From Actinomycetales bacterium Actino_02 (lineage in GTDB: Bacteria > Actinomycetota > Actinomycetes > Propionibacteriales > Propionibacteriaceae), in contig LUYM01000024.1 in the NCBI GenBank assembly GCA_001603275.1, forward strand, positions 1-64,000: a DNA stretch of 64,000 bases. Reading direction: 5' to 3'. Below the pieces are notes generated by a model. It was not told the origin of the DNA, did not search any database, and saw nothing but the letters and a program-made list of their open reading frames with translations. The translations under genes were made by a program, and so were the position numbers. The stretch's first letter is position 1; each line of letters begins with the position of its first letter. This document shows, one piece after another, positions 1 through 64,000 of the stretch.

Positions 1-1241
1 CCGCCGCCACCGGGGCCGCCGCCGTCGAGTCCGCCGCCGAGGCCGCCACCGCCGCCGAAGCTGAAGCCGCTCTGGCCGCTGGAGGAGCTGCCGGTGCTGC
101 TGGCGGTGCGGGTGAAGGAGATTCGGACGGTGTCGCCCTCGCTCAGTCCGCTGGTGATCTGGGTGTAGGTGCCGAACACCTTGCCGACCTCCACCTCGAC
201 GGTGCTGGTCTGGTCGCCAGACACCTTGGTGACAACCGTCTTGTTGTTCTCGGACTTGATGGCAGCGGTGGGAATCGTGAGCACATCGGTGTAGCTGCCG
301 GTGGTGATGACAGCCGTCGCGGTCGTGCCGGAGTACAGGTCGGTGTGATTGCCGCTCAGATTGATCACCACGGGGAAGGTGGCAGTGCCGTCGTCGCTGG
401 TTGAGGTGGCCACGATGCCGACGGAAGCGACCGTGCCGCTCAGCGCGTCCGTGCTGGCGTCAGTGGTGACGGATACCTTCTGTCCGGCCTTCACGCTGGA
501 GAGGTCTGCGGCGCCGATGCTGCCCTCGACCTTCCACTTCGCGGTCTCGATGATCACGAAAGAGGCCGAATTGGACGAGCTCGAGCTCGAGCTCGAGCTC
601 AACGATCCCGTGCTACTGGAGTTGCCGGAGCCACTCGAGCTGGAGCCGACAGTGTCGCCGACCTCAAGATCGACGCTGGCCACGGTGCCGGTGATCGGTG
701 AACGCAGGATCGCGTCCTTCAGATCGTCCTGAGCGCTGGTCAGTGCCGCTGCGGCGGAGGTGACCTGGGCATTGGCCGACTTCTTTGCCGCGCTGCTGCC
801 ATCGTTGTCGTAGACCTCGGTGCGGTTCGCCTTCGCCGAAGTGAGGTTCGCCTCAGCCAGGTCCACGGCGTTCTGCAGGCTCGAGTCGTCGATGGTGGCC
901 AGCTTCTGGCCCTTGGTCACTTTGTCACCGGCCTTCACCTTCACCGAGGTCACCGTGCCGGACACCGAGAAGTTCACGTTGGACTGCTTGCGCGGGCTCA
1001 GCGTGCCGTCCAGGCTGACCGTCTGAGTCTGGTCGCCCGAGGTGGCCTGGACGTCCCTGGTGAAGGTGCGGGTAGCCGAGGTGCTCGCCGGACGCAGCAG
1101 GAAGAGGGTCCCTGCACCGACGCCGCCCAGCACGACGACGGCGGCCAGGCCGACCGCGAGCCATTTGCGCCAGGTCATCCGGCGGGGCTTGTGTACTTCG
1201 CTCGGGCTATCCGTCGGAAAGCCGGACGGGTCTGTGGTCAT
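1..1241 (-). CDS. HlyD/RND-type periplasmic adaptor (membrane fusion) protein, 3' end cut by window edge
   Basis: The reverse strand is open from an ATG at 1241, behind a strong AGGAGGAG ribosome site, to the window edge (413 codons). The protein has a basic N-terminus, one membrane helix at about residues 28-50, a biotinyl-lipoyl-like half motif near residue 100 (GTVTSVKVKAGDKV), a short alpha-hairpin, the second half-motif (RSPITGTVASVDLEVGD), then beta-barrel segments. This order is that of adaptor subunits that link an ABC or RND pump to export; in Actinobacteria they usually pair with MacB-like ABC genes, which would lie left of position 1. A poly-Ser stretch interrupts the second lipoyl half, and the visible C-terminus is rich in Gly. 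Family is clear; the transported substrate is unknown. Confidence 0.85.
   Translation of the reverse strand, partial: MTTDPSGFPTDSPSEVHKPRRMTWRKWLAVGLAAVVVLGGVGAGTLFLLRPASTSATRTFTRDVQATSGDQTQTVSLDGTLSPRKQSNVNFSVSGTVTSVKVKAGDKVTKGQKLATIDDSSLQNAVDLAEANLTSAKANRTEVYDNDGSSAAKKSANAQVTSAAAALTSAQDDLKDAILRSPITGTVASVDLEVGDTVGSSSSGSGNSSSTGSLSSSSSSSSSNSASFVIIETAKWKVEGSIGAADLSSVKAGQKVSVTTDASTDALSGTVASVGIVATSTSDDGTATFPVVINLSGNHTDLYSGTTATAVITTGSYTDVLTIPTAAIKSENNKTVVTKVSGDQTSTVEVEVGKVFGTYTQITSGLSEGDTVRISFTRTASSTGSSSSGQSGFSFGGGGGLGGGLDGGGPGGG
577..600. repeat. (GAGCTC)x4 hexanucleotide tandem repeat inside the adaptor gene
   Basis: Four perfect copies of the palindromic hexamer GAGCTC lie in frame in the adaptor gene and encode part of a serine run inside the second lipoyl half. 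Copy-number change by one unit keeps frame and alters linker length by two residues. Confidence 0.9.
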
Positions 1242-1400
1242 AAGGGGTAGTTCTCCTCCTGGATCGACACCACCTGTGAGCGTAAAGAGGCGACCTGTGC
1301 CCGTTGCCTCGCTCGCCTGTGTGCCAGCTGTGTTCACGAAGGAGCAGGAGTGGAGCGTGCGGCGAGCGCTGAGTGCCGGCGCGTCGCGCCGTCGGTGCGG

Positions 1401-1790
1401 CTAGACCGAGGAGACCAGCTCGGGTAGTGGCCACAGCCCGGCCAGGTCCGAGTGGATGCCGGAGGCGGTCACGCGATGCGCGGCGAGCGCCTCGGCCCAG
1501 GCGAGGTGACCGGCGGCCAGCTGGAGCAGGGTCACCGCATCGGTTTGGACGACATTAGGCGGGGTGCCACGGGTGTGCCTGCCGCGTTCGCCGATGCCGA
1601 GCTGGACGGCGGCCACCGGGGGCACCCGGACCTCGACGCTGCCACCGGGATAGCGGGCGCCGAGCAGAGCACAGGTGGTCCGCGCGGCTGCAGCCAGGGC
1701 GGATGGGCTGAGGTCAGTCGTGGCGGCGGCCAACTCTGCACAAACCTCCTGCAGTTGCTGCACGTCGGCTGGTGAGACACGTTTCGCCAC
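1401..1790 (-). CDS. Sterol carrier family protein (bacterial SCP-like fold)
   Basis: 129 residues from a GTG start. The sequence has a helical N-terminus, a central strand-rich part (SVEVRVPPVAAVQLG, then TPPNVVQTDAVTLLQLAAG) and the C-terminal pattern SGIHSDLAGLWPLPEL. This resembles the small actinobacterial 'sterol carrier family' proteins, whose usual ending is SDLSPYLPL-like. Its biochemical role is not established. It starts only 23 bases from the GTG start of the divergent glnE, so both promoters must overlap the other gene's 5' end. It lies upstream of the adaptor gene on the same strand with a 159-base gap, so co-transcription is possible but not shown. Confidence 0.7.
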   Translation of the reverse strand: MAKRVSPADVQQLQEVCAELAAATTDLSPSALAAAARTTCALLGARYPGGSVEVRVPPVAAVQLGIGERGRHTRGTPPNVVQTDAVTLLQLAAGHLAWAEALAAHRVTASGIHSDLAGLWPLPELVSSV

Positions 1791-1813
1791 GTCCAGACGC
1801 TAGCATCGCCAGA

Positions 1814-4774
1814 GTGACCCGCATCGAAAGCCAGTCCGTCCGGTTGGCGCGGCTCGGCTTCGCGGACGTGGCTCGTGCTGCAGAGCTGGTCGAGAGCTGG
1901 GCAACGTCGGGAACCGCCGAACAGATCGATGCCGCGCTGTCCGCGCTCACCGAGGTTCCCGATCCGGATCTGGCCTTGGCCGGCTTCCATCAGCTCACCC
2001 AGATCCGTCCGACCCTGCTCGGCGAGGGTGCCACCGACCCGGAGTTCCTGGCACGCCTGGTGGCCGTCTTGGGATCCTCGGTGGCGCTCAACCAGCACCT
2101 GGTCGCTCATCCCGACGATCTGGAGCTGCTGCGTGGTCCGCTGGAACGGCGATCGGCTGAGCAGTGGCGCACCGCGTTGCTCGCGGCGGTGGGCGCAGAC
2201 CCGTCCGCGGCTGAACCGGTGGCCGAGGCTCGCCGTTCCGACGATCTGCGCCGTGGCTATCACCGAGCGCTGCTCCAGGTTGCCGCACGGGACCTCACCT
2301 CGCCGGACCTGCTCGCGGTGCTGCCGGAGATCGCGGCCGAGCTCGCCGACCTGGCCGATGCAACCGTCGAGACGGCATTGGCGTTGGCCAGGGGAGAGGT
2401 TCCCGAATGGGAGGGGTGCCGGCTCGGAATTGTCGCGCTGGGCAAGACCGGCGCCGGTGAGCTCAACTACGTCAGCGACGTTGATGTTCTCTACATCGCC
2501 GAACCCCGCCTCGATGCTGCGGGTGAGCCGGTCGGTGATCCGGCGAAGGCCATGGCGATCGCCACTCGGCTGGCCGGCGCGCTGACCAGGGTCTGCTCAG
2601 CGCATACGGCGGCCGGCACGATCTGGCAGATCGATGCCGCGCTGCGGCCGGAGGGCAAGGCCGGGCCGCTGGTCCGAACATTGGCCTCGCATCGGGCCTA
2701 CTACGAGAAGTGGGCCAAGAACTGGGAGTTCCAAGCCATGCTCAAGGCCCGCTCGATGGCCGGCGACCGGGACCTGGCCCAGAGCTTCGTCGACATGGTG
2801 TGGCCGATGGTCTGGCGGGTCGCTGACAACGATCAGTTCGTCGGTGAGGTGCAGGCCATGCGCCGACGGGTGATCTCGCTGCTGCCGCCCCGCGAGGCGA
2901 ACCACGAGATCAAACTGGGTGCAGGCGGGTTGCGCGACGTCGAGTTCAGCGTGCAGCTGCTGCAGCTCGTCCATGGCCGTGCGGACGAGCGGCTCCGGCT
3001 TCGTGGCACCTTTGAGGCACTCGCCGCCCTGGTCGAACACGGTTACGTCGGACGCGCGGACGGCGCCGACCTCGGCACCGCCTACCGGTTGCAGCGCTTG
3101 CTCGAGCATCGAATCCAGCTCTACCGGCTGCGGCGCACCCACCTGATGCCCGAGGACCAGGTCAACCAGCGCTGGCTGGCTCGCAGCATCGGTTTGGCCC
3201 AGACCAGCGAGCTCATGCATGTGTGGCGAGCGACGACCCGTCGCGTCCTCAGTCTGCAACAGCGACTGTTCTACTCGCCGCTGCTGGAGGCGGTGGCCCG
3301 GATTCCCTCGGCGGAGGTGCGGCTCACCTCCAGCGAGGCCGAGACGCGGCTGCGCGCACTCGGCTATGGCGATCCGACGGCGGCACTGCGTCACATCGAG
3401 GCGCTCAGCTCCGGGCTCAGTCGGCAGTCCGAGATTCAGCGCCAGTTGCTGCCGGCCATGCTGACCTGGTTCACCGCCGGCCCGAACCCCGATCACGGCT
3501 TGCTGGCCTTCCGGAAAGTCTCCGAGGAACTCGGTGGCACCCCGTGGTACCTGCGCACCCTGCGTGACGGGGATGCCATGGCCGAGCATCTGGCTCGGAT
3601 CCTGGCGTCCTCCCGGTATGCGGTGGATCTCTTGCTACGCGCTCCGCAGAACGCCGCCCTGCTCGGGGACGCTGAGGGGCTCAAGCCGCGGCCGGGAGAC
3701 GAGATTCTGTCGAGCATGCGGATGGCGGCCCGTCGCCATGACACCCCGGACGCAGCGGTGGCGGCCATTCGGGCGGCCCGACGAAGCGAGCTGCTCCGGC
3801 TGGCCATGGCCGACCTGCTCGGCGAACTGGACGTGCCCACGCTGGGTCGAGCGCTCTCGGACGTGATGGCGGCCACCATCGGCGCCGCTCTTGAGGTGGC
3901 GGCCCGCGGCTCTCAGGTGCCGCCGATCGCTGTGATCGCCATGGGCCGTTGGGGCGGACGCGAGCTCTCCTACGCCTCCGACGCCGACGCGATGTTCGTG
4001 GTGGCCGATTCCGATGACCCGGAGGCCACCGGTACGGCGGTCACTGTGGTCAGTCGGCTGCGCGCCCTGCTCGCCCAGCCCGGGCCGGACCCCGCACTCA
4101 GTATCGACATCGATCTGCGGCCAGAGGGCAAGCGTGGCGCGATGGTGCGCAGTCTCACCTCTTATCGCGCCTACTACGGGCGTTGGTCGGCGACCTGGGA
4201 GGCTCAGGCTCTGCTTCGGGCTGCTTCGGGCGCAGGCGATGTCGGGCTCGCCGACGCCCTGCTGGAGTCGGTGGCCGGCATCCGCTACCCGGCCGACGGC
4301 CTTAGCCGCACTCAGGTGCATGAGATCCGCAAGCTCAAGGCACGGATGGAGGTTGAGCGGATCCCACGCGGCTCCGACCCGTCACGAAACACCAAGCTCG
4401 GCCCCGGTGGGCTCAGCGATGTCGAGTGGGTGGTCCAGCTGCTGCAGTTGCAGCATGCCGCCACGCTGCCCGCGCTGCAGACGCCCAGCACGCTGGACGC
4501 CTTGGCCGCGGCGGACGAGGCCGGCTTGATCGAGTCCGCCGACGCCGAGGCACTGGAGGCCGCCTGGCTGCTGGCCAGTCGGATCCGCAACGCCATGATG
4601 CTGCTGCGCGGACGCCCCGGCGACACCCTGCCGACCGACGTTCGGGAGCTGTCTGCTGTGGCGCAGATGCTCGGCTACGCCAAAGGCGAGTCGTCACTGC
4701 TGGTCGAGGAGCACCGCCGCCGGGCCCGGTTGGCCCGCCAGGTCATGGACAAGCTGTTTTGGGAGCCGGCCTAA
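1814..4774 (+). CDS. glnE: Bifunctional glutamine synthetase adenylyltransferase/deadenylyltransferase
   Basis: About 986 residues, the usual length of GlnE. There are two nucleotidyltransferase halves: the N-terminal deadenylylation half with GKTGAGELNYVSDVDVLYI and the C-terminal adenylylation half with GRWGGRELSYASDADAMFV; each has the paired acidic metal-binding residues. GlnE attaches AMP to, and removes it from, a tyrosine of glutamine synthetase; the matching GlnA, with its adenylylation-type [10 protein letters not shown] motif, is at 18.4-19.9 kb in this window. I chose the GTG at 1814 because the protein then begins like other actinobacterial GlnE proteins (LARLGF near residue 12) and does not overlap the divergent gene; the frame is open from GTG 1772. 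Confidence 0.95.
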   Translation: MTRIESQSVRLARLGFADVARAAELVESWATSGTAEQIDAALSALTEVPDPDLALAGFHQLTQIRPTLLGEGATDPEFLARLVAVLGSSVALNQHLVAHPDDLELLRGPLERRSAEQWRTALLAAVGADPSAAEPVAEARRSDDLRRGYHRALLQVAARDLTSPDLLAVLPEIAAELADLADATVETALALARGEVPEWEGCRLGIVALGKTGAGELNYVSDVDVLYIAEPRLDAAGEPVGDPAKAMAIATRLAGALTRVCSAHTAAGTIWQIDAALRPEGKAGPLVRTLASHRAYYEKWAKNWEFQAMLKARSMAGDRDLAQSFVDMVWPMVWRVADNDQFVGEVQAMRRRVISLLPPREANHEIKLGAGGLRDVEFSVQLLQLVHGRADERLRLRGTFEALAALVEHGYVGRADGADLGTAYRLQRLLEHRIQLYRLRRTHLMPEDQVNQRWLARSIGLAQTSELMHVWRATTRRVLSLQQRLFYSPLLEAVARIPSAEVRLTSSEAETRLRALGYGDPTAALRHIEALSSGLSRQSEIQRQLLPAMLTWFTAGPNPDHGLLAFRKVSEELGGTPWYLRTLRDGDAMAEHLARILASSRYAVDLLLRAPQNAALLGDAEGLKPRPGDEILSSMRMAARRHDTPDAAVAAIRAARRSELLRLAMADLLGELDVPTLGRALSDVMAATIGAALEVAARGSQVPPIAVIAMGRWGGRELSYASDADAMFVVADSDDPEATGTAVTVVSRLRALLAQPGPDPALSIDIDLRPEGKRGAMVRSLTSYRAYYGRWSATWEAQALLRAASGAGDVGLADALLESVAGIRYPADGLSRTQVHEIRKLKARMEVERIPRGSDPSRNTKLGPGGLSDVEWVVQLLQLQHAATLPALQTPSTLDALAAADEAGLIESADAEALEAAWLLASRIRNAMMLLRGRPGDTLPTDVRELSAVAQMLGYAKGESSLLVEEHRRRARLARQVMDKLFWEPA

Positions 4775-4868
4775 CGCGAACGCGCCGATGCGCTTCGGTG
4801 GCTGGGCGGCGCGCCGGTGGAAGCTGTGTCCTGCGCAGCCAGTGCAGATCGGTCCGCGGCGCGGCGGT

Positions 4869-5597
4869 CTACTCGACGAGCTCGGCCAGATCGGAGACCA
4901 CCAGGTCGGCGCCGGCGGCCAGCAGGACGTCCGGCCCCGCACCGCGATCGACTCCGATCACCAGGCCAAAGCTGCCCGCCTTCCCAGCTTTGACTCCCGA
5001 CACTGCGTCCTCGACGACGACGGCTCGCTGTGGCGGCACGCCGAGCCGCTCCGCAGCGAAGACGTAGGTGTCTGGAGCCGGTTTGCCGGGCAGCCCGTGG
5101 ACGGAGGCGATCACTCCGTCCACCACCAGCTCGAAGCGATCGATCAGGCCGGCCGCGCGCAGCACTTCGGGCGCATTCGCCGAGGATGAGACGACCGCGA
5201 CCCGGACGCCGAGGTCGGCGAGATCGTCGAGAAGGGCGACCGAGCCCGGATATGCCTGGACGCCTTCGGTGGTCAGCACCTCGGCGAACGCCTGGTTCTT
5301 CCGGTTTCCCAGGCCGCAGATGGTGTCGGCACCCGGGTCATCGGTCGGTGCGCCGTAGGGAAGGCTCAGCCCCCGAGAGGCGAGCAGCGCCCGCACCCCG
5401 TCATAGCGAGGCTTGCCGTCGATGTAGGTGAAGTAGTCGGCATCGGTGTAGGGCTGGTCCGGGCTGTGTTGAGCCAGGTAGGCGTCGAACAGCTTCGTCC
5501 ACGCGCGCTGGTGAGCATCGGCGGTCGGAGTCAGCACTCCGTCCAGGTCAAACAGTGCTGCGTCGATGTTGTGTAGCAGAGTCCGGGCTGGGATCAC
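4869..5597 (-). CDS. HAD hydrolase, beta-phosphoglucomutase-like
   Basis: 242 residues with all HAD motifs: nucleophile DLDGVLT at residues 17-23 (Asp17 and Asp19), VVSSSAN (motif II), the lysine in PGKPAPDTY (motif III) and [13 protein letters not shown] (motif IV). The long cap between motif I and II contains [11 protein letters not shown], seen in the phosphosugar mutase branch (PgmB-like) that usually works in maltose or trehalose breakdown. No phosphorylase gene is adjacent, so the substrate is uncertain; another sugar-phosphate phosphatase is possible. The gene is convergent with glnE and divergent from dprE1, with a 62-base spacer to the latter. Confidence 0.85.
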
Positions 5598-5659
5598 CGG
5601 ACGATGTTAGTGCCAACTCCGGCAAAGACGGCCCTGTTCAGCCCGGTAGTCTTGACCTG

Positions 5660-7093
5660 ATGAGTACCACCCAGACTCCCGATCTGCCGACCACCACGAC
5701 CCGCCTCACCGGCTGGGGACGGACGGCGGCCAGCACGTCCCAGGTGCTTCGCACTCCGGACGTCGAACTGATTGCTCAGGCGGTTGCCGCGGTGGCCGCC
5801 GCCAACGCCGATTCGCCTTCCCATCTGCGCCGCGGCATTGTCGCCCGCGGACTGGGCCGGTCCTACGGCGATGTCGCTCAGAATGCCGGCGGAATCGTCG
5901 TCGACATGACCGCGCTGAACACGATTCACTCCATCGACGCGGCCGCCGCCACCGTCGATGTCGATGCCGGGGTCAGCCTGGACGCGCTGATGCGGGCCGC
6001 ATTGCCGTACGGGCTGTGGGTGCCGGTGCTGCCGGGCACCCGCCAGGTCACCATCGGTGGCGCCATCGGCTGTGACGTCCACGGGAAGAACCATCACAGC
6101 GCGGGATCCTTCGGTAACCACGTCGCCTCGATGCAGCTGTTGGTCGCGGACGGACGCGTGCTCACCATCACCCCCGAGGGCAGCCCGGACGACCCGGACG
6201 CCTCGATTTTCTGGGCCACCGTGGGCGGCGTCGGCCTGACCGGAATCATCCTGCGGGTGGTGCTGAACATGACTCGCACCGAGACCGCCTATTTCCTGGC
6301 CGACGGGGTGGTCACTCACACTCTCGACGAGACCATCGCCGTCCACTCCGACGGCACCGAGGCGAACTACGACTACTCCAGCGCCTGGTTCGACGCGATC
6401 AGCCCGGCGCCGAAGCTCGGCCGCGCGGCGCTGTCGCGAGGCTCGCTGGCCACCCTCGACCAGCTGCGCGAACATGCCCCGAAGCTGGCCGGCGATCCGC
6501 TGGCCTTCAACGCCAAGCCCTTCTTCGACCTGCCCGACGTGTTCCCCAACGGACTGGCCAACAAGCTCACCTTCGGAGTGCTCGGCAACCTCTGGTACGC
6601 CAAGAGCGGCAACTACACCAACAAGATCCAGTCACTGACCGGCTTCTACCATCCGCTGGACATGTTCGGCGAGTGGAACCGGGCCTACGGCTCGCACGGG
6701 TTCCTGCAGTACCAGTTCGTTGTGCCGCCGACGGCCGTGGCCGAGTTCAAGACGCTGATCGCCGACATCCAGGCCTCGGGCCACTACTCCTTCCTGAATG
6801 TGTTCAAGCTGTTCGGGGAGGGGAACCGGGCACCGCTGAGCTACCCGATGGCCGGCTGGAATGTGTGCGTTGACTTCCCGATCAAGGCCGGCCTGCACGA
6901 GTTCCTGCACGGGTTGGACGCCCGGATCCTGTCCTTCGGCGGCCGGCTGTACACCGCCAAGGACTCCCGGACCAGTGCGGCCACCTTCCACGCGATGTAC
7001 CCCGAGCTCGACTCCTGGATCGCCACCCGGCGCCGGGTCGACCCCGACGGTGTCTTCGTGTCCGATCTGGCCCGCCGGCTGGAACTCGTCTGA
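5660..7093 (+). CDS. dprE1: Decaprenylphosphoryl-beta-D-ribose oxidase (DprE1 homologue)
   Basis: 477 residues from the ATG at 5660; the frame is open upstream but that part reads as non-coding. The N-terminal FAD domain ([47 protein letters not shown]) and the C-terminal substrate domain ([29 protein letters not shown]) follow mycobacterial DprE1 almost motif for motif. The cysteine that benzothiazinones trap in mycobacteria (GWNICVDFPIK) is kept here as [11 protein letters not shown], Cys403. The enzyme oxidises decaprenyl-phospho-ribose at C2'; DprE2, encoded 17 bases downstream, completes epimerisation to the arabinose donor used for wall arabinan. Confidence 0.95.
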
Positions 7094-7110
7094 GTCATAG
7101 GAGAACTGAA

Positions 7111-7872
7111 GTGATCGACGCCACCGGCAACCCGCAGACCATCCTGCTGCTGGGCGGGACCTCCGAAATCGGCCTGGCCATCGTCAAGGAGTACCTGGCC
7201 AAGCAGCCGCTGAAGGTCATCCTGGGTGTCCAGCCCGGGGACGAGCTGGCCCAGGCCACGGCGGACGCCCTGACCGCGGCCGGTGCCAGTGAGGTGCACT
7301 CCCTGGACTTCGATGCACAAGCCTTCGACACCCACCCGGCAGTCATCGACGCAGCCTGGGCCATCGCCGACGTCGATGTGGCCATCGTGGCCTTCGGCAT
7401 CCTCGGTGATGCCGAGCAGCTGTGGCAGGACCAGGCCAAGGTCGTCCAGGCCGCCAACATCAACTACACCGGCGCGCTGAGCGTGGGCGTCCTGCTGGGC
7501 CAGAAGATGAAGGCGCAGGGCTACGGGCAGATCATCGCGATGAGCTCGGTGGCCGGTGAGAAGGTGCGTCGCTCCAACTTCGTGTACGGCTCGACCAAGG
7601 CTGGCCTGGACGGCTTCTATCGGCTGCTGGGTGAGGCGTTGGCGCCCTTCGGCCCGAAGGTGTTGGTGGTTCGCCCCGGCCAGGTGCGCACCCGGATGTC
7701 GGCGCACGTCAAGGACGCCCCGCTCACCGTCGAGAAGGAGCAGTTGGCCGTCCAGGTGGTCGACGCGGCCCGCAAGGGGCAGCGGCTGATCTGGGTCCCG
7801 GCTCAGTTCCGGCTGGTGATGATGGTGCTCAAGCACATCCCGGCTCCGATCTTCCGGCTGCTTCCTCTCTAG
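7111..7872 (+). CDS. dprE2: Decaprenylphospho-beta-D-erythro-pentofuranosid-2-ulose 2-reductase (DprE2 homologue)
   Basis: 253-residue short-chain dehydrogenase. It has the nucleotide loop LLGGTSEIG near the N-terminus, the catalytic Ser in IIAMSSVAG and the Tyr/Lys pair in FVYGSTKAG. The C-terminal hydrophobic end ([18 protein letters not shown]) suits an enzyme acting on a polyprenyl-linked sugar. It starts with GTG behind AGGAGAA, 17 bases after dprE1, forming the usual two-gene unit. It reduces the keto intermediate made by DprE1 to decaprenyl-phospho-arabinose. Confidence 0.93.
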
Positions 7873-7879
7873 CCTCGCC

Positions 7880-8647
7880 ATGGAACCGATGCCGCGCCGC
7901 CTGGCTGTGCCCGGCGAGGTTCCGGACAACCCGCATCTGCACCTCGACGGCGTTGAGCCGCCCGAGGTGGTGGTCCGGCTCGCGGCCGGACGCAGCGTCG
8001 TCCCGGTCTGGCGCAATGAGATCGGCGGGGTGACCTTCTCCATCGCTGACGGTGCCGAGTACCTCAAGATCGGACCGGCGCACCGTGAGTTCCGCCCCGC
8101 CGACGAGGCGCGGAAGCTGGCCTGGCTGGCCGACTACGTCGAGGTTCCCGCGGTGCTCGGCCACGGGGCCGAACCGGACGGCCAGGTGTGGCTGCACACA
8201 TCTGGCCTGCCAGGGACCTCGGCCGTTCTGGGGGAGTGGCTGACCCGGCCCGAGTCGGTGGTGCCTGAGCTGGGACGGGCGTTGCGCGCTTTCCACGATC
8301 GAGTGTCGGTCAGCGGTTGCCCGTGGACCTGGTCGGTGGCCGAGCGGCTGGCTGGCAAGGGCCCGGCCGCGACGCAGCTCGGCGCCATGCCGCCGCTGGA
8401 TCCGGTGGTCTGCCATGGCGATGCCTGCAATCCGAACTTCATCCTGGACGTCGAAGGGGTCGCCTGCGGCTACGTCGACCTCGGCCTGTGTGGAGTGGCT
8501 GACCGGTGGGCCGATCTGGCTCCGGCGCTGCTCAGTCTTGGCTGGAACTATGGAGCCGGCTGGGAGGCGGCCTTCCTTGCCGGCTACGGCATCGAGCTGG
8601 ACCAGGCCAAGCTCGACTTCTACACCCGACTGTGGGAGGCCGAGTAG
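7880..8647 (+). CDS. Aminoglycoside 3'-phosphotransferase-like kinase
   Basis: 255 residues with the APH fold signature: catalytic loop VCHGDACNPNFIL (Asp and Asn of the HGDxxxxN motif), the metal motif GYVDLGLCGVADRWADLA, which matches the APH(3') pattern GRLGVADRYQDLA, and an N-terminal ATP-lobe lysine in AEYLKIG. It begins 7 bases after dprE2 and is probably read with it. The size and motifs fit APH(3') enzymes, but chromosomal homologues often phosphorylate unrelated small molecules, so resistance should not be assumed. Confidence 0.8.
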   Translation: MEPMPRRLAVPGEVPDNPHLHLDGVEPPEVVVRLAAGRSVVPVWRNEIGGVTFSIADGAEYLKIGPAHREFRPADEARKLAWLADYVEVPAVLGHGAEPDGQVWLHTSGLPGTSAVLGEWLTRPESVVPELGRALRAFHDRVSVSGCPWTWSVAERLAGKGPAATQLGAMPPLDPVVCHGDACNPNFILDVEGVACGYVDLGLCGVADRWADLAPALLSLGWNYGAGWEAAFLAGYGIELDQAKLDFYTRLWEAE

Positions 8648-8899
8648 CGGTCTGCCGGGCGAGCTGGCTGAAGCCGGGGAGTACCTTCGGCAGGTTCCGG
8701 GTCCGGATGGGCTGGTTCCGCTGCGCCGCTCGCTGAGTCGCAACATGGCCCGCCGAAGCCTGGGCTTGTGAAGGTTTGGTTACCCGAGGTTACGAAGAGT
8801 CGACGGCCACGAAATCCGTGACCAAAGCCCCTGGGGGCCTCGTATTTTGCTGTCAACGTGCTTGTGGACAGCGAATACCTGCAGTGAAGGGCCCCAGCC

Positions 8900-10027
8900 A
8901 TGCCGAATGCTCCCGTGATTGGAACCACCCGTCCCGCCGAGGTTGTGGCGCGCGAGAACGGTCTGACCATCGGCAACGCTCGCAAGCTGTTCGCCACTCC
9001 GGAGGGCGGTGTGGTGAAAGCCCTGGACGGGGTCAGCCTGCAGATCCGTGACGGCGAGTTCTTCGTCATGCTTGGCCCGTCCGGCTGTGGCAAGACAACC
9101 TTGCTGCGGGCGATCGCTGGGCTCGAGGTGCTCGACTCCGGGGAGATCTACCTGGGACGTGATCGGATCGATTCACTGCCGGCCTACGCGCGCCCGGTGA
9201 ACACGGTCTTCCAGTCCTACGCCCTGTTCCCGCACTTGACAGTGGCCCAGAACATCGCCTTCGGCCTCCAGATGGAACGCCTTCCGAAACCCGAGATCGC
9301 TGCTCGGGTCGAGGAGATGATGGCCCTGGTCAGGCTGGACGGATTGGGTGGACGGCTGCCGTCCCAGCTGTCGGGTGGTCAGCAGCAGCGAGTCGCGCTG
9401 GCTCGCGCGCTGGCCAAGCGTCCCCGCGTTCTGCTGCTGGACGAGCCCCTGGCCGCACTGGATCTGAAGTTGCGTCGCGGCATGCAGGACGAGCTGCGCA
9501 GGCTGCAGCGCACCACCGGCGTCACCTTCGTCTTCGTGACCCACGATCAGGAGGAGGCACTGTCGCTCGGGGATCGGATCGCGGTCTTCTCCAACGGCGT
9601 CCCCGTGCAGGTCGGCACCGCAGAGGAGATCTACGAGCAGCCGGTGAACCGCTTCGTGGCCGACTTCATCGGCGAGTCGAACTTCCTTGCGGCAGAGATC
9701 AACGACGACGGGGACTTCCGGGTGGCGGACGGGCCCTGGCGGGAGTTGTCGGAGCCGGTGCTCCCGGCGATGGATGGCACGGTGACCCTCGCCGTTCGTC
9801 CCGAGCGCCTGGTGGTGGACGGCACCGCTCCCGAACTGGTCCGGGGAGCGCTGGCGGAGGTCGTCTACATGGGGACGGACCTGCGCATTCGGGTGTCGCT
9901 CGCTGACGGCACGTCGCTGGCGATCCGGGTCTCGCCGCCGTTCGAACAGTTGCACCTCACCCCTGGCGCAGAAGTCGTGGTCGGCGCAGAGCCGAGCCAC
10001 CTGCACCCGCTGGCGGGGGAGCGATGA
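8900..10027 (+). CDS. potA: Spermidine/putrescine-type ABC transporter ATPase
   Basis: 375 residues. Walker A GPSGCGKTT, Q-loop VFQSYALFPHLTV, signature LSGGQQQRVALARAL, Walker B VLLLDEPLAALD and H-loop VTHDQEEA are all intact. A C-terminal TOBE-like domain follows (VRPERLVV, VVYMGTDLRIRV). It is the first gene of a four-gene importer operon and overlaps the next gene by four bases. Upstream lie about 250 bases without a gene, in which I see no confident promoter but a direct repeat GTTAC-N5-GTTAC at 8779-8793. The fold is typical of polyamine (Pot) importers. Confidence 0.92.
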   Translation: MPNAPVIGTTRPAEVVARENGLTIGNARKLFATPEGGVVKALDGVSLQIRDGEFFVMLGPSGCGKTTLLRAIAGLEVLDSGEIYLGRDRIDSLPAYARPVNTVFQSYALFPHLTVAQNIAFGLQMERLPKPEIAARVEEMMALVRLDGLGGRLPSQLSGGQQQRVALARALAKRPRVLLLDEPLAALDLKLRRGMQDELRRLQRTTGVTFVFVTHDQEEALSLGDRIAVFSNGVPVQVGTAEEIYEQPVNRFVADFIGESNFLAAEINDDGDFRVADGPWRELSEPVLPAMDGTVTLAVRPERLVVDGTAPELVRGALAEVVYMGTDLRIRVSLADGTSLAIRVSPPFEQLHLTPGAEVVVGAEPSHLHPLAGER

Positions 10028-10932
10028 GCGAGCCGAATCGCGGGCGGACCCCGGGGCGGCTGCCCTGGTTCGCCAGCCTGCCCGCCCTGGTGATCGGGGC
10101 CTTGTTCACCATTGGCCCGTTGGCGGTGATTGTGGCCTTCTCCTTCATGACTCGGCCGGCTCAGGGCGGCGGGGTGGTCTACCAGTTCACTACCGACGCC
10201 TACCGGACGTCCCTGTTCACCAAGTCCTTCAACGGCGATCTGGTGTTCAACTCCGCCTACCTCGAGGTGTTCTGGCGGTCGGTGGTGCAGGCCACGATCT
10301 CGACGGCGATCTGCTTCGTGCTGGCGTTTCCGCTCGCATTGTGGATCGCGACGCGGACGCCGCGGGTGCAGAACCTGCTGGTCTTGGCGGTGACGATCCC
10401 GTTCTGGACGAACCTGCTGGTGCGCACCTACGCCTGGATGCTGGTGCTGGCCAAGGATGGCGTGATCAATCAGGCGAGCCGGGCACTGGGCCTGGGCGAG
10501 CACGAGCTGCTGTATACCGACCTGGCCTCGCAGCTCGGCCTGATCTACACCTTCTTGCCGTTCATGGTGTTGCCGCTGTACTCGTCCTTGTCGGGCTTCG
10601 ACTTCCGGCTGGCCGAGGCGGGCTACGACCTGGGTGCCCACAAGTTCACCGTGCTGCGCCGGATCATCTTGCCGATGGCCAGGCCGGGAATCATCTCCGG
10701 CTCCCTGCTGGTGTTCATGCCGGCCCTGGGCTCCTATGTGCAGCCGGTGCTGCTCGGCGGCGGCAAGGTGCTGCTGATCGGCAACCTGATCGCCTCCCAG
10801 TTCGGCGACTCACGCAACTGGCCCTTCGGGGCCGCCCTCTCGGTGATCATCTTGGCCCTGCTCGGGCTCTGCCTCCTCGGGGTGGGGCTCTGGGCACGGC
10901 GCACGGGAACGAAGGTGAGCTTGTCGCTATGA
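10024..10932 (+). CDS. potB: Spermidine/putrescine-type ABC transporter permease 1
   Basis: 302 residues with about six membrane helices and the permease coupling loop EAGYDLGAHKFTVLRRIILP. Its start ATG overlaps the potA stop, and its stop overlaps the next start, so translational coupling is likely. PotB-type permeases pair with PotC to form the pore energised by PotA. Confidence 0.9.
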   Translation: MSEPNRGRTPGRLPWFASLPALVIGALFTIGPLAVIVAFSFMTRPAQGGGVVYQFTTDAYRTSLFTKSFNGDLVFNSAYLEVFWRSVVQATISTAICFVLAFPLALWIATRTPRVQNLLVLAVTIPFWTNLLVRTYAWMLVLAKDGVINQASRALGLGEHELLYTDLASQLGLIYTFLPFMVLPLYSSLSGFDFRLAEAGYDLGAHKFTVLRRIILPMARPGIISGSLLVFMPALGSYVQPVLLGGGKVLLIGNLIASQFGDSRNWPFGAALSVIILALLGLCLLGVGLWARRTGTKVSLSL

Positions 10933-11759
10933 GTGAACTGATCGTGGACGGACGCAAGCGCGTCCCACGCATTCTGGATATCCGCTCGTTCCCCGGTGTC
11001 GGCCCGGTGGCGGTGGCCGCTCTGGTCTTCTTGTACCTGCCGATGCTGGTGACCACGGTGTACGCCTTCAACGCCGGCGATCAGGCGCTGGTCTGGGAGG
11101 GCTTCTCCACCCAGTGGTTCGGCTATGTGCTGACCAACCACACCATCATCGACACCGCCATCACCTCGGTGCAGTTGGCGGTTGCCGCGACCGTGGCCGC
11201 GGTCGTGATGGCCTTGGCCTTCGCGCTCTCGGTGGACGGGCTTCGCCGGCGCGGCTCGGCGCTGGCGAATGCTCTGATGGCGGCACCGCTGATCATTCCT
11301 GAGGTGGTCCTCGCGGTGGCCACCTTGGCGTTCATCCGGATGATCGGACTCCAGCCGGGCTTCCTGTCGCTCTTCCTGGCCCACACCACCTTCTGCATCC
11401 CGTTCGCCCTGATGCCGATTCGATCGCGGCTGGATGCGATTGGGCGGGAGGTGTTCGAGGCCGGTGCCGACCTGGGCGCCACTGCCGCTCCGATGCTGTG
11501 GCGGATCACCCTTCCGCTGTTGGTCCCGGGGCTGGTGTCTGGAGCGCTGCTTAGCTTCGTGATCTCGATGGACGACTTCATCATCTCCAGCTTCCTGTCC
11601 TCGGCCGGCTCCACCACCTTGCCGGTCTATCTCTACGGCCTGATCCGGCGCGGTCCCTCGCCGGCAATCAATGTGGTCGCCCTGCTGCTACTCACCCTCG
11701 CTGTCGTTGTCACCTCTTTCACCTATCTGGCCCCGAAGAAGAAAAGGTCTGAATCATGA
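10929..11759 (+). CDS. potC: Spermidine/putrescine-type ABC transporter permease 2
   Basis: 276 residues from the ATG at 10929 that overlaps the potB stop; the longer open frame upstream is a shadow of potB. Six helices are visible, and the coupling loop EAGADLGATAAPMLWRITLP is intact. Its end overlaps the binding-protein start by four bases. Confidence 0.9.
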   Translation: MSELIVDGRKRVPRILDIRSFPGVGPVAVAALVFLYLPMLVTTVYAFNAGDQALVWEGFSTQWFGYVLTNHTIIDTAITSVQLAVAATVAAVVMALAFALSVDGLRRRGSALANALMAAPLIIPEVVLAVATLAFIRMIGLQPGFLSLFLAHTTFCIPFALMPIRSRLDAIGREVFEAGADLGATAAPMLWRITLPLLVPGLVSGALLSFVISMDDFIISSFLSSAGSTTLPVYLYGLIRRGPSPAINVVALLLLTLAVVVTSFTYLAPKKKRSES

Positions 11760-12880
11760 TGAGAACCAGTAAGCGGCTCGCCTCAGCGAGCCTGCTCACC
11801 GCTGCTGCACTCATGCTCACTGCCTGTGGCGGCGGGGTGAGCGACGCGCCCTCCAGCGCCGCCGCACCGTCGGCCACTGAGTCGTCCAGTGCGCCCGCAT
11901 TCACTCCCGCCACCAGCGGCGAGATGACCCTCTACACGTGGAGCGACTACTTCCCCGAGGATCTGGCCAAGAAGTTCACCGCCGATACCGGGATCAAGCT
12001 CACGGTCGACTACTACGACTCGAACGAGACTCTGGAGGCTAAGTTGCGCGCCTCGAACGGCGCCGGCTATGACGTCGTCGTCCCCAGTGACTACATGGTG
12101 CAGACCCTGGTGGCCGCCAATCTGCTGAAGGAGGTCGACGCGGCCAGCCTGCCGAACGGCAAGAACATCGAGGAGAGCTTCCTCAACCCGTACTTCGACC
12201 CAGGCCGCAAGTACTCGGTGCCTTACCTGTACGGCACCACCGGCTACATGTATGACACCGCCAAGACCAGCAAGGAAATGACCAGCTGGGCCGACTACTT
12301 CAACGCACCGGCAGAACTGGGCAAGGTGGGCACGATGAGCGACCAGACCGAGGTGGTCGGTGCCGCGCTGCGTGCGGTCGGAGGAGTCACCTGCTCCACC
12401 GATGCCACCCAGTTGCAGGCCGCCCAGGATCTGCTCAAGAAGTTCAAGTCCCGGGTGTCCACCATCAACTCCGACGGAATCATGGACCGGATGGTCAGCG
12501 GTGAGGAGTCGATCGCGATGATGTGGAACGGCGCCGCCATGCGGGCCCGGGCCAAGAAGTCCACCCTGAAGTACGTCTACCCGACCGAGGGAATGGCCTT
12601 GTGGCAGGACAACTTCACGGTTCCGGTCGGGGCCAGGAACGTCCCGCAGGCACTCACCTTCCTCAACTGGATGATGGATCCGGTGAACTCGGCCGCAGCA
12701 GCGAACTTCCAGCGCTACGGCTCGGGCATCTCCGTCGTGAACGATCTGCTGGATGCCGACATGAAGAGCGCTCCTGAGATCGTGATCCCGGACGGCTACA
12801 CCGGCGCCAAGCCGGTCGAGCCGTGCACCAACGAGCAGCTGACCAACTACACCCAGATCTGGGAATCCTTCAAGGGCTGA
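11756..12880 (+). CDS. potD: Spermidine/putrescine-type solute-binding lipoprotein
   Basis: 374 residues. The N-terminus is a lipoprotein signal with lipobox LTAC (Cys at about residue 24), followed by a Ser/Ala-rich linker and the mature start MTLYTWSDYFPEDLAKKF, typical of PotD/PotF. YDVVVPSDYMV and the late MMWNGAAM segment also match this family. It delivers the ligand to PotABC outside the membrane. The amidohydrolase 13 bases downstream may act on the imported compound or a related amide. Confidence 0.9.
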   Translation: MMRTSKRLASASLLTAAALMLTACGGGVSDAPSSAAAPSATESSSAPAFTPATSGEMTLYTWSDYFPEDLAKKFTADTGIKLTVDYYDSNETLEAKLRASNGAGYDVVVPSDYMVQTLVAANLLKEVDAASLPNGKNIEESFLNPYFDPGRKYSVPYLYGTTGYMYDTAKTSKEMTSWADYFNAPAELGKVGTMSDQTEVVGAALRAVGGVTCSTDATQLQAAQDLLKKFKSRVSTINSDGIMDRMVSGEESIAMMWNGAAMRARAKKSTLKYVYPTEGMALWQDNFTVPVGARNVPQALTFLNWMMDPVNSAAAANFQRYGSGISVVNDLLDADMKSAPEIVIPDGYTGAKPVEPCTNEQLTNYTQIWESFKG

Positions 12881-12893
12881 GGAGCTGCCACGA

Positions 12894-14498
12894 ATGACGA
12901 ATGACCTGCTGTTCACTGGCGGCGAGGTCTGGCTGGGTCCGGGCCGGCGTAGCACCGCTCTTGCGGTGTCCGCCGGCCGGATCTCGGCGATCGGCCCGGA
13001 CGCCGAAGCCGACGGAGCCACCACGGTCGTCGACCTGGCCGGCGGCCTGCTCCTTCCGGCCTTCTCCGACGGCCACTGCCACCCGACCCAGGCTGGGCTG
13101 GAGATGTTCGGGCCGGCGATCGCCGGCCTGACCTCGGTGGAGGCGATCCTGGCTGAGGTGGCCCGTTATGCCGCCGAGCATCCCGAGCTGGACTGGATCG
13201 TGGGCGGCACCTACGACCCGGCCCTGGTCGCCGGAGGTTCGTTCCATGCCGCCTGGCTGGACGAGATCGTCCCCGACCGTCCGGTGCTGTTGAAGGCGAC
13301 CGATCACCACACGATCTGGTGTAACTCGGCGGCCCTACGACTGGCCGGGGTGGACGCCGATACCCCCGATCCGGACACCGGGATGATCGACCGCTTCGAG
13401 GACGGGGCTCCGGTCGGGACGCTGCGCGAACCCTCGGCCTACCTGCTGGTCGAACAATTCGCCCCTGAGCCCTCGCTGGAAACCAAAGCCGAGGCGCTCA
13501 AGCTGGCTTGTCAGGCCCAGGCTGCGGTCGGACTGACCTGGATGCAGGACGCCTGGGTTGAGGAAGGTGGGCATCTGCCATACCTCGCCCTCGTCGATCG
13601 CGGTGAGCTGAGCATTCGGTCCAACCTCGGCTGGTTGCTGGTGCCGGAGCGCTGGCGCGACCAGCTGTCTGTGATCGTCGCGCAACGGGCCGAGGTGGAG
13701 GCAGCGGGTGCTCCGCAGCTGCTCACCGGGAACGCGGTGAAGTTCTTCGCCGATGGCGTCATCGAATCCGGGACCGCGGAGATGCTCGAGCCCTACGACG
13801 ACTCCCACCACCACGGGATGCCGGTGTGGGACCCCGACGAGCTGGCCGCTGCCGTGACCGCCATCGACGCTCTGGGCTTCCAGGCGCACCTCCATGCGAT
13901 CGGGGACGCGGCGGTCAAGCATTCACTGGACGCCATCGAGCAGGCGATCCGGACCAATCCGGAGTGGGATCGTCGTCCGGTGATTACGCATGTCCAGATC
14001 GCCGAGGCCGCCGACCTGCAGCGGTTCGCGGACCTCAACGTGACCGCGGCCATGCAGACCTACTGGGCGCAACGCGACCCGCTGATGGAGATGCTCACCG
14101 CGCCGCGGCTCGGGCCGGAACGCACCGATCGGCAGTACCAGGTCGCCACCATGGTCACGCTCGGCGTTCCGTTGTCGATCGCCAGCGACTGGCCGGTGTC
14201 GACGAACTCTCCGATCGAGGCAATCACCGTGGCGGCCACTCGGCAGACTCATGACGGGCTGCCCGAAGGTGGCTGGATGCCGGAAGAGCGCTTGCCGCTG
14301 GAGGAAGGGCTGCTGGCCGCAACGGCGGGTGGGGCCTATCAGGGCTTCACCGAGGGCTTCCGTGGACGCCTGGAGGTGGGCCTCTCTGCCGACCTGGTCT
14401 GGCTGGATCGCGACATCACGACCGGTGAGCCGATTCGAGCCCGGGAGGCGATCGTGAAGGGCACCTGGCTGGACGGCGTCCAGACTCACCAGGGATAG
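12894..14498 (+). CDS. Amidohydrolase family protein (YtcJ-like)
   Basis: 534 residues. The N-terminal beta-sandwich (LLFTGGEVWLG) precedes the metal motif FSDGHCHPTQAG, a later HLHAIGD, THVQIAEA and the C-terminal ASDWPVSTNSPIEA, as in the amidohydrolase-3 group that contains YtcJ and N-substituted formamide deformylase. It starts 13 bases after potD with GGAGCTGCC upstream, so it belongs to the transport operon. The substrate is unknown; an amide or carbamate of a polyamine-like ligand is an inference from context. Confidence 0.82.
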   Translation: MTNDLLFTGGEVWLGPGRRSTALAVSAGRISAIGPDAEADGATTVVDLAGGLLLPAFSDGHCHPTQAGLEMFGPAIAGLTSVEAILAEVARYAAEHPELDWIVGGTYDPALVAGGSFHAAWLDEIVPDRPVLLKATDHHTIWCNSAALRLAGVDADTPDPDTGMIDRFEDGAPVGTLREPSAYLLVEQFAPEPSLETKAEALKLACQAQAAVGLTWMQDAWVEEGGHLPYLALVDRGELSIRSNLGWLLVPERWRDQLSVIVAQRAEVEAAGAPQLLTGNAVKFFADGVIESGTAEMLEPYDDSHHHGMPVWDPDELAAAVTAIDALGFQAHLHAIGDAAVKHSLDAIEQAIRTNPEWDRRPVITHVQIAEAADLQRFADLNVTAAMQTYWAQRDPLMEMLTAPRLGPERTDRQYQVATMVTLGVPLSIASDWPVSTNSPIEAITVAATRQTHDGLPEGGWMPEERLPLEEGLLAATAGGAYQGFTEGFRGRLEVGLSADLVWLDRDITTGEPIRAREAIVKGTWLDGVQTHQG

Positions 14499-14518
14499 TC
14501 AGCCACGGCGCGCAGGCG

Positions 14519-15310
14519 CTAGACGGTGAGGACCGTGCCGTCAGGCAGCGCCTGCGCGCCGCACCGGGCGAGCTGATCGCGGAGTTCGGCCAATGGTGGG
14601 TTGTCGTGGCCGAGATGGATGGCCAAGACTTGAGTGGCGTCGTCCACCACTGCTCGTTCCCGCAGCGCGGTGACGGTCTGGGCGAAGCTGAGCAGGTGAT
14701 GATGATGATCGGTGCGGTCAGTGATGTCGCCGAAGGTTTCCTCCAGCAGCACCAGGTCCGCCCGGCGTCCAGCCAGAGCGTCCAGGGCGGACGCCGAGAG
14801 TGGACCGGTATCGGTGAGGTAGAGCAACGCTGAGCTGGCGTCGCTGATCCAGTAGCACAGCGCCTCCCCGAACGCGTAGTGGTTCGCGGCGATGGCGAGC
14901 ACCCGATAGCCGGCCAGTTCGACCTCGTCGCCGGCGGTGAGGACGTGCAGCCGGACCGCCTCCTGATCGGGGTCGAGCCACTTGCTGGTGATCGCGATCA
15001 CCGGTTCCGGGCCGGCGACCTCCAACGGGGAGGAGGTCACCCACCCTCGGTGCATCAGCAGGGACGGGTCGAGATGATCGTCATGGGCATGCCCGGCCAG
15101 GATCGCGGCCAGCCCGCTGAGGTCACGTCCATAGCGGCTCACCTGGCGGGTCGCCTCCGGCCCGGGGTCGATCAGCAATCGCCCGTCCACAAGCACCGAC
15201 GTCGGGGTGCGCAGCTCGCCTCGTTCGCGGTAGTCATCGCAGGTCCGGCAGCGGCAGAACACATTGGGGATGCCGTCGGCGGCCCCGGTGCCCAGCAGTA
15301 GCACTTCCAT
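14519..15310 (-). CDS. Metallo-beta-lactamase-fold hydrolase, PhnP-like
   Basis: 263 residues with a start in LLLGTGAADGIPN and a cysteine pair (CRCRTCDDY) as in PhnP and tRNase Z-like phosphodiesterases. Metal ligands are in GHAHDDHLD (HxHxDH), TDTGPLS and the late HLGHDN. PhnP-type enzymes cleave cyclic ribose phosphates, but no phn genes are nearby, so a generic phosphodiesterase is the safest reading. The gene converges with the amidohydrolase operon, with a 20-base gap. Confidence 0.8.
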   Translation of the reverse strand: MEVLLLGTGAADGIPNVFCRCRTCDDYRERGELRTPTSVLVDGRLLIDPGPEATRQVSRYGRDLSGLAAILAGHAHDDHLDPSLLMHRGWVTSSPLEVAGPEPVIAITSKWLDPDQEAVRLHVLTAGDEVELAGYRVLAIAANHYAFGEALCYWISDASSALLYLTDTGPLSASALDALAGRRADLVLLEETFGDITDRTDHHHHLLSFAQTVTALRERAVVDDATQVLAIHLGHDNPPLAELRDQLARCGAQALPDGTVLTV

Positions 15311-15548
15311 CTCAGCCTCCAGGATCGGGCCTTCAGGCTAGCCATCGCCGAGCCCATAGAGTGCCTCGACCGCTCGCCGAACGCGCCGGTGCGGCCCCGA
15401 ATGCACTCGGAGCCGCACCTCACGGAGAGGAAATGTGGGACTGTTCGATGGATTACCTCCTGCCAACCTGACTGCTTTCAGCTAAGCCCGGGACCCTGTG
15501 CGCTCGCCAAGCCCTCGATGTGAATCGGGAATGCCGTCGGCTCCGATA

Positions 15549-15566
15549 TTGTTGAAGCGTCAACAA
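15549..15566. promoter_or_regulatory. Palindromic operator at the dioxygenase start
   Basis: TTGTTGA-N4-TCAACAA is a perfect 7-base inverted repeat that ends at the ribosome site AAAGGAG, ten bases before the ATG. Its form and placement suit a MarR-type repressor site; no MarR gene is adjacent, so the regulator must be elsewhere. Confidence 0.6.
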
Positions 15567-15576
15567 AGGAGAAGCA

Positions 15577-16473
15577 ATGACGAGCACACTGTCCGCGGAT
15601 GCCAGACCGAGCCGGGTCGCCATCGACGTGGCCGATCTCGACGCGATGAGCGCCTTCTACTCCAACGTTCTTCTGCTGGACAAGCTCGACGAGCACGCCG
15701 GGCAGGTGTCGCTCGGCCGGGACGGACAGACCCTTGTCGAGCTTCGCCATCGTCCCGACCTGCCGCGGGGCGAGCGACGCAGCGCCGGGCTGTTCCACAC
15801 GGCACTGCTGCAGCCGGATCAGGCCAGCCTGGCCACGGTGCTGGCTTCGGTGGCCACGCATGCCCCGGATCTGTTCACCGGCAGCGCCGATCACTTGGTC
15901 TCGCAGGCGTTCTACCTCGATGATCCCGAGGGCAACGGCCTCGAACTGTACTTCGATCGCCCGCGTGAGGCGTGGTCGTGGATCGATGGGCGCGTGCAGA
16001 TGGACACGTTGTGGCTCGATCCGTCCGCCTTCTTGGCTGAGCACCTGCGCGATCAGGATCGTGAGTTCCTGGCGACCGCACCCGATCGCAGGGGCAGCCT
16101 GTCCGCGCAGACCGTGGTCGGCCACGTCCATCTGAAGGTCGGCAACACCGCGCAGGCCAAGGACTTCTACGTCGACACGCTCGGCTTCGATGTCACCGCG
16201 GAGATGTTCGGTGCCCTGTTCGTTTCGGCTGGTGGCTACCACCACCACCTGGCCATGAATACCTGGCAGAGCGCCGGGGTTGGCCTGCGCGCACCGGCAC
16301 TGGGTCTGGGCCGATTCGACCTAGTCGTGCCCACCGCAGACGAGGTCGAGCAGGTGGCCGGACGGCTGGCCGACCGCGGTCTGGCGGTCCGCCGAGATGC
16401 GGACCAGCACGGGCCGACGCTGGAAGTGCCGGACCCGTGGGGCAACCTGGTCCGGGTCGCCGTGGCGGCCTGA
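15577..16473 (+). CDS. VOC-family ring-cleaving dioxygenase-like protein
   Basis: 298 residues forming two vicinal-oxygen-chelate repeats: one from about residue 9 to 125 (ending GNGLELYFDRP) and one from about residue 175 to 295 (GHVHLKVGN, then VPDPWGNLVRV). The paired His and Glu metal ligands are plausible in both halves (FHTALL, ELYFD, GHVHLK). The layout is that of CatE-like catechol 2,3-dioxygenases, which often answer to quinone or phenol stress. Start ATG is behind AAAGGAG, directly after the palindrome at 15549. Confidence 0.82.
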   Translation: MTSTLSADARPSRVAIDVADLDAMSAFYSNVLLLDKLDEHAGQVSLGRDGQTLVELRHRPDLPRGERRSAGLFHTALLQPDQASLATVLASVATHAPDLFTGSADHLVSQAFYLDDPEGNGLELYFDRPREAWSWIDGRVQMDTLWLDPSAFLAEHLRDQDREFLATAPDRRGSLSAQTVVGHVHLKVGNTAQAKDFYVDTLGFDVTAEMFGALFVSAGGYHHHLAMNTWQSAGVGLRAPALGLGRFDLVVPTADEVEQVAGRLADRGLAVRRDADQHGPTLEVPDPWGNLVRVAVAA

Positions 16474-16474
16474 G

Positions 16475-17323
16475 CTAGAAGCCGGCCGCGGCCGCCAACC
16501 GGGCGGTGACCGCCGGATCGTGGGGGAGTGCGACCCCGTCCAGTTCGAGCAGCGGCAGGACCCCGCGAACGGCGGAGACCACCCAGGCGCCCTCACACGT
16601 GGCGAGGTCCTCGGCGCGGAACAACGCCCGCTGCACGCCGACGCCGGCCTCGGCTGCCTGATCGAGGATCGCCTCGATGGTCACCGAGGGGAGCACCCCG
16701 GTGCCTTCGATCGGAGTTGTCCAGAGTTGGTCGTCGGCGGCGATCAGCAGCCCGGTAGTCGGGCCCTCGAGCAGGAAGCCGTCGGAGGAGACGAACACCA
16801 CCTCGTCCACTCCGCGCCGGGCCGCCTCGCGCTTTGCGGCGACATTCACCGCGTACGACAGCGTCTTGACGCCGCCGAGCAGCCACGGCGCGTCGGTGAA
16901 GGCATCGCTGGCGTAGCCGCGGTTCAGGGTGATCGCCCGGACGCCCTGGCGCGCCTTCGTGGCGTCGGCGGCCACGGTGATGGTGAGCAACTCGGTCAGC
17001 GCGGCACCGCTACGTTCCGGTCCTCGAGTGCGCAGCAGCTTGAGGACGGCCTCCCCCGGGACATCCCAGGCCGCGACGGCCTGATCGATGAGCGCCTTCC
17101 ACGCGTCCAGATCGGGCGCGGGCAGTTCGAGCAAAGCCGACGAGCGAGCGAACCGGGCCAGATGTCGTTCGAGGTGGTCGACCCTCTTCGCACCGTCGGC
17201 GACCACCAGCCGAGCGGCGTCGAAGCAGCCATCGCCCCTGGTGAATCCCAGGTCGTCAGCGATCAGCAGTGGGGTATCGGCCGCCACGACGCCGCGCCCC
17301 AGCACGGCCACCAGTTGTTCCAT
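16475..17323 (-). CDS. pabC: Aminotransferase class IV, aminodeoxychorismate lyase-like
   Basis: 282 residues from the ATG at 17323, which has GGAGGTG upstream; the open frame continues upstream but that part is low-complexity. The fold-IV PLP lysine is in LGGVKTLSYAVN, the glutamate in FLLEGPTTGL, and the N-terminus has DDLGFTRGDGCFDAAR. These match 4-amino-4-deoxychorismate lyase, which makes p-aminobenzoate for folate; D-amino-acid or branched-chain transaminases share the fold and cannot be fully excluded. No pabAB is nearby. Confidence 0.75.
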   Translation of the reverse strand: MEQLVAVLGRGVVAADTPLLIADDLGFTRGDGCFDAARLVVADGAKRVDHLERHLARFARSSALLELPAPDLDAWKALIDQAVAAWDVPGEAVLKLLRTRGPERSGAALTELLTITVAADATKARQGVRAITLNRGYASDAFTDAPWLLGGVKTLSYAVNVAAKREAARRGVDEVVFVSSDGFLLEGPTTGLLIAADDQLWTTPIEGTGVLPSVTIEAILDQAAEAGVGVQRALFRAEDLATCEGAWVVSAVRGVLPLLELDGVALPHDPAVTARLAAAAGF

Positions 17324-17402
17324 CTGTGCACCTCCGTCGATAACGATATGGCCGGACGGAGGTGATGCCGACGGCCGCCGCCGGCTGGATCCTCGCCGTG
17401 GC

Positions 17403-18305
17403 TCAGCGGACACCCGCCCCAGCGCCGATCCGGTCGTGGTGATCCGTGCGACGCCGGTTCCGCTCCTCCTCGGGACTTCGCACAGCCTCGACCAGGATGG
17501 ACAGCCGGTTACGAGTCAGCCCGGGGTTGGCCGCCCAGAAAGCGTCCGGGACCCAGTCGGCCTCGATCACCTGCTGCGTGGCGCGCCAGCCGGCTGTGTG
17601 CAGCCAGTCGGACAGGACGTCAGGGTGCGGGGTGCAGTGCCAGGGTTCGGCCCCGCCAATGCTGCTGGCGATGGCGGCGGCGTAGCCCTGGGCAGCGGCG
17701 TCCCGGAGTTCGGCCGGGACGATGCTGTCGAAGGCCAAGCGTGAGCCGGCGGCCAGCGGGTTCAACCGTCCCAGGAGGGCTTGAAGGTCTGAATCGGTGA
17801 GGTACATCACCAGTCCGAGCGCGGCGACGAAGGCGGGCTTGTCGAGGTCGAGGCCGGCCTCGACAAGGGCCGGCACGAGGTCGTCTTCGGCCAGATCTGC
17901 GGGCACCGGATGTCCGCTGTCAGCCACGCCGGCTTGGGCGAACAGCTCGGTCCGCCAGGCGAGAACCTCCGGACGGTCGACGAGCCATACGCCGGTGTCG
18001 AATCCCCGATACAGCGAGGAGTCGAGCCCCGCACCCAGCAGCACGCACTGGTGCAGCCCGCTGGTTGCGAGGCTGGTGCGGGCGAAGCCGGCCCGGGTGG
18101 TGGTGGCGAGGCGGGCCGTGGCCATCACCGGATGGTCGGGCTGGCCCAGTTGGTAGTCCAGCGGGGACGGGCTGAACTGTGTGCAGAGGGCGCGGGCGTC
18201 CGGATCGAGGAGGAGATGTGGGGGCTGGTCAACCAGCTCGTGGGCGGCTCGGGCGGCCGCGGACAACAGTGCGGAGAGCGACGCTGCGCTATTCGGTTCA
18301 GTCAC
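17403..18305 (-). CDS. Class I SAM methyltransferase, leucine-carboxyl-methyltransferase (LCM) type
   Basis: 300 residues. QCVLLGAGLDSSLYR is the SAM-binding motif I of the LCM/PPM group, and ALGLVMYLTDSDLQALL is the usual later motif. Such proteins are abundant in Actinobacteria and commonly methylate polyketide or other secondary-metabolite carboxylates or hydroxyls. The substrate here is unknown. The C-terminus is unusually basic (EERNRRRTDHHDR). Confidence 0.8.
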   Translation of the reverse strand: MTEPNSAASLSALLSAAARAAHELVDQPPHLLLDPDARALCTQFSPSPLDYQLGQPDHPVMATARLATTTRAGFARTSLATSGLHQCVLLGAGLDSSLYRGFDTGVWLVDRPEVLAWRTELFAQAGVADSGHPVPADLAEDDLVPALVEAGLDLDKPAFVAALGLVMYLTDSDLQALLGRLNPLAAGSRLAFDSIVPAELRDAAAQGYAAAIASSIGGAEPWHCTPHPDVLSDWLHTAGWRATQQVIEADWVPDAFWAANPGLTRNRLSILVEAVRSPEEERNRRRTDHHDRIGAGAGVR

Positions 18306-18374
18306 TTCAATTAGCTATCACGGCGGTCAGCTAAGTCGAAATCGCCGGACGGCTCCGCGCCGACCCCACAACGC

Positions 18375-18410
18375 CAGTGGGGCTCCCGGCCGAAGCCGGG
18401 AGCCCCACTG
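18375..18410. terminator. Strong hairpin terminator downstream of glnA
   Basis: Two perfect 16-base arms with a CGAA tetraloop, 20 bases beyond the glnA stop. There is no long T-run, as is common in high-GC genomes. It lies downstream of glnA only; the methyltransferase gene starts beyond it on the same strand. Confidence 0.85.
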
Positions 18411-18429
18411 GGTAGAACTCAGTGACCGA

Positions 18430-19860
18430 TCAGAGGTCGTAGTACATCTCGAACTCGTGCGGGTGCGGACGAAGCCGGATGGCGTCGATGTCGGCGCGCT
18501 TCATCTCGATCCAGGTTGCGATCAGATCGGAGGTGAACACGTCGCCGGCCAGCAGGAAGTCGTGATCGGCTTCCAGCGCGTCCAGCACGTCGCCCAGGGA
18601 ACCCGGGACGGTGGGAACCAGAGCGTGCTCCTCCGGGGGCAGCTCGTAGAGGTCCTTGTCGACCGGGGCAATCGGCTCGATCTTGTTCTGGATGCCGTCG
18701 AGGCCGGCCAGCAGCATGGCCGGGAAGGCCAGGTACGGGTTGGACGACGGGTCGGGGCAGCGGAACTCGATGCGCTTGGCCTTCGGGTTCGAGCCGGTGA
18801 TCGGGATCCGGATGGAGGCCGAACGGTTGCGGCTGGAGTAGACCAGGTTCACCGGAGCCTCGAAGCCCGGCACCAGACGGTGGTAGGAGTTCACGGTCGG
18901 GTTGGTGAACGCCAGGACGGCCGGAGCGTGCTTCAGCAGACCACCGATGTACCAGCGGGCCAGGTCGGACAGGTTGGCGTAGCCGGCCTCGTCGAAGAAC
19001 AGCGGCTGGCCGCCCTTCCAGATCGACTGGTGCACGTGCATGCCCGAACCGTTGTCACCGAAGATCGGCTTCGGCATGAAGGTCGCGGTCTTGCCGGCGG
19101 CCCACGCGGTGTTCTTGACGATGTACTTGTACTTCATCAGGTTGTCGGCCGCGGTCAGCATGGTGTCGAACTTGGTGGCGATCTCGCTCTGGCCGGCGGT
19201 GCCCACCTCGTGGTGTGCACGCTCGATGGTCAGGCCGACACCCATCAGGTTGCGGACCATGTCGTCGCGCAGGTCGCCGAAGTGGTCGACCGGAGCGACC
19301 GGGAAGTAGCCGCCCTTGTACTTGACCTTGTAGCCACGGTTGCCGCGGCCGCTGCCGTCATCCTCGGAGCCGGTGTTCCAGGCGCCGGCCTCGGAGTCGA
19401 TGTAGTAGAAGGAGGCGTTCTGCTTGGTCTCGAAGCGAGCCGAGTCGAACACGTAGAACTCGGCCTCGGGGCCCATGAACGCGGTGTCGCCGACGCCGGT
19501 GGATGCGAGGTAGTTCTCAGCCTTGCGCGCGATGTTGCGCGGGTCGCGGCTGTAGGCCTCCTTGGTCAACGGGTCGTGGACGAAGAAGTTCAGGGCCAGG
19601 GTCTTCGACTTGCGGAACGGGTCCACGAAGGCGGTGGTGGGATCGGGCATCAGGGTCATGTCGGACTCGTGGATCTTCTGGAAGCCACGGATCGACGAAC
19701 CGTCGAAGGACAGGCCGTTCTCGAACACGTCAGCGTCGAAGAAAGCGGCGGGCACGGTGAAGTGCTGCATCACACCGGGAAGGTCGCAGAACCGGACGTC
19801 GACGGTCTCGACAGCCTCGTCCTTGATGTAGGCCAACAGGTCGTCGGCGCCTTGGAACAT
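18430..19860 (-). CDS. glnA: Glutamine synthetase type I
   Basis: 476 residues from the ATG at 19860, behind GGAGGAAAG; the 21-residue upstream extension of the frame is rejected. Core motifs are present: FDGSSIRGF, the Glu metal ligands in [37 protein letters not shown] and [10 protein letters not shown]. The adenylylation segment [11 protein letters not shown] retains its Tyr, in line with glnE in the same window. The enzyme makes glutamine from glutamate, ammonia and ATP. A GlnR-type box lies 73 bases upstream of the start, so nitrogen control is likely. Confidence 0.97.
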
Positions 19861-19932
19861 CTTTCCTCCACACGTAAAGGGATTGAACGGCTCCACGCTA
19901 CGGAGGTGCCGTAACCAGACCATTGCACAAAT

Positions 19933-19948
19933 GTTTCGAGCAAGTTAC
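19933..19948 (-). promoter_or_regulatory. GlnR-type nitrogen-control box upstream of glnA
   Basis: On the reverse strand this reads GTAAC-TTGCTC-GAAAC, an exact match to the actinobacterial GlnR pattern (GTnAC, six bases, GAAAC). It faces glnA. A second, weaker half (GTAAC at 19911-19915 on the + strand) follows. The 310-base divergent space between glnA and dppB holds this box and the promoter at 20135; nothing else was identified. Confidence 0.75.
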
Positions 19949-20134
19949 ACGCTGTCCCGTGATGGTCGTTGCGGCCGACGCTGGTCTCAACGGCCGGTCA
20001 CGGCGGGGTCGCCCACCCGTCCTGCGATAGCAATGATCGGTCGCCTTGTCTGCTGAACGGCGGTTGTGGGGCCCGGGTTTGCTCTGGACGCCCGTGCGCC
20101 CGAATTGCTCTGACAAGCACCTTTGCCGTCCAGC

Positions 20135-20163
20135 TTGGAGTCAGCGGACGGCTGGACTACGTT
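20135..20163 (+). promoter_or_regulatory. Promoter for the dpp operon, probably giving a leaderless mRNA
   Basis: TTGGAG at 20135-20140 and TACGTT at 20158-20163 are separated by exactly 17 bases. The dppB ATG starts 7 bases after the -10 element and lacks a ribosome-binding site, so transcription would start at or next to the ATG. Confidence 0.55.
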
Positions 20164-20170
20164 GCATCCC

Positions 20171-21151
20171 ATGCTTCGCTACATCGGAAAGCGACTGCTG
20201 AACTACGTCATCTTGTTGTACGTAGCGGTGTCGCTGACCTACCTGCTGGCCGCCACCCAGCTGAACCCTCGTGCGCTCTGGGCTGTTCGGCAGCCTCCGG
20301 TCGATCCTGTGATCGTGGAGTCTCAGCTGCGCCAGTACAACCTCTCAGAGAACGTCCCGCTGTTCGAGCGGTACTGGACCTGGCTGACCGGGGTTCTGCA
20401 TGGTGACTGGGGATACTCCCCGGTCGGTTTGAATGTGGCGGAGCAGGTGAGCACCCGGATGTGGGTCAGCCTGCGGCTGCTGCTGATCGGAACCCTGGCC
20501 GGCATCATCATGGGCGTCGCCGTGGGTGCCTGGACCGCGACCCGGCAATACAAGGTGAGCGATCGAGTGATCACCGCCCTGTCGTTGCTGGTCATCTCTA
20601 CTCCCGCCTTCGTGGTCGGCCACGTCACCCAGATCCTGGCCATCATGTTCAACAACGCCACCGGCACCCGATTCTTCGAGTTCATCGGCGAGACCGGCGA
20701 CGTGGGCAACTACCCGTTCGCCGACCTGGTCGATCGGGCCCAACATCTTCTGCTTCCCACGCTGGTGTTGATTCTTCTTGAGGTCGCCTCTATGAGCCGG
20801 ATCCAGCGCAACCTGATGCTCGACTCGCTGGGGGCCGACTACGTCCGCACCGCTCGGGCGAAGGGACTCCCGCAGCACAAGGCGGTGATGAAGCACGCAC
20901 TGCGTACCGCCCTGATTCCGACCGGCACCTATGTGGCGTTCGCGGTGGCCACCATGTTCGTCGGCGCCACCTTCACCGAGCGCATCTTCAACTTCCCAGG
21001 ACTGGGCCAATACGGCGTCGATGCGATCACCAACCGGGATGTGAACGGGATCGTCGCGGTGACTGCCTTCTCTGGAGTGTGCGTCCTAGTCGGAGCGATC
21101 CTCTCCGACATCATGGTCGCCATCCTGGACCCGAGAGTGAGGCTCCAGTGA
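20171..21151 (+). CDS. dppB: Dipeptide/oligopeptide ABC transporter permease 1
   Basis: 326 residues from the ATG at 20171 (MLRYIGKRLLNYVILL); a start at 20123 is in frame but unlikely. The N-terminal RYIGKRL, the ERYWTWLTGVLHGDWG block and the coupling loop DYVRTARAKGLPQHKAVMKHALR are those of DppB/OppB permeases with six helices. First gene of a four-gene importer; overlaps dppC by four bases. Which peptide it imports cannot be read from the sequence. Confidence 0.9.
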   Translation: MLRYIGKRLLNYVILLYVAVSLTYLLAATQLNPRALWAVRQPPVDPVIVESQLRQYNLSENVPLFERYWTWLTGVLHGDWGYSPVGLNVAEQVSTRMWVSLRLLLIGTLAGIIMGVAVGAWTATRQYKVSDRVITALSLLVISTPAFVVGHVTQILAIMFNNATGTRFFEFIGETGDVGNYPFADLVDRAQHLLLPTLVLILLEVASMSRIQRNLMLDSLGADYVRTARAKGLPQHKAVMKHALRTALIPTGTYVAFAVATMFVGATFTERIFNFPGLGQYGVDAITNRDVNGIVAVTAFSGVCVLVGAILSDIMVAILDPRVRLQ

Positions 21152-22050
21152 GCACCGCCGTCAACGCTGCAGCCAAGCCGGCCAAGCGACTCACCCGCGG
21201 ACGCCTGATCTGGCGGCGGTTCCTGCGCAACAAGGTGGCCGTGGTCGGTGCCGTGGGCATCATGTTCCTGGTCGGGCTGACCCTGTTCGGCCAGTACTTC
21301 CTCTATTGGAAGTTCGACGACATCGACACCAATGCCTTCTTGACCCCGCCGGACTCGGCGCACCTGCTGGGCACCACTCAGGCCGGACGTGACGTGCTGG
21401 CCCTCACGGTTCGCGGCTTGGGCAAATCGCTGCTGATCGGCTTCCTGGTGGCGATCATCTCGACCTCACTGTCGGCCATGGTCGGTGCGTCCGCGGCCTA
21501 CCTCGGTGGCTGGTACGAGAAGGCCATGCTGTGGATCATCGACTTGATCCTGGTGGTGCCGAGCTTCTTCCTGATTGCGGTGGCCACCAAGGGCGCCCCG
21601 GAAGGGGAGTCCTCCTGGCTGATCCTGGTGGTCCTGCTGGCCGCCTTCGCCTGGCCGCTGTCGGCCCGCGTCGTCCGGTCGCTCACCTTGTCGATCCGGG
21701 AACGCGAGTACGTGCTCGCGGCCAAGTTCATGGGCATCTCGCCATTTCGGATCATCGTGCGGCACATCCTGCCGAACGCCTCGTCGTTGCTGATCATCGA
21801 CGCGACCTTGGGGGTCGGCTACGCGATCTTGTCCGAGACCGGGCTGTCCTACTTCGGCTTCGGCGTGCAGGCCCCGGACACCTCGCTGGGTACGTTGATC
21901 GGTGAGGGCGCCAACATGGCCACCAGCTTCCCGTGGATCTTCCTCGGACCGGCCACCATCCTGGTCTTCCTCGTCATGTGCGTGAACGCGATCGGCGACG
22001 GCCTGCGCGACGCCCTCGATCCCAATTCGGCCTCGGGAGGCCAGGCATGA
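21148..22050 (+). CDS. dppC: Dipeptide/oligopeptide ABC transporter permease 2
   Basis: 300 residues from the GTG at 21148 that overlaps the dppB stop. The cytoplasmic N-terminus (RLIWRRFLRNKVAVVG), LGTTQAGRDVLALTVRGL and the coupling loop EREYVLAAKFMGISPFRII are typical of DppC. It forms the pore with DppB. The next gene overlaps by four bases. Confidence 0.92.
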   Translation: MSTAVNAAAKPAKRLTRGRLIWRRFLRNKVAVVGAVGIMFLVGLTLFGQYFLYWKFDDIDTNAFLTPPDSAHLLGTTQAGRDVLALTVRGLGKSLLIGFLVAIISTSLSAMVGASAAYLGGWYEKAMLWIIDLILVVPSFFLIAVATKGAPEGESSWLILVVLLAAFAWPLSARVVRSLTLSIREREYVLAAKFMGISPFRIIVRHILPNASSLLIIDATLGVGYAILSETGLSYFGFGVQAPDTSLGTLIGEGANMATSFPWIFLGPATILVFLVMCVNAIGDGLRDALDPNSASGGQA

Positions 22051-24140
22051 GCAACGTCCAGCCGCTGAAGAACCGCAAGACGCAGGCCGGCGACACCGTC
22101 CTGAGTGTCACCGATCTGCACGTCACCTTCCCCAGCGAAGCCGGGCAGGTGCGCGCCGTTCGTGGACTCAGCTTCGACCTGGCTGCCGGGGAGACTCTGG
22201 CGATCGTCGGTGAGTCGGGATCGGGCAAGTCGGTCACCTCGCTGGCGGTGATGGGGCTGCACCCGCCGACGACCAAGATCACCGGTTCGATCAAGCTGCA
22301 CGGCGAGGAACTTCTCGGCCGCTCCGATGAGGAGATGTCCAAGATCCGTGGACGCGATCTGGCCATGGTCTTCCAGGATCCGCTGTCGGCGCTGACCCCG
22401 GTCTACACGGTCGGCGATCAGATCGTCGAGGCGATCCAGGCGCACTACGAGATCTCCAAGGCCAAGGCCTGGCAGCGAGCCATCGAGTTGCTCGACCTGG
22501 TCGGGATTCCCAACCCGCAGACTCGGGTGAAGTCGTTCCCGTTCGAGTTCTCCGGCGGTATGCGCCAGCGGGTGATGATCGCCATGGCGATCGCCAACGA
22601 CCCGGACGTGATCATCGCCGACGAGCCCACCACGGCGCTGGACGTGACCATCCAGGCGCAGGTCCTTGAGGTCCTGAAGACCGCTCAGAAGGAGACCGGT
22701 GCGGCGATCATCATGATCACCCACGATCTGGGCATCGTGGCCGGCATGTCCGAGCGGGTCGTGGTGATGTACGCCGGACGGCCGGTCGAGACCGGCACCG
22801 TCGACGACATCTTCTACACCCCGCGGATGCCGTACACCGTCGGTCTGCTCGGTACCGTCCCGCGTCTGGATCAGGCGTCCGACGGTGCGCTCCCGGTCCT
22901 GGAAGGCAATCCGCCTTCTGTGGTCGACCTGCCACCCGGCTGTCCCTTCGCGCCGCGCTGCCCGGCAGTGATCGATCGGTGTCTGACCGCGGAGCCTGAA
23001 CTGGTGACCACCACCTCGGTCGACCATCAGGCCGCCTGTTACCGGCTGGACGAACTGGCCGGCATCAGCCACGCCGAGCTCTTCCCGGCTCCGGAACTCA
23101 GCGCGTCCGACCTCGCCGAGGTGCCGCGTGAGCAGCGTCCGGTCGTCCTCGAGCTCAAGGGCCTCGAGCGGCACTACCCCTTGATGAAGGGTGCGATCTA
23201 CCGACACCAGATCGGTACCGTCCACGCCGTCGATGGCATCGACCTCGACATTCGGGAGGGGGAGACCCTCGGTCTGGTGGGGGAGTCCGGCTGCGGCAAG
23301 ACCACCACGCTGATGGAGATCCTCAACCTCGCCAAGCCGACCGGCGGGGCCATCGAGGTGCTCGGTCAGAACACGGCCACCCTGAATCGTCGCGAGCGCA
23401 AGGCGCTGCGACGAAACCTTCAGGTGGTGTTCCAGGATCCGATGGCCTCCCTGGATCCGCGAATGCCGATCTTCGACATCATCGCCGAACCGATGGGAGT
23501 GCACGGCTACTCCAAGGACGAGATCGAAAAGCGGGTGCGCGAACTCCTCCAGCTGGTTGGGCTGGAGCCGGCGCACTCCGACCGCTACCCGCAGCATTTC
23601 TCCGGCGGACAACGGCAGCGGATCGGCATCGCCCGTGCGCTATCTCTCGAACCCAAGGTGATGGTTCTGGACGAGCCGGTCTCGGCGCTGGACGTGTCGA
23701 TTCAGGCCGGCGTGATCAACCTGCTGGACGACCTGCAACGCAAGCTCGGCTTGTCTTACCTGTTTGTCGCGCACGACCTGGCCGTGATTCGGCATATCGC
23801 CGACCGAGTGGCTGTCATGTATCTGGGCTCGATCGTCGAGATCGGTGACGTCGACGCGGTTTACGAGAACCCCCGGCATCCCTATACCCAGGCATTGCTG
23901 TCGGCGATTCCCATTCCGGATCCGCAGACCGAGCGCTCGCGTAATCGGATCATGCTGTCCGGAGACCTGCCCAGCCCGTCGGATCCGCCCTCGGGCTGCA
24001 AGTTCCGCACCCGCTGCTTCTTGCACCAGACGCTCAGTGAGCCCGAGAAGGCTCGCTGTATCGGTGAGCTGCCGCAGCTGGTCGCCAAGGGTTCCGATCA
24101 TCGTGTGGCTTGCCATTTCAGTGATCGGGCTTCTCAATAG
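22047..24140 (+). CDS. Fused dipeptide ABC transporter ATPase (DppD-DppF)
   Basis: 697 residues carrying two complete ABC domains. Domain 1 (about residues 15-340) has Walker A GESGSGKS, signature [15 protein letters not shown] and Walker [13 protein letters not shown]; domain 2 (about 370-690) has [24 protein letters not shown] and [12 protein letters not shown]. Each ends with the oligopeptide-family C-terminal cysteine motif (CPFAPRCP and CKFRTRC), which can hold an Fe-S cluster. Start is the ATG overlapping the dppC stop. Fusion of the two ATPases is common in Actinobacteria. Confidence 0.93.
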
Positions 24141-24282
24141 TTGGCGAGTTAGTCGCCGGGATTTGTTAGCAGGTCGTAACCGCGGCCGATTCCGATCCTG
24201 TGTGGCTACCCGGTAACGTGAATCCATGCCGGAGCGGGCCCTAGCCCCTGGTGTCCGCCTGGCGCGCAACAACGGAGGAAAT

Positions 24283-26022
24283 GTGAAGGCTTCGAGAATT
24301 CTGCTGCCTGTGGTCGCGGCCGCCATGGCGCTGACCCTGGCCGCCTGCGGTGGTCCGTCAACCACCGCCAAGCCCAGTGCGAGTGGTTCGGCCTCGGCGT
24401 CCGGTTCGGCTTCAGCGCCGGCCACGGCTGCTTGGGACATCAACGAGACCGCCTACGATCAGCTGTCCGCGGGCGGTGAGTTCGTCGGTTCGATCAGCTA
24501 CCCGATCGCCACCTGGAACTCCTTCTCGGTGGACGGGAACGACCAGGAACTGGTCTTCCTCGAGTCGCCGATCAGTGCCACCTACTACGACTTCAAGGGC
24601 GACGGCGAGGCCGTCATCAACAACGACTACCTGCTCGAGGCGAAGACCGAGGTCAAGCCGAACCTGGTGGTCACCCTTGAGCTGAACCCGAAGGCCGTCT
24701 GGAACGACGGCAAGGTGATCGGCGCCGACGACTGGATCGCCACCTGGAAGGCCATGAACGGCTCGAACCCCGATTTCGCGGCGGCTTCGACTGACGGCTG
24801 GGATCAGATCACCAAGATCGAGGCCGGCAAGGATCAGCAGGAAGTCATCATCACCTTCAAGTCCACCTACCCGGACTGGACGTCCATCGTCTCCGGCGGC
24901 CCGCTGCGCGCCGAGGGCGTGGCCACTCCGAAGGTCTTCAACGAGGGCTGGAAGAAGTACGTCGACTCCTACTTCACCGGCCCGTTCAAGGTGCAGAGCT
25001 GGGATCAGACCAGCGGCACCGTGGTGATGGTCCCCAACGACAAGTGGTGGGGCAAGAAGCCGAACCTGACCAAGCTGACCTGGAAGCAGATCAAGGCCGA
25101 CGCCCTGGCCGCTGCCTTCGCCAACCACGAGGTCGACTACTACGACATCGGTGCGGACGCTGACGGATACGCCCAGGCCAAGGGTGCCCAGGACTCGGTG
25201 GTGCGCATCGCCGCCGGCCCGAACTACCGGCACTTCACTTTCAACGCCAAGTCCCCGGTGCTGTCGGACGTGAACGTTCGCCAGGCGCTGTTCCAGGGCA
25301 TCGACCGGACGATCATCGCCCAGTCCGACCTGGCCGGCCTTCCCGGTGACAAGGTCCCGCTGAACAACAACCTGTACGTGTCCAACCAGATCGGCTACGT
25401 CGACCAGGCCAAGGCCACCGGCATCGACTACAACCCGGATCAGGCCAAGGCCAAGCTGGATGCTGCCGGCTGGACCCTCAACTCGTCCACCGGCTTCCGG
25501 GAGAAGGACGGCAAGCAGCTCGATGTCACCTTCGCCGTCCTCGGTGGCGTGAAGGCCTCGGAGAACGAGGGTCTGCAGGCCCAGAAGTCGCTCAAGGCGA
25601 TCGGGGTCAACCTGAAGCTGAAGACCGTTGATGTGCAGAAGGACTGGCCGGGTGTGCTCACCAAGCACGACTTCGACATCATCGCCTTCTCCTGGATCGG
25701 TACGCCGTACCCGCTGCTGAACATCGGCCAGATCTACGGTGGCACCGAGAAGGACGGCAAGTTCGAGCCGAACGATTCGAACTTCGCTCAGCTGAAGATC
25801 GACAAGGTCCAGGAGCTGAAGCCGCAGATTGATGCCGAGATGGATCCGGCCAAGCGGACGGAGCTGGGCAACCAGGTCGCGCAGGCGATCTGGGAGGCCG
25901 GCCACACTCTGCCGCTCTACCAGCGTCCGATGCTCATCGGCGTTCGGGCCAAGCTCGCCAACATCGGCGCCCTGGGCATGGCCCGGGTCCCGAAGTGGGA
26001 GCTGGTCGGCTACGTGAAGTGA
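24283..26022 (+). CDS. dppA: Peptide-binding lipoprotein of the dpp importer
   Basis: 579 residues from the GTG at 24283, preceded by GGAGGAA. The lipoprotein signal ends in LAAC, followed by a long Ser/Ala linker. The solute-binding family 5 core is seen in WNDGKVIGADDWIATWKAM, YFTGPFKVQSW, RHFTFNAKSPVLSDVNVRQA and FDIIAFSWIG. It captures peptides outside the cell for DppBC-DF. It is 142 bases after the ATPase gene and is closed by the terminator at 26041. Confidence 0.9.
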   Translation: MKASRILLPVVAAAMALTLAACGGPSTTAKPSASGSASASGSASAPATAAWDINETAYDQLSAGGEFVGSISYPIATWNSFSVDGNDQELVFLESPISATYYDFKGDGEAVINNDYLLEAKTEVKPNLVVTLELNPKAVWNDGKVIGADDWIATWKAMNGSNPDFAAASTDGWDQITKIEAGKDQQEVIITFKSTYPDWTSIVSGGPLRAEGVATPKVFNEGWKKYVDSYFTGPFKVQSWDQTSGTVVMVPNDKWWGKKPNLTKLTWKQIKADALAAAFANHEVDYYDIGADADGYAQAKGAQDSVVRIAAGPNYRHFTFNAKSPVLSDVNVRQALFQGIDRTIIAQSDLAGLPGDKVPLNNNLYVSNQIGYVDQAKATGIDYNPDQAKAKLDAAGWTLNSSTGFREKDGKQLDVTFAVLGGVKASENEGLQAQKSLKAIGVNLKLKTVDVQKDWPGVLTKHDFDIIAFSWIGTPYPLLNIGQIYGGTEKDGKFEPNDSNFAQLKIDKVQELKPQIDAEMDPAKRTELGNQVAQAIWEAGHTLPLYQRPMLIGVRAKLANIGALGMARVPKWELVGYVK

Positions 26023-26040
26023 GCTGTACCGAGTAGCTGA

Positions 26041-26070
26041 ATGGGGTCGGGCCAACGGGCTCGGCCCCAT
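26041..26070 (+). terminator. Hairpin terminator after dppA
   Basis: 13-base arms with two G-T wobbles, an AACG loop and the T-rich tail TTGGCTTT, 19 bases past the dppA stop. Confidence 0.8.
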
Positions 26071-26094
26071 TTGGCTTTCCGGCCTCTTGGGTGC

Positions 26095-26224
26095 GCGGAA
26101 GAGGCTTCCGCAGAGAAGGGGGACAGTCCCCTTCCCTGTGGCCCCTGAAGCGGCCCCACAGGGTGGCGGAGGCCCCCGCTGGTTGGGGGCCGGACCGGGC
26201 CTCAGAGCGTCCCTGAAGGCCCGG
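26095..26224. repeat. Run of five consecutive stem-loops
   Basis: Five separate inverted repeats follow one another: 26095-26111, 26116-26133, 26137-26160, 26171-26191 and 26195-26224, with arms of 5 to 8 bases. They fill most of the 372-base gene-free space between dppA and the tRNAs. The rest, 26225-26394, shows nothing I can name. They could be tRNA-operon terminators read from the reverse strand or a structured RNA. Confidence 0.5.
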
Positions 26225-26394
26225 GCAGCCCCAGATGCGAGCCAGCGAGATCGGGTCGGATCGGCAGCAGAGTTGCGTCGGCAGCAGCCACTGTTGGGGA
26301 GTGTGGAGTTGAGCGCCGAAGTCGGTTGCCGGGGTGGGCAGACGGCTGGCAGCAGAGCTGCCAGACTTGGGGTTGACTAGGAGAGATGAAGCGG

Positions 26395-26468
26395 TGGCCA
26401 GGACCGGGATCGAACCGGTGACCTTTCACTTTTCAGGCGAACGCTACTACCATCTGAGCTACCTGGCC
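26395..26468 (-). tRNA. tRNA-Phe (GAA)
   Basis: A 74-base cloverleaf on the reverse strand: acceptor GGCCAGG/CCTGGCC, anticodon stem TTCGC/GTGAA with loop CTGAAAA (anticodon GAA), T-arm ACCGG-TTCGATC-CCGGT. CCA is not encoded. Confidence 0.95.
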
Positions 26469-26491
26469 GGGAGAAGCGATCGTGCTTCCAG

Positions 26492-26565
26492 CGACCCCGA
26501 CGGGACTCGAACCCGCGACCTCCGCCGTGACAGGGCGGCGCGCTAACCAACTGCGCTACGGGGCC
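26492..26565 (-). tRNA. tRNA-Asp (GTC)
   Basis: A 74-base cloverleaf on the reverse strand: acceptor GGCCCCG/CGGGGTC with one G-T pair, anticodon stem CCGCC/GGCGG with loop CTGTCAC (anticodon GTC), T-loop TTCGAGT. It lies 23 bases before tRNA-Phe and is probably transcribed with it. Confidence 0.95.
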
Positions 26566-26652
26566 TTGGTAAGGCCTCGCCGGCCCGTGTGGGCCAGCCC
26601 GGAAAATATAGCGTAACCCCTCCCCGGCGCGGAAATCGGGGTCCCGATGCGG

Positions 26653-27285
26653 TCAGGATGCGCCGGCCGGCCCGGCCAGTCCGAGCTCGTGGGCCCGAAC
26701 GGCCAAGGTGACCCGGTTGGTTGCGCCGAGCTTGGTGAGCAGCGTCGAGACCTGGTGCTTCACGGTAGAGACGGCCACGTAGAGCTGCTCGGCGATCTGC
26801 TCGTTGGTGTGCCCGGCGGCCAAGAGTTCAAGCACCTGCCGCTCGGTCTGAGTCAGCTCCGGAACTGCGGCCACTGGACGCTTGTCGATCAGGCCGGACG
26901 CCCCGCCGGCCAGGACGGCCACTCCGTGGCTGGCCGCCTGAATCGAATGCAGGAGTGCCGGCAGCGGCAGATCCTTCGGCAGAAAGCCCAGAGCCCCGGC
27001 CTGCAGCATCGATGCGGCCGCGCTCGGGTCGGCCAGCGAGGTCAGCGCCAGCACCTGGGTGGTGGGGGACGCGGCTCGCAGCAGCGCCGTGGCCTTCGGG
27101 CCGTCCACCTCGGGCATGTTGATGTCCACCAGAGCAACGTCCGGCTTCGACTCGGCGGCGGCCAGTGCGGCTTCGGCGCCGTTGGCATAGGAGGCCAGCA
27201 CTTCGATGCCGGCGGCTCGATCGAGAAGCTGAGTGAGCATGGTGCGGACGAAGAGATCGTCATCGACGATGATCACTCTGGTCAT
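26653..27285 (-). CDS. NarL/LuxR-type response regulator
   Basis: 210 residues. The receiver domain has the acidic pair VIIVDDD, phospho-acceptor Asp in VALVDINMPEVDG and the Lys in GFLPKDLP. A LuxR-type helix-turn-helix follows (LTQTERQVLELLAAGHTNEQ, then STVKHQVSTLLTKLG). Its start overlaps the kinase stop by four bases, so the two form one two-component system. The regulated genes are unknown; the divergent small exported peptide gene is an attractive candidate. Confidence 0.92.
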   Translation of the reverse strand: MTRVIIVDDDLFVRTMLTQLLDRAAGIEVLASYANGAEAALAAAESKPDVALVDINMPEVDGPKATALLRAASPTTQVLALTSLADPSAAASMLQAGALGFLPKDLPLPALLHSIQAASHGVAVLAGGASGLIDKRPVAAVPELTQTERQVLELLAAGHTNEQIAEQLYVAVSTVKHQVSTLLTKLGATNRVTLAVRAHELGLAGPAGAS

Positions 27286-28532
27286 CGTGCCACCGCCAGC
27301 GGGACGGTGATCCGGGTGATCCAGCGTGGCCCCTCGGCCCGTGACTCGATGATTCCACCGATGGCCGCCAGTCGCTCGGCGGCGCCAAGCAAGCCCATCG
27401 AGGTGCCGTTGGGAGCAGCCGGATGGGCTGCGACCTCGTTGATCATGGCTAGGTCGAGCGAGTCGGAATCCAGGCTGGCCAGCAGGCTGCAGGGACGTCC
27501 CTTTGCTCCGTGCCGCTCGACATTGGCTGCGGCCTCGCTGGCCACTGTGGCGACAATCTCGCTGATCCTGGAGGGCACCTGCTCGAGGTCGCCGTCTATG
27601 GTCACCGTGACCGGGAAGCCGCGCCGGTCCAGCTGTTCGATCAGCTCATTCATCCGGCTGGCCAGCGATCCGCCAGTGCTGATCGGAATGTCCGCGTCCG
27701 GCTCGCGCAGTGCGCTGAGCAGCCAGCGGAGTTCGCTGGAGGCGTGACCGATACCGTCGGCGATCTCGGTGAGTGCACTCGCATCATCGGCCGCGGCTGC
27801 GGCCCGGGCCTGGAGAGACAGGCGGACGAGCGTCCGAGAGAGGCTGTCGTGCAGGTCGCGAGCCAGGCTCAGCCGCTGCTGGGTGAGTGCGGCCTCCCGG
27901 AGCTTCGCCTGTGCATTCCGGTAGTTGCTGAAGGCATTGCCGACGGCCCACATCATGGCGATCAGCGCGGCCCAGATCAGCGAAGCGAACACCGGGGTCA
28001 AACCGGGTTCGTACACGGTGAACTGGATTCCCACGTAGATCAGCCAGTAGCCCAGGGCCATACCGAGGCGTAGACGTCGGTCGCCGCGCATGCCCGCGCC
28101 CAGAATGGCGATCAGCGGCGCGTACTGGCCCATCTGGCCCCACTGGTGCGGAGCGAAGGCGTACACGGCCAGGATGCAGCCCAGTGCGATGCCGGCGGCC
28201 CGAGGCCAGCGGACGGCGAGTGCGGCTGCGGTGCAGGCGGCCAGATCGACGGCAAGTCCGATGGGCTGGTTGGCGATCAGGCCGAGCATCGCACCGAGGC
28301 TGGCGAGCACGACTGCGAGGACGATGTCGACAGCGCCGCTGACGAGCTTCGCGAAGGGGCGGTTCCGCATGCTGATATCCAATCGCGTACGGAGGGCGTT
28401 GGCCAGTCGGCTACGCGCTGGAGTTGGTGATGGGTCAGTTGGCCCCTTCTGTTCCAGAAGCGCTGGCCATTCGGCCAAAGATTCGCTCTCGGGAGCGGCG
28501 GCAGCTCTCCTTGCTGGCACCCTCAGGGACAT
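27282..28532 (-). CDS. NarL-family sensor histidine kinase
   Basis: 416 residues: a Pro/Ala-rich N-terminus, about five membrane helices (residues 60-200), the HisKA_3 box LARDLHDSLSRTLVRLSLQA and an ATPase domain whose N-box is EAAANVERHGA and late G-box GTSMGLLGAAERLAAIGG. The usual DxGxG motif is poorly matched (INEVAAHPAAPNG), so ATP binding may be unusual. The ATG at 28532 leaves little room for a promoter before the divergent small gene; ATG 28370 (MRNRPFAKLV) is an alternative start that would free 180 bases. Confidence 0.85.
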   Translation of the reverse strand: MSLRVPARRAAAAPESESLAEWPALLEQKGPTDPSPTPARSRLANALRTRLDISMRNRPFAKLVSGAVDIVLAVVLASLGAMLGLIANQPIGLAVDLAACTAAALAVRWPRAAGIALGCILAVYAFAPHQWGQMGQYAPLIAILGAGMRGDRRLRLGMALGYWLIYVGIQFTVYEPGLTPVFASLIWAALIAMMWAVGNAFSNYRNAQAKLREAALTQQRLSLARDLHDSLSRTLVRLSLQARAAAAADDASALTEIADGIGHASSELRWLLSALREPDADIPISTGGSLASRMNELIEQLDRRGFPVTVTIDGDLEQVPSRISEIVATVASEAAANVERHGAKGRPCSLLASLDSDSLDLAMINEVAAHPAAPNGTSMGLLGAAERLAAIGGIIESRAEGPRWITRITVPLAVAR

Positions 28533-28550
28533 GTTGGTGACGACGTGTTG

Positions 28551-28706
28551 GTGACAACGATTCGAGTGCGAGCGCAGTTGGCTCTCGCGTTACCGCTCGC
28601 CGCTGCGCTCGTCGCCGCGGTGGTACTGGTGGGGGGAGCACCCAGTACTACCGTGGCCACCGCACCCGATATCTGCGACCTCTTCCCCTACTGGCCTGGT
28701 TGCTAA
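28551..28706 (+). CDS. Small exported or membrane peptide with two C-terminal cysteines
   Basis: 51 codons from GTG 28551 (GTG 28545 is also possible). The peptide has a basic start (TTIRVRAQ), one hydrophobic helix at about residues 10-30 with a possible signal-peptidase region near Ala30, and a short tail ending ICDLFPYWPGC, with cysteines at residues 42 and 51. It is divergent from the histidine kinase and is followed 23 bases later by a perfect terminator hairpin, which supports a real transcription unit. I do not recognise the family. A secreted disulfide-closed signal peptide sensed by the neighbouring kinase is an inference. No good ribosome site is visible. Confidence 0.5.
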   Translation: MTTIRVRAQLALALPLAAALVAAVVLVGGAPSTTVATAPDICDLFPYWPGC

Positions 28707-28729
28707 CGCCAGGACGTCTACCCACCCGT

Positions 28730-28757
28730 GAGCGGCGCGACTTCGGTCGCGCCGCTC
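28730..28757 (+). terminator. Hairpin terminator after the small peptide gene
   Basis: Perfect 12-base arms (GAGCGGCGCGAC and its complement) around a TTCG tetraloop, 23 bases past the stop. Confidence 0.8.
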
Positions 28758-28856
28758 GGCACGTCTAGGGGTGTTTTGGGTGTGTGCAGCAACGAGTTGG
28801 GGCCTCGCTGAGGGAAATGGGTGGTCCTGGGCGATGGCGTCCATGCCGACCATTGG

Positions 28857-28929
28857 CATCCCCAACGGGATTCGAACCCGCGCTGCTGCCTTGAAAGGGC
28901 AGTGTCCTAGGCCGCTAGACGATGGGGAC
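28857..28929 (-). tRNA. tRNA-Glu (TTC)
   Basis: A 73-base cloverleaf on the reverse strand: acceptor GTCCCCA/TGGGGAT with a closing G-T pair, anticodon stem CTGCC/GGCAG with loop CTTTCAA (anticodon TTC), T-loop TTCGAAT. CCA is not encoded. Confidence 0.95.
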
Positions 28930-28984
28930 CTGACCGGGTGAACTATACGGCCCACGCCGGAGCGCGCCCAAACCGCAGGCGACC

Positions 28985-30331
28985 TCAGGGGGCTTGGAAG
29001 AACGAGACATGGACGTGGTCCATGTGGTTGGCGGTGTCGCCGCCCCGATCGTCCATCTTCTTCCAGCTGCCGCGCTCGATCGAGTAGCTGCGCTGGCGCC
29101 AGATGACGTAGTTCACGTGAAGGCGCTTGGCGTTGGCGATCACGTAGTCGGCGACCTTGTCGCCGAGCGCCTTGTTGGACTTGTAGGAGGGAATCATGAA
29201 GTCCACGGCACGTCCGGACGGGTGGTCCTCGGAGTAGGAACTGGACGTCCGCCAGCCGTAGATGTTCTTCAGCTGAGGGAACTTCTGGCGCAGTTCGATC
29301 ACGGCGGCCTTGCCGTAGGACTGCAGCTTGTTCAGCGAGGTGGAACCGAGATCGACGATCGCCGGTTTGGTGGAGGTCAGCGAACTGGAGGCGGTCCAGG
29401 CGATCGTGCCATCCCAGATCACAGCCGAGTACTTGTTCTTGGTGGCGCCGGTGGTGCGCAGGACCTCGTCCTTGCCGAGCGTGGCCACGGCGTCGGACTC
29501 GGCGTCCGCTGCGGTCCGGAGGGTCACGCCGGTCTTGGTGTAGAGGGTCTTGGCCCGCAGTGGCAGCACGTACTTCTTGGGCGTGCCCGCGACGGCCTTC
29601 AGGTATCCGGTGAGCACCCAGCCGACCTTCGCCTGGTACACGACTTGGGTGTAGCCGCCGGAGTGGATGCCAGTGCCGTCCACCCGCTTGCCGACGGCGA
29701 TGCTGGCCAGGCTGGATGCGGTCACCGATGCGGTGGCTCGAAGGGCGAGCTTGGTGGTGGCGGTGTAGCCGGCCTTGGTGGTGGGCAGGGTGGCGGTTGT
29801 CTTCGACAGCAACCGGGTCGCCATCCAGCGGATGATGCCGTCCGCCTTCACCTGGCTGTAGTCCCCGCTGGACAGGCCGGTGACCTGCATCACCGCACCC
29901 TTGGAGTAGGTCCGCACGATCGAGGAGCGCAGGCTCGGCCCGGTGCGCAGATAGACCCTGGCAGTGGTGGTCTTGCGTCCGCTCGGCCCGGTGGTGAAGG
30001 TGGAGGCGGCCTTGGCATCGGCCTTCAGGTAGTCGCGGCGGACGTAGGCCGTCTTCGACTCGTAGCGGATCGGCTGCCAGTCGCCGGACGCCGAGCCGGT
30101 GGCCAGCACGTGCGCACCCTTGGGGAGCTCGCCGACCAGAGCGGTGTTGGTGCCCTTGCCGGCGCGGACGTTCACGGTGCCCGTGGTGGAGTAGGTGCGG
30201 TTCGCGGCACCGGCGGGAAGCGCGCTGAGGATGCCGCCGCCAAGCAGGGCGGCGGTCAGGACGAGCCAGGTGGTGAGGTTGCGCAGGGGGGCGGCTGCTC
30301 GCACGATTCGGGGCATTCCTTCCGCCGGCAT
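28985..30331 (-). CDS. Exported SH3-repeat protein with a D,D-peptidase-like C-terminal domain
   Basis: 448 residues. A signal peptide with hydrophobic core LTTWLVLTAALLGG ends near ALPAGAA. Four bacterial SH3-like repeats follow (VNVRAGKGTNTALVG, YLRTGPSLRSSIV, LALRATASVTASSLAS, VTLRTAADAESDAV). The C-terminal 120 residues contain HPSGRAVDFMI and MDHVHVSF, the HxxGxAxD and DHxH metal pattern of M15-type peptidases. Such proteins bind and trim wall peptides. ATG 30331 has GGAG five bases upstream; ATG 30316 is an alternative. The long leader upstream is highly structured. Confidence 0.8.
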   Translation of the reverse strand: MPAEGMPRIVRAAAPLRNLTTWLVLTAALLGGGILSALPAGAANRTYSTTGTVNVRAGKGTNTALVGELPKGAHVLATGSASGDWQPIRYESKTAYVRRDYLKADAKAASTFTTGPSGRKTTTARVYLRTGPSLRSSIVRTYSKGAVMQVTGLSSGDYSQVKADGIIRWMATRLLSKTTATLPTTKAGYTATTKLALRATASVTASSLASIAVGKRVDGTGIHSGGYTQVVYQAKVGWVLTGYLKAVAGTPKKYVLPLRAKTLYTKTGVTLRTAADAESDAVATLGKDEVLRTTGATKNKYSAVIWDGTIAWTASSSLTSTKPAIVDLGSTSLNKLQSYGKAAVIELRQKFPQLKNIYGWRTSSSYSEDHPSGRAVDFMIPSYKSNKALGDKVADYVIANAKRLHVNYVIWRQRSYSIERGSWKKMDDRGGDTANHMDHVHVSFFQAP

Positions 30332-30490
30332 GCCGGCTCCGCGGACAAGGCGTGCCCGACCGGGGCTGGACCATCCCTCCTGGGCCAGTGGGGGTCGGGC
30401 TCGTCAGGGATGAGGCAGGGGACGAGTCTTCCCCGTGGCGTGCACCACACTCGTCCCTGCCTCGATCGATTGGACTCTATTGAGCCCACT
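30332..30490 (-). other. Structured 5' leader of the wall-protein gene
   Basis: On the reverse strand a 15-base stem (arms starting GAGGCAGG and ending CCTGCCTC, 30461-30412) encloses a small GTGG/CCAC hairpin; then GCCCGACC pairs with GGTCGGGC just before the start. Cyclic di-AMP riboswitches often precede actinobacterial wall hydrolase genes, but I could not find the conserved ydaO core strings, so I leave the class open. Confidence 0.35.
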
Positions 30491-30562
30491 ACGAACTCGG
30501 CTATCGGCGCAAGGGAAGTCGGCTCAGGGGGCTCCTCCCGGCGGCCCGGTTAGGCTGGGCGC

Positions 30563-30916
30563 ATGCCAGTGACGGTCAGCCCCGAGAGGTTCGACGAACT
30601 CGTCGATGCCGCTCTGGCTCAGATCCCGTCGGAGTTGCTCGACCTGGTCGAGAACTGTGTGGTGATCGTCGAGGACGAGCCGGGCCCCGAGTACGGTGAT
30701 GTGTTCGGCTTCTACGACGGAATTCCCTTGTCAGAACGGACTTCATCGTATGCGGGGGCGCTCCCGGATCGGATCTTGATCTTCAGTGGGCCGCTGCAGC
30801 GGATGGTCGCCGACGAGGATGAACTGGTGGACGAGATCCGGATCACCGTGTGGCATGAGGTCGCTCACTTCTTCGGGATCGACGACCATGAACTGGACGA
30901 TCTCGGCTACGCCTGA
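30563..30916 (+). CDS. Small zincin-like metallopeptidase family protein
   Basis: 117 residues. The C-terminal zinc motif VWHEVAHFFGIDDHELDDLGY (HExxHxxGxxD) and the preceding strand DRILIFSGPLQRM define the small actinobacterial metallopeptidase family. The function is unknown in this family. It stands alone on the + strand with no obvious operon partner. Confidence 0.85.
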   Translation: MPVTVSPERFDELVDAALAQIPSELLDLVENCVVIVEDEPGPEYGDVFGFYDGIPLSERTSSYAGALPDRILIFSGPLQRMVADEDELVDEIRITVWHEVAHFFGIDDHELDDLGYA

Positions 30917-30971
30917 GCCTTCACAACTCACCTCCAGCCCCGGTTGAGACCTCGGTGCCCGTTCCTGCCAG

Positions 30972-31664
30972 CTAGAGGTCGGTCAGGACCCAGCAGCGCT
31001 TGGGTGCGGCCACGAACCGGTCGCAGTGGCCCAGGCTTGTCGGCGGCAGGTAGCCGGCCTGCAGGTCGGATCGTGGCACCAGATGGGTGCCGGTGTGCCG
31101 CGCGAGTTCGGCGGCGGCATCGGGCTCAATGGTGATCGCGCACAGCGGCAGGTGCCGGCTGGCTGCGTTCACCGCCAGCGTGGCCATCACTTCGTCGGAA
31201 AAGCGCGGAGCCGCGATCAGCAGAGCGGCATTCTGGGTGCGGGCTTTGTCGAGGACGGGCAGGAGTTCGCGCATCGTGGTGACCGGCTCCGCTGTCACCA
31301 GGACCAGCGGTGAGTTCAGGACCGACCAGCTGGTGTCGGGGTCGGTGACGAAGGCCTCGTCCGCCCAGCCATGGGGCAGCGCGGGGGCCTCATCGAGTTG
31401 GGTGGCGAGGTGGTTGCGTTCGGTCTCGTCCAAGGCGTCCGGGTAGCGACGCTCGGCGAGCAGATCGAGTTCGAGCTCGTAGGTGGGTTCGGCGGCGTCG
31501 TCCGGGCGGCCGGGGATTAGCCGGTCCGGGGGCCCGCTCACCTGCGCGGCCCGATGCCGGTTCGCCGTCCGATCGGACAGCCAGCCATAGGCCACCACGG
31601 CTACGCCGATCACCAGGACGGCGACGATTCCGAGGTATACGGGGGCCACGTCTCCAGTGTGCAC
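30972..31664 (-). CDS. Membrane-anchored protein with a GroEL apical-domain-like region
   Basis: 230 residues. One N-terminal membrane helix (residues 9-29) precedes a charged linker to about residue 85. Residues 95-228 read like the chaperonin apical domain: [21 protein letters not shown] parallels GroEL [42 protein letters not shown] parallels [20 protein letters not shown], and [14 protein letters not shown] parallels the strand after the GFGDRR loop. The GFGDRR loop itself is absent, as are the equatorial ATPase and intermediate domains. The gene stands alone. I infer a substrate-binding minichaperone-like module at the membrane; no function is established. Confidence 0.65.
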   Translation of the reverse strand: [230 protein letters not shown]

Positions 31665-31681
31665 GCCGACTTGACGCAGAA

Positions 31682-31717
31682 CTGCCCGGGATCGCTGGAT
31701 GAGGCGATCCCGGGCAG
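31682..31717 (-). terminator. Hairpin terminator downstream of the DUF4190-like gene
   Basis: Perfect 14-base arms (CTGCCCGGGATCGC and complement) with an 8-base loop, 10 bases beyond the stop at 31728. Confidence 0.8.
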
Positions 31718-31727
31718 AGGGTCAGGC

Positions 31728-32336
31728 TCAGAAGCCGGTGATGTCCTTGAATCGGACGGTGGCGTCGTTGGTCACCTCGACGGTGCACATGGCCTTGAAC
31801 TTCCACTTGCCGCCGGCATCGATGGTGCTGGCAGTGTCGATGCAGGTGCCGATGTTGGCGCTGCTCGAGTCGAGGACATCGAAGCTGATGGTGGCGATTG
31901 CGGTGACAGCCTTGTCGGAGGTGTTCGAGACGGTGCCGACCACCGTTGAGATCCCCGACTCGGACTCGACCTTCCAGCCATCGTCGAGCTTCAACATGCT
32001 GGACTTGTCGAGGTCCTTCGCGGCCTGTCCGGCCGCGCCGATGACGGCGGCGGTGACCACCGTCATCACGATCGCGATGATGATGGACACAACCCCAAGA
32101 ATGAGGCCCGCGATGGAGGTGCCGCGCGAGCGTCCCTTCATCAGCAAGCCGACGATGCCGAGGATGACAGCAACGCCGCCCAAGAAGAAGGCGAAGGCCC
32201 CAACAATCGGGATGAAGGAGACGAGGACGGCAACGATGCCGACCACGAGCGCGGCCACGCCGACGCCGTTGCCAGTGGTGGACGGAGCCGGGGCTGGCTG
32301 CGGCGCAGGGGGCTGGACGAAGGTGGGATCAGACAT
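31728..32336 (-). CDS. DUF4190-type membrane protein with FxLYD-like C-terminal domain
   Basis: 202 residues from the ATG at 32336; a longer frame to 32399 is less likely. A Pro-rich cytoplasmic start is followed by two long hydrophobic segments (GVAALVVGIVAVLVSFIP and IAGLILGVVSIIIAIVMT) separated by KGRSRG, the DUF4190 layout. The outer domain (VVGTVSNTSDKAVTAIATIS, ending DATVRFKDITGF) resembles FxLYD domains. The function is unknown; such proteins are usual on actinobacterial surfaces. Confidence 0.75.
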   Translation of the reverse strand: MSDPTFVQPPAPQPAPAPSTTGNGVGVAALVVGIVAVLVSFIPIVGAFAFFLGGVAVILGIVGLLMKGRSRGTSIAGLILGVVSIIIAIVMTVVTAAVIGAAGQAAKDLDKSSMLKLDDGWKVESESGISTVVGTVSNTSDKAVTAIATISFDVLDSSSANIGTCIDTASTIDAGGKWKFKAMCTVEVTNDATVRFKDITGF

Positions 32337-32494
32337 AGGTTGACTCCTGGAGAGTGCGGGGTGGTGACTGCCGATCGGTAATCGGTGTTCACCATTCAAC
32401 CAGTTCTGTGTGAAACCTGTGGGCTTTCTGCCCCGCTGCGGTGTGCGAGGGCTGGTCCCGCGCAGGTAGGCTACCTAGGCGCCAGAGGCGTGTG

Positions 32495-32567
32495 GGGCCT
32501 ATAGCTCAATAGGCAGAGCAGCGGACTTTTAATCCGCGGGTTGTGGGTTCGATTCCCACTGGGCCCA
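32495..32567 (+). tRNA. tRNA-Lys (TTT)
   Basis: A 73-base cloverleaf: acceptor GGGCCTA/TGGGCCC with a T-G pair, anticodon stem GCGGA/TCCGC with loop CTTTTAA (anticodon TTT), T-arm GTGGG-TTCGATT-CCCAC. CCA is not encoded. Confidence 0.95.
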
Positions 32568-32597
32568 CCTGCGTCGGATCCCCGCGGTCGAGTTGGC

Positions 32598-33581
32598 TCA
32601 GTCGATGTCGAGGATCACCTTGCCGGTGGTGGCCCGTCCTTCGAGCGCCTCGTGGGCCGCACGCGCCTGAGCAAGCGGGAATCGGTTGCCGATCCGGACG
32701 TCCAGTCGGTGGTCGAGGATGGCGGCGAACAACTCGTCCGCCCGACTCCGCAACTCCTCGGTGGTGGCGATGTAGTGGCCAAGGGAGGGACGGGTGACGT
32801 ACAGCGACCCGCCGGCGTTGAGCCGCTGCAGGTCGAAGGGTGGCACCGCTCCGCTGGAGGCGCCGAACAGCACCATCAACCCACGTGGACGCAGGCAGGC
32901 CAGGGATGCGTCGAAGGTGGAGCGTCCGACTCCGTCGTAGACGACGGGTAGGCCGCCGCCGGCGAGTTCGCGGACGATGCGGGGGAGCTCGGCCGACAGG
33001 TCCGTGAGCAGGTCGTAGCGGATCACCTCGGCGGCGCCGGCCGCCCGGGACAGTTGTTCCTTCTCCGCACTGGAGACCGTGGTGATGACGCGGGCTCCGC
33101 GGGCGGCTGCCAGCTGGGTGAGCAGGAGTCCGACGCCGCCGGCACCAGCGTGAACGAGGATCGTGTCCCCGGCCTGCACCGGGTAGGTCGAGGTGGCCAG
33201 ATAGTGCGCGGTGAGCCCCTGCAGGGGGATGGCTGCGGCCACGTCGAGATCCACGCCGGCGGGCACCTTCAAGGCGCGCGCAGCCGGCACCCGGACGAAC
33301 TCTGCATAGGAGCCGGGGGCATCGGCCCACGCGACGGTGTCGCCCACGGCCAGATCGGAAACGCCCTCGCCGACGGCCCTCACCGTACCGGCGCCCTCGC
33401 TGCCCGGGACGTGTGGGAACGGCATCGGGTACATGCCGCTTCGCCGATAGGTGTCGATGAAGTTGATGCCGGCCGCTGCCGTCTGGACGACGACCTCACC
33501 CGGGCCGGGAGTGGGTTCGGGAACCTCGACCAGTTCGAGGACGTCCGGGCCGCCGGCCCGCATTGCCTGAATTGCGCGCAT
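32598..33581 (-). CDS. NADPH:quinone oxidoreductase-like zinc-independent alcohol dehydrogenase family protein
   Basis: 327 residues from the ATG at 33581 (MRAIQAMRAGGPDVLELVEV). It contains the GroES-like N-terminal domain (GINFIDTYRRSGMYP), the family block VPGSEGAGTVRAVGEGV and the NADP Rossmann loop VHAGAGGVGLLLTQLA. Structural zinc cysteines are absent, as in QOR/zeta-crystallin. It likely reduces quinones or activated alkenes with NADPH. Confidence 0.87.
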   Translation of the reverse strand: MRAIQAMRAGGPDVLELVEVPEPTPGPGEVVVQTAAAGINFIDTYRRSGMYPMPFPHVPGSEGAGTVRAVGEGVSDLAVGDTVAWADAPGSYAEFVRVPAARALKVPAGVDLDVAAAIPLQGLTAHYLATSTYPVQAGDTILVHAGAGGVGLLLTQLAAARGARVITTVSSAEKEQLSRAAGAAEVIRYDLLTDLSAELPRIVRELAGGGLPVVYDGVGRSTFDASLACLRPRGLMVLFGASSGAVPPFDLQRLNAGGSLYVTRPSLGHYIATTEELRSRADELFAAILDHRLDVRIGNRFPLAQARAAHEALEGRATTGKVILDID

Positions 33582-33647
33582 GCTCCGACGATAACTCGCC
33601 GCTAAACCCATTCGCGCCGACTGCACCGACGCGCGTGCAGCCGAACC

Positions 33648-34073
33648 CTAGGACGCCAGCAGCGCGTCGATGCGCTTCTTCAAGACCGCCTCGGGCTGGG
33701 CACCGACCAGACGAGTCACCGTCTTGCCATCACGCAGGATCACCAGGGTCGGGATGCTCTGGGCGTCGAAGCGGGCCGAGGTTCGCGGATTGTGGTCCAC
33801 GTTCACCTTCACCACCTTCACAGAGCCGGCGTACTGGCTGGCTAGGCGCTCGAGAATCGGCGCAACCATCCGGCACGGGCCGCACCAGGGTGCCCACAGG
33901 TCGACCAGGACGATCTGATTGGTGTTGGTGGCTGCGGCGAAGTCGGCGTCGTCGACATTCACCAGCCAGGGCAGCGGGCCGTGGCAGGACGCGCATTGCG
34001 GGCGTCCGCTGGCCGCCGCCGGGACGCGATTCTTCGTGCCGCAGGCTGGGCACGTGCTCACCCCAGAACTCAT
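33648..34073 (-). CDS. trxC: Thioredoxin 2-like protein with N-terminal zinc ribbon
   Basis: 141 residues. An N-terminal zinc ribbon (CPACGTKN and CASCHGPL) precedes a thioredoxin domain with the redox motif WAPWCGPCRM and the cis-Pro SIPTLVILRDG. This is the TrxC architecture: a cytosolic disulfide reductase often linked to oxidative stress. The gene lies upstream of the quinone oxidoreductase gene on the same strand with a 66-base gap. Confidence 0.9.
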   Translation of the reverse strand: MSSGVSTCPACGTKNRVPAAASGRPQCASCHGPLPWLVNVDDADFAAATNTNQIVLVDLWAPWCGPCRMVAPILERLASQYAGSVKVVKVNVDHNPRTSARFDAQSIPTLVILRDGKTVTRLVGAQPEAVLKKRIDALLAS

Positions 34074-34205
34074 ACGTCGAATCTAGCTCGGGCGGAGTGT
34101 GAGAGTGTCGCGAGATTGCCCGCTGTCGTGATGGCCGCGGATGGATTGAATCGAGGGCGTACTGGCCGGTGGTCGGGTTCCTCCGGGCTGGTGTGGTCCT
34201 GGTGT

Positions 34206-34370
34206 GGGCGCCGATTTCGTCGCTCTCGCCTGGGGTGCCGGGGCGTCGACTCGACCCGGGCGCCGATGTCGTCGAAATGGACCGTGCTGGCGGGCGCCTT
34301 GGCAACAAAGTCGGGGCTCGCGTGTGAGTGCGGCCTCGAAGCAGTCTCCATAGCGACAAAATCGGCGCCC
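34206..34370. repeat. Cluster of four short repeats in both orientations
   Basis: A core of about 17 bases appears four times: 34206-34223 (GGGCGCCGATTTCGTCGC), 34258-34274 in the same direction (one mismatch in 17), 34353-34370 inverted (17 of 18 match) and 34302-34317 inverted and diverged (13 of 16). They occupy the middle of the 343-base space between thioredoxin and the OsmC fragment, which holds no gene I can support. Confidence 0.65.
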
Positions 34371-34416
34371 AGCCGTTCAGCCCGCTCTGTCGGCGTGCCC
34401 TCACCGCCGAGGTTCT

Positions 34417-34704
34417 TCAGCGTCGGCGTACCGGCGCGCCCGCGCGGACGGCTCGAGGGATCTCGGCCAACTCGTCCACGAGCTCGACCAGGCGGGCGAT
34501 GGAGGCAGGGTCTGCAGGGGAGTCGACCTCCACGCGATAATCGATGCCGGTTGAGGCCCACTCTGTGTCGAACCCGCCCGTGGCCCGCACCCGGACTCCG
34601 GCCAGAGGGATGCCCAGCTTCTCGGCCTCACGGTAGAGGTCGTTGAGGACGCAGGTGGCCACCGCGACGTGCAGAAGCTCCGCGCCGGTGAATCCGGCGA
34701 TCAC
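34417..34704 (-). CDS. OsmC-family protein, 5' end uncertain (possible fragment)
   Basis: 95 residues from the only in-frame start available, GTG 34704. The OsmC hallmarks are present: FTGAELLHVAVATCVLNDL with the peroxidatic-type Cys, then GVRVRATGGFDTEW and STGIDYRVEVDSP. A full OsmC protein has about 140 residues, and the frame is open upstream to 34956 with sequence that could be the missing N-terminal strands, but no ATG, GTG or TTG occurs there. Either the family member is short, uses a rare start, or has lost its start. OsmC proteins reduce organic hydroperoxides. Confidence 0.55.
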   Translation of the reverse strand: MIAGFTGAELLHVAVATCVLNDLYREAEKLGIPLAGVRVRATGGFDTEWASTGIDYRVEVDSPADPASIARLVELVDELAEIPRAVRAGAPVRRR

Positions 34705-35053
34705 ATCGACGCCCTCCTTGGTCCAGCGATGGGCGAAGTGGGAGATCGTTGCCCGGTCGCTCGGCCGGAGGCTTCCAGTGGCGCACTCAACGGGAAACTC
34801 GTTCGTGCTGCGATCCTTCTCCTGGTCGCCGAGCGCGCCAATCGACAGTTGTGCGGAGAAGCGGCTGGCCGCATCACCAGAGCCCGTGGCAGGCCCGATT
34901 CGGCCCGGCGAGCCGGGTGTGGGACACTGAAGGAGTGAGCGCGGTAGTCGCGCTCCTCATCGCACCACAATCGGGCATCGCGCCGATGGTCACACCATCC
35001 GAGTGCCGCTCGACCTTGGACAGTGGTGAACCAATCAAGCTGAAAGCAGTTCT
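34705..35053. other. Gene-free stretch between the OsmC fragment and the helicase
   Basis: The reverse frame of the OsmC fragment stays open to 34956 (stop TGA at 34957-34959), giving a possible remnant N-terminus. On the + strand it must contain the helicase promoter. I see no RNA gene or clear repeat. Confidence 0.4.
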
Positions 35054-36562
35054 TTGTCTCACACTGACTCTGCTCAGACGTCCTTTGTGGCGCTGGGCGT
35101 TCCCGCCGTGCTCGCCGAATCCTTGGCCAAGCGCGACATCGAATCGGCCTTCCCGATTCAGCAGGCCACCTTGGCCGACACCCTCGCCGGCCGCGACGTT
35201 TTGGGCCGCGGACGCACGGGCTCAGGCAAGACTCTTGCCTTCGCTCTGCCGCTGGTAGCCCGCCTCGGCGGCCTGGTGGACGGCGCTCGCCGCACCAAGC
35301 CCCGTCCGGGCGCACCCCGGGGGCTGGTGCTGGCCCCGACCCGTGAACTGGCCAACCAGATCCTGGAGACCGTCGAGCCGCTGGCGCGGATCGCCGGGCT
35401 CGGCGTGATGACCATCTTCGGTGGCGTCAGCCAGTCCGGACAGGTGCGACGGCTGCGCCAGGGCATTGACATTGTGGTGGCCACCCCCGGCCGTCTCGAA
35501 GACCTCATGAAGCAGGGCCACCTGAGCCTGGACGCCATCGAGATCACCATCCTCGACGAGGCTGACCACATGGCCGACCTCGGCTTCCTGCCCGGTGTGA
35601 CCCGGATCCTGGCCGCGACCCCGTCCGGTGGCCAGCGGATGCTGTTCTCGGCCACCCTCGATGCGGGCGTCGACAAGCTGGTCAAGCGGTTCCTGAGCCG
35701 TCCGCTGGTGCACAGCGTCGACACCGAGTCGTCCCCGGTTGCCGCGATGACCCATCACGCCTTGCTGGTGGCCGATGCCACCCAGAAGCGCAAGGTCGTC
35801 CAGGTGCTCGCTTCGGGCACCGGACGCCGTCTGCTGTTCACCCGCACCAAGCATCAAGCCCGCAAGCTGGCCCGCGAGCTCACCGCCGAGGGCACTCCTG
35901 CCGTCGAGCTGCACGGCAACCTCTCCCAGAACGCTCGCGAGCGCGGCCTCAAGGCCTTCGCGGACGGTCAGGTGCGGGTGCTGGTGGCCACCGACATCGC
36001 CGCCCGCGGCATCCACGTCGATGACATCGAGCTGGTCGTCCATGTTGATCCGCCGGCAGAGCACAAGGCCTACCTGCACCGTTCCGGACGGACGGCTCGC
36101 GCCGGCCACGCCGGCGATGTGGTCACCTTGGTGCTGCCCGAGCAGCGCCGCGACTTCCAGGCCCTGACCCGGGCAGCCAAGATCACGGTCACTCCGACCC
36201 CGGTCTCGCCGAGCGACTCGCGGTTGCGTGACCTCGCCGGACCGGCCGCCGCACTGGTGGCTCCGGATCAGGCCGGCCCCGCTGCGGCTCGCCGCGGCGA
36301 GCCCAGCGCTGCGCAGGCTGGTGGTGGACGTCCGAACCGTCAGCGTCGCGGCGCCCAGCCGTCCATCGGCGGCGGACGCCCGCGTGGCCAGGCCCGGGGA
36401 ACTCAGCCCGGCTCCGGCACCCAGCGCGCGGCCAGTGGCTCCGCGTCAACGTCGCGCAAGTCCGGACGCTCCCAGGCCCCGCAGCGCGCCGGTTCGTCCG
36501 GTGGCGTCGCGGCCTTCTCGCGGCAGGGTAATCGCCGCAGCGGCTCGCGTCGCGCTGCCTGA
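35054..36562 (+). CDS. DEAD-box ATP-dependent RNA helicase
   Basis: 502 residues from a TTG start (MSHTDSAQTSFVALGVP). All core motifs are seen: Q motif FPIQQATL, motif I GRTGSGKT, Ia APTRELANQ, II LDEADHMADLG, III FSATL, V ATDIAARGIHV and VI HRSGRTARAG. The C-terminal 110 residues are a disordered Arg/Gly/Ser-rich tail, typical of RhlE/DeaD-like helicases that remodel ribosomal RNA or mRNA in the cold. The start is uncertain because no ATG is near. Confidence 0.93.
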   Translation: MSHTDSAQTSFVALGVPAVLAESLAKRDIESAFPIQQATLADTLAGRDVLGRGRTGSGKTLAFALPLVARLGGLVDGARRTKPRPGAPRGLVLAPTRELANQILETVEPLARIAGLGVMTIFGGVSQSGQVRRLRQGIDIVVATPGRLEDLMKQGHLSLDAIEITILDEADHMADLGFLPGVTRILAATPSGGQRMLFSATLDAGVDKLVKRFLSRPLVHSVDTESSPVAAMTHHALLVADATQKRKVVQVLASGTGRRLLFTRTKHQARKLARELTAEGTPAVELHGNLSQNARERGLKAFADGQVRVLVATDIAARGIHVDDIELVVHVDPPAEHKAYLHRSGRTARAGHAGDVVTLVLPEQRRDFQALTRAAKITVTPTPVSPSDSRLRDLAGPAAALVAPDQAGPAAARRGEPSAAQAGGGRPNRQRRGAQPSIGGGRPRGQARGTQPGSGTQRAASGSASTSRKSGRSQAPQRAGSSGGVAAFSRQGNRRSGSRRAA

Positions 36563-36567
36563 GCAGA

Positions 36568-36613
36568 CCTTCGGGCGAGGCTGGACAGGGGAGCAGTCCA
36601 GCCTCGCCGAAGG
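36568..36613. terminator. Bidirectional terminator between helicase and membrane-protein genes
   Basis: Long inverted repeat with arms of 18-19 bases (one bulged base) and a 9-base loop, placed between convergent stops at 36562 and 36623. Confidence 0.85.
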
Positions 36614-36622
36614 GCCCTCCGG

Positions 36623-37798
36623 CTAGCGCGGAAGCAGTCCGGACAGGTACTCCATCACGACTCGCAGCGCGCCGAGGAACGGCCAGTCGCCGGGTGCGGC
36701 CTCGGGTGGTTGGTAGTGCCGTAGCCCCCAAGTGCTGGTGAACAGGACCACCGAGATCGGGTTCCACAGACGTGATTCGACGGCCGCTGCACCGCCGGTA
36801 GCGATGCAGATGGCCAGCGCCATCACCAAGATGTGCGTCCAGCGTCCGTAGTCGACGCCGACGACGAACAGGCCCGCCACCCCGAGCAGACTGGCCAGCG
36901 CCCAGCCCCAGTTGCGCCGCAGCCACGGCGAGACGGCGATTGGCAGCACGGCCAGAACGAGCATCGGCAGGTAGCCGACCTGCATGGGCAGGGACGTCCG
37001 GACCAGGTCGAGGCCCTCTTGCGAGCTCCAGCCCAGAGCGCTGATCGCGCCCTTGCAGAACAGCGACGAGCGGACGCCGTGCCCGCCGATCGCTCGACAG
37101 ATCTGCCCGGTGGTTCCCGAACCGACCTCAGCCAGGACGGACGCAGCCATTGCCGCAACACCGACGATGGCGAACAACCCGGCGGCGATCCACCGCCACA
37201 CCCTCAGCCGGTCGCGTCCGGAATCGCCGGCCAGCAGCAGGTAGCCGACCGCCGGCACCAGCAGCACCGTCGGCTCCCAGCTGAACGCGGCCAACCCCCA
37301 CAGTGCGAGTGCGAGTCCGATCAGGATCCCGCGCAGCCAGCTGACCAGCCGTGGCGCCAGGTTCGTCCAGGCCAACACGACGAGCACCACGAAGATCAGA
37401 ATCTCCTTGCGGAAGCCGCCTTCCACGTCCCAGCCGATGAAGGGGAGCGCGGCCGGTCCGCACATCAGCGCGATGCTCGACCAGCTGTACCGACTGCGGT
37501 GCAGGTAGGTCAGGACAAAGGCGATGATGACGGCGTAGCAGCCGACCTGGAACCAGAACAGCCACCACAGGCTCCCGGCCCCCTTCGGGGTGAGGATCAA
37601 CCACAACTGGCCGAACAGGCCGCGCCGGACGAAGCCGCCGGCGTAGTTGATCAGCCAATCGGCGCTTTGGTAGAGGCCGGTTGCCTGGGCCACGACGGTC
37701 CGGTAGGCGTCGATCGCGCGCCACAGCGCCAGGGCGAGAATCGCCCAGGCGAAACCCGCGCGGACGAGCAGGCGGACCCCTTCATTGCGGTCGGTCAT
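36623..37798 (-). CDS. Polytopic membrane protein, glycan-pathway type
   Basis: 391 residues with about ten predicted membrane helices spread over the whole length. The early loop SADWLINYAGGFVRRGLFG and the following WDVEGGFRKEI resemble conserved loops of uncharacterised membrane proteins found in polysaccharide clusters. There is no clear GT-C DD or DE motif. The protein stands alone here, so no function is assigned. Confidence 0.7.
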   Translation of the reverse strand: MTDRNEGVRLLVRAGFAWAILALALWRAIDAYRTVVAQATGLYQSADWLINYAGGFVRRGLFGQLWLILTPKGAGSLWWLFWFQVGCYAVIIAFVLTYLHRSRYSWSSIALMCGPAALPFIGWDVEGGFRKEILIFVVLVVLAWTNLAPRLVSWLRGILIGLALALWGLAAFSWEPTVLLVPAVGYLLLAGDSGRDRLRVWRWIAAGLFAIVGVAAMAASVLAEVGSGTTGQICRAIGGHGVRSSLFCKGAISALGWSSQEGLDLVRTSLPMQVGYLPMLVLAVLPIAVSPWLRRNWGWALASLLGVAGLFVVGVDYGRWTHILVMALAICIATGGAAAVESRLWNPISVVLFTSTWGLRHYQPPEAAPGDWPFLGALRVVMEYLSGLLPR

Positions 37799-37897
37799 CG
37801 CGGCAGCCTAGCCAAGATCGAGTCGAAATGGGAGCGCTTTCACAACTCTCCCGACGTGCCTTGGGTCAGTCGGGTGAGGGGGATCCTCCTCGGCGAT

Positions 37898-37960
37898 GGA
37901 CGGAAATGGAACCGTCCCCACGAATCGAGCTGGCAAGGGTGGACGGTATCGGAACCGTCC
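37898..37960. repeat. Two tandem GGACGG...CCGTCC stem-loops
   Basis: Two hairpins, 37898-37917 and 37941-37960, have the same 6-base arms and the same 8-base loop length; both loops end in GGAA (AAATGGAA and TATCGGAA). They lie in the 181-base space between two minus-strand genes, just after the stop of the TetR gene's + side region. Confidence 0.6.
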
Positions 37961-37979
37961 CCGGGGTTGGCGGCGGGGG

Positions 37980-38570
37980 CTAGCGCTTGCCGATCCGGCG
38001 GGCGGCGAACCGCTCCAGCGACTCGCGGACGGAGCCGCGCAGGACGAACTCGATCCGTCCGACCAGGACCTTGGGATCCTCGGTCATGTCGGTGGCCAGC
38101 CAGTGCATGACGTGGCCGACGACGGCCAGCGTGTAGTGGTCGATCACGAAATCGCGGTCATCCGGGGCCAGTCGCAAGTCGCCCTCCAGTTCCGAGACGA
38201 TCACGCTCATCATCGCCCGGAGTGACTGGTGCAGGAATCGCTCCAACTCGGCATGCCGCAGCGAACGAATGACGGCATACGCCTGGTCCCGGTTGCGCTT
38301 GAGATAGATCAGCAGCTGGCGGCAGCCGTCCGCCCATTCGGCATAGCTGGCGTGGGCCATGATGTGGTCGGCGATCTCGCTGGTGAACACCCAGGCAGCC
38401 AGGTCGTAGATGTCGGAGAAGTACAGGTAGAAGGTCTGCCGGTTCACCCCGGCTGCGTGGGCCAGACCGGAGACGGTGACCTTGGCCAGCGGCGTGGTGC
38501 GCAGTGCGTCCTTCAGCGCTGCGGCCAGGGCCTGTTTGGCTCGTGGGGCAGCTGGTGGGTGCGATGTCAC
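37980..38570 (-). CDS. TetR-family transcriptional regulator (DhaS-like C-terminal domain)
   Basis: 196 residues. The DNA-binding helices are KVTVSGLAHAAGVNRQTFYL followed by YFSDIYDLAAW. The YLKRNRDQAYAVIRSL region suits the TetR_C_8 group. It is divergent from the DUF5692 gene; the 145-base gap contains a 20-base palindrome, so autoregulation together with that gene is likely. Confidence 0.9.
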   Translation of the reverse strand: MTSHPPAAPRAKQALAAALKDALRTTPLAKVTVSGLAHAAGVNRQTFYLYFSDIYDLAAWVFTSEIADHIMAHASYAEWADGCRQLLIYLKRNRDQAYAVIRSLRHAELERFLHQSLRAMMSVIVSELEGDLRLAPDDRDFVIDHYTLAVVGHVMHWLATDMTEDPKVLVGRIEFVLRGSVRESLERFAARRIGKR

Positions 38571-38590
38571 GTGATTCTCCGCTGGGACTC

Positions 38591-38610
38591 GACAGATCGC
38601 GCAATCTGTC
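38591..38610. promoter_or_regulatory. TetR-type operator palindrome
   Basis: GACAGAT-N6-ATCTGTC has perfect 7-base arms, 20 bases upstream of the tetR start and between it and the divergent membrane-protein gene. Confidence 0.6.
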
Positions 38611-38715
38611 TATACCGGGCCGCGTCGGGCGTCCCTAGCATCGAGTATCGCAGGCGGACGGGTTACCTCTGGATCGATCGATGCCGATCGTCCCCGGCCG
38701 TCGGAAGGTTGAGAG

Positions 38716-39681
38716 ATGTTCCTGTTCGCACCGATTCCCTGGTACTCCTGGGTCGCCTGGTTCGTGGTCCTCGGAGCCCTGATCGGGCTCAACGAGGTGA
38801 CCCGCCGCTGGAAGTGGGCCGGGCTGGCCTTCTTCGTGGCGCTGCCGGTGATCCTGACCCTGTTCGTATGGCCGATCACGGCCGGCGCCGGCTCGTCCAC
38901 CGGAACCTGGTTCCACTGGGTGAAGGTCTACTCCGCACTGGCTGGCTGCCTCGGCTTCATGGCGATCCGCTATCTCCCCAAGCTGGCCGCCAACCGCTGG
39001 GTGCTGATCTTCCCGGCTGCGATCTTGGCGATCAACATCGCCGAGGCCTGTATCCGTGACTTCCAGGTTGGCGCGATGGGTGCCAACGGCATGGTGGACG
39101 GCGTCTTCATGGTGTCGGGTGCGTGGAACTACCTCAACGGCATCGCCGGGCTGATCAACCTGATCACCATCTGCGGTTGGTTCGGCATCTTCATCTCCAA
39201 GGACGCATCCAAAGACATGATCTGGCCCGACATGCTCTGGTTCTGGATCATCGCCTATGACCTGTGGAACTTCGCTTACGTCTACAACTGCGTCGGTGAC
39301 CACGCCTTCTACGCCGGTGCGGCGCTGCTGATCTCGTGCACGATCCCGGCCTTCTTCATCAAGAAGGGCGCCTGGCTGCAGCACCGTGCCTCGACCCTGG
39401 CGCTGTGGATGATGTTCACCATGGCGGTGCCCAACTTCGTCACCAACTCGCAGTTCTCGGTGAGCGCCTCGCACAACCCGGCCGCGCTGATGACGGTTTC
39501 GGTGATCGCACTGGCCGCGAACGTGGCCGTCCTGATCTACCAGGCCTACACCGCGATCACCCGGCACAAGAACGTCCTGACCGATGAGCTGTACGACCAC
39601 CTGGCCGGCTACCAGGAGGTCTCGGTGGCCAACCGGGCGGACGCGCTGCTCGGCGCGGGTGAGCCGGTGGCGGCTCGCTAG
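38716..39681 (+). CDS. DUF5692 family integral membrane protein
   Basis: 321 residues with about eight or nine membrane helices (from FAPIPWYSWVAWFVVLGALI onward) and a cytosolic C-terminus. Conserved-looking stretches are INIAEACIRDFQ, MVSGAWNYLNGIAGLINL and WFWIIAYDLWNFAYVYNC. The sequence resembles DUF5692 proteins of unknown function. The start ATG has GAGAG upstream. Its divergent TetR gene and the shared palindrome suggest inducible expression. Confidence 0.75.
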   Translation: MFLFAPIPWYSWVAWFVVLGALIGLNEVTRRWKWAGLAFFVALPVILTLFVWPITAGAGSSTGTWFHWVKVYSALAGCLGFMAIRYLPKLAANRWVLIFPAAILAINIAEACIRDFQVGAMGANGMVDGVFMVSGAWNYLNGIAGLINLITICGWFGIFISKDASKDMIWPDMLWFWIIAYDLWNFAYVYNCVGDHAFYAGAALLISCTIPAFFIKKGAWLQHRASTLALWMMFTMAVPNFVTNSQFSVSASHNPAALMTVSVIALAANVAVLIYQAYTAITRHKNVLTDELYDHLAGYQEVSVANRADALLGAGEPVAAR

Positions 39682-39702
39682 CCTCGTCCGATCGCCTCGA
39701 TG

Positions 39703-39735
39703 GTCGCCGTCCGCAGACTGCCTGCAGGCGGCGAC
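39703..39735 (+). terminator. Possible hairpin terminator after the DUF5692 gene
   Basis: GTCGCCG pairs with CGGCGAC around a 19-base segment that itself contains CTGC/GCAG. It begins 21 bases after the stop. Confidence 0.45.
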
Positions 39736-39806
39736 TTCTGGGTTTCGCCTGGTGCTGGCCGCTCGCCGGGGACGCCTATGAGCTTCGAGGACGCTTCAAT
39801 ACTGAA

Positions 39807-40706
39807 GTGAGCGATGCTCTGGCAACACCCCCTGCCATCAAACGAATGAAGCTGCGCTATGCGGGCACCTGTGCCCGCTGCGGTGCCGAACTCGCCGCCG
39901 GCGAGCTGGCCGACTACGACCGGACGAGCAAGTCTGTGGCCTGTGTGAGTTGTGGCCCCCGGCGCGGGCTGGACGTGGCCGCCGAGGCCGGGGCGGCACC
40001 GCAGCATGCCATCACTCCTGACCTTCCACCTCAGCTGGACATTGTCGATGGGGTTGCTGGCGGTTCGGCCAAGCACGAGTTCGAGAGACGCCATGACGCC
40101 CGGCAGGAGCGCGTCCAGGCCGCCCATCCGAAGCTCGGGAAGTTCCTGCTGGCGGTGTTCGATGATCCGCAGTCGACGACGGCCTGGGCCACCGGTGCCA
40201 TCGGCGAAGAGCGGCTCGGAGGCATGCTGGCCGAGGTGGCCGGACCGAGTTTGCGTGTGCTGCATGATCGCCGGATCCCCCGATCGACGGCGAACCTCGA
40301 TCACCTTGTGGTCTGCCCGTCGGGGGTCTTCGTGGTCGATGCCAAGCGGTACCGCAACCGGCGCCCGGGGTTGCGGGTTGAGGGCGGCGTCATCCGCCCT
40401 CGCCGGGAGCTGCTGATCGTCGGCGGACGGGATCGCACCACGCTGGTCGACGGCATGCACAAGCAGGTGGCTGTGGTGCGCCGCGTGCTGGCGGACTACC
40501 CGGAGGTGCCGGTAACGGGTGTGCTCTGCTTCGTCGAGGCGGACTGGCCGCTGATCGGCGGCTCCTTCACGGTGCAAGGGGTTGCGGTGCTCTGGATGAA
40601 GAAGCTGAAGGCGCTCCTGGCCGAGCCCGGCCCACTGGGCCCCGATGAGATCGCCGAGCTCCAATGGCGCCTGCACGAGGCCCTGCCGCGCCAGAAGCAG
40701 CCCTGA
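39807..40706 (+). CDS. NERD-domain protein with N-terminal zinc finger
   Basis: 299 residues from a GTG start. The N-terminal CARCGAEL and CVSCGPRR form a zinc-finger pair. The NERD nuclease-related core spans about residues 130-260: GAIGEERLGGML, STANLDHLVVCPSGVFVVDAKRY and VPVTGVLCFVEADW, with the Glu, Asp and xAK acidic-lysine pattern of a PD-(D/E)xK-like fold. The biological role of NERD proteins is unclear; DNA processing is the usual suggestion. Confidence 0.82.
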   Translation: MSDALATPPAIKRMKLRYAGTCARCGAELAAGELADYDRTSKSVACVSCGPRRGLDVAAEAGAAPQHAITPDLPPQLDIVDGVAGGSAKHEFERRHDARQERVQAAHPKLGKFLLAVFDDPQSTTAWATGAIGEERLGGMLAEVAGPSLRVLHDRRIPRSTANLDHLVVCPSGVFVVDAKRYRNRRPGLRVEGGVIRPRRELLIVGGRDRTTLVDGMHKQVAVVRRVLADYPEVPVTGVLCFVEADWPLIGGSFTVQGVAVLWMKKLKALLAEPGPLGPDEIAELQWRLHEALPRQKQP

Positions 40707-40824
40707 GCGAAGGCTGCCAAATACTGCCGACCGAGCCAAGCCGGTAGCGCGAACCCATTGACTCTGGTCTCACGGCGGACGAGATTGGCTGCGACGGCGC
40801 AGTCGCACAGGGGAGGACCCGGCT

Positions 40825-41709
40825 ATGCAGAAGATCGTCCCGAACCTCTGGTTCGATCACACCGCCGAGGAGGCGGCTCAGTTCTACACGTCGGTCTTCC
40901 CGAACTCGCGGATCGTCGATGTTCAGCGCTATCCGGACGAAGGCCTGCCCGACTTCCAGAAGGAGTTCGCCGGACAACCGGTGACCGTCGAGTTCGAGAT
41001 CGGCGGCTATCGGATGGTCGGCATCAACGCCGGGCCGGAGTTTCGTCCGAACCCGTCGGTGTCGTTCTTTGTGAACTTTGATCCCTCGGTGGACGATCAT
41101 GCCCGCGAGCATCTGGACGAGCTGTGGGCCGCCCTGACCGCGGAAGGCAGCGTGTTGATGCCGCTGCAGGAGTATCCCTACAGCCAGCGCTACGGCTGGG
41201 TCGAGGACAAGTGGGGGGTCAACTGGCAGCTGATGCTGACCAACCCCGATGGCGAGCCGCGGCCGTTCATCATTCCCTCACTGATGTTCGGCAGCACCGT
41301 CCAGGGACGTGCCAAGGAGGCGGTCGACTACTACCTCGAGGTGTTCGGCGGACGTCCGGGCACGATCGCGGCATATCCGGCCGAGTCCGGCCCGATGTCG
41401 GGGCAGATCATGTTCGCCGACTTCCAGCTGTTGGGCCAGTGGCTTGCGGTGATGGACGCCGCCGACCAGGACTTCACCTTCACGCCAGGAGTGTCTTTGC
41501 TGGTCTACTGCCACGGGCAGGACGAGCTTGATCGGTGGTGGAGCAAGCTCAGTGCCGTCCCCGAGGCCGAGCAATGCGGCTGGTGTCAGGACAAGTTCGG
41601 GCTGTCCTGGCAGCTCGTCCCCGACAACCTGGGTGAACTGATGGCCGGTCCGGACGCCTACGCCACGCTGATGCGGATGGGGAAGATCGAAATCTCCGCC
41701 TTCGGCTGA
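40825..41709 (+). CDS. Duplicated VOC (PhnB/3-demethylubiquinone methyltransferase-like) protein
   Basis: 294 residues made of two similar halves. Each starts with a conserved strand (KIVPNLWFDHTAEEAAQFY; PSLMFGSTVQGRAKEAVDYY) and ends with a Trp-Gln motif (KWGVNWQLML; KFGLSWQLVP). This is the PhnB-like VOC group often mis-named 3-demethylubiquinone methyltransferase. The function is unknown. ATG start with GGGGAGGA upstream. Confidence 0.85.
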   Translation: MQKIVPNLWFDHTAEEAAQFYTSVFPNSRIVDVQRYPDEGLPDFQKEFAGQPVTVEFEIGGYRMVGINAGPEFRPNPSVSFFVNFDPSVDDHAREHLDELWAALTAEGSVLMPLQEYPYSQRYGWVEDKWGVNWQLMLTNPDGEPRPFIIPSLMFGSTVQGRAKEAVDYYLEVFGGRPGTIAAYPAESGPMSGQIMFADFQLLGQWLAVMDAADQDFTFTPGVSLLVYCHGQDELDRWWSKLSAVPEAEQCGWCQDKFGLSWQLVPDNLGELMAGPDAYATLMRMGKIEISAFG

Positions 41710-41752
41710 GTTCGCGCTGCCCCTCGGCTGAGCCGACCGCGGTCTGCGTCCG

Positions 41753-42484
41753 CTAGCTCTGGACGGCTGCTGCTGGCTGCCAGTCGGGCACCGGGTGGCC
41801 GCGCAGCGGTCCGACTTTGGTGAGGAGGAGCAGCTGCTCGTCCACCAAGGCCTGGGTGTATTCGCGGATGCCGGCTCGCACTTTGTCGGTGAGGTGAGGC
41901 GCGGCGAACACGTGCATCCGCACGGCGCCCTCGATCACGTCCAGCAGGGTGGTGACCTTCGTCCAGGGTGGGAGCTCGCCGCGCTCGATGGCAGCCCTCA
42001 CGTGGGCACGCATCGGGATCACCGTGCGCTGAGCCATTCCCTCGGTGATCTGGGGGAACGGATCGACTCCGGCGGAGGCGTCAATGATCGCCCGCTGCAG
42101 GGCCAGAGCGTGCTCGCCCAGGTACAGATCGGCCATCCGGTTGGCCTCGGCGAGCAGCAGCTCGCGGATGTTGCTGAACTCGCCGGTGAGTTCGGGGATG
42201 TAGGCCTCGAAGGCGGCGATCAGGATGTCGGTCTGGCTGCTGAACCGTGAGTAGAGCAGCGCTTTTCCGACGCCGGCCTCCTTGGCGATGGCCGACATCG
42301 TGGTGCCACGCCAGCCTTCGCGGCCGTAGAGGTCGATGCCGGCGCGCAGGATCCGGCCCTCTGCGGTTTCGTCCAGGGGTCGGCCGACTCGGCGCGGTGA
42401 GTGCGGAGAGCTGAAGCCGCCAGCAGGTGCAGGCAGTCCGGGCAAGGTGGGGTCCCCTTTCGGCGCACTCAATCGACGCGCCAC
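41753..42484 (-). CDS. TetR-family regulator of the divergent CoA/Fix operon (inferred)
   Basis: 243 residues. A 35-residue Pro-rich start precedes the helix-turn-helix (GTTMSAIAKEAGVGKALLYS) and the TetR core; the C-terminal domain includes ERGELPPWTKVTTLLDVIEG. It is divergent from fixC, and the 116-base gap holds a clear palindrome with an additional half-site. This arrangement suggests control of the 16-kb operon by a CoA thioester or free-acid ligand, which is an inference from context. Confidence 0.9.
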   Translation of the reverse strand: MARRLSAPKGDPTLPGLPAPAGGFSSPHSPRRVGRPLDETAEGRILRAGIDLYGREGWRGTTMSAIAKEAGVGKALLYSRFSSQTDILIAAFEAYIPELTGEFSNIRELLLAEANRMADLYLGEHALALQRAIIDASAGVDPFPQITEGMAQRTVIPMRAHVRAAIERGELPPWTKVTTLLDVIEGAVRMHVFAAPHLTDKVRAGIREYTQALVDEQLLLLTKVGPLRGHPVPDWQPAAAVQS

Positions 42485-42523
42485 TGATCGAACGGTAGCG
42501 CGTTTCGGTTATGGACTGCTAGT

Positions 42524-42556
42524 GTCTGAAATAACTTCAGACGGCGACAGTCTGAA
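42524..42556. promoter_or_regulatory. Operator palindrome plus half-site before the fixC operon
   Basis: GTCTGAA-N5-TTCAGAC at 42524-42542 is a perfect inverted repeat, and another GTCTGAA follows at 42550-42556. It lies between the divergent TetR gene and fixC, 45-77 bases before the fixC ATG. Confidence 0.7.
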
Positions 42557-42600
42557 AAGTACGTACAGGCTTCGGCCTTCCCAATGAGGTGGAGGAATGC

Positions 42601-43974
42601 ATGGCTGAGGACGCGTTCGACGCGATCATCGTCGGAGCCGGGCCCGCCGGTAGCACCGCCGCCACGGTGCTCGCCCGGGCTGGTCTCGACGTGGTCCTGA
42701 TCGATCGTGGAGTGAGCGCCGGCAGCAAGAATCTGTCCGGCGGTCGGCTGTACACCCACGCTCTCGGCAAGGTCTTTCCGGACTTCGTTGACCAAGCACC
42801 ACTCGAGCGGCTGATCACCAAGGAGCGCATCTCTCTGCTGACTCAGGAGAGCGCCTCCACCGTCGAGTTCGCCAGCGGCAAGCTGGGCGGGCATTCCGCG
42901 TCCTACTCGGTGCTGCGAGCACCGTTCGATCAGTGGCTCGCCGATCAGGCCGAGGCTGCCGGCGCGAGCGTGATCACCGGGATCCGAGTGGACGACCTGC
43001 TGCTGCGTGACGGTCGAGTGGCAGGTGTCGTCGCCGGCGAGGAGGAGATGAGCGCAAAGATCGTCCTCCTCGCCGACGGCGCGATCTCCTTGCTGGCCCG
43101 TCGGGCCGGACTGATCGGCGAGCCGGACCCGCATCACTACGCGGTCGGGGCCAAGGAAGTGATCCAGCTCGGCGAAGAGGTGATCAGCCAGCGGTTCGGA
43201 CTGGCTGCCGGCGAAGGTTGCGCCTGGGTGTTCGACGGTGACTGCACCGACGGCCACATCGGTGGCGGCTTCCTCTACACCAACCGCGACACCGTCTCGC
43301 TCGGCATTGTCACCACGATCGGTGACCTGGGCTACAGCGACGTCCGGGTGCCGGAGATGGTCGAGCGGCTCAAGCGCCATCCGGTGGTGGCACCGCTGAT
43401 CGCCGGCGGCACCCTGGTCGAGTACGGCGGACACCTGGCTCTGGAGGGTGGCTTCGATGCCGTCCCGCAGCTGGTCCACGAGGGCGCCCTGCTGCTCGGT
43501 GACGCCGCCGGGCTCGGCCTCAACACGGGCTACACCATTCGCGGCATGGACCTGGCCATCGAGTCGGGACGGATCGCCGCCGAGACGGTGATCGCCGCGC
43601 ACGGCCGCAACGACTTCTCGGCCGCCTCGCTGGCCGAGTACGCCGACCGGCTCGCCGAGAGCTTCGTCCTCACCGACTTGGCCTTCTACCGCCGATTCCC
43701 GAAGTTCCTGGAGGACACCCGCGGGATGTTCACCGATTACCCGAAGCTGGCCGAAGACGCCATGCTGTCTTTGTTCTCCGTGGACGGCAGCAAGCCCGAA
43801 CCGATCACTCGCTCATTGCGCAACGCAGCGCGCCCGATCGGCTTCGGACGCCTCGTCCGGGATCTGTGGCGCGGGCTTGGCGCAATCAATGGACGGGCCT
43901 CTGTCGCCGGGGCCTTGGGCGGTGCCGCGTTCCGCGTCCGCGGCACCGCCAACCGCAAAGGGGGAACCCGATGA
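42601..43974 (+). CDS. fixC: FixC-like electron-transfer flavoprotein:quinone oxidoreductase
   Basis: 457 residues from ATG 42601 with GGAGG upstream. It has the FAD loop AIIVGAGPAGSTAA, the FixC block KNLSGGRLYTHAL, HYAVGAKEVIQLGEEVI and the second FAD motif EGALLLGDAAGLGLNTGYTIRGMDLAIESG. FixC, with FixX, accepts electrons from the FixAB flavoprotein and passes them to quinone, or takes part in electron bifurcation. First gene of the operon; overlaps fixX by four bases. fixA and fixB lie at the operon's far end, an unusual split. Confidence 0.93.
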   Translation: MAEDAFDAIIVGAGPAGSTAATVLARAGLDVVLIDRGVSAGSKNLSGGRLYTHALGKVFPDFVDQAPLERLITKERISLLTQESASTVEFASGKLGGHSASYSVLRAPFDQWLADQAEAAGASVITGIRVDDLLLRDGRVAGVVAGEEEMSAKIVLLADGAISLLARRAGLIGEPDPHHYAVGAKEVIQLGEEVISQRFGLAAGEGCAWVFDGDCTDGHIGGGFLYTNRDTVSLGIVTTIGDLGYSDVRVPEMVERLKRHPVVAPLIAGGTLVEYGGHLALEGGFDAVPQLVHEGALLLGDAAGLGLNTGYTIRGMDLAIESGRIAAETVIAAHGRNDFSAASLAEYADRLAESFVLTDLAFYRRFPKFLEDTRGMFTDYPKLAEDAMLSLFSVDGSKPEPITRSLRNAARPIGFGRLVRDLWRGLGAINGRASVAGALGGAAFRVRGTANRKGGTR

Positions 43975-44252
43975 GCCTGGAAGCCAAGCTCGCCGTCGAT
44001 CGCTTCGCCGTGGACGAGGAGTCGGCCCACATCAGGCTGGCCGACACCTCCGACGTCCCGCGCGAGACTCTCGAGCTACTGGTCAGGGGCTGCCCGGCCG
44101 GTCTGTACCGGCTCAATGACGACGGCAGCCTCGACTTCGACTATGCCGGCTGCTTCGAGTGCGGCACCTGCTACGTCCTCGCCCACGGAACCGCGCTGGC
44201 CGCCTGGCATTTCCCGCGCGGCGAGATGGGCATCGAATACCGCCGCGGATAG
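43971..44252 (+). CDS. fixX: FixX ferredoxin-like protein
   Basis: 93 residues from the ATG that overlaps the fixC stop. Cluster cysteines are in RGCPAGLYRL and AGCFECGTCYVLAH, and the C-terminus GEMGIEYRRG matches FixX. It carries an Fe-S cluster and forms the FixCX dehydrogenase. FixX normally works with membrane quinone as acceptor. Confidence 0.93.
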   Translation: MSLEAKLAVDRFAVDEESAHIRLADTSDVPRETLELLVRGCPAGLYRLNDDGSLDFDYAGCFECGTCYVLAHGTALAAWHFPRGEMGIEYRRG

Positions 44253-44281
44253 CGGCTCAACGGCAAAGAAGGAAGCACCTG

Positions 44282-46369
44282 ATGGGTATGAAGTTCCCGC
44301 TCCTGTCCTCACCACTGCAGGTGGGGGGAGTGGTCCTGCGCAACCGGATGATGACAACGTCGATGTCTCCGGGAGCCGGCTACACCGACCAGAACTCCCG
44401 TCCGACGCAGCGGTTCCTGAACTACCTGGAGCAGCGCGCCGCGGGTCAGACCGCCCTGATCACTCAGACCCTCAGCCCGCACGAGCGCTCGGTCGAGCAC
44501 CCCGGACTGTCGCCGATGCCCGGCTGCTACGACGACACCTGCCTGCCGCACCTGCGCCAGATGGCCGAAGTGGTGCACAAGCACGGCGGTCTGCTGGTCG
44601 GCCAGCCCTACTTCGTCCACGACTGGAAGACCAAGGCCGACGAGGACGAGCACCCCTGGGGTCCGTCCGACATCACCATCTTGAAGTTCATGGGTCCGTT
44701 TCGCCGGATGGAGGCCGAACACATCGCCCTATTCAAGAAGCAGTTCCTCAACTGCGTGCGGGTGATGAAGGAGGCCGGCTGGGACGGTGTCGAGGTGATG
44801 GCCGGCGTCGGCGGGATCCTCAACCGCTTCCTGTCCCCGGCCACCAACGATCGCACCGACGAGTACGGAGGCAGCCTGGAGAACCGGGTCCGGCTCACCG
44901 TCGAGGTGATCTCCGAGATCCGGGCCATGGTCGGCCCCGACTTCCCGATCGTCGTCCGCTGGTCGCCGGTGGAGTACGTCAAGAGTGAGCACGGCGCCGG
45001 ACACACCATCGAGGATGCCCTGAAGGTGGTTCCGTTCCTGGAGGCCGCCGGCATGGACCTGCACAACCTGGCTGTGGGTTGGCATGAGTCCAGCGTCCCG
45101 CTGACCACCAAGGAGATCCCGGACGGTCACTGGTCGTGGATCTCTCAGCGGATCAAGACCGTGGCCACCAAGCCGGTGGTTACCGCCTACCGGGAGACCG
45201 ATCCGGTGGTGATGGAGCAGATCCTGCGCGAGGGCAAGGCAGACCTGATCGGCGGACTGCGCTACTCGATCGCCGACCCGGACTTTCCGCGCAAGGTGGT
45301 CGAGGATCGCCCCGAAGAGTTGCGGATGTGCATCTGCTGCAACCGCTGCATCGATGACGTTGTTGGCCGTGAGCTTCCGTTGACCAAGTGCGCGGCCAAC
45401 CCGCGGCTGGGCGCGGAGCTGGACACCCTCACCCTGCCCCTCGCCACGGCACCCAGGAAGGTGATGGTGGCCGGCTCCGGCCCGGCCGGCATGTCGGCAG
45501 CCATGACGGCCGCTGATCGAGGCCACGACGTAACCATCTACGAGGCCGGCCCGCGGGTTGGTGGCTCGGTCAAGATGAGTTCGATCTTCAGCCCGCTGCA
45601 CGAGCGGCTGCTGCGCTCCTTCCGGGTGCAGTTGAGCCAGCACCCGCAGGTGAAGGTGGTGCTGAACACCCCGGTGACTCCCGAGTTGGTGCGCCAGGTG
45701 CGTCCGGACGCCGTGGTAGTGGCCATCGGTGGCGACCCGAAGGGCATCGACGTCCCCGGAGCCGACGGCTCGAACGTGGTCACCTCCCACGACTTCCTGG
45801 AGATGCTCAATGGGCGTCCGCCGAAGAAGCCGGGACTGATCAACAAGATCATGTGGAACTGCGGTGCGGTGTTCCTGCGGCTGTACTACACCCCCGGCTT
45901 CGCCCGGGTGATGAGCAAGCGCAGCCCGTGGCCGTTGGGCAACCCGCTGGCCATCGTCGGCGGTGGCCTCCCCGGCTGCGAGCTGGGGCATCTGGCCATG
46001 GAGAGCGGCCGCAAGACCACGATCATCGAGGCCGGGCCCAAGATCGGCCACGACGTCGGCGGCAGCGACCGTTTCCACATGGTGGGTGCGTTCCGCAAGG
46101 CCGAGAACGTCACCACCTTGACCAGCTCGGAGATCACCAAGATCACCCCGCGCACGGTCGAGGTCGTCCAGCACGGGCCTTCCGGCGATCAGCCGGTCAT
46201 CGTCCCGGCCAAGACAGTCGCGGTCACCCTCGGCTTCCAGGCCAACCGCTCGTTGTTCGAAGCCCTACAGACCACCGGGGTCGAGGTCTACGAGGCCGGC
46301 GATTGCGCCGACCCCGGACGGATCGCAGATGCCACCAAGGCGGGCTACCAGGCCGCCTGCCGGATCTGA
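44282..46369 (+). CDS. Old-yellow-enzyme/enoate reductase (2,4-dienoyl-CoA reductase-like)
   Basis: 695 residues. The N-terminal FMN barrel (about 1-355) begins with FPLLSSPLQVGGVVLRNRMM and includes DGVEVMAGVGGILNRFLSP and NDRTDEYGGSLENR. A four-cysteine Fe-S set follows: Cys-x2-Cys-x2-Cys-x13-Cys in MCICCNRC and TKCAANPRLG. The C-terminal half (about 395-695) has two nucleotide-binding motifs, VMVAGSGPAGMSAAMTA and LAIVGGGLPGCELGHLAM. This is the layout of enoate reductase, FadH and BaiCD/BaiH, which reduce a C=C bond of an enoate or enoyl-CoA using NAD(P)H. Lies 29 bases after fixX. Confidence 0.9.
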   Translation: MGMKFPLLSSPLQVGGVVLRNRMMTTSMSPGAGYTDQNSRPTQRFLNYLEQRAAGQTALITQTLSPHERSVEHPGLSPMPGCYDDTCLPHLRQMAEVVHKHGGLLVGQPYFVHDWKTKADEDEHPWGPSDITILKFMGPFRRMEAEHIALFKKQFLNCVRVMKEAGWDGVEVMAGVGGILNRFLSPATNDRTDEYGGSLENRVRLTVEVISEIRAMVGPDFPIVVRWSPVEYVKSEHGAGHTIEDALKVVPFLEAAGMDLHNLAVGWHESSVPLTTKEIPDGHWSWISQRIKTVATKPVVTAYRETDPVVMEQILREGKADLIGGLRYSIADPDFPRKVVEDRPEELRMCICCNRCIDDVVGRELPLTKCAANPRLGAELDTLTLPLATAPRKVMVAGSGPAGMSAAMTAADRGHDVTIYEAGPRVGGSVKMSSIFSPLHERLLRSFRVQLSQHPQVKVVLNTPVTPELVRQVRPDAVVVAIGGDPKGIDVPGADGSNVVTSHDFLEMLNGRPPKKPGLINKIMWNCGAVFLRLYYTPGFARVMSKRSPWPLGNPLAIVGGGLPGCELGHLAMESGRKTTIIEAGPKIGHDVGGSDRFHMVGAFRKAENVTTLTSSEITKITPRTVEVVQHGPSGDQPVIVPAKTVAVTLGFQANRSLFEALQTTGVEVYEAGDCADPGRIADATKAGYQAACRI

Positions 46370-46382
46370 GGAAGGAATCACC

Positions 46383-47138
46383 ATGGACGACGCCGTCTAC
46401 GCCGAGCAGCTCGAGCCCGGCATCACCGCGCTGGTGCTGAACCAGCCCCGCAAGAAGAACGCCATCAGCGCGCCGATGATGGTCCGGCTCGGCGAGTTGC
46501 TTCGCCAGGCGGATGCCGATGAGGCGACCCGGGTGGTGATCATCCGCGGTGCGGGCGAGAACTTCTCCAGCGGCGGGGACCTCCGCCAGACTCCGCCCGA
46601 TCAGGTCAGCCTGGCCAACACCCGGGCCACCCTGCGTCCCTACCTGGACGTGATTCGCCAGGTGCGCCGGATGGCCACCCCGGTGATCGCCATGGTGGAC
46701 GGCTACGCCGTGGGTGGCGCGTTCTCGCTGATGCTGGCCTGCGACCTGGTCTGTGTCTCCGATCGGGTGCAGGTGGTGCCCGCCTTCTGCAAAATCGGCA
46801 TCGTCCCGGAGATGGGGCTGGCCAAGTTCCTGCCGCAGCTGGTCGGCGACAAGCTCGCAAAGGAGCTGCTGTTCACCAACGCGGTGCTCGGTGCATCCGA
46901 GCTGCTCGGCTACCGGCTGATCAATCGGGTGTTCCCGGCCGACCAGTTGGTGGACGGCACCCTGACCCTGGCTCGGGAGGTGGCGGCCATGCCGGCCCTG
47001 TCGATCCAGCTCACCAAGGGGATGCTGAACGCCGGCTACGACGACGGCCTGGACGCCATGCTCGAGACCGAGGCCACCGCGTCCCCGTTCTGTGCGCACA
47101 GTGGAGCTTTCCGCGCGCCCGGTAGCGATCAGAGCTGA
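46383..47138 (+). CDS. Crotonase-fold enoyl-CoA isomerase/hydratase-like protein (CaiD position)
   Basis: 251 residues from ATG 46383 behind AGGAAGG. It is a crotonase with the oxyanion loop GENFSSGGDL and GYAVGGAFSLMLACDLV. Both hydratase glutamates appear absent: the first position is Ser (GGAFS) and the second is in VPAFCKIG. Instead Glu143 sits in GIVPEMG, where delta3,delta2-enoyl-CoA isomerases hold their base. I infer double-bond migration rather than hydration. In cai operons this slot is CaiD. Confidence 0.8.
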   Translation: MDDAVYAEQLEPGITALVLNQPRKKNAISAPMMVRLGELLRQADADEATRVVIIRGAGENFSSGGDLRQTPPDQVSLANTRATLRPYLDVIRQVRRMATPVIAMVDGYAVGGAFSLMLACDLVCVSDRVQVVPAFCKIGIVPEMGLAKFLPQLVGDKLAKELLFTNAVLGASELLGYRLINRVFPADQLVDGTLTLAREVAAMPALSIQLTKGMLNAGYDDGLDAMLETEATASPFCAHSGAFRAPGSDQS

Positions 47139-47151
47139 GCCGGCCACGTCG

Positions 47152-49734
47152 ATGAACGCCTTTCCACCTGCTTCGGGCTGGCCCAGTCTGGCCGGCTTTG
47201 CCAATGTCGCCGAGCCGTTCGTGGCTGCGGCGCGGGCGAATCCGGAGCGGACCGCCATCGTCTGCAGCGGGCGGGAGTACAGCTACGCCGAGGTGAATGC
47301 CCGGAGCAACCAGATTTGTGCACTGCTGGCTGCGCGTGGAGTGCGTCCCGGCGATGCCGTGGCCTACTTCATGCCGAACTGCGCCGCGCTGATCGAGGTC
47401 TACTACGCCATTCAGAAGCTGGGTGCGGTGGCAGTGCCGGTCAACGCTCGCTCCATCGCGCCCGAACTGGAGTACTTCCTGCGCACCTCGGACGCGACCG
47501 TGCTGCTGTTCTCGAGCCGATTCGCCGACGTCGTCGCAGACGTCCGTGGCCAGGTGGACGGGCTACAGACGGTGCTGTGTGTGGACGGCACGGTGGAGGG
47601 TGCGGAGGATCTGGGTCCGCTGCTGGACCAGTTCAGCACCGACGAGCCGGTGCCATTCCGTGACCCCGAGGCGCTCACCCGGATCCAGTTCACCGGTGGC
47701 AGCACCGGTGCCCCGAAGGCGGCTGAGCGGACCCACCGGGCCGACCTGACCGAGTTCGAAGGCGTCTACGGCTCCAACGGGATGTTCGCCGATGAGGCGA
47801 AGGTGGTGCTGATCCAATGCCCGCTGGAGCACCACGGAGGCCACTCCTGGTTCGGGAGTGCGCTGGCGCTGGGCGCCACCTTGGTGCTGTGCTCGTCCTT
47901 CGACCCGGATCAGATTCTGGCCAGCATTCAGCGTTATCGGGTCAGCTACATCATCTTGTTGCCGCCGACCACCTACGTGCGGTTGATGTCGCATCCGCGG
48001 CTGGGGGAGTATGACCTGTCCTCGGTACGGCTGGTGCAGAGCTCGGCCGGCGGCACCAGCCCCGAGATCGTCGCCGATATCTATCGGACGTTCCCGAACG
48101 CGATCATGAACTACGGCTGGGGCCAGACCGAGTCCGGTCTGGGCTGCAGTCTGGTGCTGACTCGGGAGATGGCGCTGAACCGGACGCCCCGGATCCGCAG
48201 CATCGGTCGGCCGATGCCACTGATGGAGATGCGGATCGTCGACGAGGACGGCCAGCCCGTCCCGGACGGAGTCATCGGGGAGTGCGTGTGCCGCTCGGCC
48301 GCAGTGATGCGCGGCTACCACGGCCAGCCCGAACTGACCGCGGCGGGCTTCACCGCTGATGGCTGGTGGCGCACAGGCGATCTGATGCAGCGCGACGCCG
48401 ACGGCTACTTCTACCTGGCCGGGCGTAAGCGTGAACTGATCAAGTCCGGCGGCGAGAACGTCTTCGTGAGCGAGGTGGAGGCGGTCGTCCGCGAGCATCC
48501 AGCCGTGCTGGATGCGATGGTCTACGGCGAGGCCGATCCGGTGCTGGACGAGGCCATCGCTGCGGTCGTCGAGCTGCGTCCGGGTGCGTCGCTGACGCTG
48601 GTCGAGCTGCAGAGCTTCTGTCGTGGACGGCTGGCGGGCTTCAAGAAGCCGCGCTCGCTCACGGTGCTGCCGAGCTTGGGACGGGACTTCGCCGGCAAGC
48701 TGCACCGAACCCAGGTGATCCAGCGCAGCCGTGATGCCCGGGCCCGGCTGGCGTCGCTGAAGCGTCACCCCGAGCTGAACGACGTGCTCACCCAGGTGCA
48801 CAGCGATCCGGTCGTCTACCGGGTCACTTTGCCGATGCTGCCCCGCCACGCCGCGACGACCAATGCCTACCTGGTCGCGGGGACGCGGGGCTGGCTGTTG
48901 GTTGATCCGGGCGCAGCCAACGAGGTGGCCCACGGCACGTTGCTGCGCGCCGTCGAGTACCTGCAGGCCGAGATATCGGCGGTCTACCTCAGCCATGAGC
49001 ACGCCGATCACTCGGGGCTCGTGGCCCGCTGGCTGGGCGCCTCGCAGCTGGTCCGCAGCGCGGCCTCCTTCGGTCCGTCCCGGGTCAGTGAGCGGTTCAC
49101 CGCGGCGGGCTTCGCGGCCGATGAGGTGATCCTCTATGGATGCCTGCAGCTTCGCGCCTGCCCGGCAGAGGTGCCTGAGCTGCCGTGCCAGCTGGTCGGT
49201 GACGGGGATCTGCTCAATCTCGTCGGTCTGAGTGCCCAGGTGGTGGCCACGCCGGGTCACACCGACGGGCATCTGTGCTTGTACCTGCCCGATTCGAAGC
49301 TGCTGTTCAGCGGGGACCATGTGCTCTTCGACCTCCCTCCGGCCCTGTTCGCGGAGGTGGGTGACCCGGTGGCCAGCTACCTCGACAGCCTTCGGCGGGT
49401 GGCTGAGCTGGACGTCGAGACCGTCCTTCCCGGTCATGGACGACCTCGCGGACGCGAGGAACTGGCCACCCGGCTTCGTCGGCTCCGGCGACACCATGAG
49501 CGCCGCCAGGTCGAGCTGGTCGCCTTGGTGGCGGCGCATCAGCCGGTGACCGCGGCTGAACTGATCATCACCCATCGAGCACCGCACCGGGAGTGGACCA
49601 AGGTCGCTCCGGGGCGTCGCTGGTCGATCGCCAGCACCACTGTGGCCCGGCTGGAGCACCTGGTCGCCTCCGGCGCATTGGCCACCACCCTCGGCCCAGA
49701 TGGGCTGATCCGCTACCACGTCGAAAGCAACTGA
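47152..49734 (+). CDS. Acyl-CoA ligase fused to a metallo-beta-lactamase hydrolase domain
   Basis: 860 residues from ATG 47152; upstream in-frame GTGs at 47092 and 47101 overlap the crotonase gene. Residues 1-540 are an adenylate-forming ligase: FTGGSTGAPKAAERTHRA, YGWGQTES, GWWRTGDLM, LAGRKRELIKSGGENVFVSE and the catalytic Lys in DFAGKLHRTQ. Residues about 565-770 are an MBL domain with intact ligands (SHEHADHSGL, TPGHTDGHL, FSGDHVLFD, LPGHGRP), then a LACTB2-like winged helix. The ligase half takes the place of CaiC; the MBL half could hydrolyse thioesters or lactones. No frameshift joins them. Confidence 0.88.
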   Translation: MNAFPPASGWPSLAGFANVAEPFVAAARANPERTAIVCSGREYSYAEVNARSNQICALLAARGVRPGDAVAYFMPNCAALIEVYYAIQKLGAVAVPVNARSIAPELEYFLRTSDATVLLFSSRFADVVADVRGQVDGLQTVLCVDGTVEGAEDLGPLLDQFSTDEPVPFRDPEALTRIQFTGGSTGAPKAAERTHRADLTEFEGVYGSNGMFADEAKVVLIQCPLEHHGGHSWFGSALALGATLVLCSSFDPDQILASIQRYRVSYIILLPPTTYVRLMSHPRLGEYDLSSVRLVQSSAGGTSPEIVADIYRTFPNAIMNYGWGQTESGLGCSLVLTREMALNRTPRIRSIGRPMPLMEMRIVDEDGQPVPDGVIGECVCRSAAVMRGYHGQPELTAAGFTADGWWRTGDLMQRDADGYFYLAGRKRELIKSGGENVFVSEVEAVVREHPAVLDAMVYGEADPVLDEAIAAVVELRPGASLTLVELQSFCRGRLAGFKKPRSLTVLPSLGRDFAGKLHRTQVIQRSRDARARLASLKRHPELNDVLTQVHSDPVVYRVTLPMLPRHAATTNAYLVAGTRGWLLVDPGAANEVAHGTLLRAVEYLQAEISAVYLSHEHADHSGLVARWLGASQLVRSAASFGPSRVSERFTAAGFAADEVILYGCLQLRACPAEVPELPCQLVGDGDLLNLVGLSAQVVATPGHTDGHLCLYLPDSKLLFSGDHVLFDLPPALFAEVGDPVASYLDSLRRVAELDVETVLPGHGRPRGREELATRLRRLRRHHERRQVELVALVAAHQPVTAAELIITHRAPHREWTKVAPGRRWSIASTTVARLEHLVASGALATTLGPDGLIRYHVESN

Positions 49735-49745
49735 AAGAGGAAGAG

Positions 49746-50900
49746 ATGGATTTCCAGATCACTGAGGAGCAGGAGCTCCTGTTGGAGAGCCTGCGCGAGG
49801 TGATGGCGCGCTCCGGCAGCGAGGACTACATGAAGGAGTGCTACGCCGAGCATCGCTACCCCCAGGAACTGGTGGACGCTCTGAATGAGGCGGGCTTCTC
49901 GATGCTGGGAGTACCCGAGGAACATGGCGGCACTCCGGTCGACACCCTCACCTTGATGCTGGTTGCCGAGGAGATCTGCCGCCTGGGCGGCCCGCACTTC
50001 GTCTTCGGACAAGCACTGTCGATCGCCGACATGCTGGAGTTCGGCTCACCGAAGCAGCAGGCCGAGTGCATGGCCGAGATCACCGCCGGCCGGGTCGGCT
50101 TCGTGCTGGGCTTCACCGAGCCGCAGGCTGGCTCGGACTCCAGCGCCATCGCCACCACCTTCACCCGTCGCGACGGCAAGGTCTATCTGAACGGCCACAA
50201 GACCTTCATGAGCAATGCGCAGCGGGCGCGCTACATGCTCTGCCTGGCCCGCAACTCCGAGCCGGGCGCCGACGCCGACAAGAAGAACGCCTTCACCATG
50301 TGGTGGGTGCCGATGGCAGCCACGGGGATCACCGTCGAGCCGCTGTCCAAGATCGGCTGGCACATGATGGACACCTGCGAGGTCTACCTCGACGAGGTCG
50401 AGCTGGACGAGTCCGACCTGGTCGGAGTCGAGGGCAACGGCTTCATGCAACTGATGATCAACTTCGAGGTCGAGCGGCTGCTGATGGCGTCCAGCCTGCT
50501 GGGCATGGCCGAGTGCGCCTTTGAGGATGCAGCCCGCTACGCCAACCAGCGGATCCAGTTCGGCAAGCCGATCGGAACCTTCCAGCTCACCCAGGAAAAG
50601 ATCACTTACTCCAAGCTGCGCATCGAGAACATGCGCAACCTGATCCACAAGACCGCCTGGAAGATCGACAGCGGTCAATCGGTGCAGATCGACTCCGCTC
50701 TGGCCAAGCTCTACTGCGCCCAGGAGGCCAACAAGGTCATCGACGACGCCATGCAGATCATGGGCGGCATCGGCTACACCACCGACTGCCGGATCTCCCG
50801 GTTGTGGCTGGACGCCCGGGTGCAGCGGATCGGCGGCGGCACCGACGAAGTGATGATCCACATCGCCGGCCGCTCGATTCTCAAGCAGTACCAGGACTGA
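49746..50900 (+). CDS. caiA: CaiA-like acyl-CoA dehydrogenase (enoyl-CoA reducing direction inferred)
   Basis: 384 residues. It starts MDFQITEEQELLLESLREVM as CaiA does, and keeps TEPQAGSDSSAIATTFTRRDGKVYLNG, CAFEDAARYANQRIQFGKPIGTFQLTQEK and AMQIMGGIG. The usual acyl-CoA dehydrogenase YEGT glutamate is replaced by GGGTDE, as I recall for E. coli CaiA (GGSDE). CaiA reduces crotonobetainyl-CoA with electrons from FixAB. The substrate here is likely related in type but not shown. Confidence 0.85.
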   Translation: MDFQITEEQELLLESLREVMARSGSEDYMKECYAEHRYPQELVDALNEAGFSMLGVPEEHGGTPVDTLTLMLVAEEICRLGGPHFVFGQALSIADMLEFGSPKQQAECMAEITAGRVGFVLGFTEPQAGSDSSAIATTFTRRDGKVYLNGHKTFMSNAQRARYMLCLARNSEPGADADKKNAFTMWWVPMAATGITVEPLSKIGWHMMDTCEVYLDEVELDESDLVGVEGNGFMQLMINFEVERLLMASSLLGMAECAFEDAARYANQRIQFGKPIGTFQLTQEKITYSKLRIENMRNLIHKTAWKIDSGQSVQIDSALAKLYCAQEANKVIDDAMQIMGGIGYTTDCRISRLWLDARVQRIGGGTDEVMIHIAGRSILKQYQD

Positions 50901-50910
50901 GGGGCCAGCC

Positions 50911-51690
50911 ATGAAGAGCATCGTCAGTGATCTGCTGGCCGAGCAGGCCCAGGTGGACGCCACCCTGGACGGGCTGTCCGAGAGCGTGTGGAACTCGCCG
51001 TCGGCGAATTGCGAGTGGACGATCAAGCAGGAACTGCAGCACGTGGCCGCCTTCGACTACGCCGCGGTGAAGATGATCGGCGGCGGCTACACCTGCGTCA
51101 ACGAGGTCTCCGATGTGGAGTTCGGGCACGACGCCATCTACACCCCGACCGCGTTCGGGCACCTGACCGGCGCCGAGACAATGACCTGGTGGCGCGAGCA
51201 GCGCAGCCGGCTGGCAGTGACCTTCCTGGACACCGACCCCAAGGCCCGGATCCCGTGGGCTCCGGGGCTGCCGATGTCGGCCAAGTCGCTGGCTTCGGCG
51301 CGGCTGATGGAGCTGTGGGCGCACTCGGTGGACATCTATGACGCGCTCGGCCTGGATCCGGTGGTCAAGAACCGGATCGTCAGCACCCTGTTCCTGTCCT
51401 GGCAGGCCCGTCCGAACGCCTACCGGATCAACGGGCTGGAGTTGCCGGACACCCCGCTGTACCTGTCGGTGACGTTGCCGTCGGGGGAGCTGTGGACCCG
51501 CGGCGATCCGGACGCCACCAATCGGATCAGTGGCACCGCCCGGGATTGGGCGCTGGTGGCGGTGCGGCGCCGCAACTGGATGGACACCGACCTGGAAGTG
51601 GTCGGTGACGAGGCCAGACGGTTCGCCAGCATCGTCCAGACCTTCGCCGGGGAAGCCTCCCCGGTGGCCCCCGCGAAGAACCCGAGGTAG
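50911..51690 (+). CDS. DinB/MDMPI-type mycothiol-dependent-enzyme family protein
   Basis: 259 residues. The N-terminal four-helix domain has CEWTIKQELQHVAAFDYAA and LMELWAHSVDIYDALG, with the His residues that would bind metal; the C-terminal domain is small and beta-rich. This is the maleylpyruvate-isomerase N-terminal (TIGR03084-like) group. Its presence inside a cai/fix operon is unusual; a thiol-dependent isomerisation or detoxification step is possible. It lies 10 bases after the dehydrogenase gene. Confidence 0.78.
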   Translation: MKSIVSDLLAEQAQVDATLDGLSESVWNSPSANCEWTIKQELQHVAAFDYAAVKMIGGGYTCVNEVSDVEFGHDAIYTPTAFGHLTGAETMTWWREQRSRLAVTFLDTDPKARIPWAPGLPMSAKSLASARLMELWAHSVDIYDALGLDPVVKNRIVSTLFLSWQARPNAYRINGLELPDTPLYLSVTLPSGELWTRGDPDATNRISGTARDWALVAVRRRNWMDTDLEVVGDEARRFASIVQTFAGEASPVAPAKNPR

Positions 51691-51700
51691 AGGAGTAGCG

Positions 51701-52945
51701 ATGCCTGCACGTCTTTCCCAGCCGGAGTTCGGGCTGCTCAACGGCTACCGGGTGATCATGATCGGGCTTTCGGTGGCCGCACCCTTCGCCGGCGAGCTGT
51801 TCGCCGAGCACGGCGCCGAGGTGATTTGGATCGAGAACCCGAAAGCGATCGACTCCGCCCGGATCGCTCGCCGCTCGGGGGCCTGGCAGCAGGACCGGCG
51901 CAATATGCGCAGCCTGTCGCTGGACTACGTGCACGGGGCCGGACGAGAGGTCTTCGCCCGGCTGATCGAGACCGCCGATGTGCTGGTCGAGGCTTCGGTG
52001 GGCGGCCGGTTCGCCAAGATCGGCTACGCCGACGAGACGCTGTGGGAGCTCAACCCGGACCTGGTGATCGCCCACATTTCCGGTTTCGGGCAGAGTGGCG
52101 ATCCCCACTACGTGTCGCGAGCCAGCTACGACCCGATTGCGCAGGCCTTCGGCTGTGTGATGCGGATGAACGGGCTGCCCGGACAGCCGTCCGCCCCGGC
52201 CATGCCATTCCCGGCTGACTACGCCGCGGGCATGTTCGCCTTCGGCATGGCCAATGCGGCGCTGCTCAAGCGCCAGCAGACCGGACGTGGCGAGAGTCTC
52301 GACATCGCTCAGTTCGAACTGATGATGCGGCTGCAGGCCAACTATCCGACCGACTACTACCGCTACGGCTTGGACTACACCAAGGAAGGCAATCGCAGCC
52401 GGATCTGTGCCATGTACGGGACCTACACCGCCGCCGACGGCGAAGAGGTCTACGTGCTGGTGCTCGGTGCCGGGGTGGTGCCCAAGGTGCTGGCGCTGCT
52501 CGAGCTCGACTACGGCAGTGAGCTGTTCCCGACCGGCTCCACGTTCGTCCCGGTGGACACCGAGGCGGCGCAGGTGCTGGAGGCGGCCTTTGCCGAGTTC
52601 CTCAGCCTGCACACCGCCGCCGAGGTGGAAGAGATCCTGGCCGGAGCCGGGATTCCGTGTTCGCGACTGATGGATTACGAGGCGGCCCGCACCCACCCGC
52701 AGTACGTCGCCCGAGGCGTGATTACCGAGTGGCTGGCCGCCGACGGACAGACCCGGATCCCCGGCGTGAAGGTGGTGCCCGAGGTGGCAGGACATCCCGG
52801 CCAGGTCTGGCGCGGCGCGCCAACCGTCGGAATGGACAACGACGAGATCCTGGCCGACCTGGGGATATCGACCCAGCTGCGTGACGAGCTCTACGCGGCC
52901 GGCCAACTCACCCGGCGAGAGTACTTCGAGACCACCGGTGGCTGA
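51701..52945 (+). CDS. caiB: CaiB-like CoA-transferase 1 (type III)
   Basis: 414 residues, start ATG behind AGAGGAG. Family III pattern: LLNGYRVIMIGLSVAAPFAG, FAEHGAEVIWIENPKAID, HISGFGQSGDP and the catalytic Asp173 in FPADYAAGMFAFG. The C-terminus (GVKVVPEVAGHPGQVWRGAP) also matches CaiB. Such enzymes move CoA from a product thioester to the incoming acid through a glutamyl or aspartyl anhydride. Another family III transferase follows. Confidence 0.88.
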   Translation: MPARLSQPEFGLLNGYRVIMIGLSVAAPFAGELFAEHGAEVIWIENPKAIDSARIARRSGAWQQDRRNMRSLSLDYVHGAGREVFARLIETADVLVEASVGGRFAKIGYADETLWELNPDLVIAHISGFGQSGDPHYVSRASYDPIAQAFGCVMRMNGLPGQPSAPAMPFPADYAAGMFAFGMANAALLKRQQTGRGESLDIAQFELMMRLQANYPTDYYRYGLDYTKEGNRSRICAMYGTYTAADGEEVYVLVLGAGVVPKVLALLELDYGSELFPTGSTFVPVDTEAAQVLEAAFAEFLSLHTAAEVEEILAGAGIPCSRLMDYEAARTHPQYVARGVITEWLAADGQTRIPGVKVVPEVAGHPGQVWRGAPTVGMDNDEILADLGISTQLRDELYAAGQLTRREYFETTGG

Positions 52946-52999
52946 CCCGACCGGATCCCCACAAAACCCACATCCACTAGCAGAAACAGAGGTAGGCCG

Positions 53000-54217
53000 A
53001 TGAGCCCCTTGCCCCCTCCGAAGTTCGGAAACCTGCAGAACCTGAAGGTGATCAACGCCTCCTCTGTGGTCGCCGGCCCGTTCATGTGCGAGCTGTTCGC
53101 CGAGCAGGGCGCCGACGTGATCCAGGTGGAGAGCACCCTGGTGCCCGACATGTACCGGCTGTGGCCGCAGTCGTGGTCCATGGAGCGACGCAACCAGCGC
53201 TCGATGACCCTCAACATCCCGACCCCGCAGGGCAAGGAGGTGCTGTTCCGGCTGCTCGCTGACGCCGACATGCTGGTGGAGTCCTCCCGCGGCGGCACCT
53301 GGGCCGGCTGGGGCCTCACCGACGAGGTGCTGTGGCAGGTCAAGCCGGATCTGGTGATCGTCCACGTCTCCGGCTTCGGTCAGAGCGGCGACCCGGACTA
53401 TCTGCGCCGGGCCTCCTTCGACTCGATCGGACAGGCGTTCAGCGGCTACATGGCCATCAACGGGTTCCCCGACCCGATGCCGCCCTACGTCACCAAGCCC
53501 TACACCGGCGACTTCATCGCCGGGCTGTTCGGAGCGTGGTCGTCGCTGGCTGCGGTGATCCGGGCTCGGGAGACCGGCGTGGGGGAGAGCATCGACGTGG
53601 CGCAGTTCGAGTCGATCGTCCGGCTCCAGGCGTCCTACCTGACCGACGGGCTGAACAAGGGCAAGCAGGCTCCCCGAATGGGCAACCTCGACACTGTCGG
53701 TGCTTGTCAGGGCACCCAGCAGTGCCGTGACGGCTGGATCTTCATCGCCGTCGGCGGCGCCAAGGCCGTGCGCAACATGATCGAGTTCTTCGGCCTGGGA
53801 GAGGACCCCGACTTCCAAGGCACGATCCAGTCGATCACCCGCAACTTCCCCGAACGGGCTCGCAAGTTCACCGAGAAGCTGGACCAGTTCTGCCTGGACC
53901 ACACGGTGGCCGAGGTCGAGGCGACCTTCGCTCCGATGGGGGTCGCGCTCAGCCCAATCATGACCTACCAGATGATGCTCGAGAACTCCCATTACCAGCA
54001 GCGCGGGGTGTTCGAGAGCTGGCAGGACATCCAGACCGGCGAAGAGATGCTCGGGGCCACTCCGGTGCCGAGATTCGCCAACAACCCGAGTCGGACGGTG
54101 CGCGGTGGCGCCCCCTACGACTACGACACCCGCTCGGTGCTGAGTGAGCACGGCTTCAGCGACGAGCAGATCGACGAGCTCTACCAGCTCGGAATCCTCA
54201 ACAACGGCGCGAAATAG
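53000..54217 (+). CDS. CaiB-like CoA-transferase 2 (type III)
   Basis: 405 residues, ATG behind GAGGTAGG. It shares the layout of the preceding gene (LKVINASSVVAGPFMCELFA, HVSGFGQSGDPDYL) and keeps the catalytic Asp171 in YTGDFIAGLFGAW. The two are clearly paralogous yet well diverged, so they may work on different acids or as a heteromer. A 54-base gap separates them. Confidence 0.88.
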   Translation: MSPLPPPKFGNLQNLKVINASSVVAGPFMCELFAEQGADVIQVESTLVPDMYRLWPQSWSMERRNQRSMTLNIPTPQGKEVLFRLLADADMLVESSRGGTWAGWGLTDEVLWQVKPDLVIVHVSGFGQSGDPDYLRRASFDSIGQAFSGYMAINGFPDPMPPYVTKPYTGDFIAGLFGAWSSLAAVIRARETGVGESIDVAQFESIVRLQASYLTDGLNKGKQAPRMGNLDTVGACQGTQQCRDGWIFIAVGGAKAVRNMIEFFGLGEDPDFQGTIQSITRNFPERARKFTEKLDQFCLDHTVAEVEATFAPMGVALSPIMTYQMMLENSHYQQRGVFESWQDIQTGEEMLGATPVPRFANNPSRTVRGGAPYDYDTRSVLSEHGFSDEQIDELYQLGILNNGAK

Positions 54218-54249
54218 CGCCACAACCGTCACCTGACAGAGAGGTCAAA

Positions 54250-55542
54250 ATGACAACCAACGCCACGCCGGGCAACCTCGCCCCGCTGGCTCCGAAGACC
54301 GGTCTGGGCTCGAACTACGCCTGGCTGATCGTCGTCGCCTGTATCGGCTTCTACGCCATTCCGGTCGGAGTGGTGGGCAACACTTCGGGCGTCTTCCTCA
54401 CCCCGGTGATGAAGGAGACCGGGTGGGATCGCACCACCGCCTCCTTGTACATGACTCTGCAGCCGTGGGTTGCCGCCTTGTGCACGCCGTTCGCCGCCAA
54501 GATCATGGCCAAGTACAACCCGCGCTGGGTGCTCACCATCACCGCAGCGCTCTACGGCCTGGCAACCATCTGGACGGCCTACGCCACTCAGCCGTGGGAA
54601 TGGCACGCCTATGGCGTGATCTACGGCATCACCTGCTCGTTCTTCATGTTCTTCGCGGTTCCGACCCTGATCAACGCCTGGTTCCGCAAGGGTGCCGGCG
54701 TCGCTCTCGGTATCGCCGGTGCCACGCTGAGCCTGATTGCCGCGCTGTGCAGCCCATGGGCTCAGTCGATGATCGCCACCAGCGGTTGGCGTTCGGCCCG
54801 GCTGGTGTTCGGCATCATCATCACGGTCGTCCCGACGATCCTGACCGCGCTGTTCGTCCGCCGCGATCCGGCCAGCATGGGCGTGCTTCCCTTCGGTGCC
54901 GAGGCGCAGGCCTCGTCGTCCGGCGCTGCGGCAGCCCCGGCTCAGGAAGGCGCCACTCTTGATCAGGCGCGTCGCTCGTTCCCGTTCTACCTGCTGATCC
55001 TGGTGGCCGGCTTCTTCGTGCTCTGTGCGGCCTTCTTCCAGCAGATCCCGTCCTTCGCGGCGACCGGCCCGCTGGGTGCTGCTGCCGGCGCCCTGGCCGT
55101 GTCGATCGTCATGGTCGGCTCGACGATCGGCAAGTTCCTGCTCGGCTGGATGAGCGACAAGATCGGCAGCATGGTCACCGGTGTCTTTGCCGCGCTGTGC
55201 GGTGCTGTCGGTGTGGCTATGGCGTTCTTCTCCGGAGCCAATGTGACGGTGTTCTACATCGGCATGGGCATCTTCGGCATCGGTTTTGCGGCACTGACCG
55301 TGGTGTCTCCGATGCTGGCCCGCGAAGGCTTCGGCACGGCGAACTACTCCGACATCTACCAGTGGGTCTCCACCGGCATCTTCGTCTTCAGTGGTGCGGC
55401 GGCGCTCATCTACGCCCGGATCTTCGACCTCACCAAGAAGTTCGATGCTGCGTTCATCCTGGTCATCGTCATGTACGTGCTGACCGCGGTGTTCATCCCG
55501 ATCATCGTCAAGAACGCTCGCAAGAGCTGGGCCAAGGCCTGA
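54250..55542 (+). CDS. MFS transporter 1 (monocarboxylate/oxalate-formate antiporter-like)
   Basis: 430 residues with 12 predicted helices, a short N-terminal tail and a central loop near residues 215-240. WLIVVACIGFYAIPVGVVGN and YGVIYGITCSFFMFFAVPTLINAWF fit the OFA/MCT-type carriers. The operon context suggests uptake of the carboxylate or exchange with its reduced product; this is inference. Confidence 0.85.
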   Translation: MTTNATPGNLAPLAPKTGLGSNYAWLIVVACIGFYAIPVGVVGNTSGVFLTPVMKETGWDRTTASLYMTLQPWVAALCTPFAAKIMAKYNPRWVLTITAALYGLATIWTAYATQPWEWHAYGVIYGITCSFFMFFAVPTLINAWFRKGAGVALGIAGATLSLIAALCSPWAQSMIATSGWRSARLVFGIIITVVPTILTALFVRRDPASMGVLPFGAEAQASSSGAAAAPAQEGATLDQARRSFPFYLLILVAGFFVLCAAFFQQIPSFAATGPLGAAAGALAVSIVMVGSTIGKFLLGWMSDKIGSMVTGVFAALCGAVGVAMAFFSGANVTVFYIGMGIFGIGFAALTVVSPMLAREGFGTANYSDIYQWVSTGIFVFSGAAALIYARIFDLTKKFDAAFILVIVMYVLTAVFIPIIVKNARKSWAKA

Positions 55543-55551
55543 GTCGTTGCT

Positions 55552-55581
55552 TGCTGGGACGGCCCTCGGGTCGTCCCAGCA
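55552..55581 (+). terminator. Hairpin between the two MFS genes (attenuator-like)
   Basis: Perfect 10-base arms (TGCTGGGACG / CGTCCCAGCA) around a 10-base loop, 9 bases past the first MFS stop. There is no T-run; partial termination or mRNA processing is plausible. Confidence 0.5.
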
Positions 55582-55603
55582 GGGGACGCGGAAAGCGACT
55601 TCA

Positions 55604-56887
55604 ATGACCAAATCATCTGTCAGCAGTTGGTGGCCCTGGCTCGTTCTGCTGGGCTGCATTGGTTGTTACTCGATCCCGGTCGGAATGATCGGAAACACCG
55701 CCGGGCTGTTCGTGGCACCGGTGATGGACCAGTTCGGCTGGGACCAAACCAGCACCACCATGTACCGCACCATTCAGCCGCTCGTGGCTGCGGTGTGCAC
55801 CCCGATCGCCGGACGGATGTTCGCCCGGTACTCGCCGCGGGTGCTCCTCACCATCACTTCGGTGGTATTCGGCCTCTCTTCGGCCGCCACCGCCTATGCC
55901 ACCGAACTGTGGCAATGGAACCTCTACGGCGTCATCTACGGCGTGACCTGTGCCTTCTTCATGTACCTGGCCGCCCCCGTCCTGGTGAACCGCTGGTTCC
56001 ATAAGAGCAACGGACTCGCCTTGGGGCTCACCGCGGCCGTGCTCAGTGTGCTGGCCGCCTTCACCAGCCCGATCACCCAGGCCCTGATCAGCTCGAACGG
56101 CTGGCAGTACTCGCGGTTGGTGATCTGCCTGGTGGCCACGGTCGTCTCGGTGGTGCTCACCTTCCTGTTCGTCCGGGACAGCCCCGAGAAGATGGGCCTC
56201 AAGCCCTACGGGGCCGATGAGGCGCCGTCCGGAAATGGGCCCGCCGATGCCGTCCGCGGTGGCGAAGGTGCCACCCGCGCGCAGGCACTGGCCAGCCCTG
56301 GCTTGTACCTGATGATCCTGATCGCGGCCATCATCGTGATGACGGCCGCCTTCTTCCAGCAGGTGCCGGCCTACACGGCCAAGAGCCCGCTCGGCGCTGC
56401 GGCCGGTGCGGTGGCGGTCTCGATCGTCATGATCGGCGGCACCATCGGCAAGCTGGTGCTCGGCTGGCTGGCTGACCGGATCGGCGTGAAGCCGACCTCG
56501 ATCGCGGCCATGCTGTGTGGAGCCCTCGGCATGCTGCTCGCCTATCTGGCCACCGAGGTCTGGCCGTTCTACCTGGGCATGGTGATCTTCGGGGTGGGCT
56601 ATGCCGGCCTGACCGTGATCGTCCCGCTGCTGGTGCGCAACTGCTTCGGAAGCCTCAACTACGCCGAGATCTACTCGTGGGTGTCCACCGGCATCTTCTT
56701 GGCTACCTCGCTGTCGTTCCTGATCTATGGACGCATCGTCGACCTGACCGGCTCCTTCGCCTGGTGCTTCTACCTGGTGATCGGCCTCTACCTGCTTGCC
56801 GCGGTGCTGATCGTGCCCGCGGTGAACCTGTCCCGAGGCTCGTGGGTGCCGAAGGATCGTGACCTGACAACCAAGGTGGGAGTTTGA
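55604..56887 (+). CDS. MFS transporter 2 (paralogue of the preceding carrier)
   Basis: 427 residues from ATG 55604; the frame's upstream part overlaps the hairpin. It parallels the first carrier closely (YSIPVGMIGNTAGLFVAPVM; YGVIYGVTCAFFMYLAAPVL), so a local duplication is likely. Twelve helices. Its stop overlaps the fixA start by one base, which ties carriers and electron-transfer genes into one mRNA. Confidence 0.85.
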   Translation: MTKSSVSSWWPWLVLLGCIGCYSIPVGMIGNTAGLFVAPVMDQFGWDQTSTTMYRTIQPLVAAVCTPIAGRMFARYSPRVLLTITSVVFGLSSAATAYATELWQWNLYGVIYGVTCAFFMYLAAPVLVNRWFHKSNGLALGLTAAVLSVLAAFTSPITQALISSNGWQYSRLVICLVATVVSVVLTFLFVRDSPEKMGLKPYGADEAPSGNGPADAVRGGEGATRAQALASPGLYLMILIAAIIVMTAAFFQQVPAYTAKSPLGAAAGAVAVSIVMIGGTIGKLVLGWLADRIGVKPTSIAAMLCGALGMLLAYLATEVWPFYLGMVIFGVGYAGLTVIVPLLVRNCFGSLNYAEIYSWVSTGIFLATSLSFLIYGRIVDLTGSFAWCFYLVIGLYLLAAVLIVPAVNLSRGSWVPKDRDLTTKVGV

Positions 56888-57657
56888 TGAAGATCGTTGC
56901 CTGTTTCAAGGTCGTCCGGGACGAGCGTGACCTCGTGGTCGCGCCCGACCGGACGGTCACCCTCGATGCCTGTGGCCTGCGGGTCGGCGACTACGACCTC
57001 AACGCCATCGAGGCCGGCGCACAGCTGGCCGCCGATGGTGGTGAGCTGGTGGCGCTCACGGTGGGTGGCGAGGAGGTTCGTGACTCCAAGCTGCGCAAGG
57101 GCGTGCTGTCCCGCGGGGTGAGTGGGCTGACTGCCGTGGTCGATCCGAGTCTGACTACTGCGGACGCGGGCGCCACGGCGGAGGTCTTGGCTGCGGCGGT
57201 CGGACGCCTCGACGGCGTCGATCTGGTGGTGTGCGGCGAGGGCTCGGCGGATCGCTATGCGCAGCAGGTGGGCGCACAGGTGGCCGCCCGGCTCGGGCTG
57301 CCCTACCTGAACGAAATCAGCAAGATCGAGGTCTCCGCCGACGGCCTGGTCGTCGAGCGGACGCTGGACGGGGTTGTCGAGACGCTGGCCGTGCCGCTGC
57401 CGGCGGTGCTCTCGGTGACCTCGGGTCTGAACTCGCCCAGGATCCCGACGATGAAAGACATCCTCGGGGCCGGCAAGAAGCCGGCGACCGACTGGTCGCT
57501 GGCCGACCTGGGTGTGGCGTTGCCGGTCCCGGCCGCGGCGGCCGGGCCGGAGCGCGCACCGGAGTCCCGGCAGCGGGCCGGTGCCGTGTATGAGGCGGCT
57601 CAGCAGCAGGAGTTCTTCGACGCCCTGCGTCGGTTGATCGGGAAGGATGCCAAGTGA
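56887..57657 (+). CDS. fixA: FixA, electron-transfer flavoprotein beta subunit
   Basis: 256 residues from ATG 56887, which shares one base with the preceding stop. Family motifs include MKIVACFKVV, DYDLNAIEAGAQLA, CGEGSADRYAQQVGAQVAARLGLPY and LNSPRIPTMKDILGA. FixA with FixB forms the flavoprotein that passes electrons between the CaiA-like dehydrogenase and FixCX. Overlaps fixB by four bases. Confidence 0.93.
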   Translation: MKIVACFKVVRDERDLVVAPDRTVTLDACGLRVGDYDLNAIEAGAQLAADGGELVALTVGGEEVRDSKLRKGVLSRGVSGLTAVVDPSLTTADAGATAEVLAAAVGRLDGVDLVVCGEGSADRYAQQVGAQVAARLGLPYLNEISKIEVSADGLVVERTLDGVVETLAVPLPAVLSVTSGLNSPRIPTMKDILGAGKKPATDWSLADLGVALPVPAAAAGPERAPESRQRAGAVYEAAQQQEFFDALRRLIGKDAK

Positions 57658-58571
57658 AGGCGAAGCGAGCCGTTGTCTACGGCGAGTCGGTCGGGGGCTA
57701 CGCCGAGTTGTGCGCGGGGGCGTCCGCCCTTGCCGAAGAGGTGATCGCGATGGTGGTCGGGTCGGCCGACCAGGCGTCCGCGGTGGCCGAACTCGGGGTG
57801 GCGGTACGCCTGCTCGAGATCTCCGAGGACGTCTGGCTGGACGACTGCTGGCCGGCGCTGATCGAGGAGATCACGGCCCTGCAGCCGGAGCTGGTGCTGC
57901 TGCGGGCCGGCAAGCGAGTCCGGGCATTGGCCGGACGGCTGTCGGTGGCGACCGGAGTGCCGGTGGCCAGCGATGTGGCCTCCCTGGCTGAGGCCGAGGC
58001 CGGCTTCGAATTCGGGCTGGTCCGCTATGGCGGAGCGACCGAGCAGGCCTCGGTGGCACCGTCGGTGATCGCCATCGTGGGTCCCGGACTGTTCGCACCG
58101 GCCGCGCCGGTCGGCGGCGGATCGGTGACCACCATCGACGCCGCGGTGGCGTCCGGCCCGATTCGGCTGCTCTCGCGGGCACCGCTGGCCGAGGAGAGTG
58201 TGGATCTCGGCGTGGCCGAGGTCGTGGTCGGCGTGGGCCGGGGGATCGGCTCGGTGGAGAACGTGGCCCGGGCCGCCGAACTTGCCCGCAAGCTCGGCGG
58301 TGAGCTGGCGTGCAGCCGTCCGATCGCCGAGGGGCTGGGCTGGCTGCCCAAGAACCGCTATCTGGGGGTCTCCGGCGCGGTGATCTCGCCGAAGGTGTAC
58401 CTGGCGCTGGGCATTTCCGGCCAGGTGCAGCACCTGGTGGGCGTGAATGGTTCGAAGGCAATTGTGGCCATCAACAAGGACAAGAACGCGCCGATCTTCG
58501 GGCATTGCGATCTTGGCCTGGTTGCCGACCTCGAGGCGATGCTGCCGGAGCTGCTCGACAAGCTCGCCTGA
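57654..58571 (+). CDS. fixB: FixB, electron-transfer flavoprotein alpha subunit
   Basis: 305 residues from the GTG that overlaps the fixA stop. The C-terminal FAD domain is intact: GVSGAVISPKVYLALGISGQ, VNGSKAIVAINKDKNAPIF and DLGLVADLEAMLPEL. It is the last gene of the operon and is followed at once by two hairpins. Confidence 0.93.
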   Translation: MKAKRAVVYGESVGGYAELCAGASALAEEVIAMVVGSADQASAVAELGVAVRLLEISEDVWLDDCWPALIEEITALQPELVLLRAGKRVRALAGRLSVATGVPVASDVASLAEAEAGFEFGLVRYGGATEQASVAPSVIAIVGPGLFAPAAPVGGGSVTTIDAAVASGPIRLLSRAPLAEESVDLGVAEVVVGVGRGIGSVENVARAAELARKLGGELACSRPIAEGLGWLPKNRYLGVSGAVISPKVYLALGISGQVQHLVGVNGSKAIVAINKDKNAPIFGHCDLGLVADLEAMLPELLDKLA

Positions 58572-58574
58572 GGC

Positions 58575-58645
58575 TGGTGGACGTCTGCGTGACGTCCACC
58601 ACTGAGCCAGGTTGGGGGCCCGCGGGGTGGCCTCCAACCTGGCTC
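58575..58645 (+). terminator. Double-hairpin terminator at the end of the operon
   Basis: Hairpin 1 (58575-58601) has 11-base perfect arms and a TGCGT loop; hairpin 2 (58604-58645) has 17-base arms with one wobble and an 8-base loop, then TTCTG. They directly follow the fixB stop. Confidence 0.85.
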
Positions 58646-58819
58646 TTCTGCGTCCGGCTCTGGCTGGACGGCAGGCCTCGGGCCGGTGTGATTGGGCCGA
58701 AAAACCGCTCGTGCTGAATGAGTGGTGAGATAAATGGAAAATCCCTACCCAACGGCATTCATTTGGGGGATATGCTCGCCGCCACTGTTGTAATGACCCA
58801 CACTCCCGAAGAGGTCACC

Positions 58820-60394
58820 ATGGACGGCGCTGTCCACAGTCACGAGCATGCCGATGTCGACGCCGAAGGGCTGGTTGACAAGGGGTTACGCAAGGGTTCA
58901 GTCTCCCTGGTGGCGGCCGTGTCCATCGGGCTGGCGGCCACGGCGCCGGCCTACTCGCTGACCGGCGCGCTGGGCTGGGGTGCGGCGGCGTCCGGCTACC
59001 AGTTGCCGATCATCTTCCTGATCTCGGTGATCCCGATGTTCTTCGTGGCGCTGGCCTACAAGCACATGACCGAGGTGGCGCCGGACTCCGGCACGGTGTT
59101 CACCTGGGGTTCGATGGCGATCGGCCCCTACACCGGGTGGATCGGCGGCTGGGGACTGTTCTTGTCCAGCACGCTGGCGGGGGTTGGTGCGGCCGAGGTG
59201 ACCGTGAACGCGGTGGTGAGCGTGGCCGGGCTGGAGGATCCGCCGATGGTGCTGCGGGCCGCGATCGGCTCGGCGTTCATCCTGCTGACTACCTGGCTGG
59301 TCTCCCGGGGTGCGGAGGAATCCTCGCGCACCACGCTGCTGCTGACCATCATCCAGTACGGCGGATTGATCGTGTTCGCCCTGGTGATGGTGGTAGCCGT
59401 GCTCAGCGGCAATGCCGCACCGACCGCCGAGCCGTTCTCGTGGGAGTGGTTCAACCCGCTGGCCATCAACGGTTACGACGCCATGATGGGCGGCTTCCTG
59501 GTGGCGCTGTTCATCTTCTGGGGCTTCGATGCGTCTCTGGCTATGTCGGAGGAGTCCGGCGGCAACGCGAAGCAGGCCGGACGGACCGGCGTGATCTCAA
59601 TGACGATCATCCTGGTCACGTACGTGGTCTTCGCGGTCGCGGCCCTGGCCTACGCCGGGATCGACGAGGCCGACCCGCTCAGCCTCACCCATCCCGACAA
59701 CATCGACGACGTCTTCGGCTCGATGGCGACGGCCGCGGTCGGCACCTGGGGTGCGGTGGTCGCGGCCCTGATCATCGCGGTGTCCGCGTTCTCGGCCACC
59801 ATGTCGACGGTGATGCCGACCGCCCGCAACCTGCTGGCCATGGCCAGCTACAAGGCGCTGCCCAAGCGCTTCGCCAGCGTGGACGAGGCCACCGCGGCCC
59901 CCAAGGTGGCCACCTGGGCCATGGGCCTGCTGACCTTGGCGATCTACCTGGGCCTGAGCCTGACCAGCGACTCGATCGTGGCCGACTCGGTCTACAGCGT
60001 CGGCATCTCGATCTGCGTCTACTACATCGTCGCGTCGCTGTCCTCGGTGGTCTACTTCCACCGGACGGCGTTCGCCTCGGTGCGCACCGCCTTCGGCCAG
60101 GTGATCCTGCCGGCGATCGCGGTGATCGTGCTGACCTACGTGCTCATCGTCGAGGCCGGCAACATGATGGACCCCGAGTACGGCTCCGGCAGCTCCGTGA
60201 TGGGCGTCGGCACGGTGTTCATCGTCGGCGTCCTCGGAATGGCCCTGGCCATTCCGCTGATGCTCGCCTGGCGGATCAAGGCCCCCGCCTTCTTCAAGGG
60301 ACGGACACTGCCCAAGCAGCGAGCTCACTGGGTTCGCGATGGATCCGGCCCGTCGCCGGTGGTCTCTCCTCCAGGTGTCGGGCCGGTCGAGTAA
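58820..60394 (+). CDS. APC-superfamily amino acid permease
   Basis: 524 residues from ATG 58820 (MDGAVHSHEHADVDAEGLVD), which has GAAGAGG upstream; ATG 58793 is in frame as an alternative. Twelve helices; the first unwound-helix motif AATAPAYSLTGALG and the FIFWGFDASLAMSEESGG segment fit APC permeases of the amino-acid/polyamine group. A His-rich N-terminus (HSHEH) is notable. It lies beyond the operon terminator, so it is probably transcribed separately, but the same strand and 250-base distance allow a functional link. Confidence 0.85.
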   Translation: MDGAVHSHEHADVDAEGLVDKGLRKGSVSLVAAVSIGLAATAPAYSLTGALGWGAAASGYQLPIIFLISVIPMFFVALAYKHMTEVAPDSGTVFTWGSMAIGPYTGWIGGWGLFLSSTLAGVGAAEVTVNAVVSVAGLEDPPMVLRAAIGSAFILLTTWLVSRGAEESSRTTLLLTIIQYGGLIVFALVMVVAVLSGNAAPTAEPFSWEWFNPLAINGYDAMMGGFLVALFIFWGFDASLAMSEESGGNAKQAGRTGVISMTIILVTYVVFAVAALAYAGIDEADPLSLTHPDNIDDVFGSMATAAVGTWGAVVAALIIAVSAFSATMSTVMPTARNLLAMASYKALPKRFASVDEATAAPKVATWAMGLLTLAIYLGLSLTSDSIVADSVYSVGISICVYYIVASLSSVVYFHRTAFASVRTAFGQVILPAIAVIVLTYVLIVEAGNMMDPEYGSGSSVMGVGTVFIVGVLGMALAIPLMLAWRIKAPAFFKGRTLPKQRAHWVRDGSGPSPVVSPPGVGPVE

Positions 60395-60628
60395 CACGGC
60401 GTTGGCCCGGCCAGAATGAGTCGCCCCTCCTGGGTTGACCCCCGCAAAATGGGGGTGGCTGGCTCGGAGATGGCGACGGGCTAGCGTCGTCCGGACGCGG
60501 CCCGCAGGGCCGGCGTCTAGTGCCTCCCGGGGCGATCACCACGAAGGGCATCAGTCGACCGCGCTCGCGCGACCACAGGGCCGATCCGCTCGGCGTGCTC
60601 GACGCAGAGGCCAGCACGCCAAGCCGTG
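60395..60628. other. Boundary region with two hairpins between permease and exonuclease genes
   Basis: ACCCCC pairs with GGGGGT at 60438-60456, and a bulged hairpin (GACGCGGCCC / GGGCCGGCGTC) spans 60494-60517. Either could end the permease transcript. Sequence to the right becomes less GC-rich, so the edge of an acquired segment may lie here. I see no attachment-site duplication. Confidence 0.45.
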
Positions 60629-61351
60629 CTACAGGGATGCGCCGCAAAACTCCCTCAAAGGCCATTCCGTGTTGGTGTCTTCGAGTGGCTGCCCGATCCG
60701 ACGTCGGTAAGCCGCAAACTCAAGCATGGCGGCACGGTAGGCATTCGCTTGCCAGGAGTGAATCTCCACGAGTGAGATCTCTTTGAGAGTCTTGGGCGAC
60801 CGGGGCAGTCTGGACCTACCAAGTTGCCTTGCGAGCGAGCACGCAGCATGGGCATCTGCGTCGGCACCGTGCGCCTCGCTTGGAGTGAGGGTGACGCCAT
60901 ACCTCGCGCACACGTCGCCGAGTTGCCGCCGGCCCTTTCGGTACTTGTCCACTTCCTTGTCGATCACTCGGGGGTCGAGGATGGGCCCCCGAACATCGAG
61001 ACCTCCGAGACCGACTCGTCGGAGGTCTCTGTCCAGGACGGTCATGTCATAGGGGGCATTGAAGGCTGCCACGGGCCACCCACTCTTCCAGTGGCTGTAG
61101 AGCGCGTCTCTGATCTGAGCGAGTGCGACGGTGGGGTCTTCGCCGTTGGCGTTGGCTAGCTCGGTCGTGATGCCGTGCACCTGCGTCGCCTCCACAGGAA
61201 TGGGCGAACTCTGACGAAGGAGCCAGGATTGGGCCACCCACCCCTCCGCAGCCTGCAGTCCAACGCAAGCCGCAACGACTCGGGCACTCTCTGGGTCAGC
61301 GCCAGTGGTCTCGAGATCAAACCCGGCGATTGGTAGATCACTCCATGACAT
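60629..61351 (-). CDS. DEDDh-type 3'-5' exonuclease (DnaQ-like)
   Basis: 240 residues. ExoI DLETTG in PIAGFDLETTGADPESA, ExoII AAFNAPYDMTVLDRDL and ExoIII HGADADAHAAC, where the final His and Asp occur, give the full DEDDh set. The protein has a C-terminal extension with basic and aromatic residues (HSWQANAYRAAMLEFAAYRR). Such enzymes degrade or proofread DNA or RNA ends. The neighbouring DUF2130 gene lies upstream on the same strand. Confidence 0.85.
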   Translation of the reverse strand: MSWSDLPIAGFDLETTGADPESARVVAACVGLQAAEGWVAQSWLLRQSSPIPVEATQVHGITTELANANGEDPTVALAQIRDALYSHWKSGWPVAAFNAPYDMTVLDRDLRRVGLGGLDVRGPILDPRVIDKEVDKYRKGRRQLGDVCARYGVTLTPSEAHGADADAHAACSLARQLGRSRLPRSPKTLKEISLVEIHSWQANAYRAAMLEFAAYRRRIGQPLEDTNTEWPLREFCGASL

Positions 61352-61449
61352 TGCGCACTCCTTGGTCTGTGTGAGTCATGAGGCTGGATGGAGACAAGGT
61401 CGCATGCGGCACTGACAGTCGCCTGGCAACCGACGGGCATTAGCCACCG

Positions 61450-62859
61450 CTAGCGCTCGTCCGCGGCAGGAGTCTCCTTCAGCTCGGCGAACTTGCTCGC
61501 CATGGTCGGGTTGCCTCTGGTCAGCTTCTTGAGGGTGACGTCTTGCGCCTTGTCATTGGCTAGGCGCAGTTGGTTGTCGGTTCCGAGTAGTGCGTCTTTG
61601 GTCTTTTGTAGTGCGGCTATCGACTTGTCAATCTCCTTGATGGCTGCCGTGAACTTCTCGGAGGCTATGCGGTAGTTCCTCCCGAAGGCGCCCTTGAACT
61701 TCTCCAGATCCGCCTCAAAGTTCGTGATGTCGATGTTCTGTGCTCTCACCAGGGCGAGCTCTGACTTATACATCAGAGAGTTCAGAGCTGCATTGCGCAA
61801 CAGCGTGATCATCTGGAGGAAGAACTGTGGACGGATGACGTACATCTTCTGGAAGCGATGAGACACGTCGACGATTCCGGTGTTGTACAGCTCGCTGTCT
61901 GGCTCCAGGAGTGAGACGAGGATGGCGTACTCGCAGCCCTTCTCGGTGCGGTCCTTGTCGAGTTCCTTGAGGAAGTCCTCATTCCTGTGCTTGGTGGCTG
62001 TGGTCTCGCTCTCGTTCTTCATCTCGAACATGATTGAGACAATCTCAGTGCCCGCGTCATCGAAATCCCGGAAGATGAAGTCACCCTTGCTGCCAGTGCG
62101 GGCGTCGTTGTCCTTCTCGAAGTATGCCCTCGGGAAGGCTGTTGCGCGGAGACGGTTGAACTCGGTCTCGCAATGCTGCTCCAGAGTCTCACCGATCATC
62201 TTGGTCGAGAGCTTCGCCTTCATGTCTCGGAGACGCTCGATCGCGTCGTCGCGGTCCTTGATCTGAGTCTCGTACTTGTCCTTCAGTGCCTGCTCGGCGA
62301 GTCGCTTCTCGAGCTCGGCACGCACAAGACTGCCTTTGAGCTCGTCGCGTTCCTTCTCGACGGCGCTTAGGGCCTCAGTGACCGCGAGTGTCTTGGCGAC
62401 TTCGCTGGAGTCCAGCTTCGATTGCAGGGCCTGAATCTCGGCCTGCTTTGCAGCGGCTGTCTGCTGGAGCTGGCTCACAGCCTTCTCTTGGGCGAGTTCG
62501 ACGGCGGCCTGCTTCTCTTGTCGAACCTGGGCAAGTTCGTTAGTGAGAGCATCCCGCTCTTTCTCAACGGCGCTCAGCGCCTCAGCGACGGCAAGCCTCT
62601 GGGCCACCTCGCTGGCGTCGAGCTTAGCCTTGAGTTCCTGCATTGCGGATGCCTGGGCGGCCTCTTTCCGCTGGAGCTCACCAGCGGCCTTCTCCTGGGC
62701 GAGTTCGAGAGCCTTCTGCTTGTCCTGCTCTGCCAGGTCGAGGCGCTCGCGCAGGAGCTTGTCGAACTCGCTGTCGCGAACTTGCTTCGCGATGTCGGCA
62801 TAGCCTGCCTCATCAATCTTGAACGCTTTTCCGCAGCTTGGGCAAATGATCTCATGCAT
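61450..62859 (-). CDS. DUF2130 coiled-coil protein with zinc-ribbon start
   Basis: 469 residues. A half zinc ribbon ([10 protein letters not shown]) starts the protein, then a long Ala/Glu/Lys/Gln coiled coil to about residue 220. The C-terminal DUF2130 domain holds [47 protein letters not shown] and [15 protein letters not shown], a pattern reminiscent of a PD-(D/E)xK nuclease core. Residues about 49-106 and 119-175 are a tandem duplication. Function unknown; RmuC-like DNA-binding roles have been suggested for similar proteins. Confidence 0.83.
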
Positions 62860-62935
62860 GGAGTCGGGCTTCCTTTCCGAACTTGTCGAGTGTCCTGGAG
62901 GGGCGAGGTTCCTCGGTATCTGCTCAGCCGCGTTT

Positions 62936-64000
62936 CTACGCTTCCCGCTGGAGCTCTACGACATTGCCTTCACCGAAGAGACGTCTCGCGCCCTCCATTG
63001 CTTGCGCGCTCATCGGGGAGGCGGCAAGTACGGCTAGGTTCTGTCTAGCGCGCGAGCATGAGACGTAGAACAGATTGAGACTTCGGGAGTGCTGCGTCCT
63101 GCTCGTGTCGCCAGCCAACACGGCCTCAAACTTGTACATCGGCCAGAGAGTGTCATCGAGCACCACAAGCACGTTCTCATACTCCTCACCCTTGACTCCA
63201 TGGTTGGTCGAAAACGGAGTCTCGTCATTGAGGTAGCGCTCGAAGCTTGTCACCTGCGAAAAAGGGACAGCGGCAAGTGACTCGAGGAAGGACTGATCCC
63301 TCGCGGACCGCGCGGGATCGTCCGCTGTGTGGATTCTCTCCATTAGGCGGAGGACCCGTCCTGGCTTACGGAGAAGCCCAGAATCCCAGACGAAGTCGAG
63401 AACATCGCCGACCGTGCCTGTCTCACGAAGATGGTTCAGTTGGGCCATCTGTGATGCGGCTGCAGACTTCTCAACGTGGGTGCTTAGCGGACCTCTGCCA
63501 ACCGCCCGGAGAGCTAGGAAGTCGCCGTACCTCCCAAGGTTGAATGCCCGGGCGAGTTCCTCGATGTCGGCGAAAGCCTGACCGAACTCGTCATCGCGAC
63601 TAACCAAGTCATCAACACTCAGGCTTCCGCGCTGCGAGTAGGCGGCTAGAAGATCCGGCCAACGCAGGTCGGAAGCAATCGCACGCCGAGTGAGCATTAG
63701 GACCTTCCCCTCAGACTCCTTCCAGCCCTCGCGTCGCAACTGCTCTCGCATGATGGATACTGGGCGAGAGACGCCCGGCGCGGTCCAAAAGAACCTCGCA
63801 CTTCCGTGTTGGCGGGCACCCATTGGGACCTGCCTCAGTGACGGTCGCAAGTTGTTCAAGAGGTCGACCACGGCTGGACAGCACCGGTAGTTTTCTACCT
63901 TCTGGATAACTACCAGATCCGCGCGCTCGACCTTGCCAACGCCAGTGCCGTAGATCTTCTGCATATGGTCGCCGAATAGTCCTACGGTCATGCGGCCGGC
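62936..64000 (-). CDS. UvrD-like superfamily 1 helicase, C-terminal part (5' end outside window)
   Basis: The frame stays open to the window edge (at least 355 codons). Motif III region [12 protein letters not shown], motif [16 protein letters not shown], motif [20 protein letters not shown] and motif [19 protein letters not shown] are clear. The Walker A and B motifs would lie to the right. The protein resembles helicases that accompany OLD-family nucleases (for example GajB-like) but the partner is not visible, so this is only a suggestion. Confidence 0.82.

Follow-up and report, generated by a model that had tools for sequence, protein, structure and literature searches.

A conserved actinobacterial gene module predicted to reduce an unsaturated acid as its CoA ester through an OYE-type enzyme, an acyl-CoA dehydrogenase and FixABCX

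The window analysed here is a stretch of 64,000 nucleotides from the genome of Actinomycetales bacterium Actino_02 (contig LUYM01000024.1). It contains a predicted operon of 13 genes, all on the + strand (42601-58571), together with a divergent tetR gene. The features are as follows:

41753-42484, - strand, tetR-type repressor, divergent (Pfam TetR_N, 48.8 bits)
42524-42556, no strand, operator-like palindrome GTCTGAA-N5-TTCAGAC plus a third half site (pattern search)
42601-43974, + strand, fixC, ETF:quinone oxidoreductase-like, YdiS family (NF007450, 496 bits, cut-off 466)
43971-44252, + strand, fixX, ferredoxin-like (four Cys, room for one 4Fe-4S cluster)
44282-46369, + strand, OYE/4Fe-4S/FAD-type reductase without the proton-donor Tyr (domain matches, alignment)
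46383-47138, + strand, crotonase with an isomerase-type acid residue (domain match, alignment)
47152-49734, + strand, acyl-CoA ligase-metallo-beta-lactamase (MBL, thioesterase-like) fusion (Pfam; PDB matches of the MBL part)
49743-50900, + strand, acyl-CoA dehydrogenase (ACAD), YdiO family (NF008997, 644 bits, cut-off 537)
50911-51690, + strand, MDMPI/DinB-like metal protein (TIGR03084, 275 bits, cut-off 248)
51701-52945, + strand, class III CoA-transferase, CaiB-like 1 (profile matches)
53000-54217, + strand, class III CoA-transferase, CaiB-like 2 (profile matches)
54250-55542, + strand, MFS carrier 1 (profile matches)
55604-56887, + strand, MFS carrier 2 (51% identical to carrier 1)
56887-57657, + strand, fixA, ETF beta (profile match)
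57654-58571, + strand, fixB, ETF alpha (profile match)
58575-58645, + strand, double hairpin at the operon end (folding)

Every gene that the original prediction had named in a same-strand operon from fixC to fixB is present on the + strand, and neighbouring genes overlap or are separated by at most 61 bases, with the start codons chosen here. The palindrome and the double hairpin described at the two ends are likewise real. The palindrome arms span positions 42524-42542 and the third half site 42550-42556; the two-arm pattern, with a spacer of 3-8 bases, is found at a single place in the window and in none of 100 shuffles. The hairpin arms (58575-58601 and 58604-58645) fold with an energy of -59.9 kcal/mol (z = -7.55). 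Both elements are kept in a sister genome.

A neighbourhood comparison, which had been proposed as a check, located the core in other Actinobacteria: the order OYE-crotonase-CoA ligase(/MBL)-ACAD-MDMPI recurs in Propionibacteriaceae and Cellulomonadaceae as well as in some Eggerthellaceae, across two classes. Since other families have kept this core together, the gene set reflects more than chance clustering. Within the Eggerthella family the OYE was found in 16 of 138 genomes, the other 122 giving no match at the limit used, and all four genomes examined from the genus Eggerthella carry the module. A scan of genome contigs with two strict 7-residue patterns returned five loci, a count that does not describe the distribution, as the Eggerthella-family loci that came to light afterwards were all missing from it. 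Plasmids gave no match to the OYE at E 1e-100. The module varies between loci. Crotonase and ligase gave no match at L090 and L092, the ligase has no matched MBL part at L026, L086 and L088, and ligase and MBL are separate genes at L032. Dehydratase-type genes accompany some loci (two MaoC at L026; SnoaL_4 at L084 and L085).

The OYE-type protein has an Oxidored_FMN domain (188 bits, cut-off 27), which places it in the OYE superfamily by domain. It had been called an enoate reductase; the OYE type is correct, but its closest solved relatives are enzymes acting on CoA esters, namely 2-naphthoyl-CoA reductase (6qkg, named NCR; E 7.5e-84) and 2,4-dienoyl-CoA reductase (1ps9; E 5.4e-71). In NCR, Tyr320 binds the thioester carbonyl, and the proton-donating Tyr of OYE enzymes is described as invariant (PMC6502838). 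Residues R245, H284, Y197 and Y320 of that study match the same letters in the 6qkg sequence. In the window OYE, Y303 lines up with Tyr320 and H268 with His284, and both are kept in 23 of 23 rows of its clade. At the proton-donor position, Gly is found in all 23 clade rows, compared with Tyr in 16 of 16 controls, so that the clade lacks the catalytic residue of the superfamily. The enzyme may therefore not be an ordinary ene-reductase. A clade-specific segment contains H113 (23/23 rows) and Y110 (21/23). With six sequences as input, AlphaFold2 gave a poor model of the OYE (mean pLDDT 58.8).

The crotonase gene and an isomerisation step had also been proposed. The gene is present, and its active-site letters and PDB matches suggest an isomerase. 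Its best match bearing an isomerase name is the E. coli 1,2-epoxyphenylacetyl-CoA isomerase (4fzw), and where the top matches have Asp (position 136 of 3hrx), 20 of 20 rows have Glu. At the two positions that we take to be those of the catalytic Glu pair of enoyl-CoA hydratase, one is Phe (20/20) and the other Ser (7/20) or Ala (13/20). The protein thus looks isomerase-like, and PaaG-like in particular. The MBL part of the ligase fusion contains HEHADH in translation, and both CaiB-type transferases have the catalytic Asp in 16 of 16 rows each when rows below 43% identity are left aside. The MDMPI protein keeps its His/Glu/His (20/20 rows) and gave no match to PDB sequences up to E 0.1. MshC, used as the marker of mycothiol synthesis by the host, scored over its cut-off in all 5 genomes tested from the window genus and the Cellulomonadaceae and in 0 of 6 Eggerthella-family genomes carrying the same MDMPI, which makes a mycothiol dependence of this protein doubtful.

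The redox genes at either end of the operon and the ACAD have homologues in the E. coli ydi region. A caiA-like gene and fixC had been predicted; both genes exist, and they score into the YdiO and YdiS families of E. coli, respectively (models NF008997 and NF007450, on which YdiO and YdiS themselves score 786 and 972 bits). FixA remains under the YdiQ cut-off (NF008998, 272/338 bits; 495 for E. coli YdiQ itself), as do FixB (196/528) and FixX (111/166) under their curated cut-offs. Identity to the E. coli ydi homologues is 54% for the ACAD, 47% for FixA, 38% for FixB, 50% for FixC (YdiS) and 45% for FixX. In all 20 rows the ERL position of the ACAD is occupied by Glu. A further connection, by way of the carriers YdiM and YdiN, was tested and rejected, the window MFS carriers not being specifically related to them. 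To our knowledge, the substrate of the E. coli YdiO/QRST system has not been established.

The reading we favour, with somewhat better than even confidence, is a conserved module for the uptake, CoA activation and reduction of a conjugated polyunsaturated, possibly cyclic or hydroaromatic, acid that serves as an electron sink. The core of the original prediction, CoA-dependent reduction of an unsaturated acid, survives in it as the best reading, with direction and substrate as its conjectural parts. The gene set, the protein families, their conserved order, the active-site letters and the separateness from a carnitine cluster described below are observed, and each reaction, the sequence and direction of the reactions, and the substrate class are inferred. 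The MFS carriers would import the conjugated acid and the ligase would activate it with CoA. The OYE would then reduce the conjugated system of the CoA ester, and the PaaG-like crotonase would bring the double bond that is left into the position adjacent to the thioester. This bond would be reduced by the YdiO-type ACAD, with electrons passing between FixAB and FixCX, the latter linked to quinone. CoA would be handed on from the product to the next substrate molecule by the two CaiB-type transferases, surplus CoA ester may be hydrolysed by the MBL domain, and the saturated acid would be exported, the acid serving as electron sink. The ligase, the two transferases, the ACAD, the ETF and FixCX, the OYE and crotonase matches, the conserved core order and the lack of a thiolase or hydroxyacyl-CoA dehydrogenase match among the operon genes speak for this reading; the missing proton donor of the OYE, the variation between loci, the 122 Eggerthella-family genomes without an OYE match and the low scores of FixA, FixB and FixX speak against it.

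Since ACAD/ETF enzymes can run in either direction, an oxidative role is possible, in which ACAD and OYE would remove hydrogen from a saturated or cyclic acid, for example to give an aromatic one, and FixABCX would deliver the electrons to menaquinone. The pairing of ETF with FixCX resembles an ETF:quinone oxidoreductase route (fixC matches Pfam ETFQO_UQ-bd), Actinotalea and Cellulomonas are not known to be strict anaerobes, and there is a weak match to cyclohexane-1-carbonyl-CoA dehydrogenase, far below cut-off (180/650 bits). However, profile searches of the operon genes gave no match to a thiolase or a hydroxyacyl-CoA dehydrogenase, CaiB-type CoA recycling is a usual trait of reductions that are not catabolic, such as cai, and the module is present in the Eggerthella family, whose members are known as anaerobes. 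We regard the oxidative route as unlikely. A special case of the favoured reductive reading, to which we assign a small likelihood, takes a hydroaromatic substrate (shikimate, quinate or their dehydration products) to cyclohexanecarboxylate. Chemistry by a dienoyl-CoA reductase, an isomerase and an ACAD would fit, E. coli ydiO/ydiQRST adjoin ydiB (quinate/shikimate dehydrogenase) and aroD, and the dehydratase-type genes at L026, L084 and L085 point the same way. The E. coli neighbourhood may nevertheless be coincidence, given carriers not specifically related to YdiM/YdiN, and no dehydratase match was obtained in the window operon.

A second carnitine/crotonobetaine operon is very improbable. 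CaiA-, CaiB-, CaiC- and FixABCX-like genes would suit one, but the window proteins stay below the cai cut-offs: 425/540 bits for CaiA, 346.8 and 355/413 for CaiB and 217/651 for the ligase against CaiC. Moreover, another contig of the same genome (C16) holds a separate cai/fix cluster with CaiA at 698 and CaiB at 649 bits, above cut-off, and CaiC at 634.6, just under 651. Across the module genomes, a separate CaiA exceeds the cut-off in 10 of 11 checked, the exception being G015. The view that this is not classical carnitine metabolism is thereby strengthened, and no CaiT- or CaiE-like match was found among the operon genes, as had been stated. The missing CaiT is a weak argument, because the carnitine cluster of P. 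freudenreichii also lacks CaiT and has MFS carriers (PMC11007987). Together, the comparisons support a cai/fix-like CoA-dependent redox system as the predicted function, not a carnitine operon. The proposed likeness to bai operons was not supported, and bile- or steroid-acid conversion is equally improbable: the OYE belongs to the BaiCD superfamily, CaiB-type transferases are present and the MFS carriers weakly match a bile-salt carrier (97 and 103/400 bits), but the OYE scores 310.7/825 bits on the BaiCD model, no short-chain dehydrogenase or SnoaL match was found in the window operon, and the module has Cellulomonadaceae members.

No description of the module was found in the literature searched, which is weak evidence given its partial coverage. 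A more far-reaching reading, less likely than not, is that the module represents a form of anaerobic respiration, so far undescribed, in which gut Eggerthella and other Actinobacteria reduce an acid, and that its OYE forms a new catalytic class, reducing CoA esters, in which the clade-specific segment (H113, Y110) replaces the proton-donor Tyr. The CoA esters accepted by such a class may be cyclic, hydroaromatic or aromatic. If the favoured reading is right, the gut genus Eggerthella carries a dedicated reduction of some acid for which the papers searched gave no description, testable in a cultured type strain, and the module would help in approaching the E. coli YdiO/QRST system and the question of how an OYE works without its Tyr.

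Among known systems, the bbu cluster of Emergencia timonensis shares two class III CoA-transferases, an ACAD-type flavoenzyme and a thioesterase, as its source lists them; that six-gene list names no OYE and no CoA ligase, and the cluster has a betaine-type carrier and makes trimethylamine (PMC8364193). With cai/fix carnitine reduction in E. coli, P. freudenreichii and contig C16, the module shares the logic of ligase, class III CoA-transferase, ACAD and FixABCX, but adds an OYE, a PaaG-like crotonase, the ligase-MBL fusion, MDMPI and a second transferase, and falls below the cai cut-offs. The E. coli ydiO/ydiQRST/fadK/ydiF region likewise has ACAD and FixABCX homologues and, in its surroundings, a CoA ligase, a CoA-transferase and two MFS genes, whereas an OYE, a crotonase, MDMPI and a CaiB-type gene are not annotated there and its MFS proteins are not close to those of the window. 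Compared to NCR, the window OYE has Gly in place of the proton-donor Tyr and lies in a different gene context, but it retains the FMN, 4Fe-4S and FAD layout and the Tyr320 and His284 positions.

The operon comprises 13 genes in the order fixC, fixX, OYE-type reductase (OYE), crotonase, ligase/metallo-beta-lactamase (MBL) fusion, acyl-CoA dehydrogenase (ACAD), MDMPI, two CaiB-like, two MFS, fixA and fixB, with intergenic gaps of at most 61 bases. The host genome (3.05 Mb, 31 contigs) is taken to belong to the Propionibacteriaceae.

41753-42484, divergent from the operon: TetR gene
42601-58571, plus strand: operon, from fixC start to fixB end
58718-60394, directly 3' of the double hairpin: amino-acid-permease-like gene

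The palindrome at the operon front and the terminal double hairpin are both real, and both are kept in a sister genome (G015), where the operon is collinear and the proteins from fixC through fixB are 91-98% identical. The original prediction had described this gene set and both flanking elements, and these observations are confirmed. The permease-like gene adjoins the operon in the sister genome also. Further along the contig (C24), GajA and GajB (614 and 486 bits, respectively) form a minus-strand Gabija defence pair at about 62,936-66,534 (L047:2937-6535), partly past the window end, in a stretch of lower G+C.

The operon encodes a ligase and two CoA-transferases together with the OYE, an isomerase-like crotonase and an ACAD with its ETF chain, and no carbon-cleaving enzyme was matched among its genes. 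This gene content suggests that the module converts an acid rather than degrading it. OYE, then isomerase, then ACAD would supply the steps needed for saturating a conjugated or cyclic dienoyl-CoA. Of the two directions, reduction is favoured over oxidation: the operon encodes CoA-recycling enzymes, it is akin to cai, and Eggerthella lives anaerobically. The interpretation first offered, a hybrid cai/fix/bai-like operon for CoA-dependent reduction of an unsaturated acid, stands in part and is sharpened: judged from its ligase, transferase, OYE, ACAD and ETF genes, the operon is probably a variant of the CoA-dependent enoate-reduction kind.

The best solved matches of the crotonase (6slb, 6sl9, 3hrx and 6sla), all named enoyl-CoA hydratase only, are presumably T. 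thermophilus PaaG; E. coli 1,2-epoxyphenylacetyl-CoA isomerase (4fzw) was also among the matches. Asp at 3hrx position 136, which we take to be catalytic, is replaced by Glu in 20/20 module crotonases; the positions of the hydratase Glu residues on these proteins are likewise our assumption. The ACAD and FixC pass the same models as E. coli YdiO and YdiS, respectively; FixA, FixB and FixX (which has four Cys) score below their respective cut-offs. In E. coli DNA, the top match to the ACAD gene carries the annotation ydiO, and ydiO adjoins ydiB and aroD there. This neighbourhood makes a hydroaromatic acid one candidate substrate, as do dehydratase-type genes at three related loci (two MaoC at L026; SnoaL_4 at L084 and L085), although no such gene was matched in the window operon.

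The best solved matches of the OYE were 2-naphthoyl-CoA reductase (NCR, 6qkg) and FadH (1ps9). According to excerpts of the NCR study (PMC6502838), the proton comes from Tyr197, a tyrosine described as invariant across OYEs and made more acidic by His284 and Tyr82, and the thioester carbonyl is bound by Tyr320. NCR Tyr197, His284 and Tyr320 align with Gly178, His268 and Tyr303 of the window OYE. In an alignment of the window OYE with those of 22 loci, all 23 rows retain Gly178, His113, His268 and Tyr303 as well as the four cluster Cys, and 21 of 23 retain Tyr110 (Trp in L090 and L092). Among 16 control OYEs from relatives, the Gly178 position is Tyr and position 113 is Gly in all, position 268 is His in 11, and position 303 is Tyr in none. 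In the tree, a branch supported at 100/100 separates the clade from the rest; the tree carries a warning of long branches meeting, which leaves the clade's exact place unsure. A different residue, perhaps His113 or Tyr110, probably donates the proton; the predicted OYE structure is poor, and such a replacement is beyond what it can show.

OYE relatives of 64-96% identity share the order with crotonase, ligase, ACAD and MDMPI at L025 and L026 (window genus), L028 (Actinotalea), L031 (a Cellulomonas MAG) and L032 (a Coriobacteriia MAG, which stops after the MBL gene, ACAD and MDMPI lying on another contig, L056). At L027, also of the window genus, a contig end cuts the module after a partial ligase. 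HxHxDH lies within the ligase frame at 13 of the 17 fetched loci with a full frame; it is absent from that of L026, L032, L086 and L088, L032 having a separate MBL gene. At E 1e-130, OYE matches occurred in 3 of 396 genomes sampled from the phylum, including the window's own.

In the family of an Eggerthella-type genome (G569), taken to be Eggerthellaceae, matches were found in 16/138 genomes (in one of these, the copy is broken) and 8/48 genera, and in 4/4 genomes of its genus; the module is very likely present in a cultured gut species. In G654, the OYE copy is split in two pieces (L077/L079) with an internal stop. The main-type OYEs of this family are 56-61% identical, and most stretches carry CaiB and MFS genes 5' of the module. 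FixCX lies immediately upstream of OYE at L080, L081, L084, L085 and L087 and was unmatched in the stretches of the remaining copies; fixAB lies downstream at L062, and fixA at L084. Whereas a TetR gene stands alongside the window operon, a sigma-54 factor lies downstream at three of the loci tested, L062, L080 and L084; L062 and L084 also have a sigma-54 activator (the two genes of L062 lie at 6302-7726 and 4229-6271). At L062 (18871-19704) and L089 (15399-16163), the strand opposite the module carries a gene matching the HSP70 C-terminal part alone, and similar ORFs occur at L084, L088 and L091. In the distant copies L090 and L092 (OYE 51-53%), citrate/sulfate-type anion symporter genes adjoin OYE and CaiB, with no MFS, crotonase or ligase match; L090 has a FAD_binding_2 reductase-like gene nearby as well. 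The His, Glu and His of MDMPI are kept in 20/20 rows. Its mycothiol label is doubtful, because MDMPI occurs in six Eggerthella-family genomes without MshC over cut-off. The module is conserved, with an unusual reductase.

A carnitine operon was rejected for the window, as its CaiA-, CaiB- and CaiC-like proteins fall under all three cai cut-offs. Searching with the window ACAD revealed a second ACAD on another contig of the same genome (C16), within a cluster at C16:8000-27900 (L046) of MFS, alpha/beta hydrolase, CaiA, CaiB, FixA, FixB, CaiC, MaoC, MFS, FixC and FixX. There, CaiA (698 bits; curated cut-off 540), CaiB (649; 413) and the hydrolase (408.9; acetyl esterase model, 389) pass, and CaiC (634.6) is slightly under its cut-off of 651. 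The expectation that the operon would not serve classical carnitine metabolism is borne out. CaiA over cut-off accompanies the module ACAD in 10 of 11 chosen module genomes, the exception, G015, having the module ACAD alone. As far as excerpts of its report describe it, the P. freudenreichii carnitine cluster holds caiABC and fixABCX, an adjoining MFS and alpha/beta hydrolase, and a further MFS and enoyl-CoA hydratase (PMC11007987); set beside that description, the C16 cluster agrees with it in gene content.
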